A DNA stretch of 64,000 bases from Lacinutrix neustonica (GTDB taxonomy: Bacteria > Bacteroidota > Bacteroidia > Flavobacteriales > Flavobacteriaceae), in NCBI RefSeq assembly GCF_026625145.1, contig NZ_CP113088.1:2087501-2151500 (forward strand), read 5' to 3'. A model generated the notes under the pieces. It saw only the letters and a program-made list of their open reading frames with translations, was not told the origin of the DNA and ran no database searches. Positions 1-64,000 of the stretch are shown here, piece after piece (the first letter of the stretch is position 1; each line of letters begins with the position of its first letter). The position numbers and the translations under genes are program-made.

Positions 1-1516
1 GATAGGCTGGGGTTCCTATTTTCGTGTTTCTAGACACTAGATTATTATTAAACGAAGCGCCTATATACTTCTTTTTTGAGTCCTGCTCTATCGTTAAACC
101 AACGGTTTCAAATAAGGTTTTATAATCGGGCATCTCACTTTTATAAATATAAGTATTGAAAAAACCGTCTCCAAAATCAGTTCCCGCATAGGCATTTAAA
201 ACGGCATTAAGGTCTTTTATAGTATAAGGGATTTCTGTTTTACCATAAGTAGCCCAAACCTGTTTCATATACGTATCTAAATCCAAACCTTTTTGGCGTA
301 ATGATAGATCCAATGCTAAGCCTAGAACACTCCCATAAGAATAATAAGAAATAAAAGTATTGTCCCTGTTCACCGGATCTATAGATGATGCTGCATCTAC
401 AAAGGGTGCCTGAAAGCTCATCTCTATAGGGTTGAAGAATTGTCGCGCCGGAGAGTTCCATACATAGTTGAACGTCCCATTTAATCCGGAAACATAAGCT
501 TCTGGCGTAATAAGTCCCGCTCTACACAAAATAAGATTGGTATAATAACTGGTAAAACCTTCGGCAAACCAAAGGGCCCCACTCATATTGGCGTCTTCAA
601 AATCGAAAGGCTCTAATGCTGCTGGACGGATGCGTTCTACGTTCCACGCGTGAAAAAATTCATGAGACACCGTACCAATATTACCTTCCATTCCGCCTTC
701 ACTCAAACCTTCTTTATCTGTTAAAATGGTAGAGTTTCTATGCTCCATGCCGTCGCCACTCACATGGTTCAAATAACAGGCTAGAAAAGTATACTTACCA
801 TAATCGAAGGTTGGTAATTCGCCATAGACCGCTTCCTCCGCTAATACTATTTTCTTAACCTTCTCGAAATAAGTATCCAACATTTTTTCACTGCCGTCAT
901 GGTGTAATACAAATTCTATTTCTTGTCCCTTGACCTCAAAACTGCGTGTACTATGGTTACTCAATTCTGTAGGGCTATCCATAAAATACTGCAAGTTTGG
1001 AGCCCTGTAAGTCGTAGCCTCTTTTAAAGGTAATTGAGTCGCTATTTTCCAATTTAGATCAGCTCTTGGCATAAAGGTAATTTCCATCGGTTTGTCACTT
1101 AAAGAAGGTGCAAACATAAAAGTTGCTGGAATATTCAAGTGCGCATGGGTTTCGTCTATTTGGCTATAGGTGCCATCGGCTCTATCAGCAAACAAGGTAT
1201 AAGAGACTGTTACTGCACCATCATGGTTTTGAATTTCCCACGCTTGTGGATTTATTCGATTGATGTGTAATGGTTCTCCTTTACTATTATAAGCCTTAAC
1301 ATGATAGACATTTTTAGCAAAATCGTGAATTGCATAACGTCCTGGCGATGTTCTGCTCATTTGTACTACAAGTGAGGTATCCTTTAAATGGGTATACGCT
1401 ATTTCAATAGTTGCTTCGTGGTGTCCTGCGTTTTCAAAACTTATCGTGTAGCTCGTGTTTTGTGCGAAAACAAAAGTGCTGCAAATGGTAAGAAGTATAG
1501 AAAATAGTGATTTCAT
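1..1516 (-). CDS. M61 family metallopeptidase (glycyl-aminopeptidase-like), C-terminus beyond window
   Basis: Exported zinc aminopeptidase of family M61. The start at 1516 gives a clear signal peptide (MKSLFSILLTICSTFVFAQ). An N-terminal beta-sandwich leads to the gluzincin core with HEFFHAWN at about residue 285 (zinc His, Glu, His) and a downstream FAEGFTSYY that supplies the third ligand. The frame stays open for about 505 codons to the window edge; the usual C-terminal PDZ domain lies outside. No frame break is seen here. Family assignment is firm; substrate preference for N-terminal Gly/Ala is family knowledge only. Confidence 0.93.
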   Translation of the reverse strand, partial: MKSLFSILLTICSTFVFAQNTSYTISFENAGHHEATIEIAYTHLKDTSLVVQMSRTSPGRYAIHDFAKNVYHVKAYNSKGEPLHINRINPQAWEIQNHDGAVTVSYTLFADRADGTYSQIDETHAHLNIPATFMFAPSLSDKPMEITFMPRADLNWKIATQLPLKEATTYRAPNLQYFMDSPTELSNHSTRSFEVKGQEIEFVLHHDGSEKMLDTYFEKVKKIVLAEEAVYGELPTFDYGKYTFLACYLNHVSGDGMEHRNSTILTDKEGLSEGGMEGNIGTVSHEFFHAWNVERIRPAALEPFDFEDANMSGALWFAEGFTSYYTNLILCRAGLITPEAYVSGLNGTFNYVWNSPARQFFNPIEMSFQAPFVDAASSIDPVNRDNTFISYYSYGSVLGLALDLSLRQKGLDLDTYMKQVWATYGKTEIPYTIKDLNAVLNAYAGTDFGDGFFNTYIYKSEMPDYKTLFETVGLTIEQDSKKKYIGASFNNNLVSRNTKIGTPAY

Positions 1517-1557
1517 TTTTTATAGTTAAAAATTAAATTGAGGAATTGGGATATGCG

Positions 1558-1998
1558 TTATACTTTTTTAATCACATTAGTAACAATACCCCAAATTAAA
1601 AAGTTATTATCCTCTGTTATATGAATAATAGGATACTCGGGTTTTCTGGTTGCAACCAAACTTCATCTTTAGAAACCCGCAAACGTTTTACCGTAAACTC
1701 GCCATCTAAAAAACAAACGGCTATTTTGTTGTTTTCTCGGCGCTAAACTTCTATCTATAACCAATAAATCGTTATCATCTAATCCAGCTCCAATCATAGA
1801 TTGTCCACTTACCTTAGCATAAAACGTGGTTTCTTTATTCTTTACTAAAGTTTCATCTAAGGAGAGAGGTTCTCCTTTAAAATCGTCTGCCGGCGAAGGA
1901 AACCCCGCTGAAATTCCAGTATCAAAAAAATGTCCTGCTGCATTAGCACTGGGCTCAGGGGTGAAGAAAGTTAAACTTTCACATTGGAGAGTTATCAT
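1558..1998 (-). CDS. UmuD/LexA-like S24 autoprotease (two frame breaks)
   Basis: Peptidase S24 protein of about 146 residues when reconstructed, the size of UmuD. A cleavage-site-like SAGFPSPADDF is followed by the catalytic Ser in VSGQSMIGAGL and the catalytic Lys in FTVKRL. I chose the start MITLQCESL; ATGs at 2034 and 2064 are also possible. The frame breaks at 1736-1740 and 1636-1640, both CTCGG on the + strand; restoring CCNGA on the gene strand gives SLAPENNKIAVCF and QPENPEYPIIHI, as the family expects. The two breaks cancel in length. No umuC partner follows. The role in SOS mutagenesis is inferred from the family. Confidence 0.85.
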
Positions 1999-2219
1999 AT
2001 AAACGTGTGTTTTTCCAGTTTTAAAGATAGACATAACTGTTCTAATTACATCATGACTTGTCATTAAGGAAAATTTTATTAGTTACACATATTTATAATT
2101 ACACGCTGCAGCCCTCAGTACAGTTCCTAATCAAGTGTTATCTCAAAATAAAAACACATGCGACTACAATTGCCAGCTATTTTCTAAGTTGCAAATAGCA
2201 CAGCATTCCGCATCAAATT

Positions 2220-2770
2220 TTAAATCTCTAGGATTATAACTTCCCAAAGCTGATCATTTGAGGTATACTTGCTTAGGACCTTAAACCCAATAGACCTATG
2301 AGCCTCGGAAGAGCGTGTGTTTTTACTATCGACTTCTGTTATAATCGCATGAAATTCATTACTAAGTTCCTTTGCCATATATAAGTATAAGCCTCTAAAA
2401 ACTCCCATTCTCCTGTAGCTTTTATCGATGCAAATTTGTCCCATAGCAATATAATTTAGCCTCCTGTTTTGACCACTCAAGACATGATCTATTTCATTGA
2501 ACATGGGTATCAACAAAGGCATGTCGTTTTTGAACGCCTGAAGCATAGAAAGAGCATACCCTATTACTTTGCCTTCATGTTTTGCAATGCAATGGCCACA
2601 AGCGTCATTCATTTTTTTCAATAGGTCAAAATCATGCTGCAACGTGACGAAGCCTTCTTTTTGCTTTACCTCATCAGAAATTAAATCGTGTAAATTTTCT
2701 TTCTGAAGTTTTAAAATAGCCTCGAGTTCGTCAATGCTTTTTGCTCTATGATAGGTGATTCCGAAGCCAT
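2220..2770 (-). CDS. GNAT family N-acetyltransferase (frame break near the start)
   Basis: Acetyl-CoA-dependent acetyltransferase of about 183 residues. The acetyl-CoA loop region reads QICIDKSYRRMGVFRGLY (R-x-x-G-V/I type), followed by the usual helix and ITEVDSKNTRSSEAHRSIGFK. The frame upstream of residue 40 has no start codon. Adding one base at the CCGA at 2761-2764 joins ATG at 2770 to the frame and gives MASGITYHRAKSIDELEAI, a typical GNAT N-terminus. The gene lies 30 nt downstream of the HTH gene and may be the last gene of that operon. Substrate unknown. Confidence 0.82.
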
Positions 2771-2799
2771 AACTTTTCGTTTTATATAAAAATATAAAA

Positions 2800-3006
2800 T
2801 TAATCTGCTATATACTCTAAAATATCACTGGGCTGGCATTCCAATGCTTTGCAAATCGCTTCTAAAGTAGAGAATCGAATCGCCTTGGCCTTCCCTGTTT
2901 TTAAAATAGACAGGTTCGCGGTGGTAATACCAACAAGATCTGCCAACTCATTACTTTTCATCTTACGCTTGGCTAGCATAACATCTAGGTTTACAATTAT
3001 AGACAT
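2800..3006 (-). CDS. YozG-like HTH (XRE/Cro-C1) regulator, 68 aa
   Basis: Small single-domain helix-turn-helix protein. The recognition region is NELADLVGITTANLSILKTG, followed by FSTLEAICKALECQPSDILEY, the hallmark of the YozG-type Cro/C1 family. It starts 2 nt after the stop of a DUF2975 gene, so it is translated in the same operon as three DUF2975 membrane proteins. YozG-DUF2975 pairing is common in bacteria. It may regulate its own operon; the operon promoter at 4465-4492 is AT-rich with small dyads, but no operator can be proven. Confidence 0.9.
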   Translation of the reverse strand: MSIIVNLDVMLAKRKMKSNELADLVGITTANLSILKTGKAKAIRFSTLEAICKALECQPSDILEYIAD

Positions 3007-3008
3007 GC

Positions 3009-3461
3009 TTAGATGGTTAATTCGTTTTCTTGTTGTATTTGAAACCCTTGTTTAAAAACGGAAGCAAGGAATAAGGAAAAAATAACAAGCATTATGTGCA
3101 ATGGTAGTCCTGGTGCGACCTCCATAAACTCAAAATCGTAAATCAAAATCGATACTAAAACATTAAAAGCAGGTATTACAAGGTTTAATACTGCAAAAAT
3201 ATTGAGATACTTTACGGCTTTTGAGGTGAATATTTTTTCCTTTCTAAATGTGTTTAGTAGTAAGCCTAGAGGAATTAAAAATCCTAAATACCCCAACATT
3301 GGGAGTATATTTAAAAGTACAGGTATATCATCTTTAAATAATAAATCTGGTATAAATTGAAAGAATATAAACACAACAAATAGCAAGCACAAAAGAACTA
3401 CATAAAAAAGCAGTGTTGACAGTGAGCGTTTTCCAAACATTTTTAATTTCATATGTTTCAT
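3009..3461 (-). CDS. DUF2975 membrane protein (copy 3)
   Basis: Membrane protein of 150 residues with four predicted transmembrane helices and the DUF2975 signature (TFRKEKIFTSKAVKYLNIFA) in the middle. The N-terminus MKHMKLKMFGKRSLSTLLF and C-terminus ending ENELTI are nearly the same as in the adjacent copy at 3465, so these are recent tandem duplicates. Intergenic gaps of 2-3 nt indicate translational coupling. Function unknown; the partner HTH regulator suggests a membrane-sensing or regulator-sequestering module. Confidence 0.85.
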   Translation of the reverse strand: MKHMKLKMFGKRSLSTLLFYVVLLCLLFVVFIFFQFIPDLLFKDDIPVLLNILPMLGYLGFLIPLGLLLNTFRKEKIFTSKAVKYLNIFAVLNLVIPAFNVLVSILIYDFEFMEVAPGLPLHIMLVIFSLFLASVFKQGFQIQQENELTI

Positions 3462-3464
3462 AAG

Positions 3465-3920
3465 TTATATCGTTAGTTCGTTATCTTTTTGGATTTGAAA
3501 CCCTTGTTTAAAAATTGCCGCTATAAATAACCCAAACACCCCTAAAACTATCAACGGAAATATTGGCACAATATCTTGGGCCCAATATCCTTCAAATTTT
3601 AATGACAAAAGAATGACAAGCACCATTAAAAAATTAATACCGGCGAATAAATACAAATAAATAACAGTTCTTTTAGTGAAAATCTTTTCCGTTTTAAATG
3701 CTCTAAATATTAAAATTAGCATATAAAAGAAAACTATCTTAGGTATAAAAAAGAAGGAAATTTTAGATATGGAATTTAAAGCCGTAAATGCTTTTAAAAG
3801 ATCTGAAAAAAATGTACCGACAAAAAAAATCACTGACAATAGAAAACAGACAATAGAAAGCCAAAAAAACAATGCTGATACAGAGTGTTTTCCAAACATT
3901 TTTAATTTTATATGTTTCAT
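3465..3920 (-). CDS. DUF2975 membrane protein (copy 2)
   Basis: 151-residue, four-helix membrane protein, paralogue of both neighbours. The DUF2975 core reads IFRAFKTEKIFTKRTVIYLY. N-terminus (MKHIKLKMFGKHSVSALFF) and C-terminus (FKQGFQIQKDNELTI) are close to the 3009 copy. It is separated by 3 nt from the genes on both sides. Function unknown. Confidence 0.85.
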   Translation of the reverse strand: MKHIKLKMFGKHSVSALFFWLSIVCFLLSVIFFVGTFFSDLLKAFTALNSISKISFFFIPKIVFFYMLILIFRAFKTEKIFTKRTVIYLYLFAGINFLMVLVILLSLKFEGYWAQDIVPIFPLIVLGVFGLFIAAIFKQGFQIQKDNELTI

Positions 3921-3923
3921 AAA

Positions 3924-4442
3924 TTATATCGTTAGTTCGTTTTCTTGCTTTGCTGTTTTTGCTATTTTAAAGGTTTCACTTAGTACCAAGAAGAACAACC
4001 CCAAACAAACCATAAATAGATAGGGACTCAAACCAAAATTGAGTGTCAAACTATTTTTAAAAAAAAGATAAAAACTAAAGGAGATAAGAGCTGCCGAAAT
4101 TCCTGAAACCAAAAGTAATTGTCCGATTCTCTTATAACTACCAATAACATAATCATCAAAGGGTTTCCGGTTTTGAAAATACCGTAGTGTCTTTCTAAAC
4201 AAATAAAAGCTGTAAATGCAAACAAATAACACGGAAACTACCAATAACGCTACGATTTTTAAATACCAAGGCGTAATAATAAGGCCTTGATTAAGCACAT
4301 TAAATGTTTTCAGTACCCCCTCGTTAAAAAACATATAGACCGAAAAAAATAGGGCTATAGGAATTAAGGGTAAGCAGGTGACAATCCAAATAAAGTCTAC
4401 CAGTGCTTTTAAAATAATGAGTTTTTTCATATTTAAATGCAT
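3924..4442 (-). CDS. DUF2975 membrane protein (copy 1, first gene of operon)
   Basis: 172-residue membrane protein with four hydrophobic segments and the DUF2975-like motif FRKTLRYFQNRKPFDDYVIG. It is more diverged than the other two copies but ends in the same ENELTI tail. It is the first gene behind the promoter at 4465-4492. In QNRKPF the Arg codon is CGG within CCGGA; if the CCAGA-to-CCGGA change seen elsewhere happened here, the residue was Gln. Function unknown. Confidence 0.82.
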   Translation of the reverse strand: MHLNMKKLIILKALVDFIWIVTCLPLIPIALFFSVYMFFNEGVLKTFNVLNQGLIITPWYLKIVALLVVSVLFVCIYSFYLFRKTLRYFQNRKPFDDYVIGSYKRIGQLLLVSGISAALISFSFYLFFKNSLTLNFGLSPYLFMVCLGLFFLVLSETFKIAKTAKQENELTI

Positions 4443-4464
4443 TAAAATTATTGTTTTACGATAA

Positions 4465-4492
4465 CAAATATATAATAATTATTGATAAACAA
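4465..4492 (-). promoter_or_regulatory. Promoter of the DUF2975-HTH operon
   Basis: On the minus strand TATATTTG (4472-4465) fits the Bacteroidota -7 element TAnnTTTG, with TTG 17 nt upstream at 4492-4490. It lies about 23 nt before the ATG at 4442. The region also holds short dyads (TTATCAATAA type) that could bind the HTH regulator; that is inference. Confidence 0.55.
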
Positions 4493-4564
4493 TAACTATT
4501 TATTAAAAAAGAATAAAATTAATCTTTTAGACCTCCCAGGTTTTCAAATCCTGTGGGGTCTTTG

Positions 4565-4572
4565 TACCTTTG
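4565..4572 (+). promoter_or_regulatory. Possible -7 element before bioF
   Basis: TACCTTTG matches TAnnTTTG. It ends only 4 nt before the GTG start of bioF, which would give a leaderless or nearly leaderless message, and no good -33 element is seen. Weak call. Confidence 0.3.
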
Positions 4573-4576
4573 GTTT

Positions 4577-5697
4577 GTGATACCTAAAAAACTTCAAAAC
4601 AAGCTAAATCAACGTGAAGCAGAAAACGCCATTCGCAAATTAGGCGTACAAAATAAACTGGTGGATTTTGCCTCTAACGATTATTTAGGTTTTTCTAAGA
4701 ATGATGCTATTTTTAGAGCTTCTCACAACTATTTATTAGTCAATAATATTGTAGAGAATGGTGCCACCGGTTCACGTTTACTTTCGGAAATCATCAATTA
4801 TATAATACCGTAGAAACTCAATTATGTGAATTTCACGATAGTGAAGCCGCATTAATTTTTAACTCCGGTTATGACGCCAACTTAGGGTTTTTCTCCAGTG
4901 TACCTCAACGCGGTGATATTATTTTTTACGATGAATTCATTCATGCCTCTATTCGTGACGGAATAAAAATGAGCGATGCCAAAGCCTACAAGTTTAAGCA
5001 CAACAATTTAGACGATCTAAACAAGCAGCTGCTTCGACAAGCTCAGCATGACAGCGAGATCTATATTGTTACAGAATCTGTGTTTTCAATGGATGGGGAC
5101 ACCCCTAATTTAAAAGGGTTTGCTCAATTTTCAAAAGAAAATGCTTGTCATTTAATCATTGACGAAGCGCATGCTATTGGTGTTTGTGGGAAACAGGGCG
5201 TAGGCTTGGCCCAAAGCATAGAAACCTTTGCAAGAATTATCACTTTTGGGAAAGCCGTTGGTTGCCATGGCGCCGCTATTTTAGGAAGCCAAGACTTAAA
5301 GCAATACTTAGTTAATTTTTCTCGCCCTTTTATTTACACCACTGGTCTGTCACCACACAGTCTAGCAACGATATCCTGTGCTTATAAAGCGCTTCAAAAT
5401 ACGCCTCAAATTGACAAACTCCATCAAAACATTTCCTTTTTTAAATCTGAAATAAAAAGACTTCAGTTAAAAAACAAATTCATAGAAAGCAACTCGACCA
5501 TTCAATGTTGCATAATACCTAATAATGAAACGGTAAAAACTATTGCCAAGCATTATCAAAATAAAGGATTTGATGTCAAGGCCATTTTATCACCAACGGT
5601 TGCAAAAGGACAAGAACGTTTGCGTTTTTGCTTACATGCTTATAATACTAAAGACGAAATCTCTCAAGTTTTAAACTTACTCACTACCTTTGTTTAA
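4577..5697 (+). CDS. bioF: 8-amino-7-oxononanoate synthase (frame break)
   Basis: PLP enzyme that condenses pimeloyl-ACP/CoA with alanine, the first step of biotin ring assembly. Reconstructed length is 373 residues. Motifs: VDFASNDYLGFSK, GATGSRLLSGNHQLYNTVE, FNSGYDANLGFF, IIDEAHAIGVCG and the PLP lysine in TFGKAVGCHGAA. I prefer the GTG start at 4577 (VIPKKLQNKL aligns with the family start); an in-frame ATG lies at 4553. One base is missing at TCGG 4784-4787; restoring TCNGG gives SGNHQ. First gene of the bioF-DUF2007-bioD-bioA operon. Confidence 0.93.
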
Positions 5698-5711
5698 AAT
5701 GATACCATATT

Positions 5712-6089
5712 ATGATCGATAATTATACGATATTAACGACGTTTCCCTACTCTTCCGAAGCGCAAATAACCAAATCTAAACTGGAGGCAGAAGGAATTCG
5801 CGTGATGTTATTAGATGAAAAAACCATAGATTCCGATCCTCTAATTAGTCAAGCCATTGGGGGTGTTAAATTATTAGTTTATAATGAGGATGCTGAAGAC
5901 GCTTTAAAAATATACAATAGGATCAGGCTCTATGAAACAGATAAAACAGGTGATGCTATTGTTTGCCCAAACTGCCAATCAACAAAAATACTAATAGCAG
6001 AACTCACGCGAAAAAATATTTTTTATATGTTATTTCCGTTTTTTGAAAAAACAAAGTTCCGTTGTAATGTTTGTAATACTATTTTTTAA
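5712..6089 (+). CDS. DUF2007 protein with C-terminal zinc ribbon
   Basis: 125 residues. Residues 1-75 are a DUF2007 domain (TILTTFPYSSEAQITKSKLE, then IGGVKLLVYNEDAEDA), a PII-like fold annotated as putative signal-transducing. Residues 85-125 hold two CxxC pairs (CPNCQS and CNVCN), a likely zinc ribbon. It sits between bioF and bioD, and its stop is immediately followed by the bioD ATG, so it is cotranslated with the biotin genes. A link to biotin synthesis is only contextual. Confidence 0.8.
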   Translation: MIDNYTILTTFPYSSEAQITKSKLEAEGIRVMLLDEKTIDSDPLISQAIGGVKLLVYNEDAEDALKIYNRIRLYETDKTGDAIVCPNCQSTKILIAELTRKNIFYMLFPFFEKTKFRCNVCNTIF

Positions 6090-6707
6090 ATGAACACTTA
6101 TTTTATAACAGGCATCTCCACCGAGGTTGGTAAAACCCTCGCATCGGCAATCATCACTGAAGCTTTAGAAGCCGATTATTGGAAACCTATTCAAGCTGGT
6201 GAGCTCGATACTTGTGATACTAAAAAAGTAAAACAATTAGTCTCTAACCAAACGTCGCAATTTCATAAGAATGCCTACGCTTTAAAATCACCCATGAGTC
6301 CGCATGCTGCTGCAGAACTAGACGGTGTCGTTATTGATTTAAAAAAAATAACCGCGCCAAAAACAAAAAACCACTTGGTCATCGAAGGTGCTGGCGGACT
6401 ATTAGTCCCTTTAAATAATAAACAAACGATTATAGAGCTTATAAAGCCTCATTATAAAGTGATTGTCGTCTCAAGACACTATTTAGGCAGCATAAATCAT
6501 ACCCTATTAACAGTACATTTACTCAAAGAAAAAGGCTTTGAAGTCGCTATTGTTTTTAGTGGAAACGAGCATAAAACTACAGAAGCTATTATAAAAAAAA
6601 TGACTAACGTTCCTATCATTGGTCGTATTGAAGAAGAACCTTATTTTGATAAAAACGTGGTTTTAGAGTATGCTACTCAGTTCAAACCTGAACTATTAAA
6701 ATTTTAA
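6090..6707 (+). CDS. bioD: Dethiobiotin synthetase
   Basis: ATP-dependent carboxylase that closes the ureido ring of dethiobiotin from DAPA and CO2. 205 residues, normal length. The P-loop is GISTEVGKTLAS near the N-terminus, followed by the substrate lysine region YWKPIQAG and VIEGAGGLLVPL. The ATG directly abuts the DUF2007 stop. Intact frame. Confidence 0.95.
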   Translation: MNTYFITGISTEVGKTLASAIITEALEADYWKPIQAGELDTCDTKKVKQLVSNQTSQFHKNAYALKSPMSPHAAAELDGVVIDLKKITAPKTKNHLVIEGAGGLLVPLNNKQTIIELIKPHYKVIVVSRHYLGSINHTLLTVHLLKEKGFEVAIVFSGNEHKTTEAIIKKMTNVPIIGRIEEEPYFDKNVVLEYATQFKPELLKF

Positions 6708-6762
6708 TACCACTTCGGGCTGAAACATGAGCTGCACGATGAAAAAATAGAGGTCTTACTTT

Positions 6763-8044
6763 ATGGAAATCAAAAATATGAGTATAAAACAACGCGATAA
6801 AAAACACATCCGGCATCCCTTGACGCAACACAAGTTACATCCGGAAACTATGGCGATTACAAAAGCTATAGACTGTATTTTATTTGATGAGGATGGGAAT
6901 GAATATATTGATGGTATTGCCTCATGGTACTCTAACATGTACGGGCATTGCAACCCGTTTATCACGAACCGCGTGTATAAACAGATGCAAACCTTAGACC
7001 ATGTGGTTTTTGCTGGTTTTACACACGAACCCGCAGTAAAACTCAGTGAAGAACTCATTAAAATATTACCGAGAAAATCAAGAGAAAATTTTCTTTGGAG
7101 ATAACGGGTCTACCAGTGTAGAAATTGGTATTAAAATGGCTTTACAGTACCATTTCAATACCGGTGAAAAACGCAACACCCTAATTGCTTTTGAAGATGG
7201 TTTTCATGGGGATACCTTTGGGGCCATGAGTGTTTCAGGCCTATCTGTTTACAACGGCCCTTTTGAGGATTTCTTTCTTGACGTTAAACGGATTCCTACA
7301 CCAAATGGAAGCAATCATGCTGAGATTCTAGAGACTCTAAAAGCTATTGTGAAACAAAATAAAGTAGCCGGATTCATTTATGAGCCTTTAGTACAAGGTG
7401 CGGCCGCCATGAAAATGCATGATGCTGAAGGATTAAACACGATTTTAAAATTTTGTAAAGCCCATAATATCATTACCGTTGCCGATGAAGTCATGACTGG
7501 GTTTGGTAAAACTGGACGCTATTTTGCTTCAGATTTCATGGAAACCAAGCCGGATGTCATGTGCATGAGTAAAGCCCTAACTGCTGGTTTAATGCCCATG
7601 TCCATTACCTCTTGTACTCAAGCCATTTACGATGCTTTTTATAGTGACGATATAGGCAAGGGTTTATTTCACTGCCATACGTATTCAGCAAACCCCCTGG
7701 CTTGTACAGCTGCAATTGCAGGCTTAGAGCTATTGCAATCACATACCATCCAGCAAAACATAAACCATATAATAGAGAAACATAAGATCTTTGGAGCTTA
7801 TATTAAATCCCATCCCAAAGTAAAATCAATACGGCAAAAAGGTATTATTTTTGCGCTGGATTTAGATGTTGAAATGGAACGTTATGGCGATTTACGCGAC
7901 AAGCTCTTCCACTTTTTTATGGAAAACGGGGTCTTTTTAAGGCCTCTTGGTGGCACCATTTACATTCAAGCGCCTTATACTATTACAGATGCCCAACTCG
8001 ATAAAATCTATCAGGTTATTGAAGACGTTTTAGAAGTCGTCTAA
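6763..8044 (+). CDS. bioA: Adenosylmethionine-8-amino-7-oxononanoate aminotransferase (frame break)
   Basis: PLP aminotransferase making DAPA with SAM as amino donor; 426 residues when joined. Motifs: DGIASWYSNMYGHCNP, GDNGSTSVEIG, VADEVMTGFGKTG and PLP lysine in MSKALTAGL. The start may be 6763 or the ATG at 6778. The frame breaks at 7069-7073 (CCGAG); CCNGA gives ILPENQEKIFFGD. The near-invariant HIWHP motif reads HIRHP here, with codon CGG at 6811-6813 inside TCCGG; the expected TGG would restore TCTGG. Downstream it overlaps the convergent Coa1-like gene by 15 nt. Confidence 0.94.
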
Positions 8045-8470
8045 ACCTTCTTCCATTTTTAATTCCTGTAAATTAATGGTTCCCATTTCGCCATCAATTT
8101 TTACATAAAGCGTACTATAGCTCCATTCGTTATTTATTTTTTCGGCAGAAACAACAATGACACCTTCGTCTTTTGGACCTTTAATAGGGATTCTTAAGTC
8201 GGCAGTGCTTGATCCGTTTACATGCTTATAACTGGTACTTCCCATACCATTGGTCTCGATGGGCTCCCCTAAAAATGAAATTACCTTTTCGTTTTCTGTA
8301 GCCAAAGAAAAGGCATGGGTATAAGGCTCAGAACCCGCGATGGCATCTGAAACTTTATAAACTAAGGCGCCTACGATAACGACAACAATAACAATTAGCG
8401 TCAAACAGCCTCCGCCAAGTACCCATCCCCAATTTCTGCTAAACCAACTTCTTTCTTGTACAACTTCCAT
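8030..8470 (-). CDS. Coa1-like (cytochrome oxidase assembly factor family) membrane protein
   Basis: About 146 residues from the ATG at 8470 (MEVVQERSWFSRNWGWVL). One transmembrane helix near residues 12-38 is followed by a soluble domain with SEPYTHAFSLATENEKVISFLGEP and RIPIKGPKDEGVIVV, the pattern of bacterial Coa1 family proteins. The family name comes from a mitochondrial complex IV assembly factor; the bacterial role is not established. Convergent with bioA. Confidence 0.7.
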   Translation of the reverse strand: MEVVQERSWFSRNWGWVLGGGCLTLIVIVVVIVGALVYKVSDAIAGSEPYTHAFSLATENEKVISFLGEPIETNGMGSTSYKHVNGSSTADLRIPIKGPKDEGVIVVSAEKINNEWSYSTLYVKIDGEMGTINLQELKMEEGLDDF

Positions 8471-8581
8471 AATTATTAAATTTATTACCAATACGTCCAT
8501 CCTAATGGAATCTTGTTACAATTTCAGCAAAATAATTCTGCTTTACAAGCTAAAATGATATGATTTAAAAGCCATAACGAT

Positions 8582-8589
8582 TACTTTTG
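8582..8589 (+). promoter_or_regulatory. -7 promoter element before ketoacyl synthase
   Basis: TACTTTTG matches TAnnTTTG and lies 16 nt before the GTG start at 8606. The -33 element is not clear. Confidence 0.45.
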
Positions 8590-8605
8590 TTTCAAATATT
8601 TTTTC

Positions 8606-9760
8606 GTGCATAAACCAATATACATAACGTCTATTTCTTCTATTTCCGCTTTAGGAAACACCACGGAACAGGTTTGGAAAAACTATAAAAGTGCCGCACA
8701 TTTTATTTCTGAAAAGAACGGGCATTTGGTTTCAGAATTATCCGGAGACTCACAAGCAGAGATTTTAAAACTTAAATCATTGGACTCCAAATATAAAGCA
8801 CTAGACGATTCTGTATTATTCGGTATCTATTCCGCTAGAAAAGCTACAAAAAAAGCAGGCTGGTCATCAGAAGGTAATTTTGGAATTAATATAGGCTCCT
8901 CTCGCGGGGCAACCCAACTCTTCGAAAGCTATCACGAAGATTTTTTAAAAAATAACAAAGCAAAAACCTTGAGTTCTCCCACAACAACTTTAGGTAATAT
9001 ATCCTCTTGGATTGCGCACGATTTACAAACACAAGGGCCGGAAATTTCACACTCCATCACGTGTTCAACGGCGCTACACGCCATACTTAATGGGGTTGCG
9101 TGGTTACAATCCGGACTTTGCAACAAATTTTTAGTTGGCGGAAGTGAAGCCCCTTTAACCCCATTTACCATCTCGCAAATGCAAGCTTTAAAGATTTATG
9201 CTAAGCAATCCGGACAAAGTGAGGACTCTTATTATCCTTGTCGCGCTTTAGATCTTAATAAAAAACAAAACACTATGGTTTTGGGCGAAGGTGCAGCCAT
9301 GGCCTGTTTAGAATCTCAAGAAACACCAAATGCCTTAGCAAAAATTACAGGTATGGGTTATGCCACCGAAATTTTAGAACACAATGTCTCTCTATCTGCA
9401 AATGGAGACTGCTTTATAAAATCTATGAATATGGCCTTAGGCGATTTAAACCCAAAAGATATAGACGTTATTGTGACTCATACCCCTGGCACCATTAAAG
9501 GCGACACGTCTGAATTTCATGCCATTAAAAAAGTTTTTTGTAACAGCACGCCTAGTTTAACTACTAATAAGTGGAAACTCGGTCACACCTTAGGAGCCTC
9601 AGGGATGTTAAGCGTCGAAATGGCGGTTTTAATGCTTCAAAATCAGGAATTTATTTCTGTTCCTTATATTGAAACACAACAGCCTAAAAGACTAAAAAAC
9701 ATCCTAGTCAATGCGGTTGGATTTGGAGGTAATGCTGTGAGTATTTTACTCTCAAAATAA
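8606..9760 (+). CDS. Beta-ketoacyl synthase (KAS I/II type) of the biotin cluster
   Basis: 384-residue condensing enzyme with an intact Cys-His-His triad: Cys in SITCSTALHAIL, His in VTHTPGTIKGDTSEFH and His in KLGHTLGASGMLSVEM. The GTG start at 8606 (MHKPIYITSISS) follows a TAnnTTTG element. It is shorter than FabF (about 410 residues) and lacks an acyl carrier neighbour, so it is probably not the housekeeping FabF. It lies downstream of bioA on the same strand; a role in building or selecting the pimeloyl precursor is inferred from position only. Confidence 0.88.
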   Translation: MHKPIYITSISSISALGNTTEQVWKNYKSAAHFISEKNGHLVSELSGDSQAEILKLKSLDSKYKALDDSVLFGIYSARKATKKAGWSSEGNFGINIGSSRGATQLFESYHEDFLKNNKAKTLSSPTTTLGNISSWIAHDLQTQGPEISHSITCSTALHAILNGVAWLQSGLCNKFLVGGSEAPLTPFTISQMQALKIYAKQSGQSEDSYYPCRALDLNKKQNTMVLGEGAAMACLESQETPNALAKITGMGYATEILEHNVSLSANGDCFIKSMNMALGDLNPKDIDVIVTHTPGTIKGDTSEFHAIKKVFCNSTPSLTTNKWKLGHTLGASGMLSVEMAVLMLQNQEFISVPYIETQQPKRLKNILVNAVGFGGNAVSILLSK

Positions 9761-9818
9761 AATGATGCAACCGTATAAAAAACGATATTTCAATACTATA
9801 AATTAAAACGTATTACTT

Positions 9819-10439
9819 ATGACTGAATGGTTTTCGGCTTTAGATTCTTTTTCCCAATTCTTTTGGATTATAGCGGGCATTAGCTCATTAATATTTGCTT
9901 TCGTCATCGTAACCACCTTTGCAGGTATTGATGGTGGCGACGACTTTGATGCTATTGAAACCGATGTTGGTATAGAATTTCAGTTTATAACATTTAAAAA
10001 TCTTATCGGGTTTTTTACCATTTTTGGATGGATTGGGATCGCTGGAATAAATGCAGGGTTTTCAAAACCAGTCACTGTTATTACGGCTTTTGGCTGTGGT
10101 TTACTAATGATGGCTATCATGGCCGGCATGTTTTACGCCATGAAAAAGCTAACCGATAGCGGCACATTGAATTACAAAAATGCCATTAATGCTATTGGTG
10201 AAGTCTATTTAACCATTGGCGCTAACCGCTCAAGAATGGGTAAAGTGAGCGTTAGAGTGCAAGGTTCTTTAAGAGAATTAGAAGCGCTTACAGATGCATT
10301 AACCGACCTTAAGTCCGGAACGCTTATACAAGTAATAGATGTCACTAGTAATGGCATTTTAATAGTGAATGAAACTAAAAAACCTATAGAACCAACTAAA
10401 CAAGAAACTTATGAATTACCTTCTAACACAGGAACCTAA
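9819..10439 (+). CDS. OB-fold membrane partner of flotillin (DUF1449/YqiJ-like)
   Basis: 206 residues with three predicted membrane helices (about 10-35, 60-80, 85-110) followed by a C-terminal OB-fold-like region (GEVYLTIGANRSRMGKVSVR). The last 29 nt overlap the start of the flotillin gene, so the two are translationally coupled. NfeD/YuaF/YqiJ proteins of this kind accompany flotillins throughout bacteria and are thought to form membrane microdomain scaffolds. Intact frame. Confidence 0.82.
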   Translation: MTEWFSALDSFSQFFWIIAGISSLIFAFVIVTTFAGIDGGDDFDAIETDVGIEFQFITFKNLIGFFTIFGWIGIAGINAGFSKPVTVITAFGCGLLMMAIMAGMFYAMKKLTDSGTLNYKNAINAIGEVYLTIGANRSRMGKVSVRVQGSLRELEALTDALTDLKSGTLIQVIDVTSNGILIVNETKKPIEPTKQETYELPSNTGT

Positions 10440-11834
10440 ATTTGATTTAGGTTTTCCAATTGCCATTATTTTTGCAATACTATTTGTCTTTGTATTTTTA
10501 ATTATTTTAATCAGACGGTATAAACGCTGTCCTTCAGATAGAATACTTGTCGTGTATGGTAAAGTTGGTGGCGGCCAATCCGCCAAATGTATCCATGGAG
10601 GTGCAGCCTTTATCGTGCCTGTATTTCAGGATTATCAATTTTTAGATTTAACACCAATATCTATTGAGGTCAATCTTGTCAATGCCTTATCGAAACAAAA
10701 CATTCGTGTAAATGTACCCTCTCGTTTTACTATTGGTGTTTCTACAGAGCCTGGTATTATGCAAAATGCTGCTGAAAGATTACTGGGGCTCAACCAAGGT
10801 AATATTCAGGAATTAGCACAAGAAATCATTTTTGGGCAATTGCGTTTGGTCGTAGCGTCTATGGATATTGAAGAAATTAATAATGACCGTGATAAGTTTT
10901 TAACTAATATTTCTCAAAGTGTAGAATCAGAGCTAAAGAAAGTGGGGCTGAAATTAATCAACGTAAACATAACAGATATTGTTGACGAGTCTCGGCTATA
11001 TTGAGGCTTTAGGAAAAGAAGCTGCGGCACATGCTATTAACGCCGCACGTAAATCTGTAGCTGAAAAAACCAGGAGATGGTTCTATTGGAGAAGCAAATG
11101 CGGTACAGGATGAAAGAACGCAAGTAGCAGCTGCCAATGCCCAAGCAGTAGAAGGTGAAAACACAGCGAAAATTGCTGTTGCAAATTCAGATTCTTTGCG
11201 TCGCCAACGGGAGGCTGAAGCAGAGCGTGTGGCTATCGCCTCAGAAAAAGTACAAGGAGCAAAAGCGTTACAAGAATCGTATGCTGCAGAGCAAGAAGCC
11301 GAAGTCGTAAGGGCTGAAAGAGAACGCTCATCTCAAATGGCCGATATTATTGTGCCTGCCGAAATTGACAAGCGCAAAGTGGAAATAGATGCTGAAGCCC
11401 AAGCGGAACAGATTAGAAGACGTGCAAAAGGTGAAGCCGATGCCATACTATTTAAAGCCCAAGCCGAAGCTCAAGGTCAATATGAGATTTTAACAAAGCA
11501 GGCTGCAGGTATGGAACAAATTGTTAAAGCTGCGGGAAATAATTCTAAGGATGCTGTTTTATTATTAATCGCAGACAAATTACGGGAACTAGTGAAAATG
11601 CAGTCTGACGCCATTAAAAATATTAAAATTGATAAAGTGACCGTTTGGGAAAATGGCGGCGGAAAAGATGGTAAATCATCAACCGCTAATTTTTTGTCCG
11701 GTATGTATAAATCGGTACCCCCTTTACAAGAAATGTTTAATATGGCAGGTATGGAACTGCCGGAATACTTAAAAGGGAAAGATCCAAAAGGTAATACTGA
11801 AGCAGAAGCTGTAGAAGAAATGCCTTTAAAATAA
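10411..11834 (+). CDS. Flotillin-like SPFH/band 7 protein (two frame breaks)
   Basis: Reconstructed length 473 residues. An N-terminal membrane helix (about 12-32) is followed by an SPFH domain (RILVVYGKVGGGQSAKCIHG) and a long Ala/Glu-rich coiled coil rich in AEAEAQ/EKVQGAKA repeats, then a short C-terminal tail. Two extra bases are present: CTCGG at 10991-10995 (restores DESGYIEALG) and CCAGGA at 11070-11075, where CCAGA restores AEKTRDGSIGEANA. The second case keeps CCAG intact and so helps identify the true motif. Role: membrane microdomain scaffold (family). Confidence 0.88.
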
Positions 11835-11840
11835 AAGACG

Positions 11841-11893
11841 AAATTGGTAAAGATAAAATCCGCTACGAGAGCGGATTTTATCTTTACCAATTT
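11841..11893 (+). terminator. Very long perfect hairpin after flotillin
   Basis: Arms 11841-11864 and 11870-11893 are perfectly complementary over 24 bp with a 5-nt loop (ACGAG). A T-rich stretch follows. It lies directly after the flotillin stop and ends 28 nt before the next ATG, so it most likely terminates the flotillin operon. Confidence 0.75.
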
Positions 11894-11921
11894 TTCTATA
11901 TTTACCGGAAACCAAGCGCCT

Positions 11922-12886
11922 ATGAAACCCTTATACAAACTGCTATGCCTCGTAGCACTCTTAATTACCGCATGCCATGATGCACAACAAGACCCTAATA
12001 TTTACACACAATTTGAATCAAAATTCTATACTATAGATGGTTACAAAATAAATGTAGAAATGAAAGGTTCCGGTGACCCAATCTTCTTTTTGCCAGGTGG
12101 TCCGGGGAATTCTCATGATTATATGCAAGGTAATTTTGGGCAGTATTACAAAACGAATACGGTGGTGTTTTTCGATTGGTTGGGCCGGGGAAAGAGCGAT
12201 GATGCCAAGAGCGCGTCGGAATATTCTGTAGAGAATGATGTAGCAATGATAGAAAAACTAAGAGTGCTTCTAAAATTTGAAAAAATCACATTGGTTGGGC
12301 ATTCTTACGGAACGGTTCCTGCACAAGCTTATGCTATTAAATATCCTAATCAGCTAGATAAAATGGTGCTTATTAATGGTTTCCACAGTGGCGCCATGTG
12401 GCAAGCGAACTGTGATAGTTATAACCATTATGCAAAAACCCATTTTCCGAACGATGGACAAAAGTGGACTCACTTCGTGCCTTAGGTTACGTGTCAAGTG
12501 ATAAAGCCCTAGCAGCTGTTTACGGGAGTTTTCCAACAAAATATATTTATTATCACAACACAAAACTAAAACAAAACCTGCCAAAAACAGAACATCGTGG
12601 CTGGGTGAACGATGTTTATGTCGCTATCATTGGTAGAGATGGAGACTTCGACGTATCAGGAAGTATGATCCATCAGGATTACCGAAAGGAATTAAAAAAT
12701 ATTAAAGCAAAAACATTAATTGTTGCCGGGCGCTATGATGGCGTCTCCACTCCGGAATTTGCAATACAATACAAAATCTTTATGCCTAAAGCTCAATTTG
12801 AAATGTTTGAGAATAGCGGCCATAATCCTTACTTGGAAGAACCTGAGAAATTTTTTAAAATCTTCAACACCTTTTTGAATGAATAA
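11922..12886 (+). CDS. Alpha/beta hydrolase lipoprotein (proline iminopeptidase-like; frame break)
   Basis: Reconstructed length 321 residues. The start at 11922 gives a lipoprotein signal with lipobox (LVALLITAC). Motifs: oxyanion-hole GGPGNSHDYM, nucleophile elbow VGHSYGTVPAQ (Ser), acid in AGRYDGVSTPEF and His in ENSGHNPYLEEPEKF. HGGPG-type oxyanion motifs are typical of proline iminopeptidases. One base is missing at CCGA 12447-12450; CCNGA gives HFPERWTKVDSLRALG. Substrate unknown. Confidence 0.87.
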
Positions 12887-13349
12887 AATAGTTTATAAAA
12901 GAAAAGTGCCAAAAATGAAAATGGCCTTTGGTATCATATTCTTTATTTTTGGCTTTTCTTTACTCTTTCATTTTTATGGATTTCTCATTTGTGGTATGTC
13001 CACTTTCTTCTTCTACACCGATGGCTCAGAAATAGATTTAGACTCAAAAACATATAGAACATTTATTTCTCTATTTGGTTTTCGTTTTGGACAATGGAAA
13101 GCTTTGCCGGATATTGAATATATTTCGGTATTTAGCACTTCTGAAATTAATACAATAAGATCTTTAGGAGCAGAAGCCAATATAAAAAGTGATGTCATTC
13201 AACTCAATTTATTTCACAACAGAAATCAAAAAATAACGGCTTACACAACAACAGATAAAAAGGATGCTTTTAAAATGGCAGATGAAATTGCACAAATCCT
13301 AAACATTGACATCTTAGATGCAACAGAACCAGAATCGAAATGGTTGTAA
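12879..13349 (+). CDS. Hypothetical membrane protein
   Basis: 156 residues. Two closely spaced hydrophobic segments (about 15-50) are followed by a soluble domain with IDLDSKTYRTFISLFGFRFG and a conserved-looking DIEYISVFSTSE. It overlaps the hydrolase stop by 8 nt, so it is coupled to it. The layout resembles short PH-like/bPH membrane proteins of flavobacteria, but I do not recognise a named family. Confidence 0.65.
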   Translation: MNKIVYKRKVPKMKMAFGIIFFIFGFSLLFHFYGFLICGMSTFFFYTDGSEIDLDSKTYRTFISLFGFRFGQWKALPDIEYISVFSTSEINTIRSLGAEANIKSDVIQLNLFHNRNQKITAYTTTDKKDAFKMADEIAQILNIDILDATEPESKWL

Positions 13350-13384
13350 CTAAAATAGGCATCTATTAAGTAAATTCATAAAAA

Positions 13385-13414
13385 AACGCTTCGATGGTTA
13401 TCGAAGCGTTTTTA
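13385..13414. terminator. Bidirectional intrinsic terminator
   Basis: Inverted repeat AACGCTTCGAT / ATCGAAGCGTT (13385-13395, 13400-13410) with A-rich and T-rich flanks, between convergent genes ending at 13349 and 13433. Confidence 0.8.
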
Positions 13415-13432
13415 AATAAAATTTTATACTAT

Positions 13433-13732
13433 TTATTTACAATTTCCTGACATTTCTAGCTTTTCAAATCCAAAGATAAAAAGTCCTGAAGCAGATACTG
13501 TTGTAACTACATTAGTAACACCATCTGTACATTTACCATTTAATTCAGTTAATGCTAGTTTTGCTTCTTCTTGAGCATCCATTGCAGTTAAACCAAGAAC
13601 GTTTGTGTTCTTTTTTACTACGCTCACTTCTTTTCCTGCTTTTACATAGTTTGAAGGTGTAGAAACAAATCCTACTGTTCCACAACTAGTTAACATTAAT
13701 GCTGCAAACGCTAATCCTAATACTTTTTTCAT
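13433..13732 (-). CDS. Small lipoprotein (hypothetical)
   Basis: 99 residues with a lipobox at residue 17 (LAFAALMLTSC). The mature part includes KKNTNVLGLTAMDAQEEAKL and a Cys pair (CTDG and GNC) that could form a disulfide. It vaguely resembles TRL-like lipoproteins (GLT-A-A pattern), but I cannot assign a function. It stands alone between terminator and the divergent bioB. Confidence 0.7.
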   Translation of the reverse strand: MKKVLGLAFAALMLTSCGTVGFVSTPSNYVKAGKEVSVVKKNTNVLGLTAMDAQEEAKLALTELNGKCTDGVTNVVTTVSASGLFIFGFEKLEMSGNCK

Positions 13733-13865
13733 TCTTTAATATTTTTAAATTTCGTCAAAACTAATCTTTTAAGGTTAATGAACCGTAAAACAACAGGAAT
13801 TAATATTAGGATAAAAATATCTCTATATATTTCAAAATAAAATACCCTATATAAATGGATATAAC

Positions 13866-13873
13866 TATTTTTG
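13866..13873 (+). promoter_or_regulatory. -7 promoter element before bioB
   Basis: TATTTTTG fits TAnnTTTG, 18 nt before the bioB ATG. No clear -33 element. Confidence 0.4.
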
Positions 13874-13891
13874 TTTTAAACGAATTCTTTC

Positions 13892-14986
13892 ATGAGCGAG
13901 ATAAAACACAATTGGACAAAAGAACAAATATTAGCTATTTATAATAAACCTTTAATGGAATTGCTTTACGAAGCAGCCACTGTACATCGGTTACATCACG
14001 ACCCAAATACGGTTCAGGTAAGTACCTTACTGTCTATTAAAACCGGTGGTTGTCCTGAGGACTGTGGGTATTGCCCACAAGCTGCAAGATATCATACAGA
14101 CATTGAGGGCAATGATTTAATGAGTGTTCAGCAAGTAAAAGCACAAGCTTTACGTGCAAAATCCTCAGGAAGTTCGCGTGTTTGTATGGGCGCCGCTTGG
14201 CGTAATGTTAAAGATGGAGAGGAGTTTGACCAAGTTTTAGAAATGGTACGCACCATTAACAAACTGGATATGGAAGTGTGTTGTACTTTAGGAATGATTA
14301 CAGAGAACCAAGCCCATCGCTTAGCTGAAGCTGGACTCTATGCCTACAACCACAACTTAGACTCTTCTGAAGATTATTATAAAGAAGTGATTTCTACACG
14401 TGGTTTTGAAGACCGTTTAAAAACGATTGACAACGTGCGAAAAACAAACGTAACCGTTTGTTCCGGAGGTATTATTGGTATGGGAGAAGCTATTGAAGAT
14501 CGAGCAGGGATGCTGGTGGCCTTAGCGACTTTGAACCCGCAACCGGAATCGGTACCTATAAATGCATTAGTTCCAGTGGAAGGCACCCCTTTAGCTGAAG
14601 AAAAGCCAGTATCTATATGGGATATGATTAGAATGGTCGCCACAACTAGAATTATCATGCCGGAAACCCAAGTACGACTAAGTGCTGGTAGAACAGAAAT
14701 GAGTCGCGAAGGTCAAGCCATGTGTTTCTTTGCTGGTGCTAACTCCATTTTTGCTGGTGATAAACTTTTAACCACCCCAAATCCCGATGTCAATGAAGAC
14801 ATGAAAATGTTTGAGATGTTAGGGTTGAATCCTCAGAAGCCATTCATAAAAAAGATGCAGCCAGCCTCTGTAGAAGCGAAAGATTCTCAATTTGAAGCGT
14901 TAGGAGAAAAACCTAAATGGTCAAGGCCGGAGCACAAAATTGAGAGAAATGAGGAAGCTAAGCAAAAAGCGAAACCTATTCAATAG
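13892..14986 (+). CDS. bioB: Biotin synthase
   Basis: Radical SAM enzyme that inserts sulfur into dethiobiotin. 364 residues. The [4Fe-4S] SAM cluster motif is CPEDCGYCPQ, followed by YNHNLDSSEDYY, VCSGGIIGMGE and INALVPVEGTPL; the [2Fe-2S] cluster Cys and Arg are in the usual places (VRLSAGR). Intact frame. It lies 5.8 kb downstream of bioA with unrelated genes between, so it has its own promoter. Confidence 0.97.
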   Translation: MSEIKHNWTKEQILAIYNKPLMELLYEAATVHRLHHDPNTVQVSTLLSIKTGGCPEDCGYCPQAARYHTDIEGNDLMSVQQVKAQALRAKSSGSSRVCMGAAWRNVKDGEEFDQVLEMVRTINKLDMEVCCTLGMITENQAHRLAEAGLYAYNHNLDSSEDYYKEVISTRGFEDRLKTIDNVRKTNVTVCSGGIIGMGEAIEDRAGMLVALATLNPQPESVPINALVPVEGTPLAEEKPVSIWDMIRMVATTRIIMPETQVRLSAGRTEMSREGQAMCFFAGANSIFAGDKLLTTPNPDVNEDMKMFEMLGLNPQKPFIKKMQPASVEAKDSQFEALGEKPKWSRPEHKIERNEEAKQKAKPIQ

Positions 14987-15057
14987 TTAAAGTCTTATTA
15001 TAAAAGCGTCAATTTCAGAACCTTTTCTTAACTTTAACACTATAAAACAACTAATTT

Positions 15058-15921
15058 TTGAAATTGAATCTTCAAGATATCCCACGAGTAAAAACCATTT
15101 CAAAAGAAGTGTTTATTCGTGATTATTTCAAACCACAAAAACCAGTGGTTATAGAACAATTTATAGAAGATTGGCCAGCCTATTCTAAATGGAATTTAGA
15201 ATTTATAAAACGTCTAGCGGGCGATAAAATCGTACCGTTATACGACGACAGGCCTGTTAATTACAAAGACGGATTTAATGAGCCTCATACCAAGATGAAG
15301 ATGAGCGATTATATCGATTTGTTAAAACGGGAACCTACAAAATTGAGAATTTTTCTTTGGAATGTTTTAAAAGAGATACCTGAACTTCAAAAAGATTTTA
15401 CTTTTCCGGATTTCGGATTGAAGTTAATGAAAGGCCTACCAATGTTATTTTTTGGGGGTACTAATTCGCATACGTTTATGCATTACGATATTGATTTAGC
15501 CAATATCTTTCATTTCCATTTTGAAGGCAAAAAACAATGCATCTTATTTGATCAAGAGCAAAACAATTATTTGTATAAAATTCCACATTCATTAATAGTA
15601 CGGGAAGATATTGATTTTACAAATCCGGATTTTAATAAATGGCCCGCATTAGAGAAGGCAAAAGGGTGGGGGTGCGAATTAAACCATGGAGAAGTGCTAT
15701 ACATGCCGGAAGGGTATTGGCATTATATGCGTTATATAACCCCAGGGTTCTCCATGAGTCTGCGTGCTATTGCTAGACATCCAAAAACATTAGGTCAAGC
15801 TTTTTATAATGTGTTTTTTATGCGTACTTTAGATAATATCATGCGTCGTGTAAAAGGGCAAAAGTGGATCGATTGGAAAAATCAAAAAGCAATAACAAAT
15901 ACTAATAAATACATACAATAA
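15058..15921 (+). CDS. Cupin-like (JmjC-type) Fe(II)/2-oxoglutarate oxygenase
   Basis: 287 residues starting at TTG 15058 (MKLNLQDIPRVK). The N-terminal KPVVIEQFIEDWPAYSKW is typical of cupin_8/JmjC proteins. Metal ligands are visible as HYD (FMHYDIDLANIF) and the distal His in PEGYWHYM, a full HxD...H triad. Substrate unknown; members hydroxylate proteins or small molecules. It is followed after 1 nt by an outer-membrane protein gene. Confidence 0.82.
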   Translation: MKLNLQDIPRVKTISKEVFIRDYFKPQKPVVIEQFIEDWPAYSKWNLEFIKRLAGDKIVPLYDDRPVNYKDGFNEPHTKMKMSDYIDLLKREPTKLRIFLWNVLKEIPELQKDFTFPDFGLKLMKGLPMLFFGGTNSHTFMHYDIDLANIFHFHFEGKKQCILFDQEQNNYLYKIPHSLIVREDIDFTNPDFNKWPALEKAKGWGCELNHGEVLYMPEGYWHYMRYITPGFSMSLRAIARHPKTLGQAFYNVFFMRTLDNIMRRVKGQKWIDWKNQKAITNTNKYIQ

Positions 15922-15922
15922 A

Positions 15923-16414
15923 ATGAAAAAAATAGTACTTATAGCATTTCTATTAGCCGCTTATTTAGGAAATGCCCAAGCATTCTCAGGAAAGGATGAT
16001 AAAAAATTATTTATAGGAGCTAACCTGCAAGAAAATGCAACAGGTATTACCATTGGTTTAGACTATGGTATTGGCGAAAACATTTCATTAGGTATCAGTG
16101 GGGCGTACGCATTGAATTTAACTAATGGTTTAACGGCAGATTTTGTAGATCGTTTTGATTTAAAAGGACGTTTTAATGCCAACTTAGGGAATGTTTTAAA
16201 TATTAGCGACAATTTTGATGTTTACCCTGGATTAAGCTTGAGCTTAAAAAACTTTGGAGGCCATTTAGGTTTTCGCTATCTTTTCACCTCCGGTTTTGGT
16301 GTTTTTGCTGAGGTTGGAACAACATTTGCAAAATACAATACTGATAACTTAACAGCGGCAGAACAAATTCACAATCAATTTGTAACAAATATTGGAGCTA
16401 TTTTTAATCTGTAA
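15923..16414 (+). CDS. Outer-membrane beta-barrel protein (hypothetical, DUF6646-like)
   Basis: 163 residues with a signal peptide (MKKIVLIAFLLAAYLGNAQ) and repeated amphipathic strands ending in an aromatic/Leu C-terminus (TNIGAIFNL), typical of small eight-stranded barrels. It follows the cupin gene almost without gap. Family name from memory and uncertain. Confidence 0.7.
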   Translation: MKKIVLIAFLLAAYLGNAQAFSGKDDKKLFIGANLQENATGITIGLDYGIGENISLGISGAYALNLTNGLTADFVDRFDLKGRFNANLGNVLNISDNFDVYPGLSLSLKNFGGHLGFRYLFTSGFGVFAEVGTTFAKYNTDNLTAAEQIHNQFVTNIGAIFNL

Positions 16415-16434
16415 GCGTTTTTTATAACATCTAT

Positions 16435-16467
16435 AAAGCCTTTCAATTTTCATTGAAAGGCTTTTTT
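16435..16467. terminator. Bidirectional intrinsic terminator
   Basis: Arms AAAGCCTTTCAAT / ATTGAAAGGCTTT (16435-16447, 16452-16464) and a T-run, between convergent barrel gene and recX. Confidence 0.85.
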
Positions 16468-16474
16468 ATAAAAG

Positions 16475-16951
16475 CTATTTCACCAATTCATTGGCCTTTT
16501 CATATACCAAATGCGCCTCCCAACCACGGTATAATAAATAATCTATTAATTTCTTTTTCTTCTTTAGCATATTGCTTTCATGCATAGAATGGACTCTTTT
16601 CTCTGCTAAAGCATCGAATACAGAGAGATATTCATCTTCTGAAATTTCTTTAAGCGCTTGATTGACGTTGAATTTTGATATCTCCCGCTTCTTAAGTTCA
16701 AGGAGCAGACGCCGTCTCCCCCATTTTTTTATTCTGAACTTCCCACTAACATATGTTTGAGCAAAACGTGCTTCATTAAGGTAGTTGTGCTCCAAAAGAT
16801 GAACAATGATAACATCTATGGCCTCAGGAATCATGTTCATGTTTTTCAACTTTTGTCTTACCTCTTGATGACAACGTTCTTGATAAGCACAGTAATGTTC
16901 TAATTTTTTGGTTGCTTCTTCTACTGTATGTGTTTTTATGTTTTGATACAT
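16475..16951 (-). CDS. recX: Regulatory protein RecX
   Basis: RecA modulator, 158 residues from the ATG at 16951 (MYQNIKTHTVEEATKKLEHY). RecX three-helix repeats are visible: CAYQERCHQEVRQKLKN, LNEARFAQTYVSGKFRIKKWG and KLIDYLLYRGWEAHLVYE. A longer in-frame start at 17017 exists but adds sequence not expected in the family. Confidence 0.9.
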   Translation of the reverse strand: MYQNIKTHTVEEATKKLEHYCAYQERCHQEVRQKLKNMNMIPEAIDVIIVHLLEHNYLNEARFAQTYVSGKFRIKKWGRRRLLLELKKREISKFNVNQALKEISEDEYLSVFDALAEKRVHSMHESNMLKKKKKLIDYLLYRGWEAHLVYEKANELVK

Positions 16952-17122
16952 ATTCCAAAAATAAGTGATTAAAAAAGAATACCAAAAAAGTCTTTTGTGA
17001 TAGCAACACGTAACCATCAGGTCAAGTTACCTTCGTTTTTAAGGCGATAGCACAAAATAAATTAATCTGATTGTTTTCGTTGGTACCAGGAATCAAATAA
17101 GTAAAGCTACTGTAGTACTTTT

Positions 17123-19553
17123 TTATAAGTTGTATGTAATAGAGACTATTAAATTTCGTCCAGGGCTAGAGATACCAGACGAATAGGTTCTATAGCGTTG
17201 GTCGGTAATATTTTCTATACTAGCCGTTAACGTGGTTGCCTTGTTTATTTGATATTGGCTTCTTATATTAAGAGTGTACCATGAAGGTGAATACGGATTT
17301 CCATTTTGATCTAATGCATACAAATAGTCCTTTTCTTTCTCAGAAGGCGCAAATTGATTAAAATCAAGAGTATTATTGTAATTTAAATACCCATCAACTT
17401 TTAGACATTTATTTTGCCATACCAAATGTGTATTACCAAAATTTGGAGCGACGTGCCTAACAGGCACTTCAATACCATCGGTCTCTTCTGTTCCCCCAGT
17501 AATGTTATACTGCGACGTTAATTTAAAGCTGTTGTTAAAATGTACTTGAGCTCCAATCTCGAAACCATAAATCCATGATTTTGAAGCATTTTGTATCGAT
17601 TGCACTTCACTAAGGTCTCCATCGTAAACAATTTCCGTTTCACCATTCAAATCCCCATGACGGCGCACTAGAGCATTATTTAAATACGTATAATACGTAG
17701 CTGTATCTAAAATAAGAATGTCATCAAAATTCAATCTCAAACCAAGTTCTCCTCCATAAGCATATTCCGGCATCAAACTTTCATTAGGAACAACTACTGC
17801 GCCAGGTTCTGAGTCAAAAACCTTTCCTATATCGTCTATATTTGGTGCTCTAAAAGCAGAGGAGGCATTCAATCGCCATTGTATGGTATTATTGGGAGAC
17901 CAACTGACACCCGCAGATCCTGTAAGCGCACTTGCTCTATTGGTAGACGCTCTAAATGGTAAGTTTAAAAACACATTGTTTTCAGAAAAATCGGCATGAG
18001 ATACGACATAGTTATAACGCATTCCCGATTGAAACACCACTTGATTATTAGGCTTATACTTTATGTTTCCATATACAGCAGCCGATTGCCAGGTGGAACC
18101 ATTAGGGTATCGTGTTACTATAGCCTGTGTTTCGAAATTCTCTATATTTTCTTGGAACGCTTCGGAATTAACCTTATTGTAGACATATTCAATGCCATAG
18201 AACAGCTTAGTACGTCTACTCAACCCTTTTTCTAAGTCTAAATTAAAAGATAAGGCATTTACATTTTCTGCTCTGTGGTTTCTAATAGAAGATTGAAAAT
18301 CCCGATCGGTTCTACTTTCTTGAAAATTTTGATAAGCAGCAGTCGCTTGAATTTTATCATATAAATTGGAATGACTACTTAACTTGATTACATTAAAATT
18401 GGTCATGAACCAGGTTTGTGGACCATAATACCATTCGGCAGATCGCAACGTGCCATTACGGTAGCGAATAAGTCTATCGTATCTTGGATTATCTGAAGTC
18501 GCTGTATAAAAAACACCTAAGTCAAAGGTTAACTCCTCTTTTGATTCATACCGCACTTTCTGCATGAGATTCATCTGATTATATCCGGAAAATTTTTGAA
18601 CGAGCGGATTGCTATTTCTCACCACAACATCATCTCCATTATTACTCGCAACGAATTCGGGTCGTACATAATCTTTTGGTCCATGACTGCCCATTCTTAA
18701 ATCATCAAAAGACGTATACGTCGCATTGGATATAAACGCCCATTTTTTTAAACCATAATTTAATCCAAGATGCCCAGTTTTCTCATTGCTTGCTGTAGCA
18801 TGGCGTAATACCGCTTCAGTTTTAACAAAGCTCTCCTTTGAATAGGACACCTGTGGTTTATGAGTATAAAAGCTCATCACACCGCCTATAGCGTCACTAC
18901 CATATATCACGTTTCCAGCCCCTAGAGATACTTCCGTGGTTTGAATAGAGAAGGGATCGATAGAAATGACGTTTTGAATATTTCCCCCTCTAAAAATGGC
19001 GTTATTCATACGCACACCATCGACTGTAATTAATAATCTATTGGTTGAAAAACCCCTTATCATTGGACTTCCGCCACCCAGTTGGCTTTTTTGAATATAG
19101 ACCTGCCCCGATGCTTCTAATAAATCTGCACTGGTTTGTGGATTGTTAAATTGAATTGCCTGAGCATTAATGCTCACTATTTTTTTTGGAATATCTCTTT
19201 TACTTTCTTCAAACTTCGAAGCAGAAATAACAATTTCATCTAAACCTTCTGCCTTGGTTTCTAAGAAAACTTGTCCTTTTTTGATATCCTTTTTTTTTAT
19301 AGCAAACAAATTATATCCTATATGTTTGAAATAAATGATTTCAGTGTCATTAAAAATGTCTAAATTAATTTTTCCATAGAAATCGCTAATAACACTTTTA
19401 TTCTCGGACTTTATTAAATACTGCTACTTCTACTATTGGCTCTTTCGTTTCTTTATTATACACTGTAATTTCCTGTGCTTCCATATAAGAGCTAAAGCAA
19501 ACAACCATAAATAAAAAGAAAAAAACAGGGGTATTTTTAGTTAAAAACGTCAT
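17123..19553 (-). CDS. TonB-dependent outer-membrane receptor (frame break)
   Basis: Reconstructed length 809 residues. Start at 19553 (MTFLTKNTPVFF) gives a signal peptide. Order: carboxypeptidase-D-like N-terminal domain, plug (IVSINAQAIQFNNPQTSADLL, then GGSPMIRGFSTNRLLITVDG and GSDAIGGVMSFY), then a 22-strand barrel ending in ISITYNL-type aromatic terminus. The plug resembles haem/cobalamin-type receptors, but the ligand is unknown. One extra base at CTCGG 19403-19407; CCAGA gives FNKVQNKSVISDFYG. It overlaps the recO 3' end by 17 nt. Confidence 0.88.
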
Positions 19554-20253
19554 TAAATATTTGTAGTGATTTTGGTTTTTTAAAACTTCCCAAATGTAAT
19601 TCAAAATACAAAAGAATAAAGCTTAAAAAAGCATGTCTTTGTTTCGCGTTAATTTTTACTGATTCTAACGCATCAAAATTTGTGCCTAACAACTGTTTTA
19701 ACAAAGATAAGTTTTCTTCCGACACATGATACCTGCTTGAATTCCTAAAGACAAATGCGCCATCTTCTAAATTAAAATAAGGTGAATCAATTTGGGAGGT
19801 ATCAGGATAAAAGCCTAAGTGTTTTGATAAATTTAATAGAAATAATAAATGGAAATTAGCATACTGGTCATGCGTATCTAACCACTGTAAGGTCGCTTCT
19901 ATATAATTAAATAACGTATCATTTTGTTCCTCTTCCTGAAGTGACATCGAGAGTACCTCTGCTAAAAACATAACGATAGCACTTTTTAAAACATTAGTAT
20001 GTAAACTGGAATAGAGGTAATTGATTTTGACTTCCTTTATGTATTGTAACCCTCGAGAAGATTTATGATCGGTAATCAACTGCACTTGTGACAACAATTG
20101 ATAATACGCTGTTTTAGAACCCTTAGCACCTTTTAGAACGCCTCTTAACAAGTAACTAACAATGCCTTCCTTTTGTGTGTAACATTTAACTATTAAATCG
20201 TGATCTCTATATTTAATTTTAGAAAGTACAATAGCATTTGTAGTAACAAGCAT
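19537..20253 (-). CDS. recO: DNA repair protein RecO
   Basis: Recombination mediator of the RecFOR pathway, 238 residues. N-terminal OB-fold (TNAIVLSKIKYRDHDLIVKCYT) followed by the helical C-terminal domain. The ATG overlaps the porZ stop as TAATG (20255-20251), so it is translationally coupled to porZ, an arrangement known from Bacteroidota. Intact frame. Confidence 0.93.
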   Translation of the reverse strand: MLVTTNAIVLSKIKYRDHDLIVKCYTQKEGIVSYLLRGVLKGAKGSKTAYYQLLSQVQLITDHKSSRGLQYIKEVKINYLYSSLHTNVLKSAIVMFLAEVLSMSLQEEEQNDTLFNYIEATLQWLDTHDQYANFHLLFLLNLSKHLGFYPDTSQIDSPYFNLEDGAFVFRNSSRYHVSEENLSLLKQLLGTNFDALESVKINAKQRHAFLSFILLYFELHLGSFKKPKSLQIFNDVFN

Positions 20254-22599
20254 TATCTTACTATCATTAGTTTAAGTGTTTTAGTCTCGAAAGACTCCAA
20301 ATCTGAGATTAAGATCAAATAGACTCCGAAGCCACTGTTCTACCGGACATATTTTTCCCATTCCAAAGGGCTGTTCCTCCAACAACTTCTAAGTTGTACC
20401 CTTTAAATCTCGCGTTTGTTCTTGACTCTCCTTCAGTCACTAAGTTACCTTCTATATCTGTTATTTTTATATTAACATTGCCTGTTATGCCTTTAATTTT
20501 CACCTTTTTTTCATTAATGTTAAAACTAGGCCTAACAGGATTTGGGTAAACATAGGTCGCTTCCAAACCATCTACTGGAGCAGAGGTTTCAGAATTAAAG
20601 GCAACCATCCCTTTCTCAGTAGCAAAATAAACTTGACCGCTGGTAGCATCTATAGCAACATCTAAAACATCATTTGAAGGGAGTGGTGAATTGTCTTTTG
20701 TAAAATGATAAATGGTTTCCTGTCCATCTGAAGAAAAATAATAAACTCCGGTATCCAATGTTGCAATCCATTTATTATTGGATCCATCAACTTCTATATC
20801 GGTTACAAATTGTCGAAACAATAATTCTCTAGGAACCCCATCGTCTAAAATAACAATATTAGAAACTTCGGCACACCCTCCATAAATTCTAATGTGTTGG
20901 TTACTATTCTTAGCCCTTTGTCTGTACCTAACCATAACTGATTTTGTTTATCTATAGCCATTGTTTTTACAGATGGTGAAGGCATGTTTTGTCCTATTTG
21001 ACTTATGTTTTTAATAGCTCCTGTCGTGACGTTAAATCCTATGAGTCCAAAACCATGTGATCCCATAAAAACAGTCTCGTTGTTATCGAAAACGATGGAA
21101 GAGAAGCCCGCATTTTCTGTAGCGGGGCTAATAAGTGGTTCTAAGCTAAAGCTTTCCCATTGGCCTTCTTTAAATCGATTAAGGGGCCTTTCATTTCTAG
21201 CATTTAATACCCGGAGCGCTCCATCTTTGTCAAAGTTACTAGCGAAAACAAACGTGTTTTCAGGAATAAAAGGAGTTAATGTACTATTGCCTTCATTATA
21301 AAAGGTAATTGGCTCGCTATCTTTGATATAAACTAGCCCTTTAATAGAAGAACTAACATAGACCTCTCCAGTATTAAAAGGATTTATAGAAAGATATGTT
21401 AGTGCCCAAGGATTTGGAGTAATTGTCGTTAAAGAATTGTAAGAAATATTATTCCATTGCTCGTTGATATAATGACTTAGACCAGATTCTCTAATACCTG
21501 CATATGGATTATAATTTGCATCGTGACTTCCATGAGTAACCCAAACTTCACTCGATTGCGTTCTTACTTGAAAAAAATAATTTCGTAGCGGACTTTGCGG
21601 ATGAATTTCTTGAAATACAGAGGGCGCATTGATGTCTATTTCAATAATTCCTAAACCCGATAGCCCAATCGTGTCAACACGGCTAGAACCAATATAAATT
21701 TTGTTCTTAGAGAGATCTGTGAATGCAGATGTAAAGGTAACATTATTATAATCTACTGCAGAAACCGTACGTACTTCCTCGAAATTTTCGGTGTAAATGT
21801 AAATGTTATTTGTAATGGTCACCACGAGGTTTTCATTTGAGTAGCGCATATCTAATGGAGGTGTGGCATACAAAATTAATGAAACAGCAGACCCATTCGT
21901 TAGATCATAAAGTCTACCATTTGCACTAGTCCCGTACAGCTTTAACCCTGTCGATACGATACCATTAAACGGGATTGCTGTTACCCATTCCCATTGTTGA
22001 TAATCTATAAGATTAGGATTATCTAATGCCGCTTTTCTTAAGCCATTTTCTGTCGCTGCATAGATAAAACCATTGAATACTGCCGTTTCATTAATTTTAA
22101 TTTGAGCACCGTTGTCTCCTATAAAATAGGTGTCACCAAATTCTAAAGCGCTACTATCATAAACAGAAATACCATAATTTGTTGAGATATAAACCTCATT
22201 CCCAGTCAAATAAAAATCATTAATTATTTTATCGTTTGGAGGAATAGAGGGCTTCTCTAAAATATCGACTATCGTTTTAACATCTCTACTCGATTCAATA
22301 TAAATCTGAATCAATCCATTTTCAAACCCAATAAAGAGCAACCCTTTATTTTCTATATATTCAATACTTGAAATGGTTTCTCCCGACAACCCTTCGATGG
22401 TTGATATTTTATCAATTTCATTAGTAGTTACATCATAAACAAAAATAGCATTTTCTGCTGCTCCAAAAATTTTGGTTTCTCCATATGAAATACTAGAGAC
22501 GTCTAGATATGAAAAACAACCCGTCCACCCTGGAAAAAGGTCTTGACTAAAGATTAGAGACGGAAATATAAATAATATAAATAAAAACCTAACTTTCAT
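20253..22599 (-). CDS. porZ: Type IX secretion system protein PorZ (two frame breaks)
   Basis: Cell-surface T9SS component that delivers anionic LPS to the attachment complex. Reconstructed length 782 residues: signal peptide, two beta-propellers (NAIFVYDVTTNEIDKIS; repeats such as NQLWLGTDKGLRIVT), and a C-terminal Ig-like domain (TYVYPNPVRPSFN). Frames break at TCGG 20868-20871 (restores EGVPEVSNIVILDDG) and CCGA 20326-20329 (restores TVASGVYLILIS). At 21211-21213 a propeller blade reads DGALRVLN with CGG inside TCCGG; the blade pattern predicts Trp (TGG in TCTGG). Confidence 0.9.
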
Positions 22600-22654
22600 A
22601 ATTTGTAATTACGAACATATAACGTAGAAACAGAAGAAATTATATAAAAAAATA

Positions 22655-22682
22655 AAAAAAGCTCCTGATTTTAGGAGCTTTT
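22655..22682 (-). terminator. gdhA terminator
   Basis: AAGCTCCT / AGGAGCTT (22659-22666, 22673-22680) followed, in the minus direction, by a T-run (A-run on the + strand). It lies downstream of gdhA and just upstream of porZ. Confidence 0.8.
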
Positions 22683-22702
22683 AATAGTCTTATCAAAACG
22701 TT

Positions 22703-24046
22703 TTATACTACACCTTGTGCTAACATAGCATCTGCTATTTTAACAAATCCGGCGATATTTGCTCCTTTTACGTAATCTATGCTTCCATCTTTTTGTCGTC
22801 CATATGTTACACAAGACTCATGAATGTCGTTCATAATTTGGTTTAACTTAGCGTCAACCTCTTCTCTTGTCCAATTGTAACGCAATGAATTCACGCTCAT
22901 TTCTAAACCTGAAGTTGCTACACCACCAGCATTCGATGCTTTTCCTGGGGAGAATAACACTTTCGCTTTTTGTAAAACTTCAATCGCCTCCGGAGTAGTA
23001 GGCATATTCGCGCCTTCTGCTACTGCTATAACCTTATTTTTAACTAGAGTTTCAGCCTCTTCTTTATCTAATTCGTTTTGAGTAGCACACGGCATCGCGA
23101 CATCACAGTTAACACCCCAAGGTCTTTCTCCTTCGTGATAAGTAGCGTTAGGATAAGCTTCTATATAGTCACTAATTCTTCCACGTTTCACGTTTTTAAT
23201 GTCCATGATGTGTGCTAATTTCTCTTCATCTATACCCGCCTCATCGTAAATATAACCTCCTGAGTCTGACATAGTTAATACTATAGCACCCAGTTGTGTT
23301 GCTTTCTCACAAGCATATTGCGCGACATTTCCGTAACCGGAGATAACCACGGTTTTTCCTTTAAAAGAATCTCCTTTTGTTGCCAACATGTTTTTTGCAA
23401 AATAAACGCAACCATAACCTGTCGCTTCCGGTCTAATTAATGAACCACCATAAGAAATACCTTTTCCAGTTAACACGCCCGTAAATTCATTACGTAACCT
23501 TTTATATTGTCCGAACATATAACCTATTTCACGTCCTCCAACACCTATATCACCCGCAGGAACATCTGTATTTGGGCCTATATGACGGAATAATTCACTC
23601 ATAAATGATTGACAAAAACGCATCACTTCGTTGTCACTTTTTCCTTTTGGGTTAAAGTCACTCCCTCCTTTTCCACCACCCATTGGTAGTGTTGTTAAAG
23701 AATTTTTAAACACTTGTTCAAAACCTAAAAATTTAAGAATACTTAGGTTTACCGAAGGATGAAAACGTAAACCGCCCTTATACGGTCCGATAGCAGAATT
23801 AAACTCAACTCTAAAAGCTCTGTTTACCTGAGTTTCGCCTTTGTCATCAATCCAAGGCACTCTGAATATAATCGTGCGTTCTGGTTCTACCATGCGCTCC
23901 AACAACATTTTATTTTGGTATTGTGGATTGTCTTCTATAAAAGGAATGACTGTTTCAGCTACTTCATGTACGGCCTGTAAAAATTCAGGTTCATGACTAT
24001 TTTTCTCCTTAACTAAGTCTAAAAATGCTTGTATTTTATTTTTCAT
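22703..24046 (-). CDS. gdhA: NADP-type glutamate dehydrogenase
   Basis: Hexameric GDH (ammonium assimilation), 447 residues, the usual length for the NADP class. Motifs: GPYKGGLRFHPSVN, PMGGGKGGSDFNPKGKSD (catalytic Lys) and GNVAQYACEKATQLGA (dinucleotide fold). Intact frame, single gene with its own promoter and terminator. Confidence 0.95.
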   Translation of the reverse strand: MKNKIQAFLDLVKEKNSHEPEFLQAVHEVAETVIPFIEDNPQYQNKMLLERMVEPERTIIFRVPWIDDKGETQVNRAFRVEFNSAIGPYKGGLRFHPSVNLSILKFLGFEQVFKNSLTTLPMGGGKGGSDFNPKGKSDNEVMRFCQSFMSELFRHIGPNTDVPAGDIGVGGREIGYMFGQYKRLRNEFTGVLTGKGISYGGSLIRPEATGYGCVYFAKNMLATKGDSFKGKTVVISGYGNVAQYACEKATQLGAIVLTMSDSGGYIYDEAGIDEEKLAHIMDIKNVKRGRISDYIEAYPNATYHEGERPWGVNCDVAMPCATQNELDKEEAETLVKNKVIAVAEGANMPTTPEAIEVLQKAKVLFSPGKASNAGGVATSGLEMSVNSLRYNWTREEVDAKLNQIMNDIHESCVTYGRQKDGSIDYVKGANIAGFVKIADAMLAQGVV

Positions 24047-24093
24047 TAAAAGTAAAATTATGATACTATTATATATATAGTTAATTGTTCTTG

Positions 24094-24101
24094 CAAATAT
24101 A
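24094..24101 (-). promoter_or_regulatory. Possible -7 element of gdhA
   Basis: TATATTTG on the minus strand, about 48 nt before the gdhA ATG; no clear -33 element. Confidence 0.4.
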
Positions 24102-24194
24102 CATTATCTTTAAAAATGACATTGTTTTTTTTTAAAATTCACAAAAGAAAAATTAATAGAAAGAAAATTAATTCGCTGCATTTAATCTATATTA

Positions 24195-24225
24195 TTTGTT
24201 GGTTAATCGGATTTTTCTATATTTG
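24195..24225 (+). promoter_or_regulatory. Consensus Bacteroidota promoter
   Basis: TTTG (24195-24198), 19-nt spacer, TATATTTG (24218-24225): a full match to the Bacteroidota sigma-ABfr consensus. The next ATGs are at 24231 and 24258; with a start site about 7 nt after the -7 box, translation more likely begins at 24258. Confidence 0.7.
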
Positions 24226-24257
24226 CTTACATGTTGCCTCTAAACCAGAACAATACA

Positions 24258-25085
24258 ATGTTTAAAACGAAACAAATAGTTGTGCTATTCTTTATTTGCT
24301 TTGCTATGCAAACAGCAAAAGCACAATTAGGATTCTCTCACGAGTTGGGCATTATAGCTGGCCCTGTGGCCATGAAATCGGATTTTGGTGTGCGTTCTGA
24401 TTTTGAAACCAATACAGAAAATACAGGGTTTGGTATTGGCCTAGTCCATTATATCAATTTTGCATATCGCGCCGATTGTAATTGTTATACTACAGATAAT
24501 TATTTTAACGATCATTTTAAGTTACGCACCGAACTATCATGGAATAAAACAAAACTAGAACACGTTGGCGAGTTTGTTGCACCTAATAAAACGAGTGAGG
24601 AATCTAACCGTTTAAGAGCACATACTGGCGAGGCCAATAATTTTGATATTGGTATGCAACTTGAGTTTTTTCCATTAAGTATTCGTTCATTTCAAGCTTT
24701 TGGTTATAAATTTGCTCCTTTTGTAAGTCTAGGTGCGCACTATGTGGCCTATAACCCAAAGGTTAATACTGATTATGGTAATGGTAACGCCCAAGATTTT
24801 TCTAATTTCTATAGTCCGTGGTATGCAGATAATCCTTACAACGCAGATACGAATCCTAATGGGTTACAAATACCTGTAGATCCAAGCTCAGGAAGCACCT
24901 GGTCTATTGTATCAAGTGTTGGTGTACGTTATAAAATATCCCCTTTGGCAGATATTATGCTAGATCTTAGAGGTCAATACTACTTTAGTGATTGGGTCGA
25001 TGGATTAAATCATGAATTAGAATATAACAAAAATAACGATTGGTTGGTTTGGTTAAACTTTGGTTATATCTATTATTTAAATTAA
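24258..25085 (+). CDS. Outer-membrane beta-barrel protein (THC0290_0291-like)
   Basis: 275 residues from ATG 24258 (MFKTKQIVVLFFICFAMQTAKAQ, a clear signal peptide). Barrel-like alternation with SHELGIIAGPVAMKSDFG at the start and WLVWLNFGYIYYLN at the C-terminus. The CNC segment and NNDWLVWLNFGY pattern match a family often named THC0290_0291 in flavobacteria. Function unknown. Confidence 0.7.
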   Translation: MFKTKQIVVLFFICFAMQTAKAQLGFSHELGIIAGPVAMKSDFGVRSDFETNTENTGFGIGLVHYINFAYRADCNCYTTDNYFNDHFKLRTELSWNKTKLEHVGEFVAPNKTSEESNRLRAHTGEANNFDIGMQLEFFPLSIRSFQAFGYKFAPFVSLGAHYVAYNPKVNTDYGNGNAQDFSNFYSPWYADNPYNADTNPNGLQIPVDPSSGSTWSIVSSVGVRYKISPLADIMLDLRGQYYFSDWVDGLNHELEYNKNNDWLVWLNFGYIYYLN

Positions 25086-25101
25086 TCTAAAAAAAGCAAA
25101 C

Positions 25102-25138
25102 AAAAAAGCTCAAGTGTTTATTGCACTTGAGCTTTTTT
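25102..25138. terminator. Bidirectional intrinsic terminator
   Basis: Arms AAAAAAGCTCAAGTG / CACTTGAGCTTTTTT (25102-25116, 25124-25138) between convergent genes. Confidence 0.88.
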
Positions 25139-25159
25139 GTTTATGCATAAAACGAGATG

Positions 25160-26300
25160 CTATTCTAAGGCCTGTTTTAAATCGTTTATTAAATCTTCTT
25201 CATCCTCAATGCCCACGCTTAACCTAATTAGGGCATCTACTACACCCCATTTCTCACGTGCTTCTTTTGGAATACTGGCATGCGTCATACTTACTGGGTG
25301 CCCCGCTAAAGATTCTACACCACCTAAAGATTCTGCTAGGGTGAAAATCTTGAGTTTTTCAACAACTCTAATCGCCTCATCATAACTGTTTCCTTTGGTA
25401 GTGAAAGACAGCATGCCTCCAAAATCTTTCATTTGAGATTTTGCGATGTCATGATTTGGATGGGCTTCAAAACCTGGCCAATACACTTTTTCTACTTCAG
25501 GATGAGAAGCCAAGTAATGAGCAACAGCCTTGCCGTTTTCACAGTGTCGTTGCATTCTTACGTGAAGTGTTTTGATTCCCCTCAGTGCTAAAAACGCATC
25601 CTGTGGTCCACAAATAGCACCACTGGCATTCTGTATAAAATATAACTTATCTGCCAACTGTTTGTCTTTTACAACCAATGCTCCCAAAACTAAATCACTA
25701 TGTCCTCCAATATATTTTGTTGCCGAATGCATGACGATGTCTGCCCCTAACTCCGAGAGGTTGTTGTAAATAAGGCGTTGCAAAGGTGTTATCAACTGCC
25801 AATAAGACTTTGTGCTTTTTCGCAATAGCAGCACAGGCCTGAATATCGATAATATTGAGCATTGGGTTTGTTGGTGTTTCTATCCAAATTAATTTTGTTT
25901 TATCGGTTAAATACTCTTCCATACTAAACGCCTTTTGTAGGTCTACAAAATGAAATTTAATCCCATAGCCCTCAAAAATTGAAGTAAATAGGCGATAGCT
26001 CCCACCGTATAAATCGTTATTCGAAATCACTTCATCTCCTGGTCGTAAAAGCTTCATTACGGCATCTATTGCCGCCATACCGGAACCAAAGACCAAGCCA
26101 TAGCCCCCGTTTTCAATGCTCGCCAACGCGTTTTCCAAAGCCTGACGTGTGGGGTTATGCGTTCTTGAATAGGCAAATCCTTTATGTTCACCAGGAGTAG
26201 ATTGTGCATAAGTGGATGTTTGATATATGGGAGGTATTACCGCTCCATAAGCCGGATCCAGTTTTTGCTTGCCGTGAATTGTTTTTGTGTTAAATTTCAT
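25160..26300 (-). CDS. Cystathionine gamma-synthase/lyase family PLP enzyme (frame break)
   Basis: Trans-sulfuration enzyme, 379 residues when joined. Motifs: PIYQTSTYAQSTPGEHKGFAY, GSGMAAIDAVMKLL, IWIETPTNPMLNIID and the PLP lysine in MHSATKYIGGHSDL. The extra base at CCGAG 25753-25757 splits it; CCAGA (gene strand TCTGG) gives YLQQPLELGADIVMHS, whereas CCGGA would give Pro where the family has Leu, so it supports A in the motif. Synthase versus lyase cannot be decided from motifs alone. Confidence 0.92.
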
Positions 26301-26452
26301 CTTTCAATATTATTATGTTTTAGAATTTGAATCGATCAACCAAAAAATTAATTACTCGCATGAATAAAACGCGCGCCATCCCTATTTTAGTAGGTAACAA
26401 CAAAAATAGCCGTTCATGCTTTGTATTCAAATTCTATTAATACCTTTAGCCT

Positions 26453-27196
26453 ATGTTTAACACAGCGCCTTTCAGATTTCTAAAAATATTCGGTTTTATA
26501 CTTTTTGTTACCGTTTTGTATTCTTGTGACAAAGAGGTTCCCTTAAAATTTACAGAAACCCAAATTATTGACCGAGACGAAACAACTATTGAAATCAACA
26601 TCCCAAAGGCAGAAGGCCATTCGGAAGCTGCAAAACAAATCAATAGCGCTTTGAGTCAGTTTGTTAATAGCGTATTAAATATAGAAAATTCTTATCCTAT
26701 AAACGTAGATACTAAAAAAAGTATTGCTGGTTTTAAAAAATCGTATGCTAATTTCAAAACCCAAATGGGAAACAAATTGTATACAAATCTACCCGTTTGG
26801 GAGGTTATTATTGATGGCGAAATCCTCTATACAAATAAAACGCTCATTTCTATGGCAATGACCTCTGGTGTTAATACGGGTGCCGCTCATGGCAACCTCG
26901 TTTTTGAGTTTTATAATTTTGATATTAAAACCGGAAAACAACTCACTACCAAAAATTTAATTAATGATGTTCAAGCCTTTACCATTCTAGCTAAAAAGTA
27001 CTACGACAAAGAATTATTGTCTGCAAATGAAAGTCGCATTTCTGCCTTTGAAGCTAAAGCGTTTGAAATCCCGTAAAATATAGGCTTTAGCGAAGATGGT
27101 GTTATTGTTTTTTATGACACCTTCAATTCTATTAGTAATCATATCATTGAATTTACCATTCCTTATATTGAGGCCAATCCCTATTTAAACTTTTAA
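26453..27196 (+). CDS. DUF3298/DUF4163 lipoprotein (in-frame stop at a CCNGA site)
   Basis: 247 residues across an in-frame TAA at 27074-27076. Lipobox VLYSC near residue 23. N-terminal DUF4163 region (ETTIEINIPKAEGHSEAA) and C-terminal DUF3298 (YDKELLSANESRIS, then SEDGVIVFYDTFNS), a PdaC/RsiV-like fold. After the TAA the same frame continues with the conserved ENIGFSEDGVIVFY, so CCGTAA most likely stands for CCNGAA (Pro-Glu). Convergent with DinB gene, overlapping by 12 nt. Confidence 0.82.
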
Positions 27197-27650
27197 AACA
27201 CGCAATAACGCTAAAATATAACCCGCGTGCATCCCTTCGTGAACCAATGCAAACTGAATGGCTTGGCTAACATTCGTTAGCGTGTTTCCTGTTGTGGATA
27301 AGGTATACTCGTGAAATGTACTAAAGGTTTTAGAGCCAAAATCGGCTTTTGTATGTTCTATTGTAGAGAAAGCTAATTCATTTAATTCATCAACATCGGC
27401 TTGGGTTGCCTTTCCATCAGGCTTCGTTCCCTTTTTGTATTTTTTCAATAAGCGCTTCGCTTACATGAGGCTTCAAACCGGACAATTTGTAAACTAAAAT
27501 CTGCTCTGTAACAATACAGTGTCCAATATTCCAAATCACATTATTATTAAATCCATTAGGAATGGCGTTAAGTTGCGCAAGTGACAATTCTTCTAAGTAG
27601 GCTTTAAAAAAGCCTCCGGTTTTAGCAAAAACATCAAAAGTAAAATCCAT
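27185..27650 (-). CDS. DinB family protein (homopolymer frame break)
   Basis: Four-helix-bundle DinB/DUF664-type protein, about 154 residues. N-terminal part MDFTFDVFAKTGGFFKAYLE with VIWNIGHCIVTEQILVY (first metal His) and C-terminal VHEGMHAGYILALLR (HxxxH pair). The frame breaks near 27440-27446 in a run of six A on the gene strand; five would give LIEKYKKGTKPDG. This is one of only two breaks not at a CCNGA site. Possible thiol-dependent metalloenzyme. Confidence 0.82.
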
Positions 27651-27758
27651 AAATCATTTTTTTTATAAATATAATGGAATCTATTACAAATGAATTTACT
27701 TTGTAGAATTAAATATTTTAGAGATTTCTACTTCCGTGGAAATGCAAAAGAATTTTCA

Positions 27759-28115
27759 ATGAACAAAGTATACTATCTTAAATCTTGCAGTACCTGTATT
27801 CGTATTCTAAAAGCACTAGATTTACCTCAAGACACCCGCCTTCAGAATATAAAAACAGACGCCATTACTGAAACACAAATTGATGAAATGAAAGCACTCG
27901 CTGGAAGCTACGAAGCACTTTTCAGCAAAAGAGCCACCCTATATAAGCAGCGTGATTTAAAACATAAAGCGCTTACGGAAACAGATTATAGAACCCTCAT
28001 CCTAGAACACTATACTTTTTTAAGTCGTCCCGTTTTTATTTTAAATGACAAAATCTTTATTGGCAATTCTAAAAACAATATTGAAGCTGTAAATATGGCT
28101 TTAAATGAAAACTAG
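27759..28115 (+). CDS. ArsC/Spx-like thioredoxin-fold protein
   Basis: 118 residues from the ATG at 27759 (MNKVYYLKSCSTCIRILKAL). CSTC is the redox motif of the ArsC/YffB family; a downstream SRPVFILNDKIFIGNSK gives the typical Arg-Pro after the cis-Pro loop. An upstream in-frame start at 27690 is less likely. The stop overlaps the next gene's start. Arsenate reduction is not certain; many family members have other roles. Confidence 0.85.
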   Translation: MNKVYYLKSCSTCIRILKALDLPQDTRLQNIKTDAITETQIDEMKALAGSYEALFSKRATLYKQRDLKHKALTETDYRTLILEHYTFLSRPVFILNDKIFIGNSKNNIEAVNMALNEN

Positions 28116-28979
28116 ATATTGGGCTTTAATTGCTGCATTTGCTGTACAATTACTGTATGGCCTGAATTACACCTTTGTAAAAGTGGTTTTATCGGGTGGA
28201 CATATGCGCTCCAACGGACTTGTGCTTTTGCGAATTATAGGTGCTGCATCACTATTCACGGTTATTTAAAAACATAGGGCCAAAAGAAAAAATCGATAAA
28301 AAAGACTATAAAACATTCTTTTTTGGAGCGGTGTTTGGTGTTGCCATAAACATGCTGCTCTTTATAAAAGGTTTAGAATACACCACACCTATTCATGCCT
28401 CTGTAATAATGATTACCGTTCCAATAATCGTATTAGTGCTGTCTGCTATCTATTTAAAAGAGCGTATTACGACGCTAAAAATTATAGGTGTTGTGCTAGG
28501 CTTTTCTCGGAGCTTTGGTTTTAAGCATCTACGGCCGAGGCAATCTCGTTGGCGAAAATATTTCATTAGGAAATCTATTTATTTTCATAAATGCTGTGTC
28601 TTACAGTATTTATATAATCATTATTAAAAAACTAACAGACAAATACCATCCTTTCACATTTATACGCTGGCTGTTTTTGTTTGGATTCTTGCTCGTCTTA
28701 CCTTTTGGATTCCAAGATTTAAAAGCAACCCCACTAGAGACCTTTACTCCTTACATCTATTTCTCTGTGTTTTTTATTGTTGTTGGAGCTACTTTTGGCA
28801 CTTACGTGTTGAACCCTTTATCGCTTCGCTATTTAAAAGCTTCCACTGTGAGTACTTTTATTTATATTCAACCTGTAATCGCTGGTCTATTTGCTATTAT
28901 TATGGGAAGCGATGCTATAACCGCTGTAAAATTGATAGCGTCTACCTTAATATTCGCAGGCGTCTATCTCGGTAACTAA
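28105..28979 (+). CDS. EamA/DMT superfamily exporter (two frame breaks)
   Basis: 290 residues with ten hydrophobic helices and two EamA repeats when joined (ALIAAFAVQLLYGLNYTFVK; LFIFINAVSYSIYIIIIKKL; PVIAGLFAIIMGSDAI). Extra bases at CACGG 28257-28261 and CTCGG 28506-28510. The first, restored to TCTGG, gives SLFWLFKNIGPKEK with Trp; the second gives GFSGALVLSIYGRG. It overlaps the ArsC-like gene by 11 nt. Substrate unknown (metabolite efflux). Confidence 0.9.
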
Positions 28980-29007
28980 AAAACCCAAAGCAATTAAAAA
29001 TAACAAG

Positions 29008-29486
29008 CTATAAATTTAAATTTTTAGGCCGTCTGCCGTTTGCTCGTGTATCTTCTTTAGTCAAAATTTTGTAGTCCTGAGATTTTGGAAAATGATCTGC
29101 AAGTTCTAATAATGCTTTTGGTAAGCTCGTCATTTTTCTTGCCCCTAAATCAATCCAAGCACCAAGCATTTCGCAAAAAGCTATATTTTCACCTTTATGG
29201 TTATAAAAATTATGATCGAATTTAAAAAAGGCACCGTTTTCACTAAGTCCGAAACTTCTAGCGAGACTGTTATGGGCTGTCCTAGAAAAGCTTCTTTAAA
29301 ATAATGCATGTGTTCATAAAAAACGACAGGGCCAATGTTATAAGTCGCTAACTCCTTCATGGTAAACCCTTGCTCTATCAAGAACCCCATACGGGTGTGA
29401 CTCATAAAATTGGTATATGCCGAATTGGCTAAATGTCTATTGGCATCAACATCACTCCAACGTATTTCGAATTGTTTTGTGTACAT
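29008..29486 (-). CDS. Acyl-CoA thioesterase, 4HBT hotdog fold (frame break)
   Basis: 159 residues when joined. N-terminal RWSDVDANRHLANSAYTNFM carries the catalytic Asp of the 4-hydroxybenzoyl-CoA thioesterase family; C-terminal AFCEMLGAWIDLGARKMTSL completes the fold. One base is missing at CCGA 29249-29252; restoring TCNGG gives LEVSGLSENGAFFKF. Substrate chain length unknown. Confidence 0.87.
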
Positions 29487-29754
29487 TTTATGTATTATAT
29501 GGTTATGCTTTTTAACGCTTAGACCGCAATCGTCAAGACTTATTTTTAGGAATATAAACTGATATACAATGCATACTTCCTATTTTTAAAATACAAAAAT
29601 ACTGTTTTCTTAGGGTTCTGTTTTTATTTGTTATCTAATAAAAGCGGTATTCTTATTTACAAAACTGCAATACAATTCATTAAATTAAAGAACCGCTTCG
29701 TTCGTTTACCACTTATTTTATGGTAAGCGAAATTTCCAAACAAAAAAAAACCCG

Positions 29755-29762
29755 TACTTTTG
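29755..29762 (+). promoter_or_regulatory. -7 promoter element before yicC
   Basis: TACTTTTG matches TAnnTTTG, 21 nt before the ATG at 29784. Confidence 0.45.
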
Positions 29763-29783
29763 CTCAACTTTATAAATTATTTT

Positions 29784-30640
29784 ATGATACATTCAATGAC
29801 AGGTTATGGTAAATCTGTATTACAATTACCAACAAAAAAAATAACAATTGAGCTTAAATCGCTTAATAGCAAAAGCTTCGATTTGAATGCCGAATGCCTT
29901 CTATTTATAGAGAAAAAGAATTGTATTTACGTAAACTAATGGCGAAAGAATTGGATCGTGGAAAAATAGATTTTTCTATTTATGTTGAAGCGACTGCCGA
30001 GGACACTTCAACTAAAATTAACACCCCTGTTGTGAAACAGTACATCCAGCAATTAAAAAATGTCGTTGACGGCGAGGAGATAGATTTACTAAAAATGGCA
30101 GTGCGTTTTCCGGATGCTTTAAATACAGAACGGGAAGAAATAGACGAAAACGAATGGAAACACATTGAAGCTGACATTAAAAATGCCATAAAAGCCATAA
30201 ATGAATATCGCTTAAATGAAGGTAAGGTTTTAGAAGAAGATTTTAAAGATCGCGTAGCAACTATTAGTGATTTATTAGAGCAAGTGATTGCCATGGATCC
30301 TGAACGCATTGAGGGGGTGCGCGAACGCTTAAGGAAAGGTGTTGATGAGTTACGTGAGAAATATGATGAAAACCGTTTTGAGCAAGAATTAGTTTACTAT
30401 ATAGAAAAATTTGATATCACAGAAGAAAAAGTAAGGTTAAAAAACCATTTAGGGTATTTCATTGAAACATTAAATTCTCAAGACTCTAATGGGAAAAAAC
30501 TAGGCTTTATTGGTCAAGAAATGGGTCGAGAAATCAATACTATTGGTTCGAAAAGTAATTATGCACCAATGCAACAATTGGTGGTGCAAATGAAGGATGA
30601 ACTGGAGAAAATTAAAGAACAATTGTTGAACGTCCTTTAA
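29784..30640 (+). CDS. yicC: YicC family endoribonuclease (frame break)
   Basis: 285 residues when joined. N-terminal MIHSMTGYGKSVLQLPTKK and ELKSLNSKSFDLNA, C-terminal DUF1732 part with IGQEMGREINTIGSKSNY. YicC proteins are RNases that act on structured or small RNAs. One base is missing at CCGA 29890-29893; CCAGA gives NARMPSIYREKE with the Arg usual for the family. It is followed by gmk and nadD, a common order in this phylum. Confidence 0.92.
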
Positions 30641-30673
30641 TAAACTTTTAAAAGTGAACAAAGAAAATAAATA

Positions 30674-31256
30674 ATGAAAGAAGGAAAACTCATTGTATTC
30701 TCTGCGCCATCAGGATCTGGAAAAACAACTATTGTAAGACATTTGCTAAAGCAAGAAGACCTAAACCTTGCGTTTTCAATTTCTGCTACTTCACGAGAAA
30801 AACGTGGACAAGAAGTACATGGAGAAGACTACTATTTTATGTCTGCCCACGAATTTAAGCAACATATAAAAGATGAAGACTTTTTAGAGTGGGAAGAAGT
30901 TTACAGAGATAATTTTTATGGCACCCTTAAGACCGAGGTAGAGCGTCTTTGGGCATTAGGCAAAAATGTTATTTTCGACATCGATGTTTCGGGGGGCTTC
31001 GAATTAAGCGTAAGTTCCCGAGCAAACGTTAGCTGTTTTTGTGAAGCCACCAAGTATTGATGAGTTAAAAATAAGATTAAAAAACCGTAAAACCGAAAGC
31101 GACGATAAAATTAACATGCGCGTGGCTAAAGCTAGTGCAGAGTTAGCGACGGCGCCTCTTTTTGATGTGATTATAGAAAATGATAATTTAGAAAAAGCTT
31201 TAAAAGAGGCTGAAGGTGTTGTTGGTCATTTTATAATAAGTGAAACTCAAAGCTAA
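30674..31256 (+). CDS. gmk: Guanylate kinase (two frame breaks)
   Basis: Essential enzyme converting GMP to GDP; 194 residues when joined. P-loop APSGSGKTTIVRHLL, then ATSREKRGQEVHGEDYYF and LEWEEVYRDNFYGT. Two single-base losses: TCGG 30989-30992 (restores DVSGGLRIKRKF) and CCGA 31018-31021 (restores KFPEQTLAVFVKPPS). Because the gene is essential and both breaks fall within 30 bases on the same motif, real loss of function is very unlikely. Confidence 0.94.
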
Positions 31257-31325
31257 ACACCGGGTGCCATGTATGATTGGTCCTTCGCCTACATTCAATG
31301 CAACTCCGAGAAAAACAATTAAACA

Positions 31326-31904
31326 ATGAACATTGGTCTTTATTTTGGTTCGTTTAATCCCATTCATGTTGGGCATTTAATTATTGCCAACCAAATGGTA
31401 GAAAATAGCGATTTGGATCAGGTTTGGTTTGTAGTTACACCTCATAACCCGTTTAAAAAGAAACATACGTTGTTAGATAATTATCAACGCTTAGAAATGG
31501 TCTATCTAGCAACTAAAGATTATATCAAGTTAAAACCAAGTGCTATCGAGTTTAATTTACCTCAACCTAATTACACAATAAACACCCTCACTTATCTTCA
31601 AGAAAAACATCCCAAATATCAATTTTCTCTTATTATGGGAGCCGATAATTTGAAGAGCTTTCACAAGTGGAAAAATTATGAAGTCATACTTCAAAATCAT
31701 GCTATTTATGTGTATCCAAGGATTTCTCAAGGGGCTGTAGACACACAGTTTGCAGGACACAAAAAAATTCACGAAGTTGAAGCTCCCATCATAGAGATCT
31801 CTTCGACCATGATTCGCAATGCTATAAAAGCAGGGAAAAGCGTAAAGCCATTGTTGCCTGAGAACGTATGGGAATACCTAGATAAGATGAATTTTTATAG
31901 GTAG
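31326..31904 (+). CDS. nadD: Nicotinate-nucleotide adenylyltransferase
   Basis: NAD biosynthesis enzyme, 192 residues, intact. Nucleotidyltransferase motif GSFNPIHVGHLIIA at the N-terminus and ISSTMIRNAIKAG near the C-terminus. It starts 69 nt after gmk. Confidence 0.96.
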   Translation: MNIGLYFGSFNPIHVGHLIIANQMVENSDLDQVWFVVTPHNPFKKKHTLLDNYQRLEMVYLATKDYIKLKPSAIEFNLPQPNYTINTLTYLQEKHPKYQFSLIMGADNLKSFHKWKNYEVILQNHAIYVYPRISQGAVDTQFAGHKKIHEVEAPIIEISSTMIRNAIKAGKSVKPLLPENVWEYLDKMNFYR

Positions 31905-32055
31905 AAAATAATAGACCGTGAACAGGCACATTAAATGTGATCCAAGAAGGAAGATCCCCGAATTAATAACTACTTTTTTCAAAAATTTGTAGCGAATAAA
32001 TTATTTTTTCTAACACTAAAGACTATTTTCGCCAACTGATTTTTACCAATAAAAC

Positions 32056-33312
32056 ATGAAGCATACTATACTTTTTTTTATCACCATCTTTACCCTTAAT
32101 GGTTACGCGCAAATATCGTATGAACCTGGATACTTTATAAATAATGAAGATCAAAAAACCAATTGTTTTATTAAAAACATGGATTGGAAAAACAATCCTA
32201 CGTCATTTGAATATAAATTATCTGAAACTACTATAGAATCCAACACAGCAACAATAGAAACTGTAAAGGAGTTTAGCATTACAAATTCTGTAAAATATAA
32301 TAGATTTGTTGTAAACATAGACAGATCTCGTGAAATTATAAAGTATATGAGTGAGGAAAGAGCCCCTTCCTTTAATGAAGAAATTCTTTTTTTAAAACTT
32401 ATAGTGGAAGGCACTGCCAATTTATATTCCTATGAAGATAGCAACTTAGGCCGCTATTTTTTTAACATTGATTCTCCCAATACCAATCCTGAGCAACTCA
32501 TTTTTAAAAGTTATTTAGATTCAGAGGACGAGGGGGAGTACAAAAATATCATTAGAACAAACAATGCATACAAGCAACAATTGTTGAATAATTTAAATTG
32601 TAGCAGCATTTCACAAAAAGATATAAAAAACACGAATTATAAGGAAAGAGAGCTTAAAAAAATATTCGAAAATTATAATAAATGTAAAGATCCAAATTAC
32701 GAAAGCTTCTCAATTAAAAGACCAAAAAAAGATCTTTTTAATTTTTCAGCTAGACTTGGGCTAAGTGCTACATCATTGAAAATACAGAACATGCCCATTC
32801 CTTCTTGGGATACAAATTTTGACAGTAAGTTAACGTTAAGAATTGGGGTTGAAACTGAGTTCATTCTACCGTTTAATAAAAATAAGTGGTCATTAATAGT
32901 ACAGCCTACTTACCAATCCTTTAAATCAGAAAAAGAAATAACGTATTTACAAACGTCTTTGGTTACTAAAAAAACAATTGTATACGTAAATTACAAATCA
33001 CTAGAGTTCCCTATTGGGGTTAGATATTATTCTTTTCTTAATGCCGACTCAAAATTATTTTTCAATTTATCTGCGATAATAGATATGCCTATGTCTAGCT
33101 CAATATCTGCTGATAGAGCCGAAGGTACGGAGTTATTTGATTTAGACATCTCTTCTAAGCCTAGTTTTGCACTGGGAGCAGGGTATAATTACCACAGTAA
33201 ATACACATTAGAATTGACCCTCTTAACCAGCAGAAAGATATTAAATAATCATCCTTCTTGGAATACTAATTATAATAACCTCGCCTTAACCTTTGGTTAC
33301 GTATTTAATTAA
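32056..33312 (+). CDS. Outer-membrane barrel protein with N-terminal domain (hypothetical)
   Basis: 418 residues. Signal peptide MKHTILFFITIFTLNGYAQ, an N-terminal domain of about 190 residues rich in Asn, Glu and Lys with a Cys pair region (NLNCSSIS, YNKCKDPNYE), and a C-terminal porin-like barrel (FSARLGLSATSLKIQ, FPIGVRYYSF, LTFGYVFN). This layout is widespread in flavobacteria without a known role. Intact frame. Confidence 0.7.
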   Translation: MKHTILFFITIFTLNGYAQISYEPGYFINNEDQKTNCFIKNMDWKNNPTSFEYKLSETTIESNTATIETVKEFSITNSVKYNRFVVNIDRSREIIKYMSEERAPSFNEEILFLKLIVEGTANLYSYEDSNLGRYFFNIDSPNTNPEQLIFKSYLDSEDEGEYKNIIRTNNAYKQQLLNNLNCSSISQKDIKNTNYKERELKKIFENYNKCKDPNYESFSIKRPKKDLFNFSARLGLSATSLKIQNMPIPSWDTNFDSKLTLRIGVETEFILPFNKNKWSLIVQPTYQSFKSEKEITYLQTSLVTKKTIVYVNYKSLEFPIGVRYYSFLNADSKLFFNLSAIIDMPMSSSISADRAEGTELFDLDISSKPSFALGAGYNYHSKYTLELTLLTSRKILNNHPSWNTNYNNLALTFGYVFN

Positions 33313-33528
33313 ACTCAAACACTTCTATTTTTAAATGGCTAAACCCCTTATTGGACGTGAAATCTCTTTAAACTTGTTTTAAGCCTGCTCTAGTAATAAC
33401 AAATTAGATTGAATTGATATGTTCAAAACTATCAGGTAGCTAATGTTTAGTATTTAAAATAATGAAGGTATAAAACACGAGTGTGCTTCAAAAAACATCA
33501 TACAGAGCCCCCTATAGCCTTACGTTTA
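33313..33528. other. Intergenic spacer, upstream part
   Basis: AT-rich non-coding DNA between the barrel gene and repeat copy A. It holds a 15-codon reading frame from ATG 33335 (MAKPLIGREISLNLF) that may be chance or a gene remnant. No other structure seen. Confidence 0.4.
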
Positions 33529-33690
33529 CTAAAAAAGCATCCTTTTTTTAGTGCCTAAAATGTAATATTTTTCTTCATTTACGGTTTTTACCGTACAGCA
33601 AAACACTAAAAAACAACACTTTTCGACGAACTGCACAAAATCTGCAAAAATACTTTTGTAAGCAATGGTCCATTACTATAGTTTTGATAA
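33529..33690 (+). repeat. Regulatory repeat, copy A (operator plus promoter)
   Basis: About 160 nt similar to copy B at 34346-34500. Shared elements in order: a perfect inverted repeat TACGGT-TTTT-ACCGTA (33580-33595), a block TTTTCGA(C/T)GAA(C/A)TGCA, TTTG (33655-33658), a 20-nt spacer and TAGTTTTG (33679-33686). The identical spacing in both copies indicates conserved regulation. Confidence 0.75.
33655..33686 (+). promoter_or_regulatory. Promoter of small membrane protein gene
   Basis: TTTG, 20 nt, TAGTTTTG: Bacteroidota consensus. The inverted repeat 60 nt upstream is a candidate activator site. The ATG follows 15 nt after the -7 box. Confidence 0.7.
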
Positions 33691-33701
33691 AAATTCACGA
33701 A

Positions 33702-33887
33702 ATGAACGTAGTAAGCTCCACAAACCTATTGCTTTTGTTGTTAATTTTATTCGGCTACATGGCTTTAAGTCTGTGGCTTGTAAACAAAAACAACAATCAG
33801 AATAAATTGTATTGGGTGCTTTTCATTTTAGGTCTTCCATTTATAGGCTCAACGGCGTATTTTATTAATTATCTAATCCAGGAGTGA
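33702..33887 (+). CDS. Small two-helix membrane protein (PLDc_N-like)
   Basis: 61 residues from ATG 33702. Two transmembrane segments (NLLLLLLILFGYMALSLWLV and LYWVLFILGLPFIGSTAYFI) joined by a short Asn/Lys loop. The second matches the PLDc_N pattern (W-x-x-L...PxxG...Y). It is expressed from the regulated promoter in copy A and ended by the hairpin at 33954. Function unknown; such peptides often respond to envelope stress. Confidence 0.75.
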   Translation: MNVVSSTNLLLLLLILFGYMALSLWLVNKNNNQNKLYWVLFILGLPFIGSTAYFINYLIQE

Positions 33888-34345
33888 TTCACATACATCA
33901 CTTACAAACAATTAAGCTCATATTTATCCCTTAAATTATTAGCTCAAAAAAAAGCCAACTCTAATAGAGTTGGCATTTTTTGTTAAAGGAACGACATTTG
34001 CTGAACACCTATTTCTATCGTGCTCCAATATGCAACACCTCACATGACAAGCTTCGCGAACTACATGTTTTAAACGAATTGGAAACACTAGCACACGTTA
34101 CCTTTTCAACATGTATTGAATAACCTCTTAATTTCCTTGTATTTTGAAACAAAGGAAATAGAATATTTAAAACCAGTACCCTTTCGAAAAAAAACCATAT
34201 AGAAGCTCGTTTTAAATGTTGACCATGTTACTATTAGCTAATTTAAAATTGAAACACACCTGACCTTTACGATTCAGACTGTTTTTTTGTTCTTGTGTTT
34301 TAATAAATAGTCATTACCGTAATTGATATTTCCACAATTTCTTCA
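33888..34345. other. Intergenic region without recognisable gene
   Basis: Apart from the terminator at 33954-33980 I see no coding frame with support and no RNA gene. Confidence 0.5.
33954..33980 (+). terminator. Intrinsic terminator after small membrane protein
   Basis: GCCAACTCT / AGAGTTGGC (33954-33962, 33966-33974) followed by a T-run. Nearly the same stem as the terminator at 34595, so the terminator is part of the duplicated unit. Confidence 0.85.
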
Positions 34346-34500
34346 AAAACCGTCCTTTTTTAAAAGCCCAAAACCCGCTTTTTTTCGGTTTTACGGTTTT
34401 TACCGTACCACAAACGGTCTAAAATCACTATTTTTCGATGAAATGCATAAAAATGCAAAAAATTCATTTGTAGACTCCTTAAGTTTACCCTAGTTTTGAA
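34346..34500 (+). repeat. Regulatory repeat, copy B (operator plus promoter)
   Basis: Second copy of the unit at 33529-33690: TACGGT-TTTT-ACCGTA at 34392-34407, TTTG at 34467-34470, 20-nt spacer, TAGTTTTG at 34491-34498. No normal gene follows before the terminator at 34595. Confidence 0.75.
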
Positions 34501-34576
34501 TCAGTACTTTATTAAAAGCTTTCTCAAAAGTGATTCTAAAGTACCTCTAATAGGTAATGTAGGTTTTATTTATTAG
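34496..34576 (+). pseudogene. Remnant of a second PLDc_N-like small membrane protein
   Basis: The only frame behind copy B is 26 codons from a TTG inside the -7 box. Its end reads KVPLIGNVGFIY, matching the P-x-x-G...Y end of PLDc_N peptides, but the first helix is missing. I read this as an internally deleted paralogue. The transcript (about 110-120 nt to the terminator) would now be largely non-coding. Confidence 0.45.
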
Positions 34577-34594
34577 TTTGATTAATAGCGGAAA

Positions 34595-34626
34595 AAAAGC
34601 CAACTCTTTATGAGTTGGCTTTTTTT
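34595..34626. terminator. Bidirectional terminator
   Basis: AAAGCCAACTC / GAGTTGGCTTT around 34596-34622 with A- and T-runs on both sides; serves copy B transcript and the minus-strand LysM gene ending at 34648. Confidence 0.85.
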
Positions 34627-34647
34627 ATTTCCTGAAATAGATTCTTT

Positions 34648-35134
34648 TTAGTCTAATGCTGGGATACGTAGTACTTGTCCTGGGTAAATCTTATCCGGAT
34701 GCTCTAACATGGGTTTGTTCGCTTCAAAAATAACTGGATATTTCATGGCATCACCATAGAACTTCTTAGCAATTTTCCCTAAAGTATCTCCACTAACAAC
34801 CGTGTGAAATTGTGCTTCAGGTTCTTTATGCTCCACCGTCATTTGGTCGTCTACCGTCGCAATACCTTCGCTATTTCCTACGACCAAGATAGCTTTTTCA
34901 CGAGTGGATTGATTTTGTGCCCGACCAGTAAATCGTTGCTTTATCATCGTCAATATGCACACTTAAACCTTCAACATGTAACTCTAAATCTCTTATTGTT
35001 TCTTCTAATTTTCTTGCCGCAGCGGCTTCTTTTTTTAATTCTGCCTCAGCAGCATCTTTCGCTTCTTCTTTATCTGTTTTTCCTATACCGAAAATCTTTG
35101 CGCCGGCATTTTTAATAAATGAAAATAATCCCAT
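34648..35134 (-). CDS. LysM/BON domain protein, YgaU (Kbp)-like (frame break)
   Basis: 161 residues when joined, close to E. coli YgaU/Kbp. N-terminal MGLFSFIKNAGAKIFG and a Glu/Ala-rich helix, a BON domain (DLELHVEGLSVHIDDDKATI...VVGNSEGIATVDDQ) and a C-terminal LysM (FHTVVSGDTLGKIAKKFYGDA, PGQVLRIP). One extra base at CCAGTA 34925-34930 on the + strand; removing it gives CCAGA and the residues ATISGRAQNQ. Kbp binds potassium; the same role here is inferred. Confidence 0.9.
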
Positions 35135-35250
35135 AATTTAAATTGTTTTAATTGGTTAATACTATGTATCACGTAAAGTTGGATAAAATCTCTTTCAATT
35201 GCAACTTATAAATCTTATTATTATCTTAAAAAAAATATAGAGCAAAAAAA

Positions 35251-35282
35251 AAACTGTTTTAAGATGTTTCTTAAAACAGTTT
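35251..35282 (-). terminator. Intrinsic terminator of lipoprotein gene
   Basis: AAACTGTTTTAAG / CTTAAAACAGTTT (35251-35263, 35270-35282) with a long A-run on the + strand, i.e. a T-run for the minus transcript. Confidence 0.8.
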
Positions 35283-35304
35283 CATAAAATCAATCAAGCA
35301 AAAT

Positions 35305-36268
35305 TTACTTTTCTCTAGTGTTAACTCGTGAATTTTCTTTTTTAACGGTGCGTTGTTTCCGTTTCTTTTCTGCTGAAGATTTAGATTTATCTAAAATTTT
35401 TCCTTCCTTTAAGAATTCAATATACCCACGGCCCTTAAATTCATAAACTGTTCCCGACGTTGTATGAAATAACTCGACGGTCTGATCATTGATGACACTT
35501 AGCTCAAAGTATTCATTATCAAAATAATCATAATTTAATGTCATTATCTTAGAGTACATATTGCCGAGATACATCTGCTACACCATAGATACCCGTGAAA
35601 TCCCAGTATAAACTATTTGGATTCGTACCCATTTGATCTTGAGAACTTCTAAAGGTATTGTCATTACCTCCCGACAAAAACTGTAAATAGTTTTCATTAT
35701 CAAACTCATTCAAAGCACCATATTCACTGGTATATGTTTTTTCCCAAGCTTCATATTCTTGCATAAAATAACGAATGTTATCATAAAAAACATAGTCATA
35801 ATCAAAGGTTGAACGTTGGTAACCATTTAAGAAATAAGAGGTGTCATTATACGGGTTATATAATTCAATAGTATTGTTATCTATTTGATAGACATCAAAA
35901 CTATCATAGCCATCAATATCATGATCAACATTTAATATCATATTACTTGTGTCGTAATATCCTATAGGAATACCAAACCCGTTACCCTGACTCCCAATGC
36001 CCACCAAATTATTGTTAGCATAAAGCGCTCCGTTTTTAAACGATACTGTAAAAGCAATTTGTAAAAAAGGCGTTTCACCGTAGCCAATGGTTTGATTAAT
36101 GTCTACATACCATAATTCGTATGACCGTAGCATTTGTTCTAAAGTTATTGCTGGAACTACTGGAGATCCACTACCTACATATTCTTCTTCTACCACTACT
36201 TCTGTGTAACACGAAGTAAATAACGTTGCTATTAAAGCAAATATCGAGAGTAATTTAAATGTTTTCAT
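35305..36268 (-). CDS. Hypothetical lipoprotein (frame break)
   Basis: 320 residues when joined. Lipobox at about residue 20 (LIATLFTSCYTE). Two similar halves built around DSFDVYQIDNNTIELYNP and YFELSVINDQTVELFHT, each followed by a Y-F-LNGY/YEFKGRGY strand, suggest a duplicated beta domain. C-terminal Lys/Arg-rich tail. One extra base at CCGAG 35564-35568; restoring TCNGG gives VADVSGNMYSKIMTL. Function unknown. Confidence 0.75.
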
Positions 36269-36397
36269 AATCTGTCGTTTTAGGATTGCTATTACTGGGT
36301 TTTCAAAAGACGTGCCAAAAATGCTATTGTTTTGATTATCAATAGATTATTAAATACTATAATTTCCGTATTTTTGAACTAGATTAGAAATTGATTT

Positions 36398-37399
36398 ATG
36401 AGTAACAAATTAAAATTTGCTGTTTTTGGCTCCGGAAGTTGGGCGACTGCCATAGTGAAAATGCTATGTGAAAACCAAGAAAAAGTAGGATGGTACATGC
36501 GCAGCGTTTATACCAAAGAACATTTATTAAAAGAACAGCACAACCCAAGCTATTTAAGTTCGGTGGAGTTCAATTTAGAAAAATTACAGCTTAGTAATGA
36601 CATTAATGAAATGGTAGCTTATGCCGATGTATTAATATTTGTTATTCCTTCTGCATTTATAAGTGATGAATTAAAAAAACTCCATTTAGAACTTACAGAT
36701 AAGATTGTAGTTAGTGCTGTAAAAGGCATTATTCCTGAAACTGGTTTACTTTTAGGAGAACACTTTCACTCAAATTATAATGTGCCTTTTGAAAACATTG
36801 GTGTTATTGCTGGGCCTTGTCATGCAGAAGAAGTTGCTTTAGAACGGTTGTCTTATCTTACTATTTCTTGTGTGGATGCAGAAAAAGCAAAACTCATTGC
36901 TCAGGCGTTATCTAGTGATTATATAAAAACTAAAATTAGTGATGATGTCATTGGTACGGAGTATGCGGTGATGTTAAAAAACATTTATGCCATTGCTGCT
37001 GGAATTGCCCACGGATTGGGCTACGGAGACAATTTCCAAAGTGTACTAATGAGTAATGCTATTCGTGAAATGAAACGTTTTATCAAAAAAATGCATAAAA
37101 TGAAACGTAATATTAACAATTCGGCTTATTTAGGGGATTTACTGGTTACAGGCTATTCTGTATTTTCTAGGAATAGGATGTTTGGAAATATGATTGGGAA
37201 AGGCTACACGGTAAAATCGGCGCAAATGGAAATGAGCATGATTGCCGAAGGCTATTATGCCACTAAAAGTGCCTTTGAGCTCAATAAAAAAAATAAAAAA
37301 AAGACGCAACTCCCTATTATTAATGCGGTGTATGATATTCTATATGAAGGCAAAGATGCGAAGAAAGTTTTTAAAAAATTGACTGAAAAGTTAGATTAA
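36398..37399 (+). CDS. gpsA: Glycerol-3-phosphate dehydrogenase [NAD(P)+]
   Basis: Phospholipid precursor enzyme, 333 residues, intact. Nucleotide-binding GSGSWATAIVKML, then GPCHAEEVALERLSYLT and the catalytic Lys region YAVMLKNIYAIAAGIAHGLGYGDN. It stands alone with a terminator hairpin behind it. Confidence 0.95.
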   Translation: MSNKLKFAVFGSGSWATAIVKMLCENQEKVGWYMRSVYTKEHLLKEQHNPSYLSSVEFNLEKLQLSNDINEMVAYADVLIFVIPSAFISDELKKLHLELTDKIVVSAVKGIIPETGLLLGEHFHSNYNVPFENIGVIAGPCHAEEVALERLSYLTISCVDAEKAKLIAQALSSDYIKTKISDDVIGTEYAVMLKNIYAIAAGIAHGLGYGDNFQSVLMSNAIREMKRFIKKMHKMKRNINNSAYLGDLLVTGYSVFSRNRMFGNMIGKGYTVKSAQMEMSMIAEGYYATKSAFELNKKNKKKTQLPIINAVYDILYEGKDAKKVFKKLTEKLD

Positions 37400-37406
37400 T
37401 CTTAAA

Positions 37407-37446
37407 GGTCTAAGCGTTTGCTATTACTAGCTAATAGGAAACGCTA
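37407..37446. terminator. Hairpin between convergent genes
   Basis: Imperfect inverted repeat with arms GTCTAAGCGTTT / AAACGCTAGAC flanking TGCTATTA / TAATAGG; lies between gpsA and the convergent gene ending at 37451. Confidence 0.6.
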
Positions 37447-37450
37447 GACG

Positions 37451-37846
37451 TTACTTTACTAAAACGCCTCGAGCCTTCATTAGCGGTAGCGGTTGCAATG
37501 CTTTTAAATGTACCGTATTCTTTCTAAAAAGGTACGTTTTATCAAACATCTTATTCCCTTCAAAAAAAGAGACTTTAAATTGATTATTTAAAGCAAATAA
37601 ATCCTCTTGCATCAGTTCTATTTTTGCATAGCTTTTCTTTGGGAGCAACTCCAATTTCTTACGAAAGATAGAAGTCATTTTATCTTCACTATAGCCACTG
37701 GTTACAATCAAAACCATTTCAAGATCTACCGCTTTATCATTAATAATATAGGCATTCCAATCTTGAGTTTTGTAAATGTCATTGTATTCATTTACAATGG
37801 CTATGTAAACGTTTTCAACGTTAGGGATGTCGATGTCTTTTTTCAT
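37451..37846 (-). CDS. Hypothetical protein, 131 aa
   Basis: Soluble protein without signal peptide. Visible features: ENVYIAIVNEYNDIYKTQDW, NDKAVDLEMVLIVTSGYS, and DKTYLFRKNTVHLKALQPLP. Conserved in flavobacteria next to pheS as far as I recall, without known function. Confidence 0.65.
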   Translation of the reverse strand: MKKDIDIPNVENVYIAIVNEYNDIYKTQDWNAYIINDKAVDLEMVLIVTSGYSEDKMTSIFRKKLELLPKKSYAKIELMQEDLFALNNQFKVSFFEGNKMFDKTYLFRKNTVHLKALQPLPLMKARGVLVK

Positions 37847-37966
37847 ACTTGCTTACCGTAAAAAAGGGTCACTTGTTTTATATTTTTATTTAACCGATGA
37901 AATAGGGAATGAAGCCATTTCAAAAGTAAGAATAAGTTATATTCTCTTTAAATCTAAAGTACAAAA

Positions 37967-37998
37967 AAGCCCAACGAAACTATTCTGCTGGGCCTCTT
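37967..37998 (-). terminator. pheS terminator
   Basis: GCCCA / TGGGC stem (37969-37973, 37989-37993) with a T-run in the minus direction, 19 nt after the pheS stop. Confidence 0.6.
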
Positions 37999-38016
37999 TA
38001 AGGTTTAATTCTTTAT

Positions 38017-39037
38017 TTATAAAGCACTTTTAAATTGCTCTAAGAACCTCACGTCATTTTCGCTTAACAGTCGAATATCACTTATTTGGTGTAATAACAT
38101 GGCGATACGATCGACACCTACCCCAAAAGCAAAACCGTGAATACTCGTTGGCATCAATACCGCAATTGGTCAACACGTTGGGGTCAACCATACCACAACC
38201 ACCAATTTCTAACCAGCCAGTACCCTTGGTAATTTTATAATCGGTTTCTGTTTCTAATCCCCAGTACACATCTATTTCTGCACTTGGTTCGGTAAATGGA
38301 AAATATGAGGGTCTTAACCTAATCTTAGACTTGCCAAATAGCTCGGTCGTAAAGTATTGTAAGGTTTGCTTTAAATCGGCAAAACTAACCTCCTTGTCTA
38401 TATACAAACCTTCTACTTGATGGAAAAAACAATGTGACCGTGCAGAGATCGCTTCATTTCTATAGACGCGTCCTGGTGAAATGGTACGAATGGGTGGGGG
38501 ATTATTTTCCATGTAACGTACTTGAACAGAACTGGTATGCGTACGCAATAAAATATCAGGATTGGTTTGAATAAAAAAGGTGTCCTGCATGTCCCGCGCC
38601 GGATGATATTCGGGTAAGTTTAAGGCCGTAAAATTATGCCAGTCATCTTCAATTTCAGGACCTTCACTTACGTTAAATCCTATTTGAGAAAAAATATCTA
38701 TAATTTGGTTTTTTACCAACGAAATAGGGTGCCGCGCTCCTATTGAAACAGGTTCGCCAGGACGAGATAAGTCTCCATAAACCCCTAAGGTTTCATCAGT
38801 ATTATCCAACTCCTCCTTTAACGTATTCACTTTTTCCTGAGCGGTAATTTTTAACTGGTTGATGACCTGTCCAAACTCCTTTTTATGCTCGTTAGCCACA
38901 TTTTTAAACTCAGCAAAGTACTCATTGAGCACCCCTTTTTTGCCCAAGTATTTTATACGAAAGGCTTCCACCTCTTCCTTCGATTGGGCTTTAAAACTTT
39001 CTGCTTCAGCAATGAGTTCTTTAATCTTCTCTATCAT
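38017..39037 (-). CDS. pheS: Phenylalanyl-tRNA synthetase alpha subunit (frame break)
   Basis: Essential class II synthetase subunit, 339 residues when joined. N-terminal coiled coil ([21 protein letters not shown]), [29 protein letters not shown], motif 2 region [19 protein letters not shown] and motif 3 [19 protein letters not shown]. Motif 3 is split by an extra base at CCGTGA 38135-38140 (gene strand TCACGG for TCNGG). An essential gene cannot be broken in a living cell, so the break is most likely in the sequence, not the genome. Confidence 0.95.
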
Positions 39038-39189
39038 AATCTTCTAAATGATTGGCAAATTTACTACTTTTCTTGAGATTTTCATTACCCAAGACGTTTC
39101 GAACAATTGTATCGTATGAAATACCTTGTATCACAAAATGCATTACAGTATAAAACACATTAGATCAATATTTTTCCATCAAAAACACA

Positions 39190-39546
39190 TTACTCTATAT
39201 ACGCGGTCTCGATAAAATAATTAACGATAGCCTCTTTCATTAAAACACTTTGTTCTCCAGCTTTTAAGTGCGGCAATTCTTCTTTAATCGTGTAGTGCGG
39301 CCAACCTTCATCATCAACAAAATCTAATTCATAATAGCCATAGGGCAATAATAGCTTGCAGATTGCTATATGCATAAGGTCTAATTTATGGTCTTTTTTA
39401 AAGGATCTATCCAGCTGCCCCAATTCTTGTACCCCTATAAGGTATATTATGGCATCTAAATCTAATCTATCTCCATCTGCAAATTGATTGGATAACTTAG
39501 TCACCACCAACTCCCAGCGTTCTTTTAATGCTTCGTCTCTTGCCAT
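39190..39546 (-). CDS. Hypothetical protein, 118 aa
   Basis: Acidic soluble protein. Contains ERWELVVTKLSNQFADGDRL, DLDAIIYLIGVQELGQLDR and a C-terminal EAIVNYFIETAYIE. Typical of a conserved flavobacterial hypothetical family; no function known to me. Confidence 0.7.
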   Translation of the reverse strand: MARDEALKERWELVVTKLSNQFADGDRLDLDAIIYLIGVQELGQLDRSFKKDHKLDLMHIAICKLLLPYGYYELDFVDDEGWPHYTIKEELPHLKAGEQSVLMKEAIVNYFIETAYIE

Positions 39547-39637
39547 CTTATTTATTCAACATAACGTTTAAAAGTTCAAAGTTAGCAAACTAAACTGTTC
39601 TCTATAGACGTTATTTATTAAAATGTAAAAAATTGTG

Positions 39638-39645
39638 TAGGTTTG
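39638..39645 (+). promoter_or_regulatory. Possible -7 element before cvpA
   Basis: TAGGTTTG fits TAnnTTTG, 16 nt before the ATG at 39662. Confidence 0.35.
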
Positions 39646-39661
39646 TGATAAATCTCATGTT

Positions 39662-40174
39662 ATGGTGGTTATTGATATTGTTTTAGGTGCGTTATTGCTA
39701 TTCGGGCTCGTTCGCGGGTTTACGAAAGGCTTATTTGTTGAAGTGGCATCACTTGTTGCTTTGGTTGCCGGGGTTTATGGCGCCATCCACTTTAGTTATT
39801 TTGCTGCCGAATTTCTTCAGGATAAAACCGAATGGGAAGAGAAAACCATTAATATCGTGGCCTTCGCTATTACTTTTGTTATTATAATCGTAGCTATTGC
39901 TCTCGCAGGAAAAGCATTAACAAAACTGGCCGATTTTGCAGCTCTAGGCATCTTAAATAAATTGCTTGGTGGCGTCTTTGGCCTTTTAAAGGTAGGCTTA
40001 ATTTTGAGTGTTTTATTAATTGTGTTTAATACCCTGAATAGCACGATAACTTTTGTCGACGAAGAACACATCGAGAATTCTCTTTTATACCAACCAGTAA
40101 AATCCATTGCACCTTTGATTTTTCCTAATATTATTAAAACAGAAAGCGCGGAAGACGAGGAACTTATTCCGTGA
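39662..40174 (+). CDS. CvpA family membrane protein
   Basis: 170 residues with four hydrophobic helices; the N-terminal VIDIVLGALLLFGLVRGFTKG is the CvpA signature (colicin V production protein family). Ends with an acidic tail. In Bacteroidota its role is unknown. Confidence 0.85.
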   Translation: MVVIDIVLGALLLFGLVRGFTKGLFVEVASLVALVAGVYGAIHFSYFAAEFLQDKTEWEEKTINIVAFAITFVIIIVAIALAGKALTKLADFAALGILNKLLGGVFGLLKVGLILSVLLIVFNTLNSTITFVDEEHIENSLLYQPVKSIAPLIFPNIIKTESAEDEELIP

Positions 40175-40184
40175 AAAGGAGTAT

Positions 40185-40214
40185 AAAAAAGCTGCCAGTT
40201 ACAGCAGCTTTTTT
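40185..40214. terminator. Bidirectional intrinsic terminator
   Basis: AAAAAGCTGC / GCAGCTTTTT with loop around 40196-40203, between convergent cvpA and carbonic anhydrase genes. Confidence 0.85.
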
Positions 40215-40841
40215 TTAATCTAGATGATAGATTTCCATAATATCTTTTAAATAATGTTCAAAATCTATTTTTAAATCTATCAACTTTCCGGTATGTACAT
40301 CAAAAACCCAGCCATGAACTTTTAAGCCTCTATCTCGATACGCTTTTTGAACTGCTGCTGTTTTTATAAGATTAACACACTGCTCTTTTACATTGAGCTC
40401 TACTAAACGATCATACTTTTTTTCTTCATCTTTAATGTCATTAAGCTCCTCTTTGTGAATGCGATACACATCACGAATATTACGCAACCAGGAGTTTAAA
40501 ATGCCTAGATCAGCAGATTGCATGGCCGCTTTTACACCACCACAAGCATAATGGCCACAAACCACCACGTGGTTAACTTTTAAGTGTACAACAGCATATT
40601 CCACGACAGACATGGCACTCAAATCTATTCCGGAGACCATATTAGCAATGTTTCTATGCACAAACACTTCTCCCGGTCCTAAGCCCATTAAATCCTCAGC
40701 AGTAACACGACTGTCACTACATCCAATATAAAGCAACTCCGGATTTTGACCTTTCCCTAAATCCTCAAAGTAATTTTTGTTGGAGGCCAGTTTGTTTTTA
40801 ATAAACTGTTCATTATTATCAAACACGTGTTTTAAATCCAT
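40215..40841 (-). CDS. Beta-carbonic anhydrase (Can type)
   Basis: Zn enzyme interconverting CO2 and bicarbonate; 208 residues. Zinc ligands in IGCSDSRVTAEDL (Cys, Asp-Arg dyad) and VVCGHYACGGVKAAM (His, Cys). It starts 7 nt after the SulP stop, so the two are one operon: transport and hydration are linked. Confidence 0.94.
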   Translation of the reverse strand: MDLKHVFDNNEQFIKNKLASNKNYFEDLGKGQNPELLYIGCSDSRVTAEDLMGLGPGEVFVHRNIANMVSGIDLSAMSVVEYAVVHLKVNHVVVCGHYACGGVKAAMQSADLGILNSWLRNIRDVYRIHKEELNDIKDEEKKYDRLVELNVKEQCVNLIKTAAVQKAYRDRGLKVHGWVFDVHTGKLIDLKIDFEHYLKDIMEIYHLD

Positions 40842-40848
40842 AGTGCTT

Positions 40849-42709
40849 TTAAAATTTATCCTCTACATTATTTTTAACCCATTGAAGACAGGAATTAAAA
40901 TCTTTAAAAATATATTCTTTAGGTATTAAATCCGGAATAATATCTATTCGTTCCATCATGTATCTTGGTTGCTGAAGCAAGTTCACAAATAAGACATTAA
41001 TGTTTTGTTTTCTAAGATCGACTAAAACATCTTCCATGGCATATAACCCGGACTGATCCATATACTGCATACGCCCTAATCTAATAATAACCGTTTTTGC
41101 AGTCGCCGGAATTTGTTTTGATAGCGCTTGAAAATCTGAAGTTGAGCCAAAAAATAAAGGGCCTTTAATGTGCTTTATAAAAACTTCTTCTTTTAGATTG
41201 TCAGGAAAATTAATTTCGTCTGACCACGCTTCTTCCCTTAATGATTTCACATCACTTCTTCTAGCGGTAAGATCCCCTATTTTTTTCATAAACAACAGAG
41301 ATGCGATGACTAACCCTATGCCAACAGCATAAACTAAATTCCAAAAAGTTGAAAGGACTAAAACCACTATCATTATTAAAACTTCTGAACTTACCTTTAC
41401 CGGACCAATTTTCATATCTTTTGGTAAATAAGGAATGGCTTTAAGTCCTTTGTAATCCATGACCCCAATACCAACGGTTATTAAAATTCCAGCCAAAACG
41501 GCTGCTGGGATTTTTGAAGCTACTGGACCCAATGCAAGTAAAATGATAAGGAGCATTATACCCGCAATCATTCCTGACAGCTTAGTTTTACCTCCTGAAT
41601 TAATATTAACAACGGTTCTTATCGTTGCTCCAGCGCCAGGAATACCTCCAAAGACAGCAGCTATACTATTACCTATACCTTGACCTACCAGTTCTTTATT
41701 AGGTTGGTGTTTGGTCTTGGTCATATTGTCTGCCACAACGCTTGTTAACAGGGAATCAATAGCACCTAAAAGCGCTAAAGTAATCGCTGTAAATATGTAG
41801 GGTGTTACGGAAGATAATTTAAATCCAGTAAAAATTTCGAGATTAGGAATGGGTAAGCCTGATGGAATTTCTTCTATTGGCCTATAATTTAACCCGAAAC
41901 CATAAGCGATCCCGAAACGACAATCAACGCGACTAAAGCACTTGGGATTTTAGTGGTTATCCTTTTAAACCCATAAACAATGAAGATGGTGGATAAGGCC
42001 AAGACCAGTTCGAGCCAATTAATGTTTTTTATAGCTCGGGCAATGTTTTAATGGTTCCCATAACGCCGGAGGTCGCAGATTTAGCTAAAGTTTGTGATTC
42101 TTTTGCAATGTCTTCCTCTGTTAACGCATTAGCACGTATAATAGTTTCTTCAAAATTTTCTAAAACCAAAATACCTTCTCCTGCCTCTTCTTTTAAAATG
42201 TTTTCTAAAATGAGTTCTTCTGCTTGGGGTTTAAATTGGCTTACTAAATCGATGTCTTCTTTAGGATAATAACCAATAGATGGTAAAATTTGGGTCACCA
42301 AAATAATTACACCAATGGCAGTCATAAATCCGGAGACCACAGGATACGGGATGTATTTTATGTATTTACCAAAACCCGTAACGCCCAGTCCTATTTGGAA
42401 CAGACCAGCTAATAAAAATACAGTCAAAATAGCTGGCAAGGCTTTCTCTACACTACCATCATTAGCTGCAATAATTGTTGCAATAACAATCATACTTACC
42501 GCCGTCATTGGCGCTGTAGGGCCCGAAATTTGAGTATTTGTTCCCCCAAAGAGTGCTGCAAAGAAACTAATAAATATGGCTCCATAAAGTCCTGCTTGAG
42601 GCCCCAGGCCGGAGGAAACACCAAAAGCTAATGCCAGGGGTAATGCTACAATTCCTGCAGTGATCCCTCCAAATGCGTCTCCTTTTAAATGGGTAAAAAA
42701 TGTCTTCAT
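40849..42709 (-). CDS. SulP family anion transporter with STAS domain (two frame breaks)
   Basis: 620 residues when joined. Eleven or more membrane helices; N-terminal GDAFGGITAGIVALPLALAF and ISGPTAPMTAVSMI, then GIGNSIAAVFGGIPGAGATI, and a C-terminal STAS domain (VIIRLGRMQYMDQSGLYAMED). One base is missing at CTCGGG 42035-42040 (restores TLPRAIKNINWLEL or TLPGAIKN) and another at CCGA 41912-41915 (restores IVVSGIAYGFGLNYRP). The neighbouring carbonic anhydrase suggests bicarbonate rather than sulfate as substrate. Confidence 0.92.
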
Positions 42710-42809
42710 TAATCTGTGGTTTTGGTGTTATACTAATTTAGTATTAATTCTCAACTTAAATAGCTGATACTCCTCTTTTATTGCTAGCTAATGATACGTA
42801 ATCCATACC

Positions 42810-43500
42810 TTAAAAATTAACAAAAGCAATGATATTTATTTGATCTCTACTTGAGCTTTCAAAAAACTGATTCATATAGCCCACTTCTAATCTTAATACT
42901 TTGGAAAACTGATAGCCTAAACCACCATACAACCTATTTCTATCAAAGATGGATGATTCTGTATTTAAAAAAATCTCGTTGTATGCGGAAAGATACAATG
43001 GATTTTTACCTTCTTCATGATATTGCAAAGGTATTTTTACACTTAAAAAATACCGAAAGCGCATTTTAAAATCGGTCTCTACAAAGCGTTGCTCGAAGCG
43101 GTAACGATGACTAAACCCCACTTGACCAACCTGCTGCTTTGTAATAAATTGTTGAAAAATTCGGTGTTCGTTTACGGTTAATTTTTGCTCAGTTTCTCCA
43201 CTATAGTTTTCAGACAGAATATAACCATAGCCTAATAATAGGTTGTTATTGTTTTCGGTTAAATTATAGCCTACTCCAGTTCTTAACAACAATTGCTCTA
43301 AATCACCAATGGCATCATAATTTCTGTATTGGACTTCGTTATGTATATTCCACCCATTATTTAATTGTTTACTTCCAATGTATATTAACCAGTTTCCTAT
43401 ATTACTATCTTGACTTACAGCATAAAAAAGGCAACACTAACGATAAAGTTAGTGTTGCAATTATATTTTTCTTTTTCAATTTTAATTCTCTCATCGGCAT
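42810..43500 (-). CDS. DUF2490 outer-membrane protein (homopolymer frame break)
   Basis: About 229 residues when joined. Signal peptide (IIATLTLSLVLPFFYAVSQ), then DSNIGNWLIYIGSKQLNNGWN, the DUF2490 signature, and barrel strands ending in IIAFVNF. Starts are possible at 43494, 43500 or 43515. The frame breaks in a run of six T (gene strand) near 43423-43429; five would join the frames. It lies between two carbonic anhydrase/SulP pairs, pointing to a possible outer-membrane channel role. Confidence 0.8.
43424..43460 (-). terminator. Terminator-like hairpin inside the DUF2490 signal-peptide codons
   Basis: Gene-strand stem GCAACACTAAC / GTTAGTGTTGC followed directly by C and six T: a full intrinsic-terminator shape, 48 nt after the carbonic anhydrase stop. 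It overlaps the DUF2490 coding region and the frame break. Confidence 0.65.
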
Positions 43501-43507
43501 TGCTTTT

Positions 43508-44137
43508 CTATTCATAAAAATCGACTTCTCCTGTGTTAATATCATACATAGCTCCAACGATTTTAATTTCTCCATTTTTCTCCATTTCGGCTAAAATTGG
43601 ACTTTCGGCATGAATTCTTTCTATCGTTAATTTTACGTTTACTTTAGATACTTCATCAACAAAATCTAAATTCTTAGAGCTCCTTAAGCTTTCGTCTTGA
43701 GGCTCTTTTACAGCGTTTACAGCAGGTGTAATTTTTTCTATTAATTTTGTTAAATTACCCATTTCAGCATGATCACAAGCCCCTTTTACAGCACCACAGC
43801 TTGTATGACCTAATACTACAATAAGCTTAGTGCCTGCTAATTTACAGGCAAATTCCATGCTTCCCAAGATGTCTTCATTTACAAAATTCCCTGCAATACG
43901 TACACTAAAAATATCCCCCAGCCCTTGGTCAAAAACCAGCTCGGCAGACACTCGAGAATCGATACAACTCAATATTGTCGCAAAAGGAAATTGACCATCA
44001 CTAGTGTCATTTACTTGTTCTAATAAGTTACGATTTGTTTTTAAATTATTTTGAAATCTTTGGTTGCCATCTTTTAAATATTGTAATGACTTTGCTGGTG
44101 TCATTGTCGCCTGGGTTTCTCTTGTATGTGCTTTCAT
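43508..44137 (-). CDS. Beta-carbonic anhydrase, second type
   Basis: 209 residues. Zinc-site motifs ILSCIDSRVSAELVFDQG and VVLGHTSCGAVKGACDHAE; the N-terminal TPAKSLQYLKDGNQRF is typical of the other major bacterial beta-CA clade, so it is not a duplicate of the enzyme at 40215. No signal peptide. It lies downstream of the universal stress protein and SulP genes on the same strand. Confidence 0.93.
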   Translation of the reverse strand: MKAHTRETQATMTPAKSLQYLKDGNQRFQNNLKTNRNLLEQVNDTSDGQFPFATILSCIDSRVSAELVFDQGLGDIFSVRIAGNFVNEDILGSMEFACKLAGTKLIVVLGHTSCGAVKGACDHAEMGNLTKLIEKITPAVNAVKEPQDESLRSSKNLDFVDEVSKVNVKLTIERIHAESPILAEMEKNGEIKIVGAMYDINTGEVDFYE

Positions 44138-44158
44138 CGTTTTTATTGATTTAATTTA

Positions 44159-44984
44159 TTATTTAAATGCCACCTCTGTAGCATCATTTTTATGTATACC
44201 TCTTAATAATAATGAAACGTTAAGTTTATTGATAACGTTTTTAATGTTTTTATTTGTTTTATCATGCCCTTTATCATTAAAGCACATTAGATTTATTCTG
44301 CTTTTAGATGCATATTTTGAAATATTATCAAGTGCACTAACGCCCGCTTCGAAAACATATTCCACAGTTCTACTATCTAGGGTGTCTTCCGTTTTAGGGA
44401 GGCTGGAAACTCCTTTATTGATTTTAAAAGACTTTAGAGGATGCTTCGTTTTTTTTACTAAACTATCAAAAAAGTCGGTGCGTGAAGTGTTTCCAGTTGT
44501 ATTTAAAACCCCAAATATTCCATCTGTATCGGGTTGTAATGCATGCTCTTCTGCAGCTATCATAATACTTCCCTTATGAATGTTTAAAACAAAATCAACA
44601 ATATTATCACCTATAAAACTAAGTGCATTATATTTTCTTTTTCCTAAAACTACAATGTCTCGGTTTGTACTTAATAATAAAAGCTTCTATTTCATTTTTT
44701 ATATTACCAATTGCCAATTCATGATGTATCCTCACCTGAAAAGCTTCACTAATGGGCTGAATTAAATTTAAAATCCTTTTATTAGTCATGATATGTTCCT
44801 CGTTAATCGCTCGCATAGCAGATAACTGGCTTTCCCTTTCCACGATCTCTGTAGGCTTTTGAACATGGAGAAGTGTTATTTCACTATCAATCATTTTTGC
44901 CAATCCTACTGTGCTTTTTAATTCCAACTCTGCAGATTTCTTTAAATCTGAAAGCACGAGTATTTTATATTTGTTATGTGTCAT
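44159..44984 (-). CDS. Universal stress protein family (frame break)
   Basis: 274 residues when joined, i.e. a double-length Usp. N-terminal domain: YKILVLSDLKKSAELELKS, ITLLHVQKPTEIV and YKPDIVVLGKRKYNA; the C-terminal half is a diverged second domain. One extra base at CTCGG 44659-44663; CCNGA gives KPDIVVLG. It begins 11 nt after the SulP stop, suggesting a regulatory partner of the transporter. Confidence 0.85.
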
Positions 44985-44995
44985 ACTCTTATTAT

Positions 44996-46576
44996 TTAAG
45001 CTGTTTTTGGTCGTAATTTAAAAAACTCAATAAAACTTGTAGGGTTTTCTACACTGCCCCTTTCTGAAATTAACTCAATATCGATGTTTCTTTCTTTCGC
45101 TTTTAAAGCAAAATCATCCAAAATCTCTATAATATCATTATCCAAATATCTGGTTTTTCTAACATCTAATTCTAAGTAAGTATCTCTTGGTAGACTATCT
45201 AATTCTTTTAATATGGCCCCTTTATTAAAAAAGGTCACTTCTTCTGCTAATGTCATCTTTATTTTGTGCTTCCCGTTACTTTTATCTTCAATATGTAAAA
45301 AGTGAGAATTTTGAAAGCTTTTTATTAAAATAACAACAATTCCTACTGCTAATCCTAATCCAATTCCCCAAAGCAGGTCTATAAACACAATACCTAAAAC
45401 AGTGACTGTAAATGGAATAGATTGTTTCCAACCCAAATTATACATTTTTATAAATAGTGCTGGTTTCGCCAACTTATAGCCCACAATTAAAAGTACTGCT
45501 GCTAAAACAGATAATGGTATCATGTTCAATAACCTAGGAATAATTATTACAGAAATCAACAGTAAGAAGCCATGGACAATAGCAGACACTTTACTTTTTC
45601 CACCAGATTGTATATTTGCAGAACTACGTACAATAACTTGAGTAATAGGTAAACCTCCAATCATACCGTAAATAATATTTCCAGTACCTTGTGCAAATAA
45701 CTCTCTATTAGTCGGTGTAACGTTTTTATCAGGGTCTAGCTTATCTGTTGCTTCAACGCATAATAACGTTTCCAAACTAGCCACTAACGCTATAGTAAAA
45801 GCTACGATCCACACCTCTCCATTTGTAATGGCTGAAAAATTAGGAAAACTAAACTGTCCCAAAAAAGATTCGGCACTATCAGGTACAGGAACGCTTACCA
45901 AATGAGAACTTTCTATGGCCAAAGCAGAATCTCCTTGTGTTACAACAAAAAAGACAATACCAACAACTACGGCAACCAAAGGACCTTGTATAATTTGAAA
46001 AATCTTACCTTTTTTAGATAGTACTTTATCCCAAACCAGTAAGATCGCTAAACCAATGATACCAATTAATGCCGAACCTGGCTGAATGTGATTAACACTG
46101 TTTATAATTTCTGAAAATGTATTCTCACCGTCCACTTGAAAAAAAGCAAAATCGCCCTCTGGATCAACATCATAACCAAAAAAATGAGGTATCTGCTTTA
46201 ATATAATAATAATACCAATACCTGTAAGCATGCCTTTTATTACTGAAGAAGGAAAGTAATATCCAATAATTCCAAGTCTTAATAAACCAAAAACAATTTG
46301 AATTGCCCCACCTAAAACAACAGCAACTAAGAAATTCTGATAGCTCCCTAAACTGATGATTGCGGTTAAAACAATTGCTGCTAAACCAGCAGCAGGGCCA
46401 CTAACTCCTATTTTCGAGCCGCTTAAAGCTCCAACAATAACACCTCCTACAATTCCTGCAATTAATCCGGAGAATAAAGGCGCTCCACTCGCCAATGCAA
46501 TACCTAAACATAATGGTAATGCAACAAAAAATACGACGATACTCGCTGGTATGTCATTTTTTAATGTTTTAAACAT
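44996..46576 (-). CDS. SulP family transporter with STAS domain
   Basis: 526 residues, intact. LKNDIPASIVVFFVALPLCLGIALASGAP and SGSKIGVSGPAAGLAAIVLTA mark the BicA/DauA-like SulP core, with GLPITQVIVRSSANIQSGGKSK and a short STAS tail (YLELDVRKTRYLDNDIIEIL). First gene of the SulP-Usp-CA operon; bicarbonate uptake is inferred from context. Confidence 0.93.
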   Translation of the reverse strand: MFKTLKNDIPASIVVFFVALPLCLGIALASGAPLFSGLIAGIVGGVIVGALSGSKIGVSGPAAGLAAIVLTAIISLGSYQNFLVAVVLGGAIQIVFGLLRLGIIGYYFPSSVIKGMLTGIGIIIILKQIPHFFGYDVDPEGDFAFFQVDGENTFSEIINSVNHIQPGSALIGIIGLAILLVWDKVLSKKGKIFQIIQGPLVAVVVGIVFFVVTQGDSALAIESSHLVSVPVPDSAESFLGQFSFPNFSAITNGEVWIVAFTIALVASLETLLCVEATDKLDPDKNVTPTNRELFAQGTGNIIYGMIGGLPITQVIVRSSANIQSGGKSKVSAIVHGFLLLISVIIIPRLLNMIPLSVLAAVLLIVGYKLAKPALFIKMYNLGWKQSIPFTVTVLGIVFIDLLWGIGLGLAVGIVVILIKSFQNSHFLHIEDKSNGKHKIKMTLAEEVTFFNKGAILKELDSLPRDTYLELDVRKTRYLDNDIIEILDDFALKAKERNIDIELISERGSVENPTSFIEFFKLRPKTA

Positions 46577-46657
46577 ATTATAATGATTTTATGCTATTGA
46601 CAGAAAATCAATAGCTTTTTTTAATGAATAGATGGCTTTTAAGCCTAAAAATCGAAA

Positions 46658-46960
46658 TTATAATATGTGGTTTTCTGGTGGCGGAGAAATTAAATTTAAA
46701 TGCGGTTTTTGATATTTTTTAAAGTAATATCTAATATCTTTTCTTTCTAACAGCTCAATAAATGAATCTGAAGTTGAAATTTTTTCTGATAAATAGGTTT
46801 CAACTTTATCCTTTTCTTTGGTCTTTTCTTCCTCTTCTTCTGAAAGACTATAAAAAACAGAAATATCTACAGAATTGTCCATGGCTATAATTATAGATGG
46901 CGCTGTAATTGTGGCCAAAAATAATAACACAAAGAAAATAGATATTGTCTTCTTAAACAT
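46658..46960 (-). CDS. Small exported protein (hypothetical)
   Basis: 100 residues. Signal peptide or single helix (ISIFFVLLFLATITAPSIIIA), then an acidic EEEEEKTKEKDK stretch and a C-terminal part ending PPPENH. Located just upstream of the SulP operon on the same strand. This shape is common for small flavobacterial proteins next to metal or anion transporters; function unknown. Confidence 0.55.
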   Translation of the reverse strand: MFKKTISIFFVLLFLATITAPSIIIAMDNSVDISVFYSLSEEEEEKTKEKDKVETYLSEKISTSDSFIELLERKDIRYYFKKYQKPHLNLISPPPENHIL

Positions 46961-47020
46961 TGTTTTTTATTAAGGTTAGCAAATATAAAACTATAACACC
47001 AGTATAGTGTTAAGGAATGT

Positions 47021-47777
47021 TTAAAAAATATTCAACAATTTAATATCATTTTCCGGGATCCAGCCCGTCTTTCCATCTGAAAGTTTGATTTTTTTCCAAT
47101 GACTAACGGTGTCTAAAACCTGAACTTTTGTGCCTTCATGAAGTATAAAAGCTTCGTTACTTCTTATGTTTGGTTCACTTTTAACTTGAGATTCTTGAGC
47201 AAAAACAATGGCTGGATTACTTCTTTTTGCCACATCGTGCGTGTGAAAAGCAATGGCTAATGCTGAAAAAGCTAAAAATATAAACAATATACTTCCCGTA
47301 AAAAGCAACCGCTTTTTTTTAGTTTCAAAAGCAAAATAATAACCTAAATAAAATAAAATGAAGCCCATTACAAAAAGCACGGTGAGTTTTGCCCAACCAT
47401 CGAAAGAGAAAACATTGGTAATTCCATTAACCGTTTTAGATATGCTTGTTTCTCGGTATGGTATCTATGGCATCTATGGTCATGTTATTTGCAAATGCCA
47501 TGTTATTACTTATCTCTTGGTCATTTGGAGCCATAGCAGCAGCCTTTTCGTAATAATAAATACTTGGAGCAATATGGTTGAGCTTGTAATGCGTGTTGGC
47601 CATATTAAAATACAAGGCAGCAGAGTGGTTATCACCTTTTAAAATGGTTTCGTATTTATCTAGTGCCTCCACAAACTTACCTTCATTATACAGGGTGTTG
47701 GCTTGATCGAATAGCACCTCGTTTTGCGCAGAAAGTAGTCCGCAAAAGAACAGAAATATGTAAATTACTTTTTTCAT
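47021..47777 (-). CDS. batE: BatE-like TPR/SH3 protein (frame break)
   Basis: 251 residues when joined. Signal peptide, two or three TPR units (ANTLYNEGKFVEALDKYETIL, ALYFNMANTHYKLNHIAPSI), a two-helix membrane region (VLFVMGFILFYLGYYF) and a bacterial SH3 domain (NIRSNEAFILHEGTKVQVLD, DGKTGWIPENDI). One extra base at CTCGG 47452-47456; CCNGA gives DTIPETSISKTVNG. Last gene of the Bat operon. Confidence 0.87.
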
Positions 47778-47846
47778 TGTATTTTATTTCACCAAAAAAA
47801 ATTAAAATAAGATTCTCGGCATTCATATTAAATTAAAGGTGAAAAT

Positions 47847-49620
47847 TTAGCTAATTTGCTTATCAATTAAGTTAATCGTATTCGCCGCCTTTTCATAATC
47901 CAGTTTCATCGTTACTGTAGTTATTGGGGTATATCGCGCCAATTCACAGTTTTTAAGAATGCTTTCAAAATCGGAAATCACCTTGTGTTCCACTTGTTTT
48001 TTAGACAACAGCATTTTTATTTTATCCTTGCTTAAATCACTGGTTTCAATATTCAATTTTGCTTTCAAATAATTATGCAATGCCTTTTCTAAAGCCACGT
48101 AAAACGCTTCTTTATGCCCCAAAGCTTTCTTAGCCTCTCCTAAATATTTTTTGGCTAACCTATCTGCTTTTCTCAAGCGATTCCCCGTAATATCCCCCGC
48201 ACGTTCTTCTCTTTTTCTTCGGAAAACAATAGCTAATGGAATGGCTAATAATGGCGTTAATAAGCTTACCCAAAAAGTGGTAGAATTAAAAAAGTAAGCT
48301 TTTTTCTTTGGTTCTAAATTCGCATGGGTTTTAATAAAAGCAAATTGGTCATTGTTAAGAATCACACGCTGTTTATTTGCGCCTTGCGATGTCAAATTAT
48401 TGTCTGAAGCTCCATATACGGGACCTTCCAACACATTAATAGTACGCTCCTCAGAGGAGAGTCGCTTGTAACTTTTGGTCTCTAAATCGAAATATGAAAA
48501 CGAAATCGCTGGAATGGGATATTTCCCTTTGTACTGTGGGATAAGCGTATAATTATCGGAAATTTTTCCTTGCATTCCATTAAATGTCGTTCGTATGTTT
48601 TCATCATGCTCCGGTTCATAAACTTCTAATGAACTTGGCACGTTAAGTTTGGGTAATTGAAATAACTTTAAATTGCCTTCGCCTGAAACTTCTACTTTGG
48701 CTTGTAGGGATTCATTGGCGTTTAATTCGGTTTTTGAAGTGATCAATTTAAAATCAAAGCGACCCACAGCTCCCGTAAAATCTAAAGGTTTTCCGTCTTC
48801 CGGCAGTGGTTTTACGTCAATAACACGAACGTTGGCAGAAACCGTTTTATGCACTTGAGACATCAGTCGACCGCCAAATATATCACGCCGAGCTGTAGGA
48901 ACATCTACCGTTATATCTAATTTTAAAGGCTCTATTTCTAATTTACCAGTTTTTTGAGGATATAATACTGTTTTACGCAATACCACGTATCTATAGTCTT
49001 CTCCTTGGTATTTTCCGTTTTGGACTTTTAAATTTTTGTCATTTATATTTTGACTCCGGAAATCATCAAACTTAGGGTCTTCAATTTCCCGCCAGTTACT
49101 AACACCCGTATTTGGTGATACATATAATTTGTACACCACAGTGATGGCCTCATTTAAGTAGGGATTGTTTTTAGAAACCTCAGCAACCAAATGAATGTTG
49201 TCTGCAATAATCACATTCGGGTCATTAGGGTCTTTGGGTTTGTCTATCGCTTTTGTCACTTTAATGACAATGGGGGTAGTATTATAGGTTTCCCCTTGAA
49301 TCTCAATAGTCGCTTGTTTAATCATGAAATCCCCTTCACGGTCTCGGGGCTAAAAAGTAACTATACGTTTTTTCAAAGGAGCGTTTTCCATTAATCCATG
49401 AATTACTAACCGATTGGTTTGGTCCGCCAATAATAGTAAAACCTTCAAAATTTGGCGGATTAAAATTGTCCCCGTCTTGATTCATTGAGAAATCCACCCG
49501 TAAACGCTCATTAACCCCTAATGTTTTCTTGCTCACTTTGGCTTGAAAATCAACTTGTGCAGTAGCGATACTTGTTGAAAGTATCAGTAGTAGAATCGAT
49601 ATGTTTTTTAGTAGTTTCAT
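47847..49620 (-). CDS. batD: BatD family protein (frame break)
   Basis: 590 residues when joined. Signal peptide (NISILLLILSTSIATA), repeated Ig-like domains (VDFQAKVSKKTLGVNERLRVDF, the BatD start; AVTVVYKLYVSPNTGVSNW), one membrane helix (FWVSLLTPLLAIPLAIVF) and a cytosolic helical tail. One extra base at CTCGG 49343-49347; CCNGA gives FLAPDREGDFMIKQ. Part of the membrane Bat complex linked to oxidative-stress tolerance. Confidence 0.9.
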
Positions 49621-49675
49621 TATCTATGTAACTGTTATGAGACTTCCGTTTAACCGGAAATGACAAAGACGTTAT

Positions 49676-50518
49676 TTACCAATCTTTATCTGTTTGTACC
49701 TTGACACCTTTTACTTTTTCGGCATTCATTTTTTCCTGTACTTTTTGTTCTTGATTATTCATTGCTTCTAGCAAATTTTTAATTTGCTGTGCAGATAATT
49801 GACCTGGCTGTTGCTGTGGTTTTGGTTGTTCTTTTTTGTTATCACCACCTTCACCATCTTTTTCTTTTTTATCATCAGGCTTCCCTTCATCTTCTTTATC
49901 CTCACCTTCTTTTTTATCCTCATTTTCACCCTCACCACCCTTATCCTTCTGGTCTTCTTGTTCTTTATCTTTCTTGTCTTCGTTCTCTTTATTGTCGTCT
50001 TCTTGGTTGTCTTTATTATCGTCTTTATTATCTTTTTCCTGAGGTGGTTCTTTTTCGTCCTTTGCACAGTCCTTTGCTAAGGCTAGATTGTATCGTGTTT
50101 CATCATCTGTGGGGTCATTTCTCAACGCATTTTTAAAAGCTTCTACCGCCTGTTTACATTTTTTATTTTGCATTAAAATGTTTCCAATATTATGAAAAGC
50201 CCTATGTTTTTCTTCCTTATTAGTGGCGTTTTTGGCCGCTTGTTGATTGCGGTAAAGCGCCTCATCATAATTCCCTTTCTTATAATAAGAGTGCCCTAAG
50301 TTATAGGTACCTGCAACGCTAGTGGGTTGAGTAGAAATCGCTTTTCTATATTCCATTTCGGCTAACACGAAATCATCATTACTTGCCAAATCATTAGCTT
50401 CATGAATTAAATCATTAGCTCTTTTTGTAATCTTGGATTGCTGCTTTTCAAGAGCTGCTTCTTGAGCAAACGAAAGTCCTGCTATTAAAATGAATATGTA
50501 GGTTATTATTTGTTTCAT
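49676..50518 (-). CDS. batC: BatC-like TPR protein
   Basis: 280 residues. Signal peptide, three TPR units (FVLAEMEYRKAISTQPTSVA, GTYNLGHSYYKKGNYDEALY, AFHNIGNILMQNKKCKQAVE), a 90-residue Lys/Asp/Glu low-complexity region and a C-terminal QLSAQQIKNLLEAMNNQEQ motif seen in BatC. Intact. The low-complexity part makes long meaningless frames on the other strand. Confidence 0.9.
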   Translation of the reverse strand: MKQIITYIFILIAGLSFAQEAALEKQQSKITKRANDLIHEANDLASNDDFVLAEMEYRKAISTQPTSVAGTYNLGHSYYKKGNYDEALYRNQQAAKNATNKEEKHRAFHNIGNILMQNKKCKQAVEAFKNALRNDPTDDETRYNLALAKDCAKDEKEPPQEKDNKDDNKDNQEDDNKENEDKKDKEQEDQKDKGGEGENEDKKEGEDKEDEGKPDDKKEKDGEGGDNKKEQPKPQQQPGQLSAQQIKNLLEAMNNQEQKVQEKMNAEKVKGVKVQTDKDW

Positions 50519-50653
50519 ATTTACTTTATGTAAATGTGGGTGTTATTACTGCTTTTTCAACTTCTAAATATATGAAAGCCCTGGATTCAAACGTGTTAAG
50601 GATTTTATAAAATTTAGAGCCTTACCTCTTTCAAGAAACCTTGTGTAAACAAA

Positions 50654-51694
50654 TTATAAATTCTCATTAAACAAATTAAGTTTCTTTAACCATGCTGTTT
50701 TACGCTCTAATAAGAATATATCTATGAATAAAAATAGAATTGCGAAGCCTAAGAACCACTGAAATTGATCTTCAAAATCAGTAAATTGCTTAGCTTCAAA
50801 CTCCGTTTTATCCATTTTATTAAGAATATCTCTTATTTCTTCGACCACTGCCTCTGTATTATTCCCGTTTATGTAAGCCCCGTTGGCTTCCTCTGCTATC
50901 CCTCTTAAGGTGCCTTCGTCTAGTCGTGTGATGACTGTTTCTCCTTCGTTGTTTTTCTTATAATTAATAATAACACCGTTTCGTTTAATAGGTATTGGTC
51001 CGCCTTTTAAATCGCCAACACCAATGGTGAATATCCTAATTCCTTCTTCACTCGCTTCTTCTGCAATACGCTCAGACACGTCACTGTGATCCTCTCCATC
51101 TGATATAATAATGAGTACACGATTGGTTTGTTGATCGTCATCATAGTATGTTTTAGCCAACTCAATGGCCTCATTAATTGCTGTCCCTTGAGAAGATAAC
51201 ATGTCTGTGTTCATATTAGACAAAAACATTTTTGCTGCAGCATAATCAGTAGTGATTGGTAGCTGCGGAAAAGCTTTACCTGCATAGGCAATAATACCTA
51301 TACGGTCACTGGCTAAATTATTAATGATTTGTGTGACTAACTGCTTTGATTTTTCTAATCTGTTTGGTGCAATATCTTCGGCTAACATACTTTTAGATAC
51401 GTCTACCGCGAAGACAATATCGACGCCTTCGCGCTTAACTGTTTCTAATTTAGAACCGTTTTTAGGGTTCACTAAAGCAATAACTAAACAGGTAAAAGCC
51501 AAACATAAAATCACGATTTTTAATATTGGCTTGAATACAGATTTGTTAGGGCTTAGGCGCTTTAACAACTTCTTATTTGCAAAATTTCTTTGCGCACTGC
51601 GCCTCCATACTTGTTGTGCTAAAAACAAAACAATTATTAATGGAATGACCAGCAACCCCCAAAACCATATTTTTTCTTCTAATAAATCAAACAT
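50654..51694 (-). CDS. batB: BatB von Willebrand factor A protein
   Basis: 346 residues. Two N-terminal helices, a VWA domain with MIDAS motif DVSKSM, TNRVLIIISDGEDHS and a C-terminal helix. Intact. It lies 20 nt after batA. Confidence 0.92.
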   Translation of the reverse strand: MFDLLEEKIWFWGLLVIPLIIVLFLAQQVWRRSAQRNFANKKLLKRLSPNKSVFKPILKIVILCLAFTCLVIALVNPKNGSKLETVKREGVDIVFAVDVSKSMLAEDIAPNRLEKSKQLVTQIINNLASDRIGIIAYAGKAFPQLPITTDYAAAKMFLSNMNTDMLSSQGTAINEAIELAKTYYDDDQQTNRVLIIISDGEDHSDVSERIAEEASEEGIRIFTIGVGDLKGGPIPIKRNGVIINYKKNNEGETVITRLDEGTLRGIAEEANGAYINGNNTEAVVEEIRDILNKMDKTEFEAKQFTDFEDQFQWFLGFAILFLFIDIFLLERKTAWLKKLNLFNENL

Positions 51695-51714
51695 ATGTCC
51701 TGTTTCTTATTTTA

Positions 51715-52719
51715 TTAAACAAAACTTCTAAAAATAGTAATCCGCAACAATAGTTCGGTGAGTAATAATAGACCCGCGACCCAAACAAACCAGCGATATT
51801 TTTCTTCATAGTTATAGAATTTAAACTCTTCAACTTCGGTTTTTTCAAGTTTATTAATCGCGTCGTAAATTTCAACCAATTTCTTATTATTTGTTGCTCT
51901 AAAATATTTTCCTCCAGTGACCTGCGCTATTTCCTTTAATAGGGCTTCATCAATTTCTACTTGGACTCTTCCATAGTGAAAGTCGCCGTTTGGTTTAATC
52001 CTAATAGGGGATAACGCCATCCCGTTTGTTCCTAAACCAATGGTATATGTTTTAATACCAAACTCTACGGCTAATTCACTCGCAATTTTTGGATTTATAG
52101 CCCCTGAATTGTTGACCCCATCGGTTAACAAAATAATAACTTTACTTTTCGCTTTACTATCTTTTAGGCGATTCACCGCCGTTGCCAAACCCATCCCTAT
52201 GGCTGTTCCTCCTTCAATAATCGTATTATATCTTATTTCTGCAAGTGACCGCAAAACAATGCTTTTATCACTCGTTATTGGTGTTTTAGTATAGCTTTCT
52301 CCCGCATATTCCACCAGGCCAATACGATCGTTAGGTCTGCCTTTAATAAATTCTGAAGCGACCTTTTTTAAGGCCTCCAGTCGGTTTGGCTTTAAATCTT
52401 TTGCGAGCATACTCGCAGAGACATCGATTGCCATAACAATATCGATACCACGGGTTGTTTTTGTTTTTGAAGAAATATCAACGGTTCTTGGTCTAGCTAA
52501 TGCAGTGATTAAAAAAGTTAAGGCAATCAACCTCAAAATAAACAAAACATGCTTAAATTTTGGTAACAAAGAGTTCGTGAGTTTAAACCCTTTTAGAGTC
52601 GATATTTTTAATTCTGCCGTTTGCTGTTTGTACCTAAAAATATACCAAAGTACAGCTAGGGGAAGTAATAGCAATAGCGTGAAAAATTCCTTATTTAAAA
52701 ATTCTATGCCTTCTAACAT
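51715..52719 (-). CDS. batA: BatA von Willebrand factor A protein
   Basis: 334 residues, same layout as BatB: N-terminal helices (LLLLLPLAVLWYIFRY), VWA domain with DVSASM and KVIILLTDGVNNSG, C-terminal helix. Its ATG overlaps the stop of the upstream gene as TAATG (52721-52717). Confidence 0.92.
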   Translation of the reverse strand: MLEGIEFLNKEFFTLLLLLPLAVLWYIFRYKQQTAELKISTLKGFKLTNSLLPKFKHVLFILRLIALTFLITALARPRTVDISSKTKTTRGIDIVMAIDVSASMLAKDLKPNRLEALKKVASEFIKGRPNDRIGLVEYAGESYTKTPITSDKSIVLRSLAEIRYNTIIEGGTAIGMGLATAVNRLKDSKAKSKVIILLTDGVNNSGAINPKIASELAVEFGIKTYTIGLGTNGMALSPIRIKPNGDFHYGRVQVEIDEALLKEIAQVTGGKYFRATNNKKLVEIYDAINKLEKTEVEEFKFYNYEEKYRWFVWVAGLLLLTELLLRITIFRSFV

Positions 52720-54415
52720 TAGTTTTCTTTTGGTTTTACTTCAACTGAATTTAAAATACGCTCAATCATTTGATCTGCATAATCGTCATTATTTGGGGCG
52801 GTAATAATAACTTGTTGTAAAATATTTTGAGCGGTAAATTGTAGTAAAATGAATTGAGCAGCTCTTAATTTATCGCTCGTTTGGCTCGGAATACTCAAAG
52901 TTCCATGTGTTTTTAACCCTTTAGCCCCATTGGGGGTTTCAAAGGCATCACGTAACAGCACGATGTCTTTTACGCCTTTAGACTCTAAACCTTTGATAAC
53001 CACTTCTGATACTTCATTCAAGTCAATTTCTGAAGTCTTTCCCTGGTCTTGGCTTTCGCCTTGAGCTTGTTGTTGCAGCAACACCTGAGTGCTAACTGTG
53101 ACACTAAATAAATCTAAAACGGTTCCATAAGAAAACATGTTTATTTTTACTTCGGCTCATTTTGTGCTGTTGGCAGACTCATTCTCTTAAGCACTACTGG
53201 AGTACTAATCGTCACTGGAGGAGTACCATAGGCGCTCGTTACCCAATCTCCTTCAAGCAATTCTTTGCTTTCATGCCCAATAACGGTATCTTTTACGTAA
53301 TCAAATCCAAATTTGAATACAAAACCAGTAATTGTGGCAACTATTAAAAACACAGAGATAAGAACAGTAACCAGTATTTTTTTACGTTTCTTTTTACGCA
53401 CTTGGGCTTCCTTGTATTGGTTATCCAATAACTTCTCCTCTTCAGTTGGTTCAGGTAGTGCTTCTTTAACGTGATCGATTTCTAAATCAATTGTTTTTCT
53501 GTCAATTTCGGCTAAAGCGATATCCGGGGCAGACTTAGCAAATTTAACCAAATCGGCACGTTTTAATATGGTTTCAATATTTCGAATATCTTCTTTACTA
53601 ATTTCTATTTGATTGCCATCTTTTAGCAAATTTAACCGTAAAACAAGTTCGGAGGTGGTGCTTTCTAAGGCACGATCGTACACTTTTTCATCCAAATATT
53701 TTCTAATAATGAAGGTCAATTCAGAATAATATTCTTTCAAATTTTCATTCTGCAAGTAGCCGCTTTCGTCTAGTTTCTGTAAGGCTAATTTTGCACGATC
53801 ATACGGCGGAAGCAGAGCAATCTCTTCTTCTTCACTTAATGGTTTTGGTCTCCGGATAAACCACCACAACAAGAAGGCCGCTACGCCAAAACCTATTAAA
53901 ATAACAAGGAAATACTTCCACCAATTACCCGTGCTTTTTTCAACTTCTATAATGGGCTTAATATCATACAACCCTTGTTTAGTGGTATCCACTGCCATTT
54001 CTCGCACCTCAACTTTAAGAGAATCCGTGTAAAATTCTTTGGCTCCTATTAGTATTTTTTGCCTTGGAATGGTATAGGCTCCGGAATCGAATCTTGTTAA
54101 TCCGTATTTTTTAATCAGATTGAATCTAGCGTCTTTTTTTGTAGTGTCTATCTTATAAGACTCAATCATCTCTAAGGCACCAAACGTCTGCCCTTCAGGA
54201 AAAACAATCACTTCTGAAGTATCTGCTTCAACGGAAACTTTAAACGTGATTTGTTCTCCAATTTTAATGGAATCCACATCTATTGATGATTGGACTTGAC
54301 TGAAAGAGAGCAGAGAAAAAAGTGTAAAGACAAAAGACAGGCAAACGGAAGTGTTAACACGGAAGACCAAAGCCTTGTCTTTACTCTTATAATTTTTCAA
54401 TTCAATTTTTTTCAT
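52719..54415 (-). CDS. BatD-like membrane protein of the Bat operon (frame break)
   Basis: 565 residues when joined. Signal peptide, BatD/DUF4381-like Ig domain (VDSIKIGEQITFKVSVEADT), membrane helix (YFLVILIGFGVAAFLLWWFI), cytosolic helical region (YDRAKLALQKLDESGYLQ), second membrane helix (ILVTVLISVFLIVATITGFV) and a C-terminal domain (MFSYGTVLDLFSVTV). One base is missing at TCGG 53152-53155; CCNGA gives NEPEVKINMFSYG. Coupled to batA by TAATG. Confidence 0.85.
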
Positions 54416-54474
54416 TGTTAGTTATTACTTCAATTACACTTCAATGGCGCTTAGTGTGACCTCCTAGTTAATTT

Positions 54475-55342
54475 TTATCCTCTTCTTTTAAAATAACCCA
54501 ATAGCTTTCTTACGTAACTTTCATCCACTCTACAATCGATGGTTCCTGCACCTGCTTTTGCAAAGCTATCTTTATAATATTCTACTTTCTCATGATAAAA
54601 TTTACTGTAGTTTAATCGTACTTTTTTTGATGATGTATTGACCAACAGGAACTCGCCGAGACTCTTCATCTTGCATTTGTACCAGTCCTAAATTTGGGAT
54701 CGCCTCTTCTTTTTTGTCATACACACGAATGCCTGTCACATCATGTTTTCCTGCGGCTATTTTTAATGTTTGCTTATAGTCGTCTGCAATAAAATCACTC
54801 AGTACAAATACAATGGCCTTTTTCTTCATCACACTGCGCATAAATTTCAATGCTTCAACAATATTTGTGCCCTTACTTCTTGGTTTGAATTCTATTAATT
54901 CACGAATAATTCTAAGCACGTGAGACCGTCCTTTCTTTGGCGGGATGAATAACTCGACGTCATCTGAAAACAAAATCAAGCCAATTTTATCATTATTTTG
55001 TGTGGCAGAAAAAGCAAGTGTCGCCGAAATTTCTGTAATAATTTCATTTTTAAATTGCTGCTCTGTACCAAACAGCTCTGAACCAGAAACATCCACCATT
55101 AATAACATGGTGAGCTCTCGCTCTTCTTCAAATACTTTAATATGTGGTTCGTTTGTGCGTGCTGTAACATTCCAATCGATATTTCGAACATCGTCCCCAA
55201 ATTGGTACTGGCGAACTTCAGAAAAAGTCATACCACGCCCTTTGAAAGTAGAATGGTATTCTCCTCCAAAAATATGATCAGACAAACGACGGGTCTTAAT
55301 CTCTATTTTTCGTACTTTTTTAAGTAATTCTTTAGTATCCAT
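54475..55342 (-). CDS. DUF58 protein (frame break)
   Basis: 288 residues when joined. N-terminal KTRRLSDHIFGGEYHSTFKGRG and VRQYQFGDDVRNIDWNVTAR are the DUF58 signature, followed by a degenerate VWA fold (LLMVDVSGSELFG). One extra base at CCGAG 54656-54660; restoring TCNGG gives MQDEESGEFLLVNTSS. Works with the upstream MoxR ATPase (family knowledge). Confidence 0.9.
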
Positions 55343-55441
55343 TTTTTTTAAGTATGCAGTGTGCAGTCTTGAGTATGCAGTTAAAAAACAATCAAATTTC
55401 GAGTGAGCGTCTCCCCACTTAATATGAGTACTAGTAACTAT

Positions 55442-56442
55442 CTATGGTACTTCAACCACATTTACAATCTTATTAATGATGTCTTCTGAAGTCACATTTT
55501 CGGCTTCAGCTTCATAAGTAATACCAATTCTATGACGTAAAACATCGTGAACTACAGCACGAACATCTTCAGGAATAACATAACCACGACGCTTAATAAA
55601 GGCGTAACATTTTGCTGCGGTAGCTAAGTTAATACTTCCACGAGGTGAGGCGCCAAAAGAGATTAATGGTTTTAAATCGGCAAGTTTATATTGCTCTGGG
55701 AAACGGGTTGCAAAAACAATATCGAGAATATACTTTTCTATTTTCTCATCCATATAAACCTCGCGAACGGCTTCTTGCGCTCTTAAAATTTGAGCAATAG
55801 ACACCACAGGGTTCACTTTATCCCAACTTCCCTTTAAATTAGCACGCATAATGAGCTGCTCCTCATCTTTCTTTGGGTAGTCTATCACTGTTTTTAACAT
55901 AAATCGATCTACTTGTGCCTCCGGTAAAGGATAGGTTCCTTCTTGTTCCACAGGATTTTGAGTGGCCATCACTAAAAAGGGCTTATCCAAAACAAAGGTT
56001 TCATCACCAATGGTAACTTGCTTTTCCTGCATGGCTTCCAACAAGGCAGACTGCACCTTGGCTGGCGCTCTGTTAATCTCATCGGCCAACACGAAATTGG
56101 CAAATATGGGTCCTTTTTTAATAGAGAAATCATTCTCTTTCATATTAAAAATTAAAGTTCCAACCACATCTGAAGGCAATAAATCGGAGTAAATTGAATT
56201 CGGCTAAAGCTTGCGTCTATGGCTTTCGACAAGGTATTAATCGCTAATGTTTTTGCTAAACCTGGTACGCCCTCTAGTAAAATATGTCCTTGGCCTAATA
56301 AGCCAATAAGCAACCGTTCAATCATATCTTTCTGACCAACGATTACCTTATTCATCTCGAATGTCAACAAATCGACAAAAGCACTTTCCTTTTCAATTTT
56401 CTCGTTAATTGATTTAATATCAATTGTATTGGTTTCTTCCAT
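55442..56442 (-). CDS. MoxR family AAA+ ATPase (frame break)
   Basis: 333 residues from ATG 56442 (MEETNTIDIKSINEKIE). Walker A region LEGVPGLAKTLAINTL, Walker B NFVLADEINRAPAKVQSALLE, sensor ATQNPVEQEGTYPLPEAQ. One base is missing at TCGG 56185-56188; CCNGA gives IQFTPDLLPSDVVGTL, the MoxR consensus. Head of the Bat operon; a chaperone for VWA-protein assembly in this family. Confidence 0.94.
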
Positions 56443-56543
56443 CTTTTTATAAATTTTAAGCGTCGAATATAATATTGGAAATTTAGATTCGCAAATTGTC
56501 ACTTTTTTTGCTCATATCTTGTTAATAATTGGTTAAAAATAAA

Positions 56544-56576
56544 AAAGCCAGTATCATACGGATACTGGCTTTATAT
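56544..56576 (-). terminator. Terminator of DUF4382 gene
   Basis: AAAGCCAGTATC / GATACTGGCTTT (56544-56555, 56561-56572) with an A-run before it on the + strand, downstream of the minus-strand gene ending at 56591. Confidence 0.85.
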
Positions 56577-56590
56577 AAAAAAAAGACGTT

Positions 56591-57401
56591 TTATTCAAAT
56601 GTAATTGTACCAAGGTCTGTTGATGCTCCAATAACGACCTCCACATTCTCAAATACTTGAGCTTCAAATCCCGAAGCAGTATCTCGGAGTCGCCGTAACG
56701 GTATAGGCTCCCGAATCAAGTCCTACTAAAACAAATTGTCCCGTTTCATCAGCATAAGTCGAAATCGTTTCAACGCCATTAGTTGCTTCAATTAAAACTT
56801 GTAAATCCAGCGGTGTTACCATTCCTGTAATATAACCTGATTGCGCTTCAACGCTTGCTCTAATTACTGGTTTCAAATTAATATTTTCAGAATTTGAAGC
56901 CATAACAATAGACGCGTCTACATTAAAGTCAAGTAAGAACGTGTAATTAATGTTTGGTTCTAAATTTTGATTTACTTTGATTTTTAATCCTGATTGTTGT
57001 GCACTAGGCGTATTTAGAGGAAAGGTCTCACCATCAATCACCACTGTGTTATCATTGCCCAAAACCAAACGAATTTGATTTAAGTATCCTGATGGCAATT
57101 CAAAATCATCCAACAAGAGTACATCAATACCTCCTGTAAGTTCAAGAAGATCGTATATTCCAGTGTTTATAGCTTCCACACTAACCCAACCTGAATCCCC
57201 TTCGCTATCATCATTCAATTTTATCATGACATCTTGAACATCTACAAATACGTTATCAAAATCTCCCGGCATATCCATTAGTCTAACCGATATTTTCGAA
57301 GTTCCCTCTACAGGGTTGGTATCATCAGATTTGTTACAGCTCAAGGCGAATACCAATGATAATGATAAAATTACATACTTTAAAAATTTCATTTTGTTCA
57401 T
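56591..57401 (-). CDS. DUF4382 lipoprotein (frame break)
   Basis: 269 residues when joined. Lipobox at residue 22 (LSLVFALSC), then a DUF4382 domain (SKISVRLMDMPGDFDNVFVD, SVEAINTGIYDLLELTGG) and a C-terminal carboxypeptidase-regulatory-like domain (ADETGQFVLVGLDSGAYTVT). One extra base at CTCGG 56683-56687; CCNGA gives TATPDTASGFEAQV and the stop moves to 56591. Surface or periplasmic; function unknown. Confidence 0.87.
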
Positions 57402-57571
57402 ACTTATAATTTTGTTTTTTAAAAGTTTCTAATGTCATTTACGTGAGCTTTATACTTACAGACTTCTTATAAACCCGTATTATAATAAGTTTAACAATTA
57501 AGCGTCTTTTTTTAAAGAGAATTTATAGGCTATTCCTTATTTTTAAGCAAACTATTTTAAAGCGTTTTTAG

Positions 57572-58438
57572 GTGAACTATTCTAAAATTATTGCAGGCAC
57601 TATGACTTGGGGCGTTTGGGGAAAGAAACTCTCAAAAACCAAGATGATAAAACGTATCAACCATTGTATTGAAAACGGGATTACTACTTTTGATCATGCA
57701 GACATTTATGGTGATTATACCACAGAAGCCGACTTTGGTAGTGCTTTTGATGAAAGTGGAGCCGATAGAGAGACACTTCAATTCATAACCAAATGCGGCA
57801 TTCAATATTTAGGTAAAACGCGGCATTACAATAAAGTGAAGCATTACGATTACAGTAAAGCCTATATTATTGCTTCTGCAGAAGCCTCACTAAATCACTT
57901 AAAAACAGAATATTTAGACTTACTACTATTACACAGACCGAGTCCGTTAATGGAAGCCGAAGTTATTGCCGAAGCTTTTTCACAACTCAAAACACAAGGT
58001 AAAGTGAGGGCTTTTGGTGTTTCAAATTTCAGCCCCTCTCAAATGGACTTGATTAGAAAAGAAACAGAAGTGTCTGCCAATCAAATTGAATTTTCGTTAA
58101 CACAACACAGTGCGATGCACGATGGTACACTTGATTACTTAACGACGCATAACATCCCTGTCATGGCCTGGTCACCACTAGGTTCTGTTTTTAGGGAAGA
58201 TACCGAGCAAACCAGACGCATTCATAAACAATTACAGGAATTAACCCATAAATATAATGCCACCGAAGATCAATTATTATTGGCTTGGCTGTTAAAACAT
58301 CCAGCACATATTCAACCAGTTATCGGAACCACCAATTTAGAGCGCATTACCAATGCAGCCAAAGCGACAGCTATTGATTTAGAGTTGGAAGATTGGTTTT
58401 TAATTTTAGTGGCCTGTCAAGGTCATAAAGTGCCTTGA
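57572..58438 (+). CDS. Aldo/keto reductase
   Basis: 288 residues, GTG start at 57572 (MNYSKIIAGTMTWGVWG). Catalytic tetrad: Asp and Tyr in TFDHADIYGDY, Lys in FITKCGI, His in LLLLHRPSP. Similar to the YdhF/Tas type. Intact; substrate unknown. Confidence 0.92.
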   Translation: MNYSKIIAGTMTWGVWGKKLSKTKMIKRINHCIENGITTFDHADIYGDYTTEADFGSAFDESGADRETLQFITKCGIQYLGKTRHYNKVKHYDYSKAYIIASAEASLNHLKTEYLDLLLLHRPSPLMEAEVIAEAFSQLKTQGKVRAFGVSNFSPSQMDLIRKETEVSANQIEFSLTQHSAMHDGTLDYLTTHNIPVMAWSPLGSVFREDTEQTRRIHKQLQELTHKYNATEDQLLLAWLLKHPAHIQPVIGTTNLERITNAAKATAIDLELEDWFLILVACQGHKVP

Positions 58439-58440
58439 TA

Positions 58441-58462
58441 TTTCTGCCTGTTTAGGCAGAAA
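58441..58462. repeat. Palindromic REP-like element
   Basis: TTTCTGCCT-GTTT-AGGCAGAAA, a perfect 9-bp stem directly after the aldo/keto reductase stop; related to the element at 58561. It could also act as a terminator, but no T-run follows. Confidence 0.6.
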
Positions 58463-58560
58463 TCAAGCTTTAAACAGGTTAAAACAACAAGTTTTATTTT
58501 TGAAAATGAGAGATTTATAAAGGCTATTCTAAAAGAAAAATAAGTGTAACATTAAAAAGG

Positions 58561-58578
58561 TTCCTGCCTACGCAGGAA
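58561..58578. repeat. Palindromic REP-like element in the SDR leader
   Basis: TTCCTGC-CTAC-GCAGGAA, 6 nt before the SDR ATG. The CTGCCT/GCAGG core resembles short dispersed palindromes common in flavobacterial genomes. It covers the place where the ribosome binding site would be. Confidence 0.6.
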
Positions 58579-58583
58579 AGCAT

Positions 58584-59336
58584 ATGAAAAAAACAGCATT
58601 AATTACTGGAGCTACCAGTGGTATAGGGAGAGCCACCGCACATGAATTTGCAAAACAAGGCATTCGATTAATTATTTGTGGCAGGCGCCAAGAACGGCTA
58701 GACAGCATTAAGCTAGAGTTAAGCAAACTCACCGATGTGCACACTCTCAACTTTGATGTTAGAGATAAAGAAGGTGTTTTTGAAGCCATCGCTTCACTAC
58801 CCGAAGGCTTTAAAGCTATTGATATTTTAATCAATAATGCCGGTAATGCGCACGGTTTAGACCCCATCCACGAAGGCAATCTTGACGATTGGGATGCCAT
58901 GCTTGACATCAACGTTAAGGGGTTGCTCTATGTGAGTAAAGCCGTAATACCACAAATGACCGCACGCCAATCGGGACATATTATTAACATTGGTTCATCA
59001 GCTGGAAAAGAAGTGTATCCAAACGGAAATGTGTATTGTGCCAGCAAACATGCGGTTGTAGCCCTTACTGAAGGGATGCGCATGGACCTCAATTCGTTTG
59101 GAATAAAAGTTGGCGCTATTAATCCTGGATTAGTAGAAACTGAATTTTCTCAAGTTCGTTTTAAAGGGGAAGCCCGAGCAGATCATGTTTATAAGGGTTA
59201 TAAAGCGTTGCAGCCCCAAGATGTTGCAGAGGTTATTTACTTTGCAATTTCACGACCGAAACATGTGAACATCGCAGATGTTTTAATGTTTTGTACGGCA
59301 CAAGCTAGTAGCACTATCGTTAAAAAAGACGCCTGA
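58584..59336 (+). CDS. Short-chain dehydrogenase/reductase (YdfG-like)
   Basis: 250 residues. TGATSGIGRATAHEFAKQG cofactor motif, NNAGNA, catalytic Ser in INIGSSAGKEVYP and YCASK (Tyr-x-x-x-Lys). NADP preference suggested by CGRRQERL. The closest type is the YdfG 3-hydroxy acid dehydrogenase class. Intact. Confidence 0.92.
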   Translation: MKKTALITGATSGIGRATAHEFAKQGIRLIICGRRQERLDSIKLELSKLTDVHTLNFDVRDKEGVFEAIASLPEGFKAIDILINNAGNAHGLDPIHEGNLDDWDAMLDINVKGLLYVSKAVIPQMTARQSGHIINIGSSAGKEVYPNGNVYCASKHAVVALTEGMRMDLNSFGIKVGAINPGLVETEFSQVRFKGEARADHVYKGYKALQPQDVAEVIYFAISRPKHVNIADVLMFCTAQASSTIVKKDA

Positions 59337-59373
59337 AGATCAAGCCGTAATAAAAGCCCAAAAGGAGATTAAA

Positions 59374-60507
59374 ATGATTAACAAACGCCTTTTAATTAAA
59401 AACTTACTCGCCCATAATGATGAGAACAGTTTTTATGACAAAAAGCGAAAAATTGATATTGATTTAAAAGAAGGAAAGGCGAAGTTTTTAAAACATATTT
59501 GTGCGCTTTCAAATAGTAATCCTAAAAACAACTCCTTCATTGTTATTGGCGTAGAAGACGAGGATAACGAGATTATTGGAGTCGATTTTTTTGATGACTC
59601 TAAAATTCAAAACCTCATCAATGCTTATCTCACGAATCCACCAATTGTACAGTATGAGAATATCCCATTTCCACATTTAGCAGATCATAAAGTGGTGGGC
59701 TTAGTCACTATTCGTGCCAATGAAGGTTTAACTTCATTACGAAAAAACATCTGGAAATATTATGGAGGTTCTGTATTTTTTAGAGATGGCAGTATGAGCA
59801 TGCCTAAAATATTTAAAAGTGATATTATAGATGTTAATTCTAAAATAGTTGAAGCTATTGAAAGTCACTCACACAATAATATTGAACACACATTAGATGG
59901 TGTATTCGATTTTATGAATAAACGAAAAGATTACCATCCACAATACAAAGTTTTCAAAGAATATTTTGTGGTATGTTGGGCTGGGCAGCGTAAAGAAGCA
60001 AATGGTAATGTGTTCTTTTCTAGGGTAGACATTGAACTTATTAATGAACAAGTGCGCTTATTTTATTCGACTTTAGATGACGTTGCCATTTACTTTGACC
60101 AGGATACCTTCAAAATAATAGAATATGTGTCATTAGGTCTTCAGAATAATTTTAAATATTATCCCCTTGAAGAAACCATCATTCAATTTAACGAAAACGC
60201 GCATTACACGATTGACTCTACTTTAGTATTTCAGCCACCGGAATTTGACAAAAAAGTATTGCATCACATCTACAATGCTAATAATGCCATTTTAGAAAAA
60301 TTAAAAAAAGGAGCCACTCTTAATCTTTCCGAAATACAAGACCTTCAAAACTTACCGGCAACCTATTTAATCTGTTATTTGAACTTATTCCATGAGGCCA
60401 TAGATAAATTACTGGAGGCCAAGCCGTATTTAAAAGACTACAGCGATGCTGTTTACATCCAATTTAAAGAGTCTATACGAATCTTGCGAAAAGTAAAATA
60501 CAGTTGA
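59374..60507 (+). CDS. AlbA_2 (Schlafen-like) ATP-binding domain protein
   Basis: 377 residues. Residues 15-130 hold an AlbA_2/divergent AAA_4 domain: DLKEGKAKFLKHICALSNS, FIVIGVEDEDNEIIGVDFF and VVGLVTIRANEGL. The C-terminal 230 residues show no domain known to me. It starts 37 nt after the SDR stop, probably in the same transcript. Such domains occur in regulators and defence proteins; no defence partner is visible here. Confidence 0.78.
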   Translation: MINKRLLIKNLLAHNDENSFYDKKRKIDIDLKEGKAKFLKHICALSNSNPKNNSFIVIGVEDEDNEIIGVDFFDDSKIQNLINAYLTNPPIVQYENIPFPHLADHKVVGLVTIRANEGLTSLRKNIWKYYGGSVFFRDGSMSMPKIFKSDIIDVNSKIVEAIESHSHNNIEHTLDGVFDFMNKRKDYHPQYKVFKEYFVVCWAGQRKEANGNVFFSRVDIELINEQVRLFYSTLDDVAIYFDQDTFKIIEYVSLGLQNNFKYYPLEETIIQFNENAHYTIDSTLVFQPPEFDKKVLHHIYNANNAILEKLKKGATLNLSEIQDLQNLPATYLICYLNLFHEAIDKLLEAKPYLKDYSDAVYIQFKESIRILRKVKYS

Positions 60508-60627
60508 GGCTTTTACTAATATTATATCCGTTTTAGCGGTCCATGCGATACTCACGTCACCTGTAATCCACGCTGCACTGCTTAGTTCTTTAAAGACAAA
60601 GTTGGCGTTATGTTCTGGTTTAGATAC

Positions 60628-61217
60628 TTATTTTCCGCCTTTTAATATGTCCTGCCAATCTTTGAGTTCTTCCCATTTGCCTTGAGTTGCTAATTTTGCT
60701 TGTTCCGGCCATGTTCCTGGCCTATGAATCTCGTATCGCTTACCGCCGCTACGTAACACTTCCTGACATTTATCTACTGAGCAAGCGGCTAGTGCCTCCC
60801 AGGTTTGAACATCGTGTTTATGAAACAACGCTTTAATTTTTGGCCCAATACCTTCAACAACTGTTAAATCGTCCGGGGCTATTTTTTTTCCAAAAGCGGC
60901 TTTCGCGGCAGCTGCGTTAAAATCTAGTGTGGCATTTTCTCGAGAGCTCGTGGATTCGGCCGTTTTACCAGCAGACATCATACTTGATCTTGCCCCGAAT
61001 TTCCTGCCCCGGAAGAAATACCATTGCCTACCACTTTAGTATTGCCTAACCGCTCTTTACAACCCGCTAATTCTGTCTCTAATATTGAGATTCTATTTTT
61101 ATAAACATCTACTGCATTAGATCGATTGTTTCCATCTCCGGAAAGTTTTCCTAATAAGTAACCCAATAAAGCACATACAAGCCCGACGAGTATGGGAATA
61201 AATAAACACATATCCAT
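60628..61217 (-). CDS. Membrane-anchored helix-hairpin-helix protein (frame break)
   Basis: 196 residues when joined. N-terminal helix MDMCLFIPILVGLVCALLGY with Gly-rich motif, a coiled coil (NRISILETELAGCKERLG), a linker, and a C-terminal helix-hairpin-helix domain (DDLTVVEGIGPKIKALFHKH, VQTWEALAACSVDKCQEVL). One base is missing at CCGA 60995-60998; TCNGG gives GNSGARSSMMSAGK. It follows the OmpA protein gene by 14 nt. Function unknown. Confidence 0.82.
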
Positions 61218-61231
61218 ATTTTAATTTTTTG

Positions 61232-62164
61232 TTAGTTAATAGTTACGACTACTCTTCTATTTTTAGACCGTCCTTCTTCGGTTGCATTGTCTGCAATGGG
61301 TTGATCGGGTCCTTTAGAAGTCGTTTTTATTTTAGTTTCTAAAATGTTGTTTTCCACAAAGTATTCTTTGGCGAAGTTGGCTCTGCTTAAGGCCAGTTTG
61401 ACATTACTATCCCAATCTCCAATATCATCGGTATGACCAATAATTTCAATTACGGCATTATCGTTAGCCTTATCAATATACCGAGACATTTTAGCTACTA
61501 TTTCTTTCTGCTCAGGAGACAGTGTAATGGCAGCATTCCCAATATCAAAATACATGACCAACGAATTTGCTTGGATGTCTTGCCGTAGCGCTATTAAAGC
61601 AAGTTCTACGCCAGGATCTCCTTCTATCGTAGTACTTATATTATAGTGTAGCGGTCCATAATACATTCCGTTTTCATCTCGGAATCATATCATTATTTTG
61701 TATCCCATATGTATTTAGTTTTTTTGAGGGAATCCCTTGAGAAACCATATAGTTTTTCACGGCATTAGCTCGGCTAAACCCAAGTTTGGAAATGCTGTTG
61801 TGTTCTCTTCGCCAATGGAGTAATAACCAGTAATATCAAGTCCCTTCTTTGAATTATCGTTTATAAATCGTGCTAATTTAGAGACCTCCTCGACCAATCC
61901 TTCCCCTAAAGGTGTGACAATTGAAAAGTCTGATGTTCTAAAATTAAAATTATCCTTTGCTTTAAATGCTATTCCGCTTTTAGAATCAATAATAGAAAGC
62001 CTGTTTTTTGAAGTATTTTCAACCTCCGGCACTCCTACAACTATCGTCTTAGCTTCCGCTTTTTGAGCATCCCAACAGGATTTACAACATAAAAAATAGT
62101 ACAGAATGATACCAAGAATAATCGTTAAAAAAACACCGAGAAGATAGCCGGTTTTTTTATTCAT
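61232..62164 (-). CDS. Membrane-anchored protein with two OmpA-like domains (two frame breaks)
   Basis: 310 residues when joined; an insertion and a deletion cancel. N-terminal helix (YLLGVFLTIILGIILYYFLC) and a Cys cluster (CCKSC), a first OmpA-like domain (GLVEEVSKLARFINDNSKKG, NLGLARANAVKNYM) and a second (TLSPEQKEIVAKMSRYIDKA, IEIIGHTDDIGDWDSN, GRSKNRRVVVTIN). Breaks: CTCGG 61769-61773 (CCAGA restores the Arg of LARANAV) and CTCGG 61678-61682 (restores MIPDENGMYYG). Binds peptidoglycan by family. Confidence 0.87.
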
Positions 62165-62305
62165 TATGATATTGATTTATATGTTAGTGACTGTCAAGTT
62201 ATTAAATTTAAAATCAAATTTTCACACTTACAATAACAAATAAAAAATCAAACGATCGAAATTCGACCAACACAACAAAATAAGCGATTAAACTCCTATT
62301 AAATA

Positions 62306-62336
62306 AAAAAAGCCACATCTTTCGATGTGGCTTTTC
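62306..62336 (-). terminator. Terminator of aldehyde dehydrogenase gene
   Basis: AAAAGCCACATC / GATGTGGCTTTT with a TTTC loop; A-run on the + strand gives the T-run of the minus transcript. Confidence 0.88.
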
Positions 62337-62355
62337 CAATTTGAACTAATACGTC

Positions 62356-63908
62356 TTATAAATCAAATTTAATACCCTGTGCTAAAGGTAGTTCATCTGA
62401 ATAATTTACAGTGTTTGTTTGTCTTCTCATGTACACTTTCCATGCGTCTGATCCGGACTCACGTCCACCACCAGTTTCTTTTTCACCTCCAAAAGCACCT
62501 CCAATTTCGGCACCGAAGTTCCAATATTTACGTTTGCAATACCACAATCTGATCCTGAGAATGATAAGAATTTTTCAGCTTCTTTCATTTCGTTAGTCAT
62601 AATTGCAGACGATAATCCTTGTGCAACACCGTTTTGAGCTTCAATAGCATTTTCAACCTCTCCTGAATACTCCATTAAGTATAAAATTGGTGCAAAAGTT
62701 TCGTGTTGTACAATTTCAAAACTATTTTCTGCTTCAATAATTGCTGGTTTTACATAACATCCGGATTCGTAACCTTCACCTTCCAAAACACCACCTTCTA
62801 CTAATACGTTTCCGCCCTCAGCTTTTGCTTTTTCAATAGCCGCTAAATAGGTGTTCACAGAATCTTTATCTATTAATGGTCCAATATGATTTTTTTGATC
62901 TAAAGGGTTCCCAATAGTTAATTGTCCATAGGCTCCAACAATAGCATCTCTTACTTTATCGTAAACAGATTCATGAATTATTAATCGTCTTGTTGAAGTA
63001 CAACGTTGTCCACAGGTTCCAACAGCTCCAAACACAGCACCAGGTACTACTACTTTTAAATCTGCAGTTGGTGTAATAATAATGGCGTTGTTTCCTCCTA
63101 ATTCTAATAACGATTTTCCAAAACGTTCTGCAACAGTGGTTCCCACAATACGTCCCATTCTTGTAGAACCTGTAGCAGATATTAATGGAATTCTTTTGTC
63201 AGTAGTCATCATTTCACCTACTTTATAATCTCCATTAATAATACAAGAAATACCTTCTCGCAAATTATTTTCTTTTAATACGCCTGCAATAATATTTTGA
63301 CAAGCTACTGAGCAAAGGGGTACTTTTTCTGAAGCTTTCCAAACACAAACATCACCACAAACCCACGCTAAAGCCGTGTTCCATGCCCAAACTGCCACTG
63401 GAAAATTAAAGGCTGAAATAATACCTACAACACCAATAGAGTGCCATTGTTCTCTCATGACGTGCCCTGGACGCTCAGAAGGCATGGTTTGACCGTTTAA
63501 CTGGCGCGATAACCCTACCGCAAAATCACAGATATCAATCATTTCCTGAACTTCACCGTAACCTTCTTGTAAAGATTTACCCATTTCATAAGACACCAAT
63601 TTTCCTAATGGCTCTTTTAACTCTCTTAATTTATTACCAAACTGGCGAACAATCTCTCCTCTTTGAGGTGCTGGCATCGCTCTGAATGTTGGAAAAGCAG
63701 TGGTTGCTGCTTCCATCATTTTGTCGTAGTCTGCTTTTGTTGTGGTTGTTACTTTTGCTATTAAAGACCCATCTGTTGGTGAATAAGATGAAATCATCTC
63801 CCCACTTCCAAAGCTTTTAGATCCTGTAGAGGTTCCGTCATTTACATCTTTAATACCTAACTGTTGTAAGGCTTCTTTTATTCCGAAATCAGCTGAAACT
63901 GCTATCAT
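62356..63908 (-). CDS. ALDH7-type aldehyde dehydrogenase (frame break)
   Basis: 517 residues when joined. Motifs: [49 protein letters not shown] (general base Glu) and catalytic Cys in [11 protein letters not shown]-terminal [20 protein letters not shown]. Closest to ALDH7/alpha-aminoadipic semialdehyde dehydrogenases (lysine catabolism). One base is missing at CCGA 62513-62516; TCNGG gives [17 protein letters not shown]. Confidence 0.93.
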
Positions 63909-63944
63909 ATATAATCAATTTTTACGAATTATTTAATTTTGAGG

Positions 63945-63952
63945 CAAATATA
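63945..63952 (-). promoter_or_regulatory. -7 promoter element of the aldehyde dehydrogenase gene
   Basis: TATATTTG on the minus strand, 37 nt before the ATG at 63908. Confidence 0.5.
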
Positions 63953-64000
63953 CTAATAAATGTGCGTTTTAAAGGTTATAGCTTTCTTAAAAATAGTAAC

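Follow-up and report, generated by a model that had tools for sequence, protein, structure and literature searches.

The frame breaks that interrupt genes in this part of the Lacinutrix neustonica genome are almost certainly not mutations of the organism but an artefact of a kind known for nanopore data, which in all probability arises where a single five-letter word, CCAGA, carries a modified base. The window is the whole stretch of DNA analysed, 64,000 nt of NZ_CP113088.1 (GCF_026625145.1), positions 2,087,501 to 2,151,500 of the forward strand. Damage was counted against G004, the closest relative compared, over 334 kb of aligned sequence. A sequence-only reading of the window had placed 35 breaks on a single motif. 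Within 9 bases of each of these places we looked for a gap relative to G004 not divisible by three, and for CCAGA/TCTGG in G004 within 8 bases of the gap. Such a gap was present at 33 of the 35 positions (18 insertions, 15 deletions), and CCAGA/TCTGG lay close to it in G004 at 19 of the 35. The features of the window are as follows (gaps are relative to G004).

1636..1641, minus: frame break, error word; 1-base gap, CCAGA near in G004
1736..1741, minus: frame break, CCGAGA class; 1-base gap, CCAGA near in G004
2761..2765, plus: frame break, CCGA class; 1-base gap
4784..4788, minus: frame break, CCGA class; 1-base gap, CCAGA near in G004
7069..7074, plus: frame break, CCGAGA class; 1-base gap, CCAGA near in G004
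10991..10996, minus: frame break, CCGAGA class; 1-base gap, CCAGA near in G004
11070..11075, plus: frame break, CCAGGA; 1-base gap, CCAGA near in G004
12447..12451, plus: frame break, CCGA class; 1-base gap
19403..19408, minus: frame break, CCGAGA class; 1-base gap
20326..20330, plus: frame break, CCGA class; 1-base gap
20868..20872, minus: frame break, CCGA class; 1-base gap, CCAGA near in G004
25753..25758, plus: frame break, CCGAGA class; 1-base gap
27071..27076, plus: stop codon at CCGTA-class word, substitution; aligned without gap
28257..28264, minus: frame break, CCGTGA class; 1-base gap, CCAGA near in G004
28506..28511, minus: frame break, CCGAGA class; 1-base gap
28968..28975, minus: frame break, error word, not listed by the sequence-only reading; isolated 1-base gap
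29249..29253, plus: frame break, CCGA class; 1-base gap, CCAGA near in G004
29890..29894, plus: frame break, CCGA class; 1-base gap
30989..30994, minus: frame break, CCGA class; 1-base gap
31018..31022, plus: frame break, CCGA class; 1-base gap, CCAGA near in G004
34925..34930, plus: frame break, CCAGTA; 1-base gap, CCAGA near in G004
35564..35569, plus: frame break, CCGAGA class; 1-base gap
38135..38140, plus: frame break, CCGTGA class; 1-base gap
41912..41916, plus: frame break, CCGA class; 1-base gap, CCAGA near in G004
42035..42040, minus: frame break, error word; 1-base gap
44659..44664, minus: frame break, CCGAGA class; 1-base gap, CCAGA near in G004
47452..47457, minus: frame break, CCGAGA class; 1-base gap, CCAGA near in G004
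49343..49348, minus: frame break, CCGAGA class; 1-base gap, CCAGA near in G004
53152..53156, minus: frame break, CCGA class, weakly aligned; 5-base gap, poorly matching sequence
54656..54661, plus: frame break, CCGAGA class; 1-base gap, CCAGA near in G004
56184..56188, minus: frame break, CCGA class; 1-base gap, CCAGA near in G004
56683..56688, minus: frame break, CCGAGA class; 1-base gap, CCAGA near in G004
60995..60999, plus: claimed break, error word present; unaligned to G004
61678..61683, minus: frame break, CCGAGA class; 1-base gap, 8 bases off
61769..61774, minus: frame break, error word; 1-base gap
62513..62517, plus: frame break, CCGA class; 1-base gap, CCAGA near in G004
1..64000, both strands: CCAGA scarce (20), CCGGA abundant (101)

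Breaks were also catalogued strictly and blind to the earlier list, as isolated gaps within open frames with well matched flanks. This catalogue held 29 breaks in the window, 26 of which were on the list. The claim of breaks falling on one motif stands. Of the three others, two (27440 and 43424) fall in A/T runs, and 28971 has an error word. At 27074 the alignment with G004 is ungapped and the assembled word is CCGTA, a product seen at 25 of the 683 G004 CCAGA sites; 60995 sits in sequence unaligned to G004, with an error word present, and 53152, counted among the 33, aligns as an insertion of 5 bases where the match to G004 is poor. The 138 aligned G004 CCAGA sites of the window comprised 11 that were the same, 44 with A>G, 18 with an indel and 65 with other changes. 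The motif had been given as CCNGA, but it is CCAGA only: the three other words, CCTGA, CCCGA and CCGGA, showed no depletion in word counts of this genome's own stretches against relatives.

The damage extends well beyond the window. When 1,002 five-letter words, each with at least 100 sites in the aligned 334 kb, were ranked, CCAGA was both the least preserved and the most indel-prone: it was intact at 61/683 sites (8.9%, against 43.4% overall) and carried an indel at 134/683 (19.6%, against 1.9% overall). Both strands were affected (26 same, 254 substituted and 73 with indels on the plus strand; 35, 234 and 61 on the minus strand). The commonest product was CCGGA (154/683 sites), of which perhaps a third is natural, judging from the change of CCAGC to CCGGC (30/370). 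This substitution keeps the reading frame and was therefore missed by a search for frame breaks. Isolated breaks in the 334 kb numbered 209, or 0.75 per kb of coding sequence (280,330 bases). In 112 of the 209 the gap coincided with CCAGA in G004 (background 1.1%); an error word lay in the assembly within 6 bases of 190 (background 4.3%). Eighteen breaks showed neither, including 28257, whose word is just beyond the 6-base limit. A motif-free k-mer count around the breaks also ranked CCAGA first, at 33.9-fold. The density of CCAGA per 100 kb was 15-75 in 21 stretches of this genome, 114-275 in 33 loci of relatives and 194 in G004; damage was found in all 21 stretches, on both strands and in coding as well as rRNA genes.

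The outcome of an error depended on the +1 base, with a mutual information of 0.231 against a maximum of 0.174 in 500 shuffles (204 sites). At codon phases where A>G changes Arg or Trp, this substitution occurred at 15 of 83 CCAGA sites and at none of 391 sites of six control words. In the phase that places CAG/CTG in frame, we counted only 3 A>G changes and 4 indels among 85 sites, which counts against the favoured explanation. Since a single site was intact and 77 had other changes, the strain itself may have CCAGA at few of these G004 positions. The Rfam consensus has 'CCagAC' at a 16S site where both copies of this genome show CCGGA. The 30-mer with CCGGA was found in one of 395 genomes of the phylum, namely this one; of 39 other relatives searched, 18 carry its CCAGA form, which this genome lacks. 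The 16S site and the substitutions at Arg and Trp codons thus suggest that the true sequence differs from the assembly.

The damage is specific to CCAGA. Most likely, as the sequence-only reading had proposed, DNA modification at one motif misled the sequencing and left the footprint of an active methyltransferase. CCAGA sites would be modified in the living cell, most likely by methylation, and the mark would probably be 5-methylcytosine set by the only C5 methyltransferase found in the genome. The sequencing, most likely by native nanopore reads and with no short-read polishing, would misread the marked word, and the consensus would have lost about four fifths of CCAGA words, with CCGGA, CCGAGA, CCGA, CCGTA or CCGTGA in their place. 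Concentration of errors on one short motif, on both strands, is a feature of methylation-induced nanopore consensus errors and is found here. In a Klebsiella benchmark, Dcm 5-methylcytosine in CCAGG/CCTGG is credited with about 70% of ONT consensus errors (PMC6591954). One five-letter motif is likewise behind most consensus errors of a native-DNA assembly in that account, whereas the motif here is the asymmetric CCAGA, the host is a marine flavobacterium and the cause is deduced from the assembly alone. In Listeria, 1,533-5,670 mismatches per genome were reported at GCTGG/CCAGC and GCAGC, with one pentanucleotide centre; a lineage-specific modification produces mismatches there, indels not being the cause of low quality (PMC10687267). 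Here, in contrast, the indels at 134 CCAGA sites break genes.

Methyltransferase genes were sought in the genome with five methyltransferase families. PF00145 gave one match (E 1.6e-85), a C5 methyltransferase of 493 aa with an N-terminal helix-turn-helix (G000:C1:2245228-2246706). It adjoins an HNH_2 protein, with which it would form a putative restriction-modification pair. If the artefact comes from a modified base, we consider this enzyme its probable cause, and the full reading, 5-methylcytosine at CCAGA set by this gene product, remains the likelier account at only slightly lower confidence. It is favoured because CCAGA in Neisseria carries 5-methylcytosine, because the sole PF00145 gene adjoins the HNH_2 gene on an integrase-bearing island and because errors and indels at this base are known for ONT data. 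Neisseria meningitidis NEIS0771 (M.Nme15193ORF2725P) is described as a CCAGA 5-methylcytosine methyltransferase from MspJI mapping (PMC7973814, PMC7046676); in PMC7046676 the motif observed was CCAGR, explained as CCWGG plus CCAGA. Our candidate comes from a host of a different phylum and would resemble NEIS0771 in motif and in being the cytosine-5 methyltransferase of a restriction-modification system. The sequence-only reading had taken the adenine on one strand to imply a Type III or Type IIG system; this does not follow, as CCAGA is a documented 5-methylcytosine target and a C5 methyltransferase with an HNH neighbour is encoded here. In an ONT study of Neisseria, 77 of 103 erroneous indels coincided with or adjoined methylated bases, and nearly all mismatches linked to methylation were at 5mC (PMC12506013). 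Those errors ran from C/G to T/A, whereas the main substitution here is at the central A and not at a C, so that the shape expected of 5-methylcytosine is not clean. A single C5 enzyme is also expected to act on one strand of CCAGA/TCTGG, leaving half of the reads clean, which counts against it.

The C5 enzyme as the cause is further weakened by the presence of a Type IIG gene (G000:C1:850025-853066), whose 1014-aa product could produce the same artefact through N6-methyladenine at CCAGA. We regard this as unlikely, though as a serious contender. The search for a Mod or Type IIG gene suggested by the sequence-only reading found no Type III-sized Mod genome-wide (PF01555, several hundred residues), and turned up this gene, so that the Type IIG half of that proposal may hold. 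Its frame is unbroken, it scores 1351 bits against REase_MTase_IIG, and its MmeI-like, Eco57I and TaqI_C domain matches predict nuclease, methyltransferase and specificity regions. Within the genus a partial 53% relative in G003 is its sole counterpart. Type IIG enzymes recognise short, asymmetric sites that contain A, and the CCAGA error is centred on A. On the other hand, a documented CCAGA enzyme makes 5-methylcytosine, and the indel-rich errors resemble those of Neisseria (5mC) and not those of Salmonella, where methylation-linked mismatches were at 6mA and no methylation-linked indel was seen (PMC12506013). A Type I HsdM gene is also present, yet no second motif stands out in the word ranking by indels, which hints that the basecaller tolerates N6-methyladenine. 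Type III restriction-modification was unsupported, as the only PF01555 match was a 228-aa N6_N4 methyltransferase (G000:C1:3107579-3108133, E 9.4e-37).

That 228-aa protein, a family beyond the five searched or a non-methyl modification might also place the mark, but nothing ties the protein to CCAGA and we give this little credence. That the basecaller or polisher fails at CCAGA for reasons other than base modification is less probable still. The dependence on the downstream base is expected of any signal-level fault; however, CCAGA is frequent in the 33 loci of relatives and in G004, and a general fault should probably strike many assemblies, whereas the 16S error occurs in one of 395. Genomes can become poor in the sites of their own restriction-modification systems, but targeted mutation or restriction avoidance is practically untenable as the cause of the CCAGA loss, because some 0.75 isolated breaks per kb of coding sequence, about 2,500 by extrapolation, would hardly be possible in a viable cell, and because rRNA and, unlike control words, Arg and Trp codons are affected.

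With a modified base at CCAGA as the source, the roughly 35 frame breaks of the window, and those extrapolated genome-wide, represent a sequencing artefact and not gene decay, and the genome completeness of 84.46 is probably low from these artefactual breaks. Many substitutions in the record, among them a change in each 16S gene, are probably not real and may mislead work on gene loss, phylogeny and primers. Loss of a word relative to a close genome also provides a reads-free route to methylation motifs in public assemblies.

The C5 methyltransferase lies on a 7.1-kb island with an integrase, 14-bp end repeats and a GC content of 30% against 37%, which is missing from G004. Among 12 other genus members, no relative was found over more than half of its length. 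Related enzymes occur in G142 (78% identical) and G100 (64%), and neither genome shows CCAGA loss, which counts against the favoured explanation and is compatible with a sequencing artefact only if their sequencing or polishing differed. Since the errors would print the methylome into the sequence, the finished assembly may allow both the system and its target word to be located. We tentatively propose, at somewhat less than even confidence, a mobile C5 plus HNH system with a single methyltransferase, which would mark asymmetric CCAGA in a Bacteroidota and have a recognition region in common with LlaJI-type operons of Vitreoscilla and Acinetobacter. C5 methyltransferases on plasmids of these genera are 56-57% identical to the present enzyme, with 95 to 97 of 147 residues the same between catalytic motifs VIII and IX. 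In the two plasmids inspected among the three best hits, the operon also encodes an AAA ATPase and a nuclease of the LlaJI family, whereas the neighbour here is the HNH_2 protein, and the fused helix-turn-helix is found in the enzyme described here, unlike in these relatives. Vitreoscilla, the source of one of them, belongs to the family Neisseriaceae.

The window (G000:C1:2087501-2151500) is part of a single contig of 3,905,328 bases, from a genome with a completeness of 84.46 and a contamination of 4.93. One TonB-dependent receptor places this genome closest, among named organisms, to the marine Flavobacteriaceae Lacinutrix, Bizionia and Olleya. The closest relative compared, G004, is nearly complete and its sequence is 87% identical across this 728-aa receptor. 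We compared word frequencies between G004 and 464 kb of own sequence (the window plus 20 further stretches), without reference to the 35 frame breaks that a sequence-only reading had attributed to the motif CCNGA. None of the five-letter words counted had fallen as far as CCAGA, which occurred at 0.22 times its frequency in G004, while CCGGA was increased 4.1-fold and CCGAGA 5.7-fold. The density of CCAGA was 15-75 per 100 kb across all 21 own stretches, whereas 33 loci from relatives had 114-275 and G004 had 194. The observed/expected ratio of CCAGA here was milder, at 0.41, because the errors also alter the sub-words behind the expectation.

Direct alignment to G004 covered 334,377 own bases at 83.3% identity and included 683 G004 CCAGA sites. 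At these sites the assembly read CCGGA (154), CCGAGA (63), CCAGA (61), CCTGA (58), CCGA (51), CCCGA (42), CCGTA (25) or other words. Of the 1,002 words represented by 100 sites or more, CCAGA was preserved least often (8.9%; all words together 43.4%) and gapped most often (19.6%; all words together 1.9%). CCTGA (8.5%) and CCCGA (6.1%) are probably natural changes; their rates equalled or came close to those of the corresponding changes in CCAGC, CCAGG and CCAGT. CCGGA was found at 22.5% of CCAGA sites, against 8.1% for the change of CCAGC to CCGGC, so that perhaps a third of the CCGGA readings are natural.

Frame breaks were catalogued strictly, as isolated gaps within 280,330 bases of well-aligned coding sequence. 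Of the 209 breaks obtained, 112 had their gap at a site that is CCAGA in G004 (background 1.1%), and 190 had an error word, such as CCGAGA or CCGA, at most 6 bases away (background 4.3%). Eighteen breaks passed neither test; about ten of these fall within A/T runs, and in several an error word lies just past the 6-base limit, for example at L123:13013, in another stretch of this genome, and at window position 28257. The catalogue contains 29 breaks in the window, 26 of them among the 35 listed earlier. A frame-breaking gap relative to G004 was found at 33 of the 35, with CCAGA nearby in G004 for 19; of the others, 27074 is a CCGTA-class word without gap and 60995 falls outside the alignment. 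The pattern seen by the sequence-only reading is real, and its proposal of a single motif holds, narrowed from CCNGA to CCAGA: CCTGA, CCCGA and CCGGA are not depleted, which rules out CCNGA. The commonest product, CCGGA, was absent from that account and is added here. The isolated breaks at window positions 27440 and 43424 differ from the CCAGA class in lying in A/T runs, and are likely to be ordinary homopolymer errors. At 33882, a one-base gap, assembled as CCAGGA, lies within a G004 open frame and is found neither in the strict catalogue nor in the earlier list.

A second corrupted motif, of the Type I gapped kind or other, was rejected: once CCAGA was masked, nothing approached its z of 29.5 by indel rate. 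The next words were CCTGA (26 of 388 sites, z 7.4), gapped words at n=20-40 (z up to 7.0) and the contiguous words CTAGAG and TCCCGA at n=59-71 (z 6.2). We read the residual CCTGA indels as G004 CCTGA sites where this strain may truly have CCAGA. By preservation score, the lowest four-letter words were ACTA and AGCT, both near z -14, and the lowest gapped word was CTA-N7-TAG (z -5.8); these were taken as composition effects, as ACTA still stands at 0.89 of its G004 frequency.

Several observations distinguish an artefact from true sequence change. Both 16S genes read CACGGACCGGACTCC in place of the Rfam consensus CCagACuCC. The CCGGA form of this site was found in one of 395 genomes of the phylum, this one; the CCAGA form, absent here, was found in 18 of 39 other relatives; an unmatched genome may have no such gene or may differ in the flanks. 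The match to the second 16S copy is interrupted by a run of N, a masked stretch (L003 near 2000). Changes of A to G turning Arg to Gly or Trp to Arg affected 15 of 83 CCAGA sites; for six control words, no such change was seen at any of 391 sites. In the silent phase, A to G was seen at 134 of 498 CCAGA sites, against 1-12% for CCAGC, CCAGT and CCAGG in the same phase. The in-frame CAG/CTG phase showed little damage (A to G 3/85, indels 4/85, intact 1/85, otherwise changed 77/85), which is a departure from strict phase-blindness; we read the G004 sites there as mostly not CCAGA in this strain. Damage was similar on both strands.

Of 374 classed sites, 204 met a flank filter and were used to analyze the influence of context; the remaining 309 of the 683 sites were unclassed. 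CCGTA and CCGTGA occurred solely before A (20/20), and CCGA before A in 20 of 25 cases; no effect at -3, -2, -1, +2 or +3 exceeded the largest of 500 shuffles. Among the CCAGA words surviving in the 464-kb sample, 113 of 193 follow A (ACCAGA; in G004, 273 of 776 do), and 100 of the 193 precede T, a number obtained by subtraction. This suggests that the basecaller copes in some contexts, although the -1 base effect in aligned sites stayed within shuffles. By extrapolation the whole genome would carry about 2,500 breaks, an implausible load for a cell. The 16S genes, codon phase, strand-alike damage, dependence on the +1 base and this load together indicate an assembly artefact. The most likely cause is a modified base misread during sequencing, an artefact of known kind in a new setting, and we infer that the record is nanopore-only.

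Nanopore errors have been reported at m5C CCAGG/CCTGG in Klebsiella (PMC6591954) and at GCTGG and GCAGC in Listeria (PMC10687267), as strain-specific ambiguous positions in many species (PMC11610573, PMC11389150) and as indels at methylated sites in Neisseria (PMC12506013). By analogy, the CCAGA errors would be the same behaviour. In the open-licence literature we found no report of nanopore errors at CCAGA, which is not proof of absence, and, among the papers listed, CCAGA as a modification motif for Neisseria only: in N. meningitidis it is described as an MspJI-verified m5C target invisible to SMRT sequencing (PMC7973814), the motif being also observed as CCAGR (PMC7046676). In a Dcm control on public E. 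coli assemblies, identity to a 651-base 23S query was 99% or more in 5,377 of 5,384 records, and to a 2,904-base query in 5,165 of 5,385; identity level alone did not yield the error signature.

Five methyltransferase families were searched across the genome (PF01555, PF07669, PF02384, PF00145, PF02086). Restriction-modification loci on the contig include:

L096:3902-11025 (G000:C1:2239902-2247025), island of about 7.1 kb with integrase and HNH/C5 restriction-modification pair
L093:3891-9962 (G000:C1:48891-54962), Type I restriction-modification locus

PF00145 matched one C5 enzyme of 493 aa (helix-turn-helix plus PF00145), whose gene is directly followed by that of a 374-aa HNH_2 protein. Also on the island are a phage-type integrase and a REP_ORF2-G2P-like fragment of a replication protein, which overlaps a second open frame. 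It ends in 14-bp repeats, has a GC content of 30.3% against 37%, and is missing from G004 between well-matched flanks. The enzyme occurs in three others among 395 genomes of the order (own included), at 63-78% identity; within the genus, two of the 12 other members have different C5 enzymes, matching at 39-42% identity over 198-232 residues, and none gives a longer match. Plasmid relatives reach 56-57%, and the two examined have an AAA ATPase and a nuclease of the LlaJI family as neighbours; next to one of them there is also a gene for Vsr, a repair protein acting on deaminated m5C. Being the single PF00145 enzyme, with an HNH_2 neighbour, a mobile island, plasmid kin and the Neisseria m5C precedent at CCAGA, it is our first choice for the mark, on circumstantial grounds. 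Against it, the main error falls on A rather than C, one C5 enzyme by itself would be expected to mark just one of the strands, and G142 and G100 carry homologues while their CCAGA is not depleted. As products of deamination at CCAGA, CTAGA (21/683) and CCAAA (30/683) did not exceed comparable C to T or G to A changes in other words, so the counts are uninformative; the island may be young.

PF07669 and PF02384 matched a Type IIG protein of 1014 aa and a Type I HsdM of 541 aa, and weakly one protein that reads as PrmC-type. PF02086 matched nothing in the genome. The Type IIG enzyme, as strain-specific as the C5 enzyme, could place m6A on CCAGA; m5C is mildly favoured because an HsdM gene is present and yet no second motif is hit by indel rate. 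The Type III system proposed earlier, alongside Type IIG, gives way to the mobile C5 system as the probable source, PF01555 matching a single protein of only 228 aa.

In the Type I locus, inspection by eye suggests that the restriction and specificity genes are each split into two adjacent open frames, possibly further victims of CCAGA errors. An 878-aa AAA-ATPase-like protein followed by a 328-aa protein (L093:13275-16890) resembles the McrBC type by eye and position. The small PF01555 methyltransferase lies in a mobile-element-like region (L051:7846-19755, around G000:C1:3.107 Mb) with genes that look conjugative by eye.
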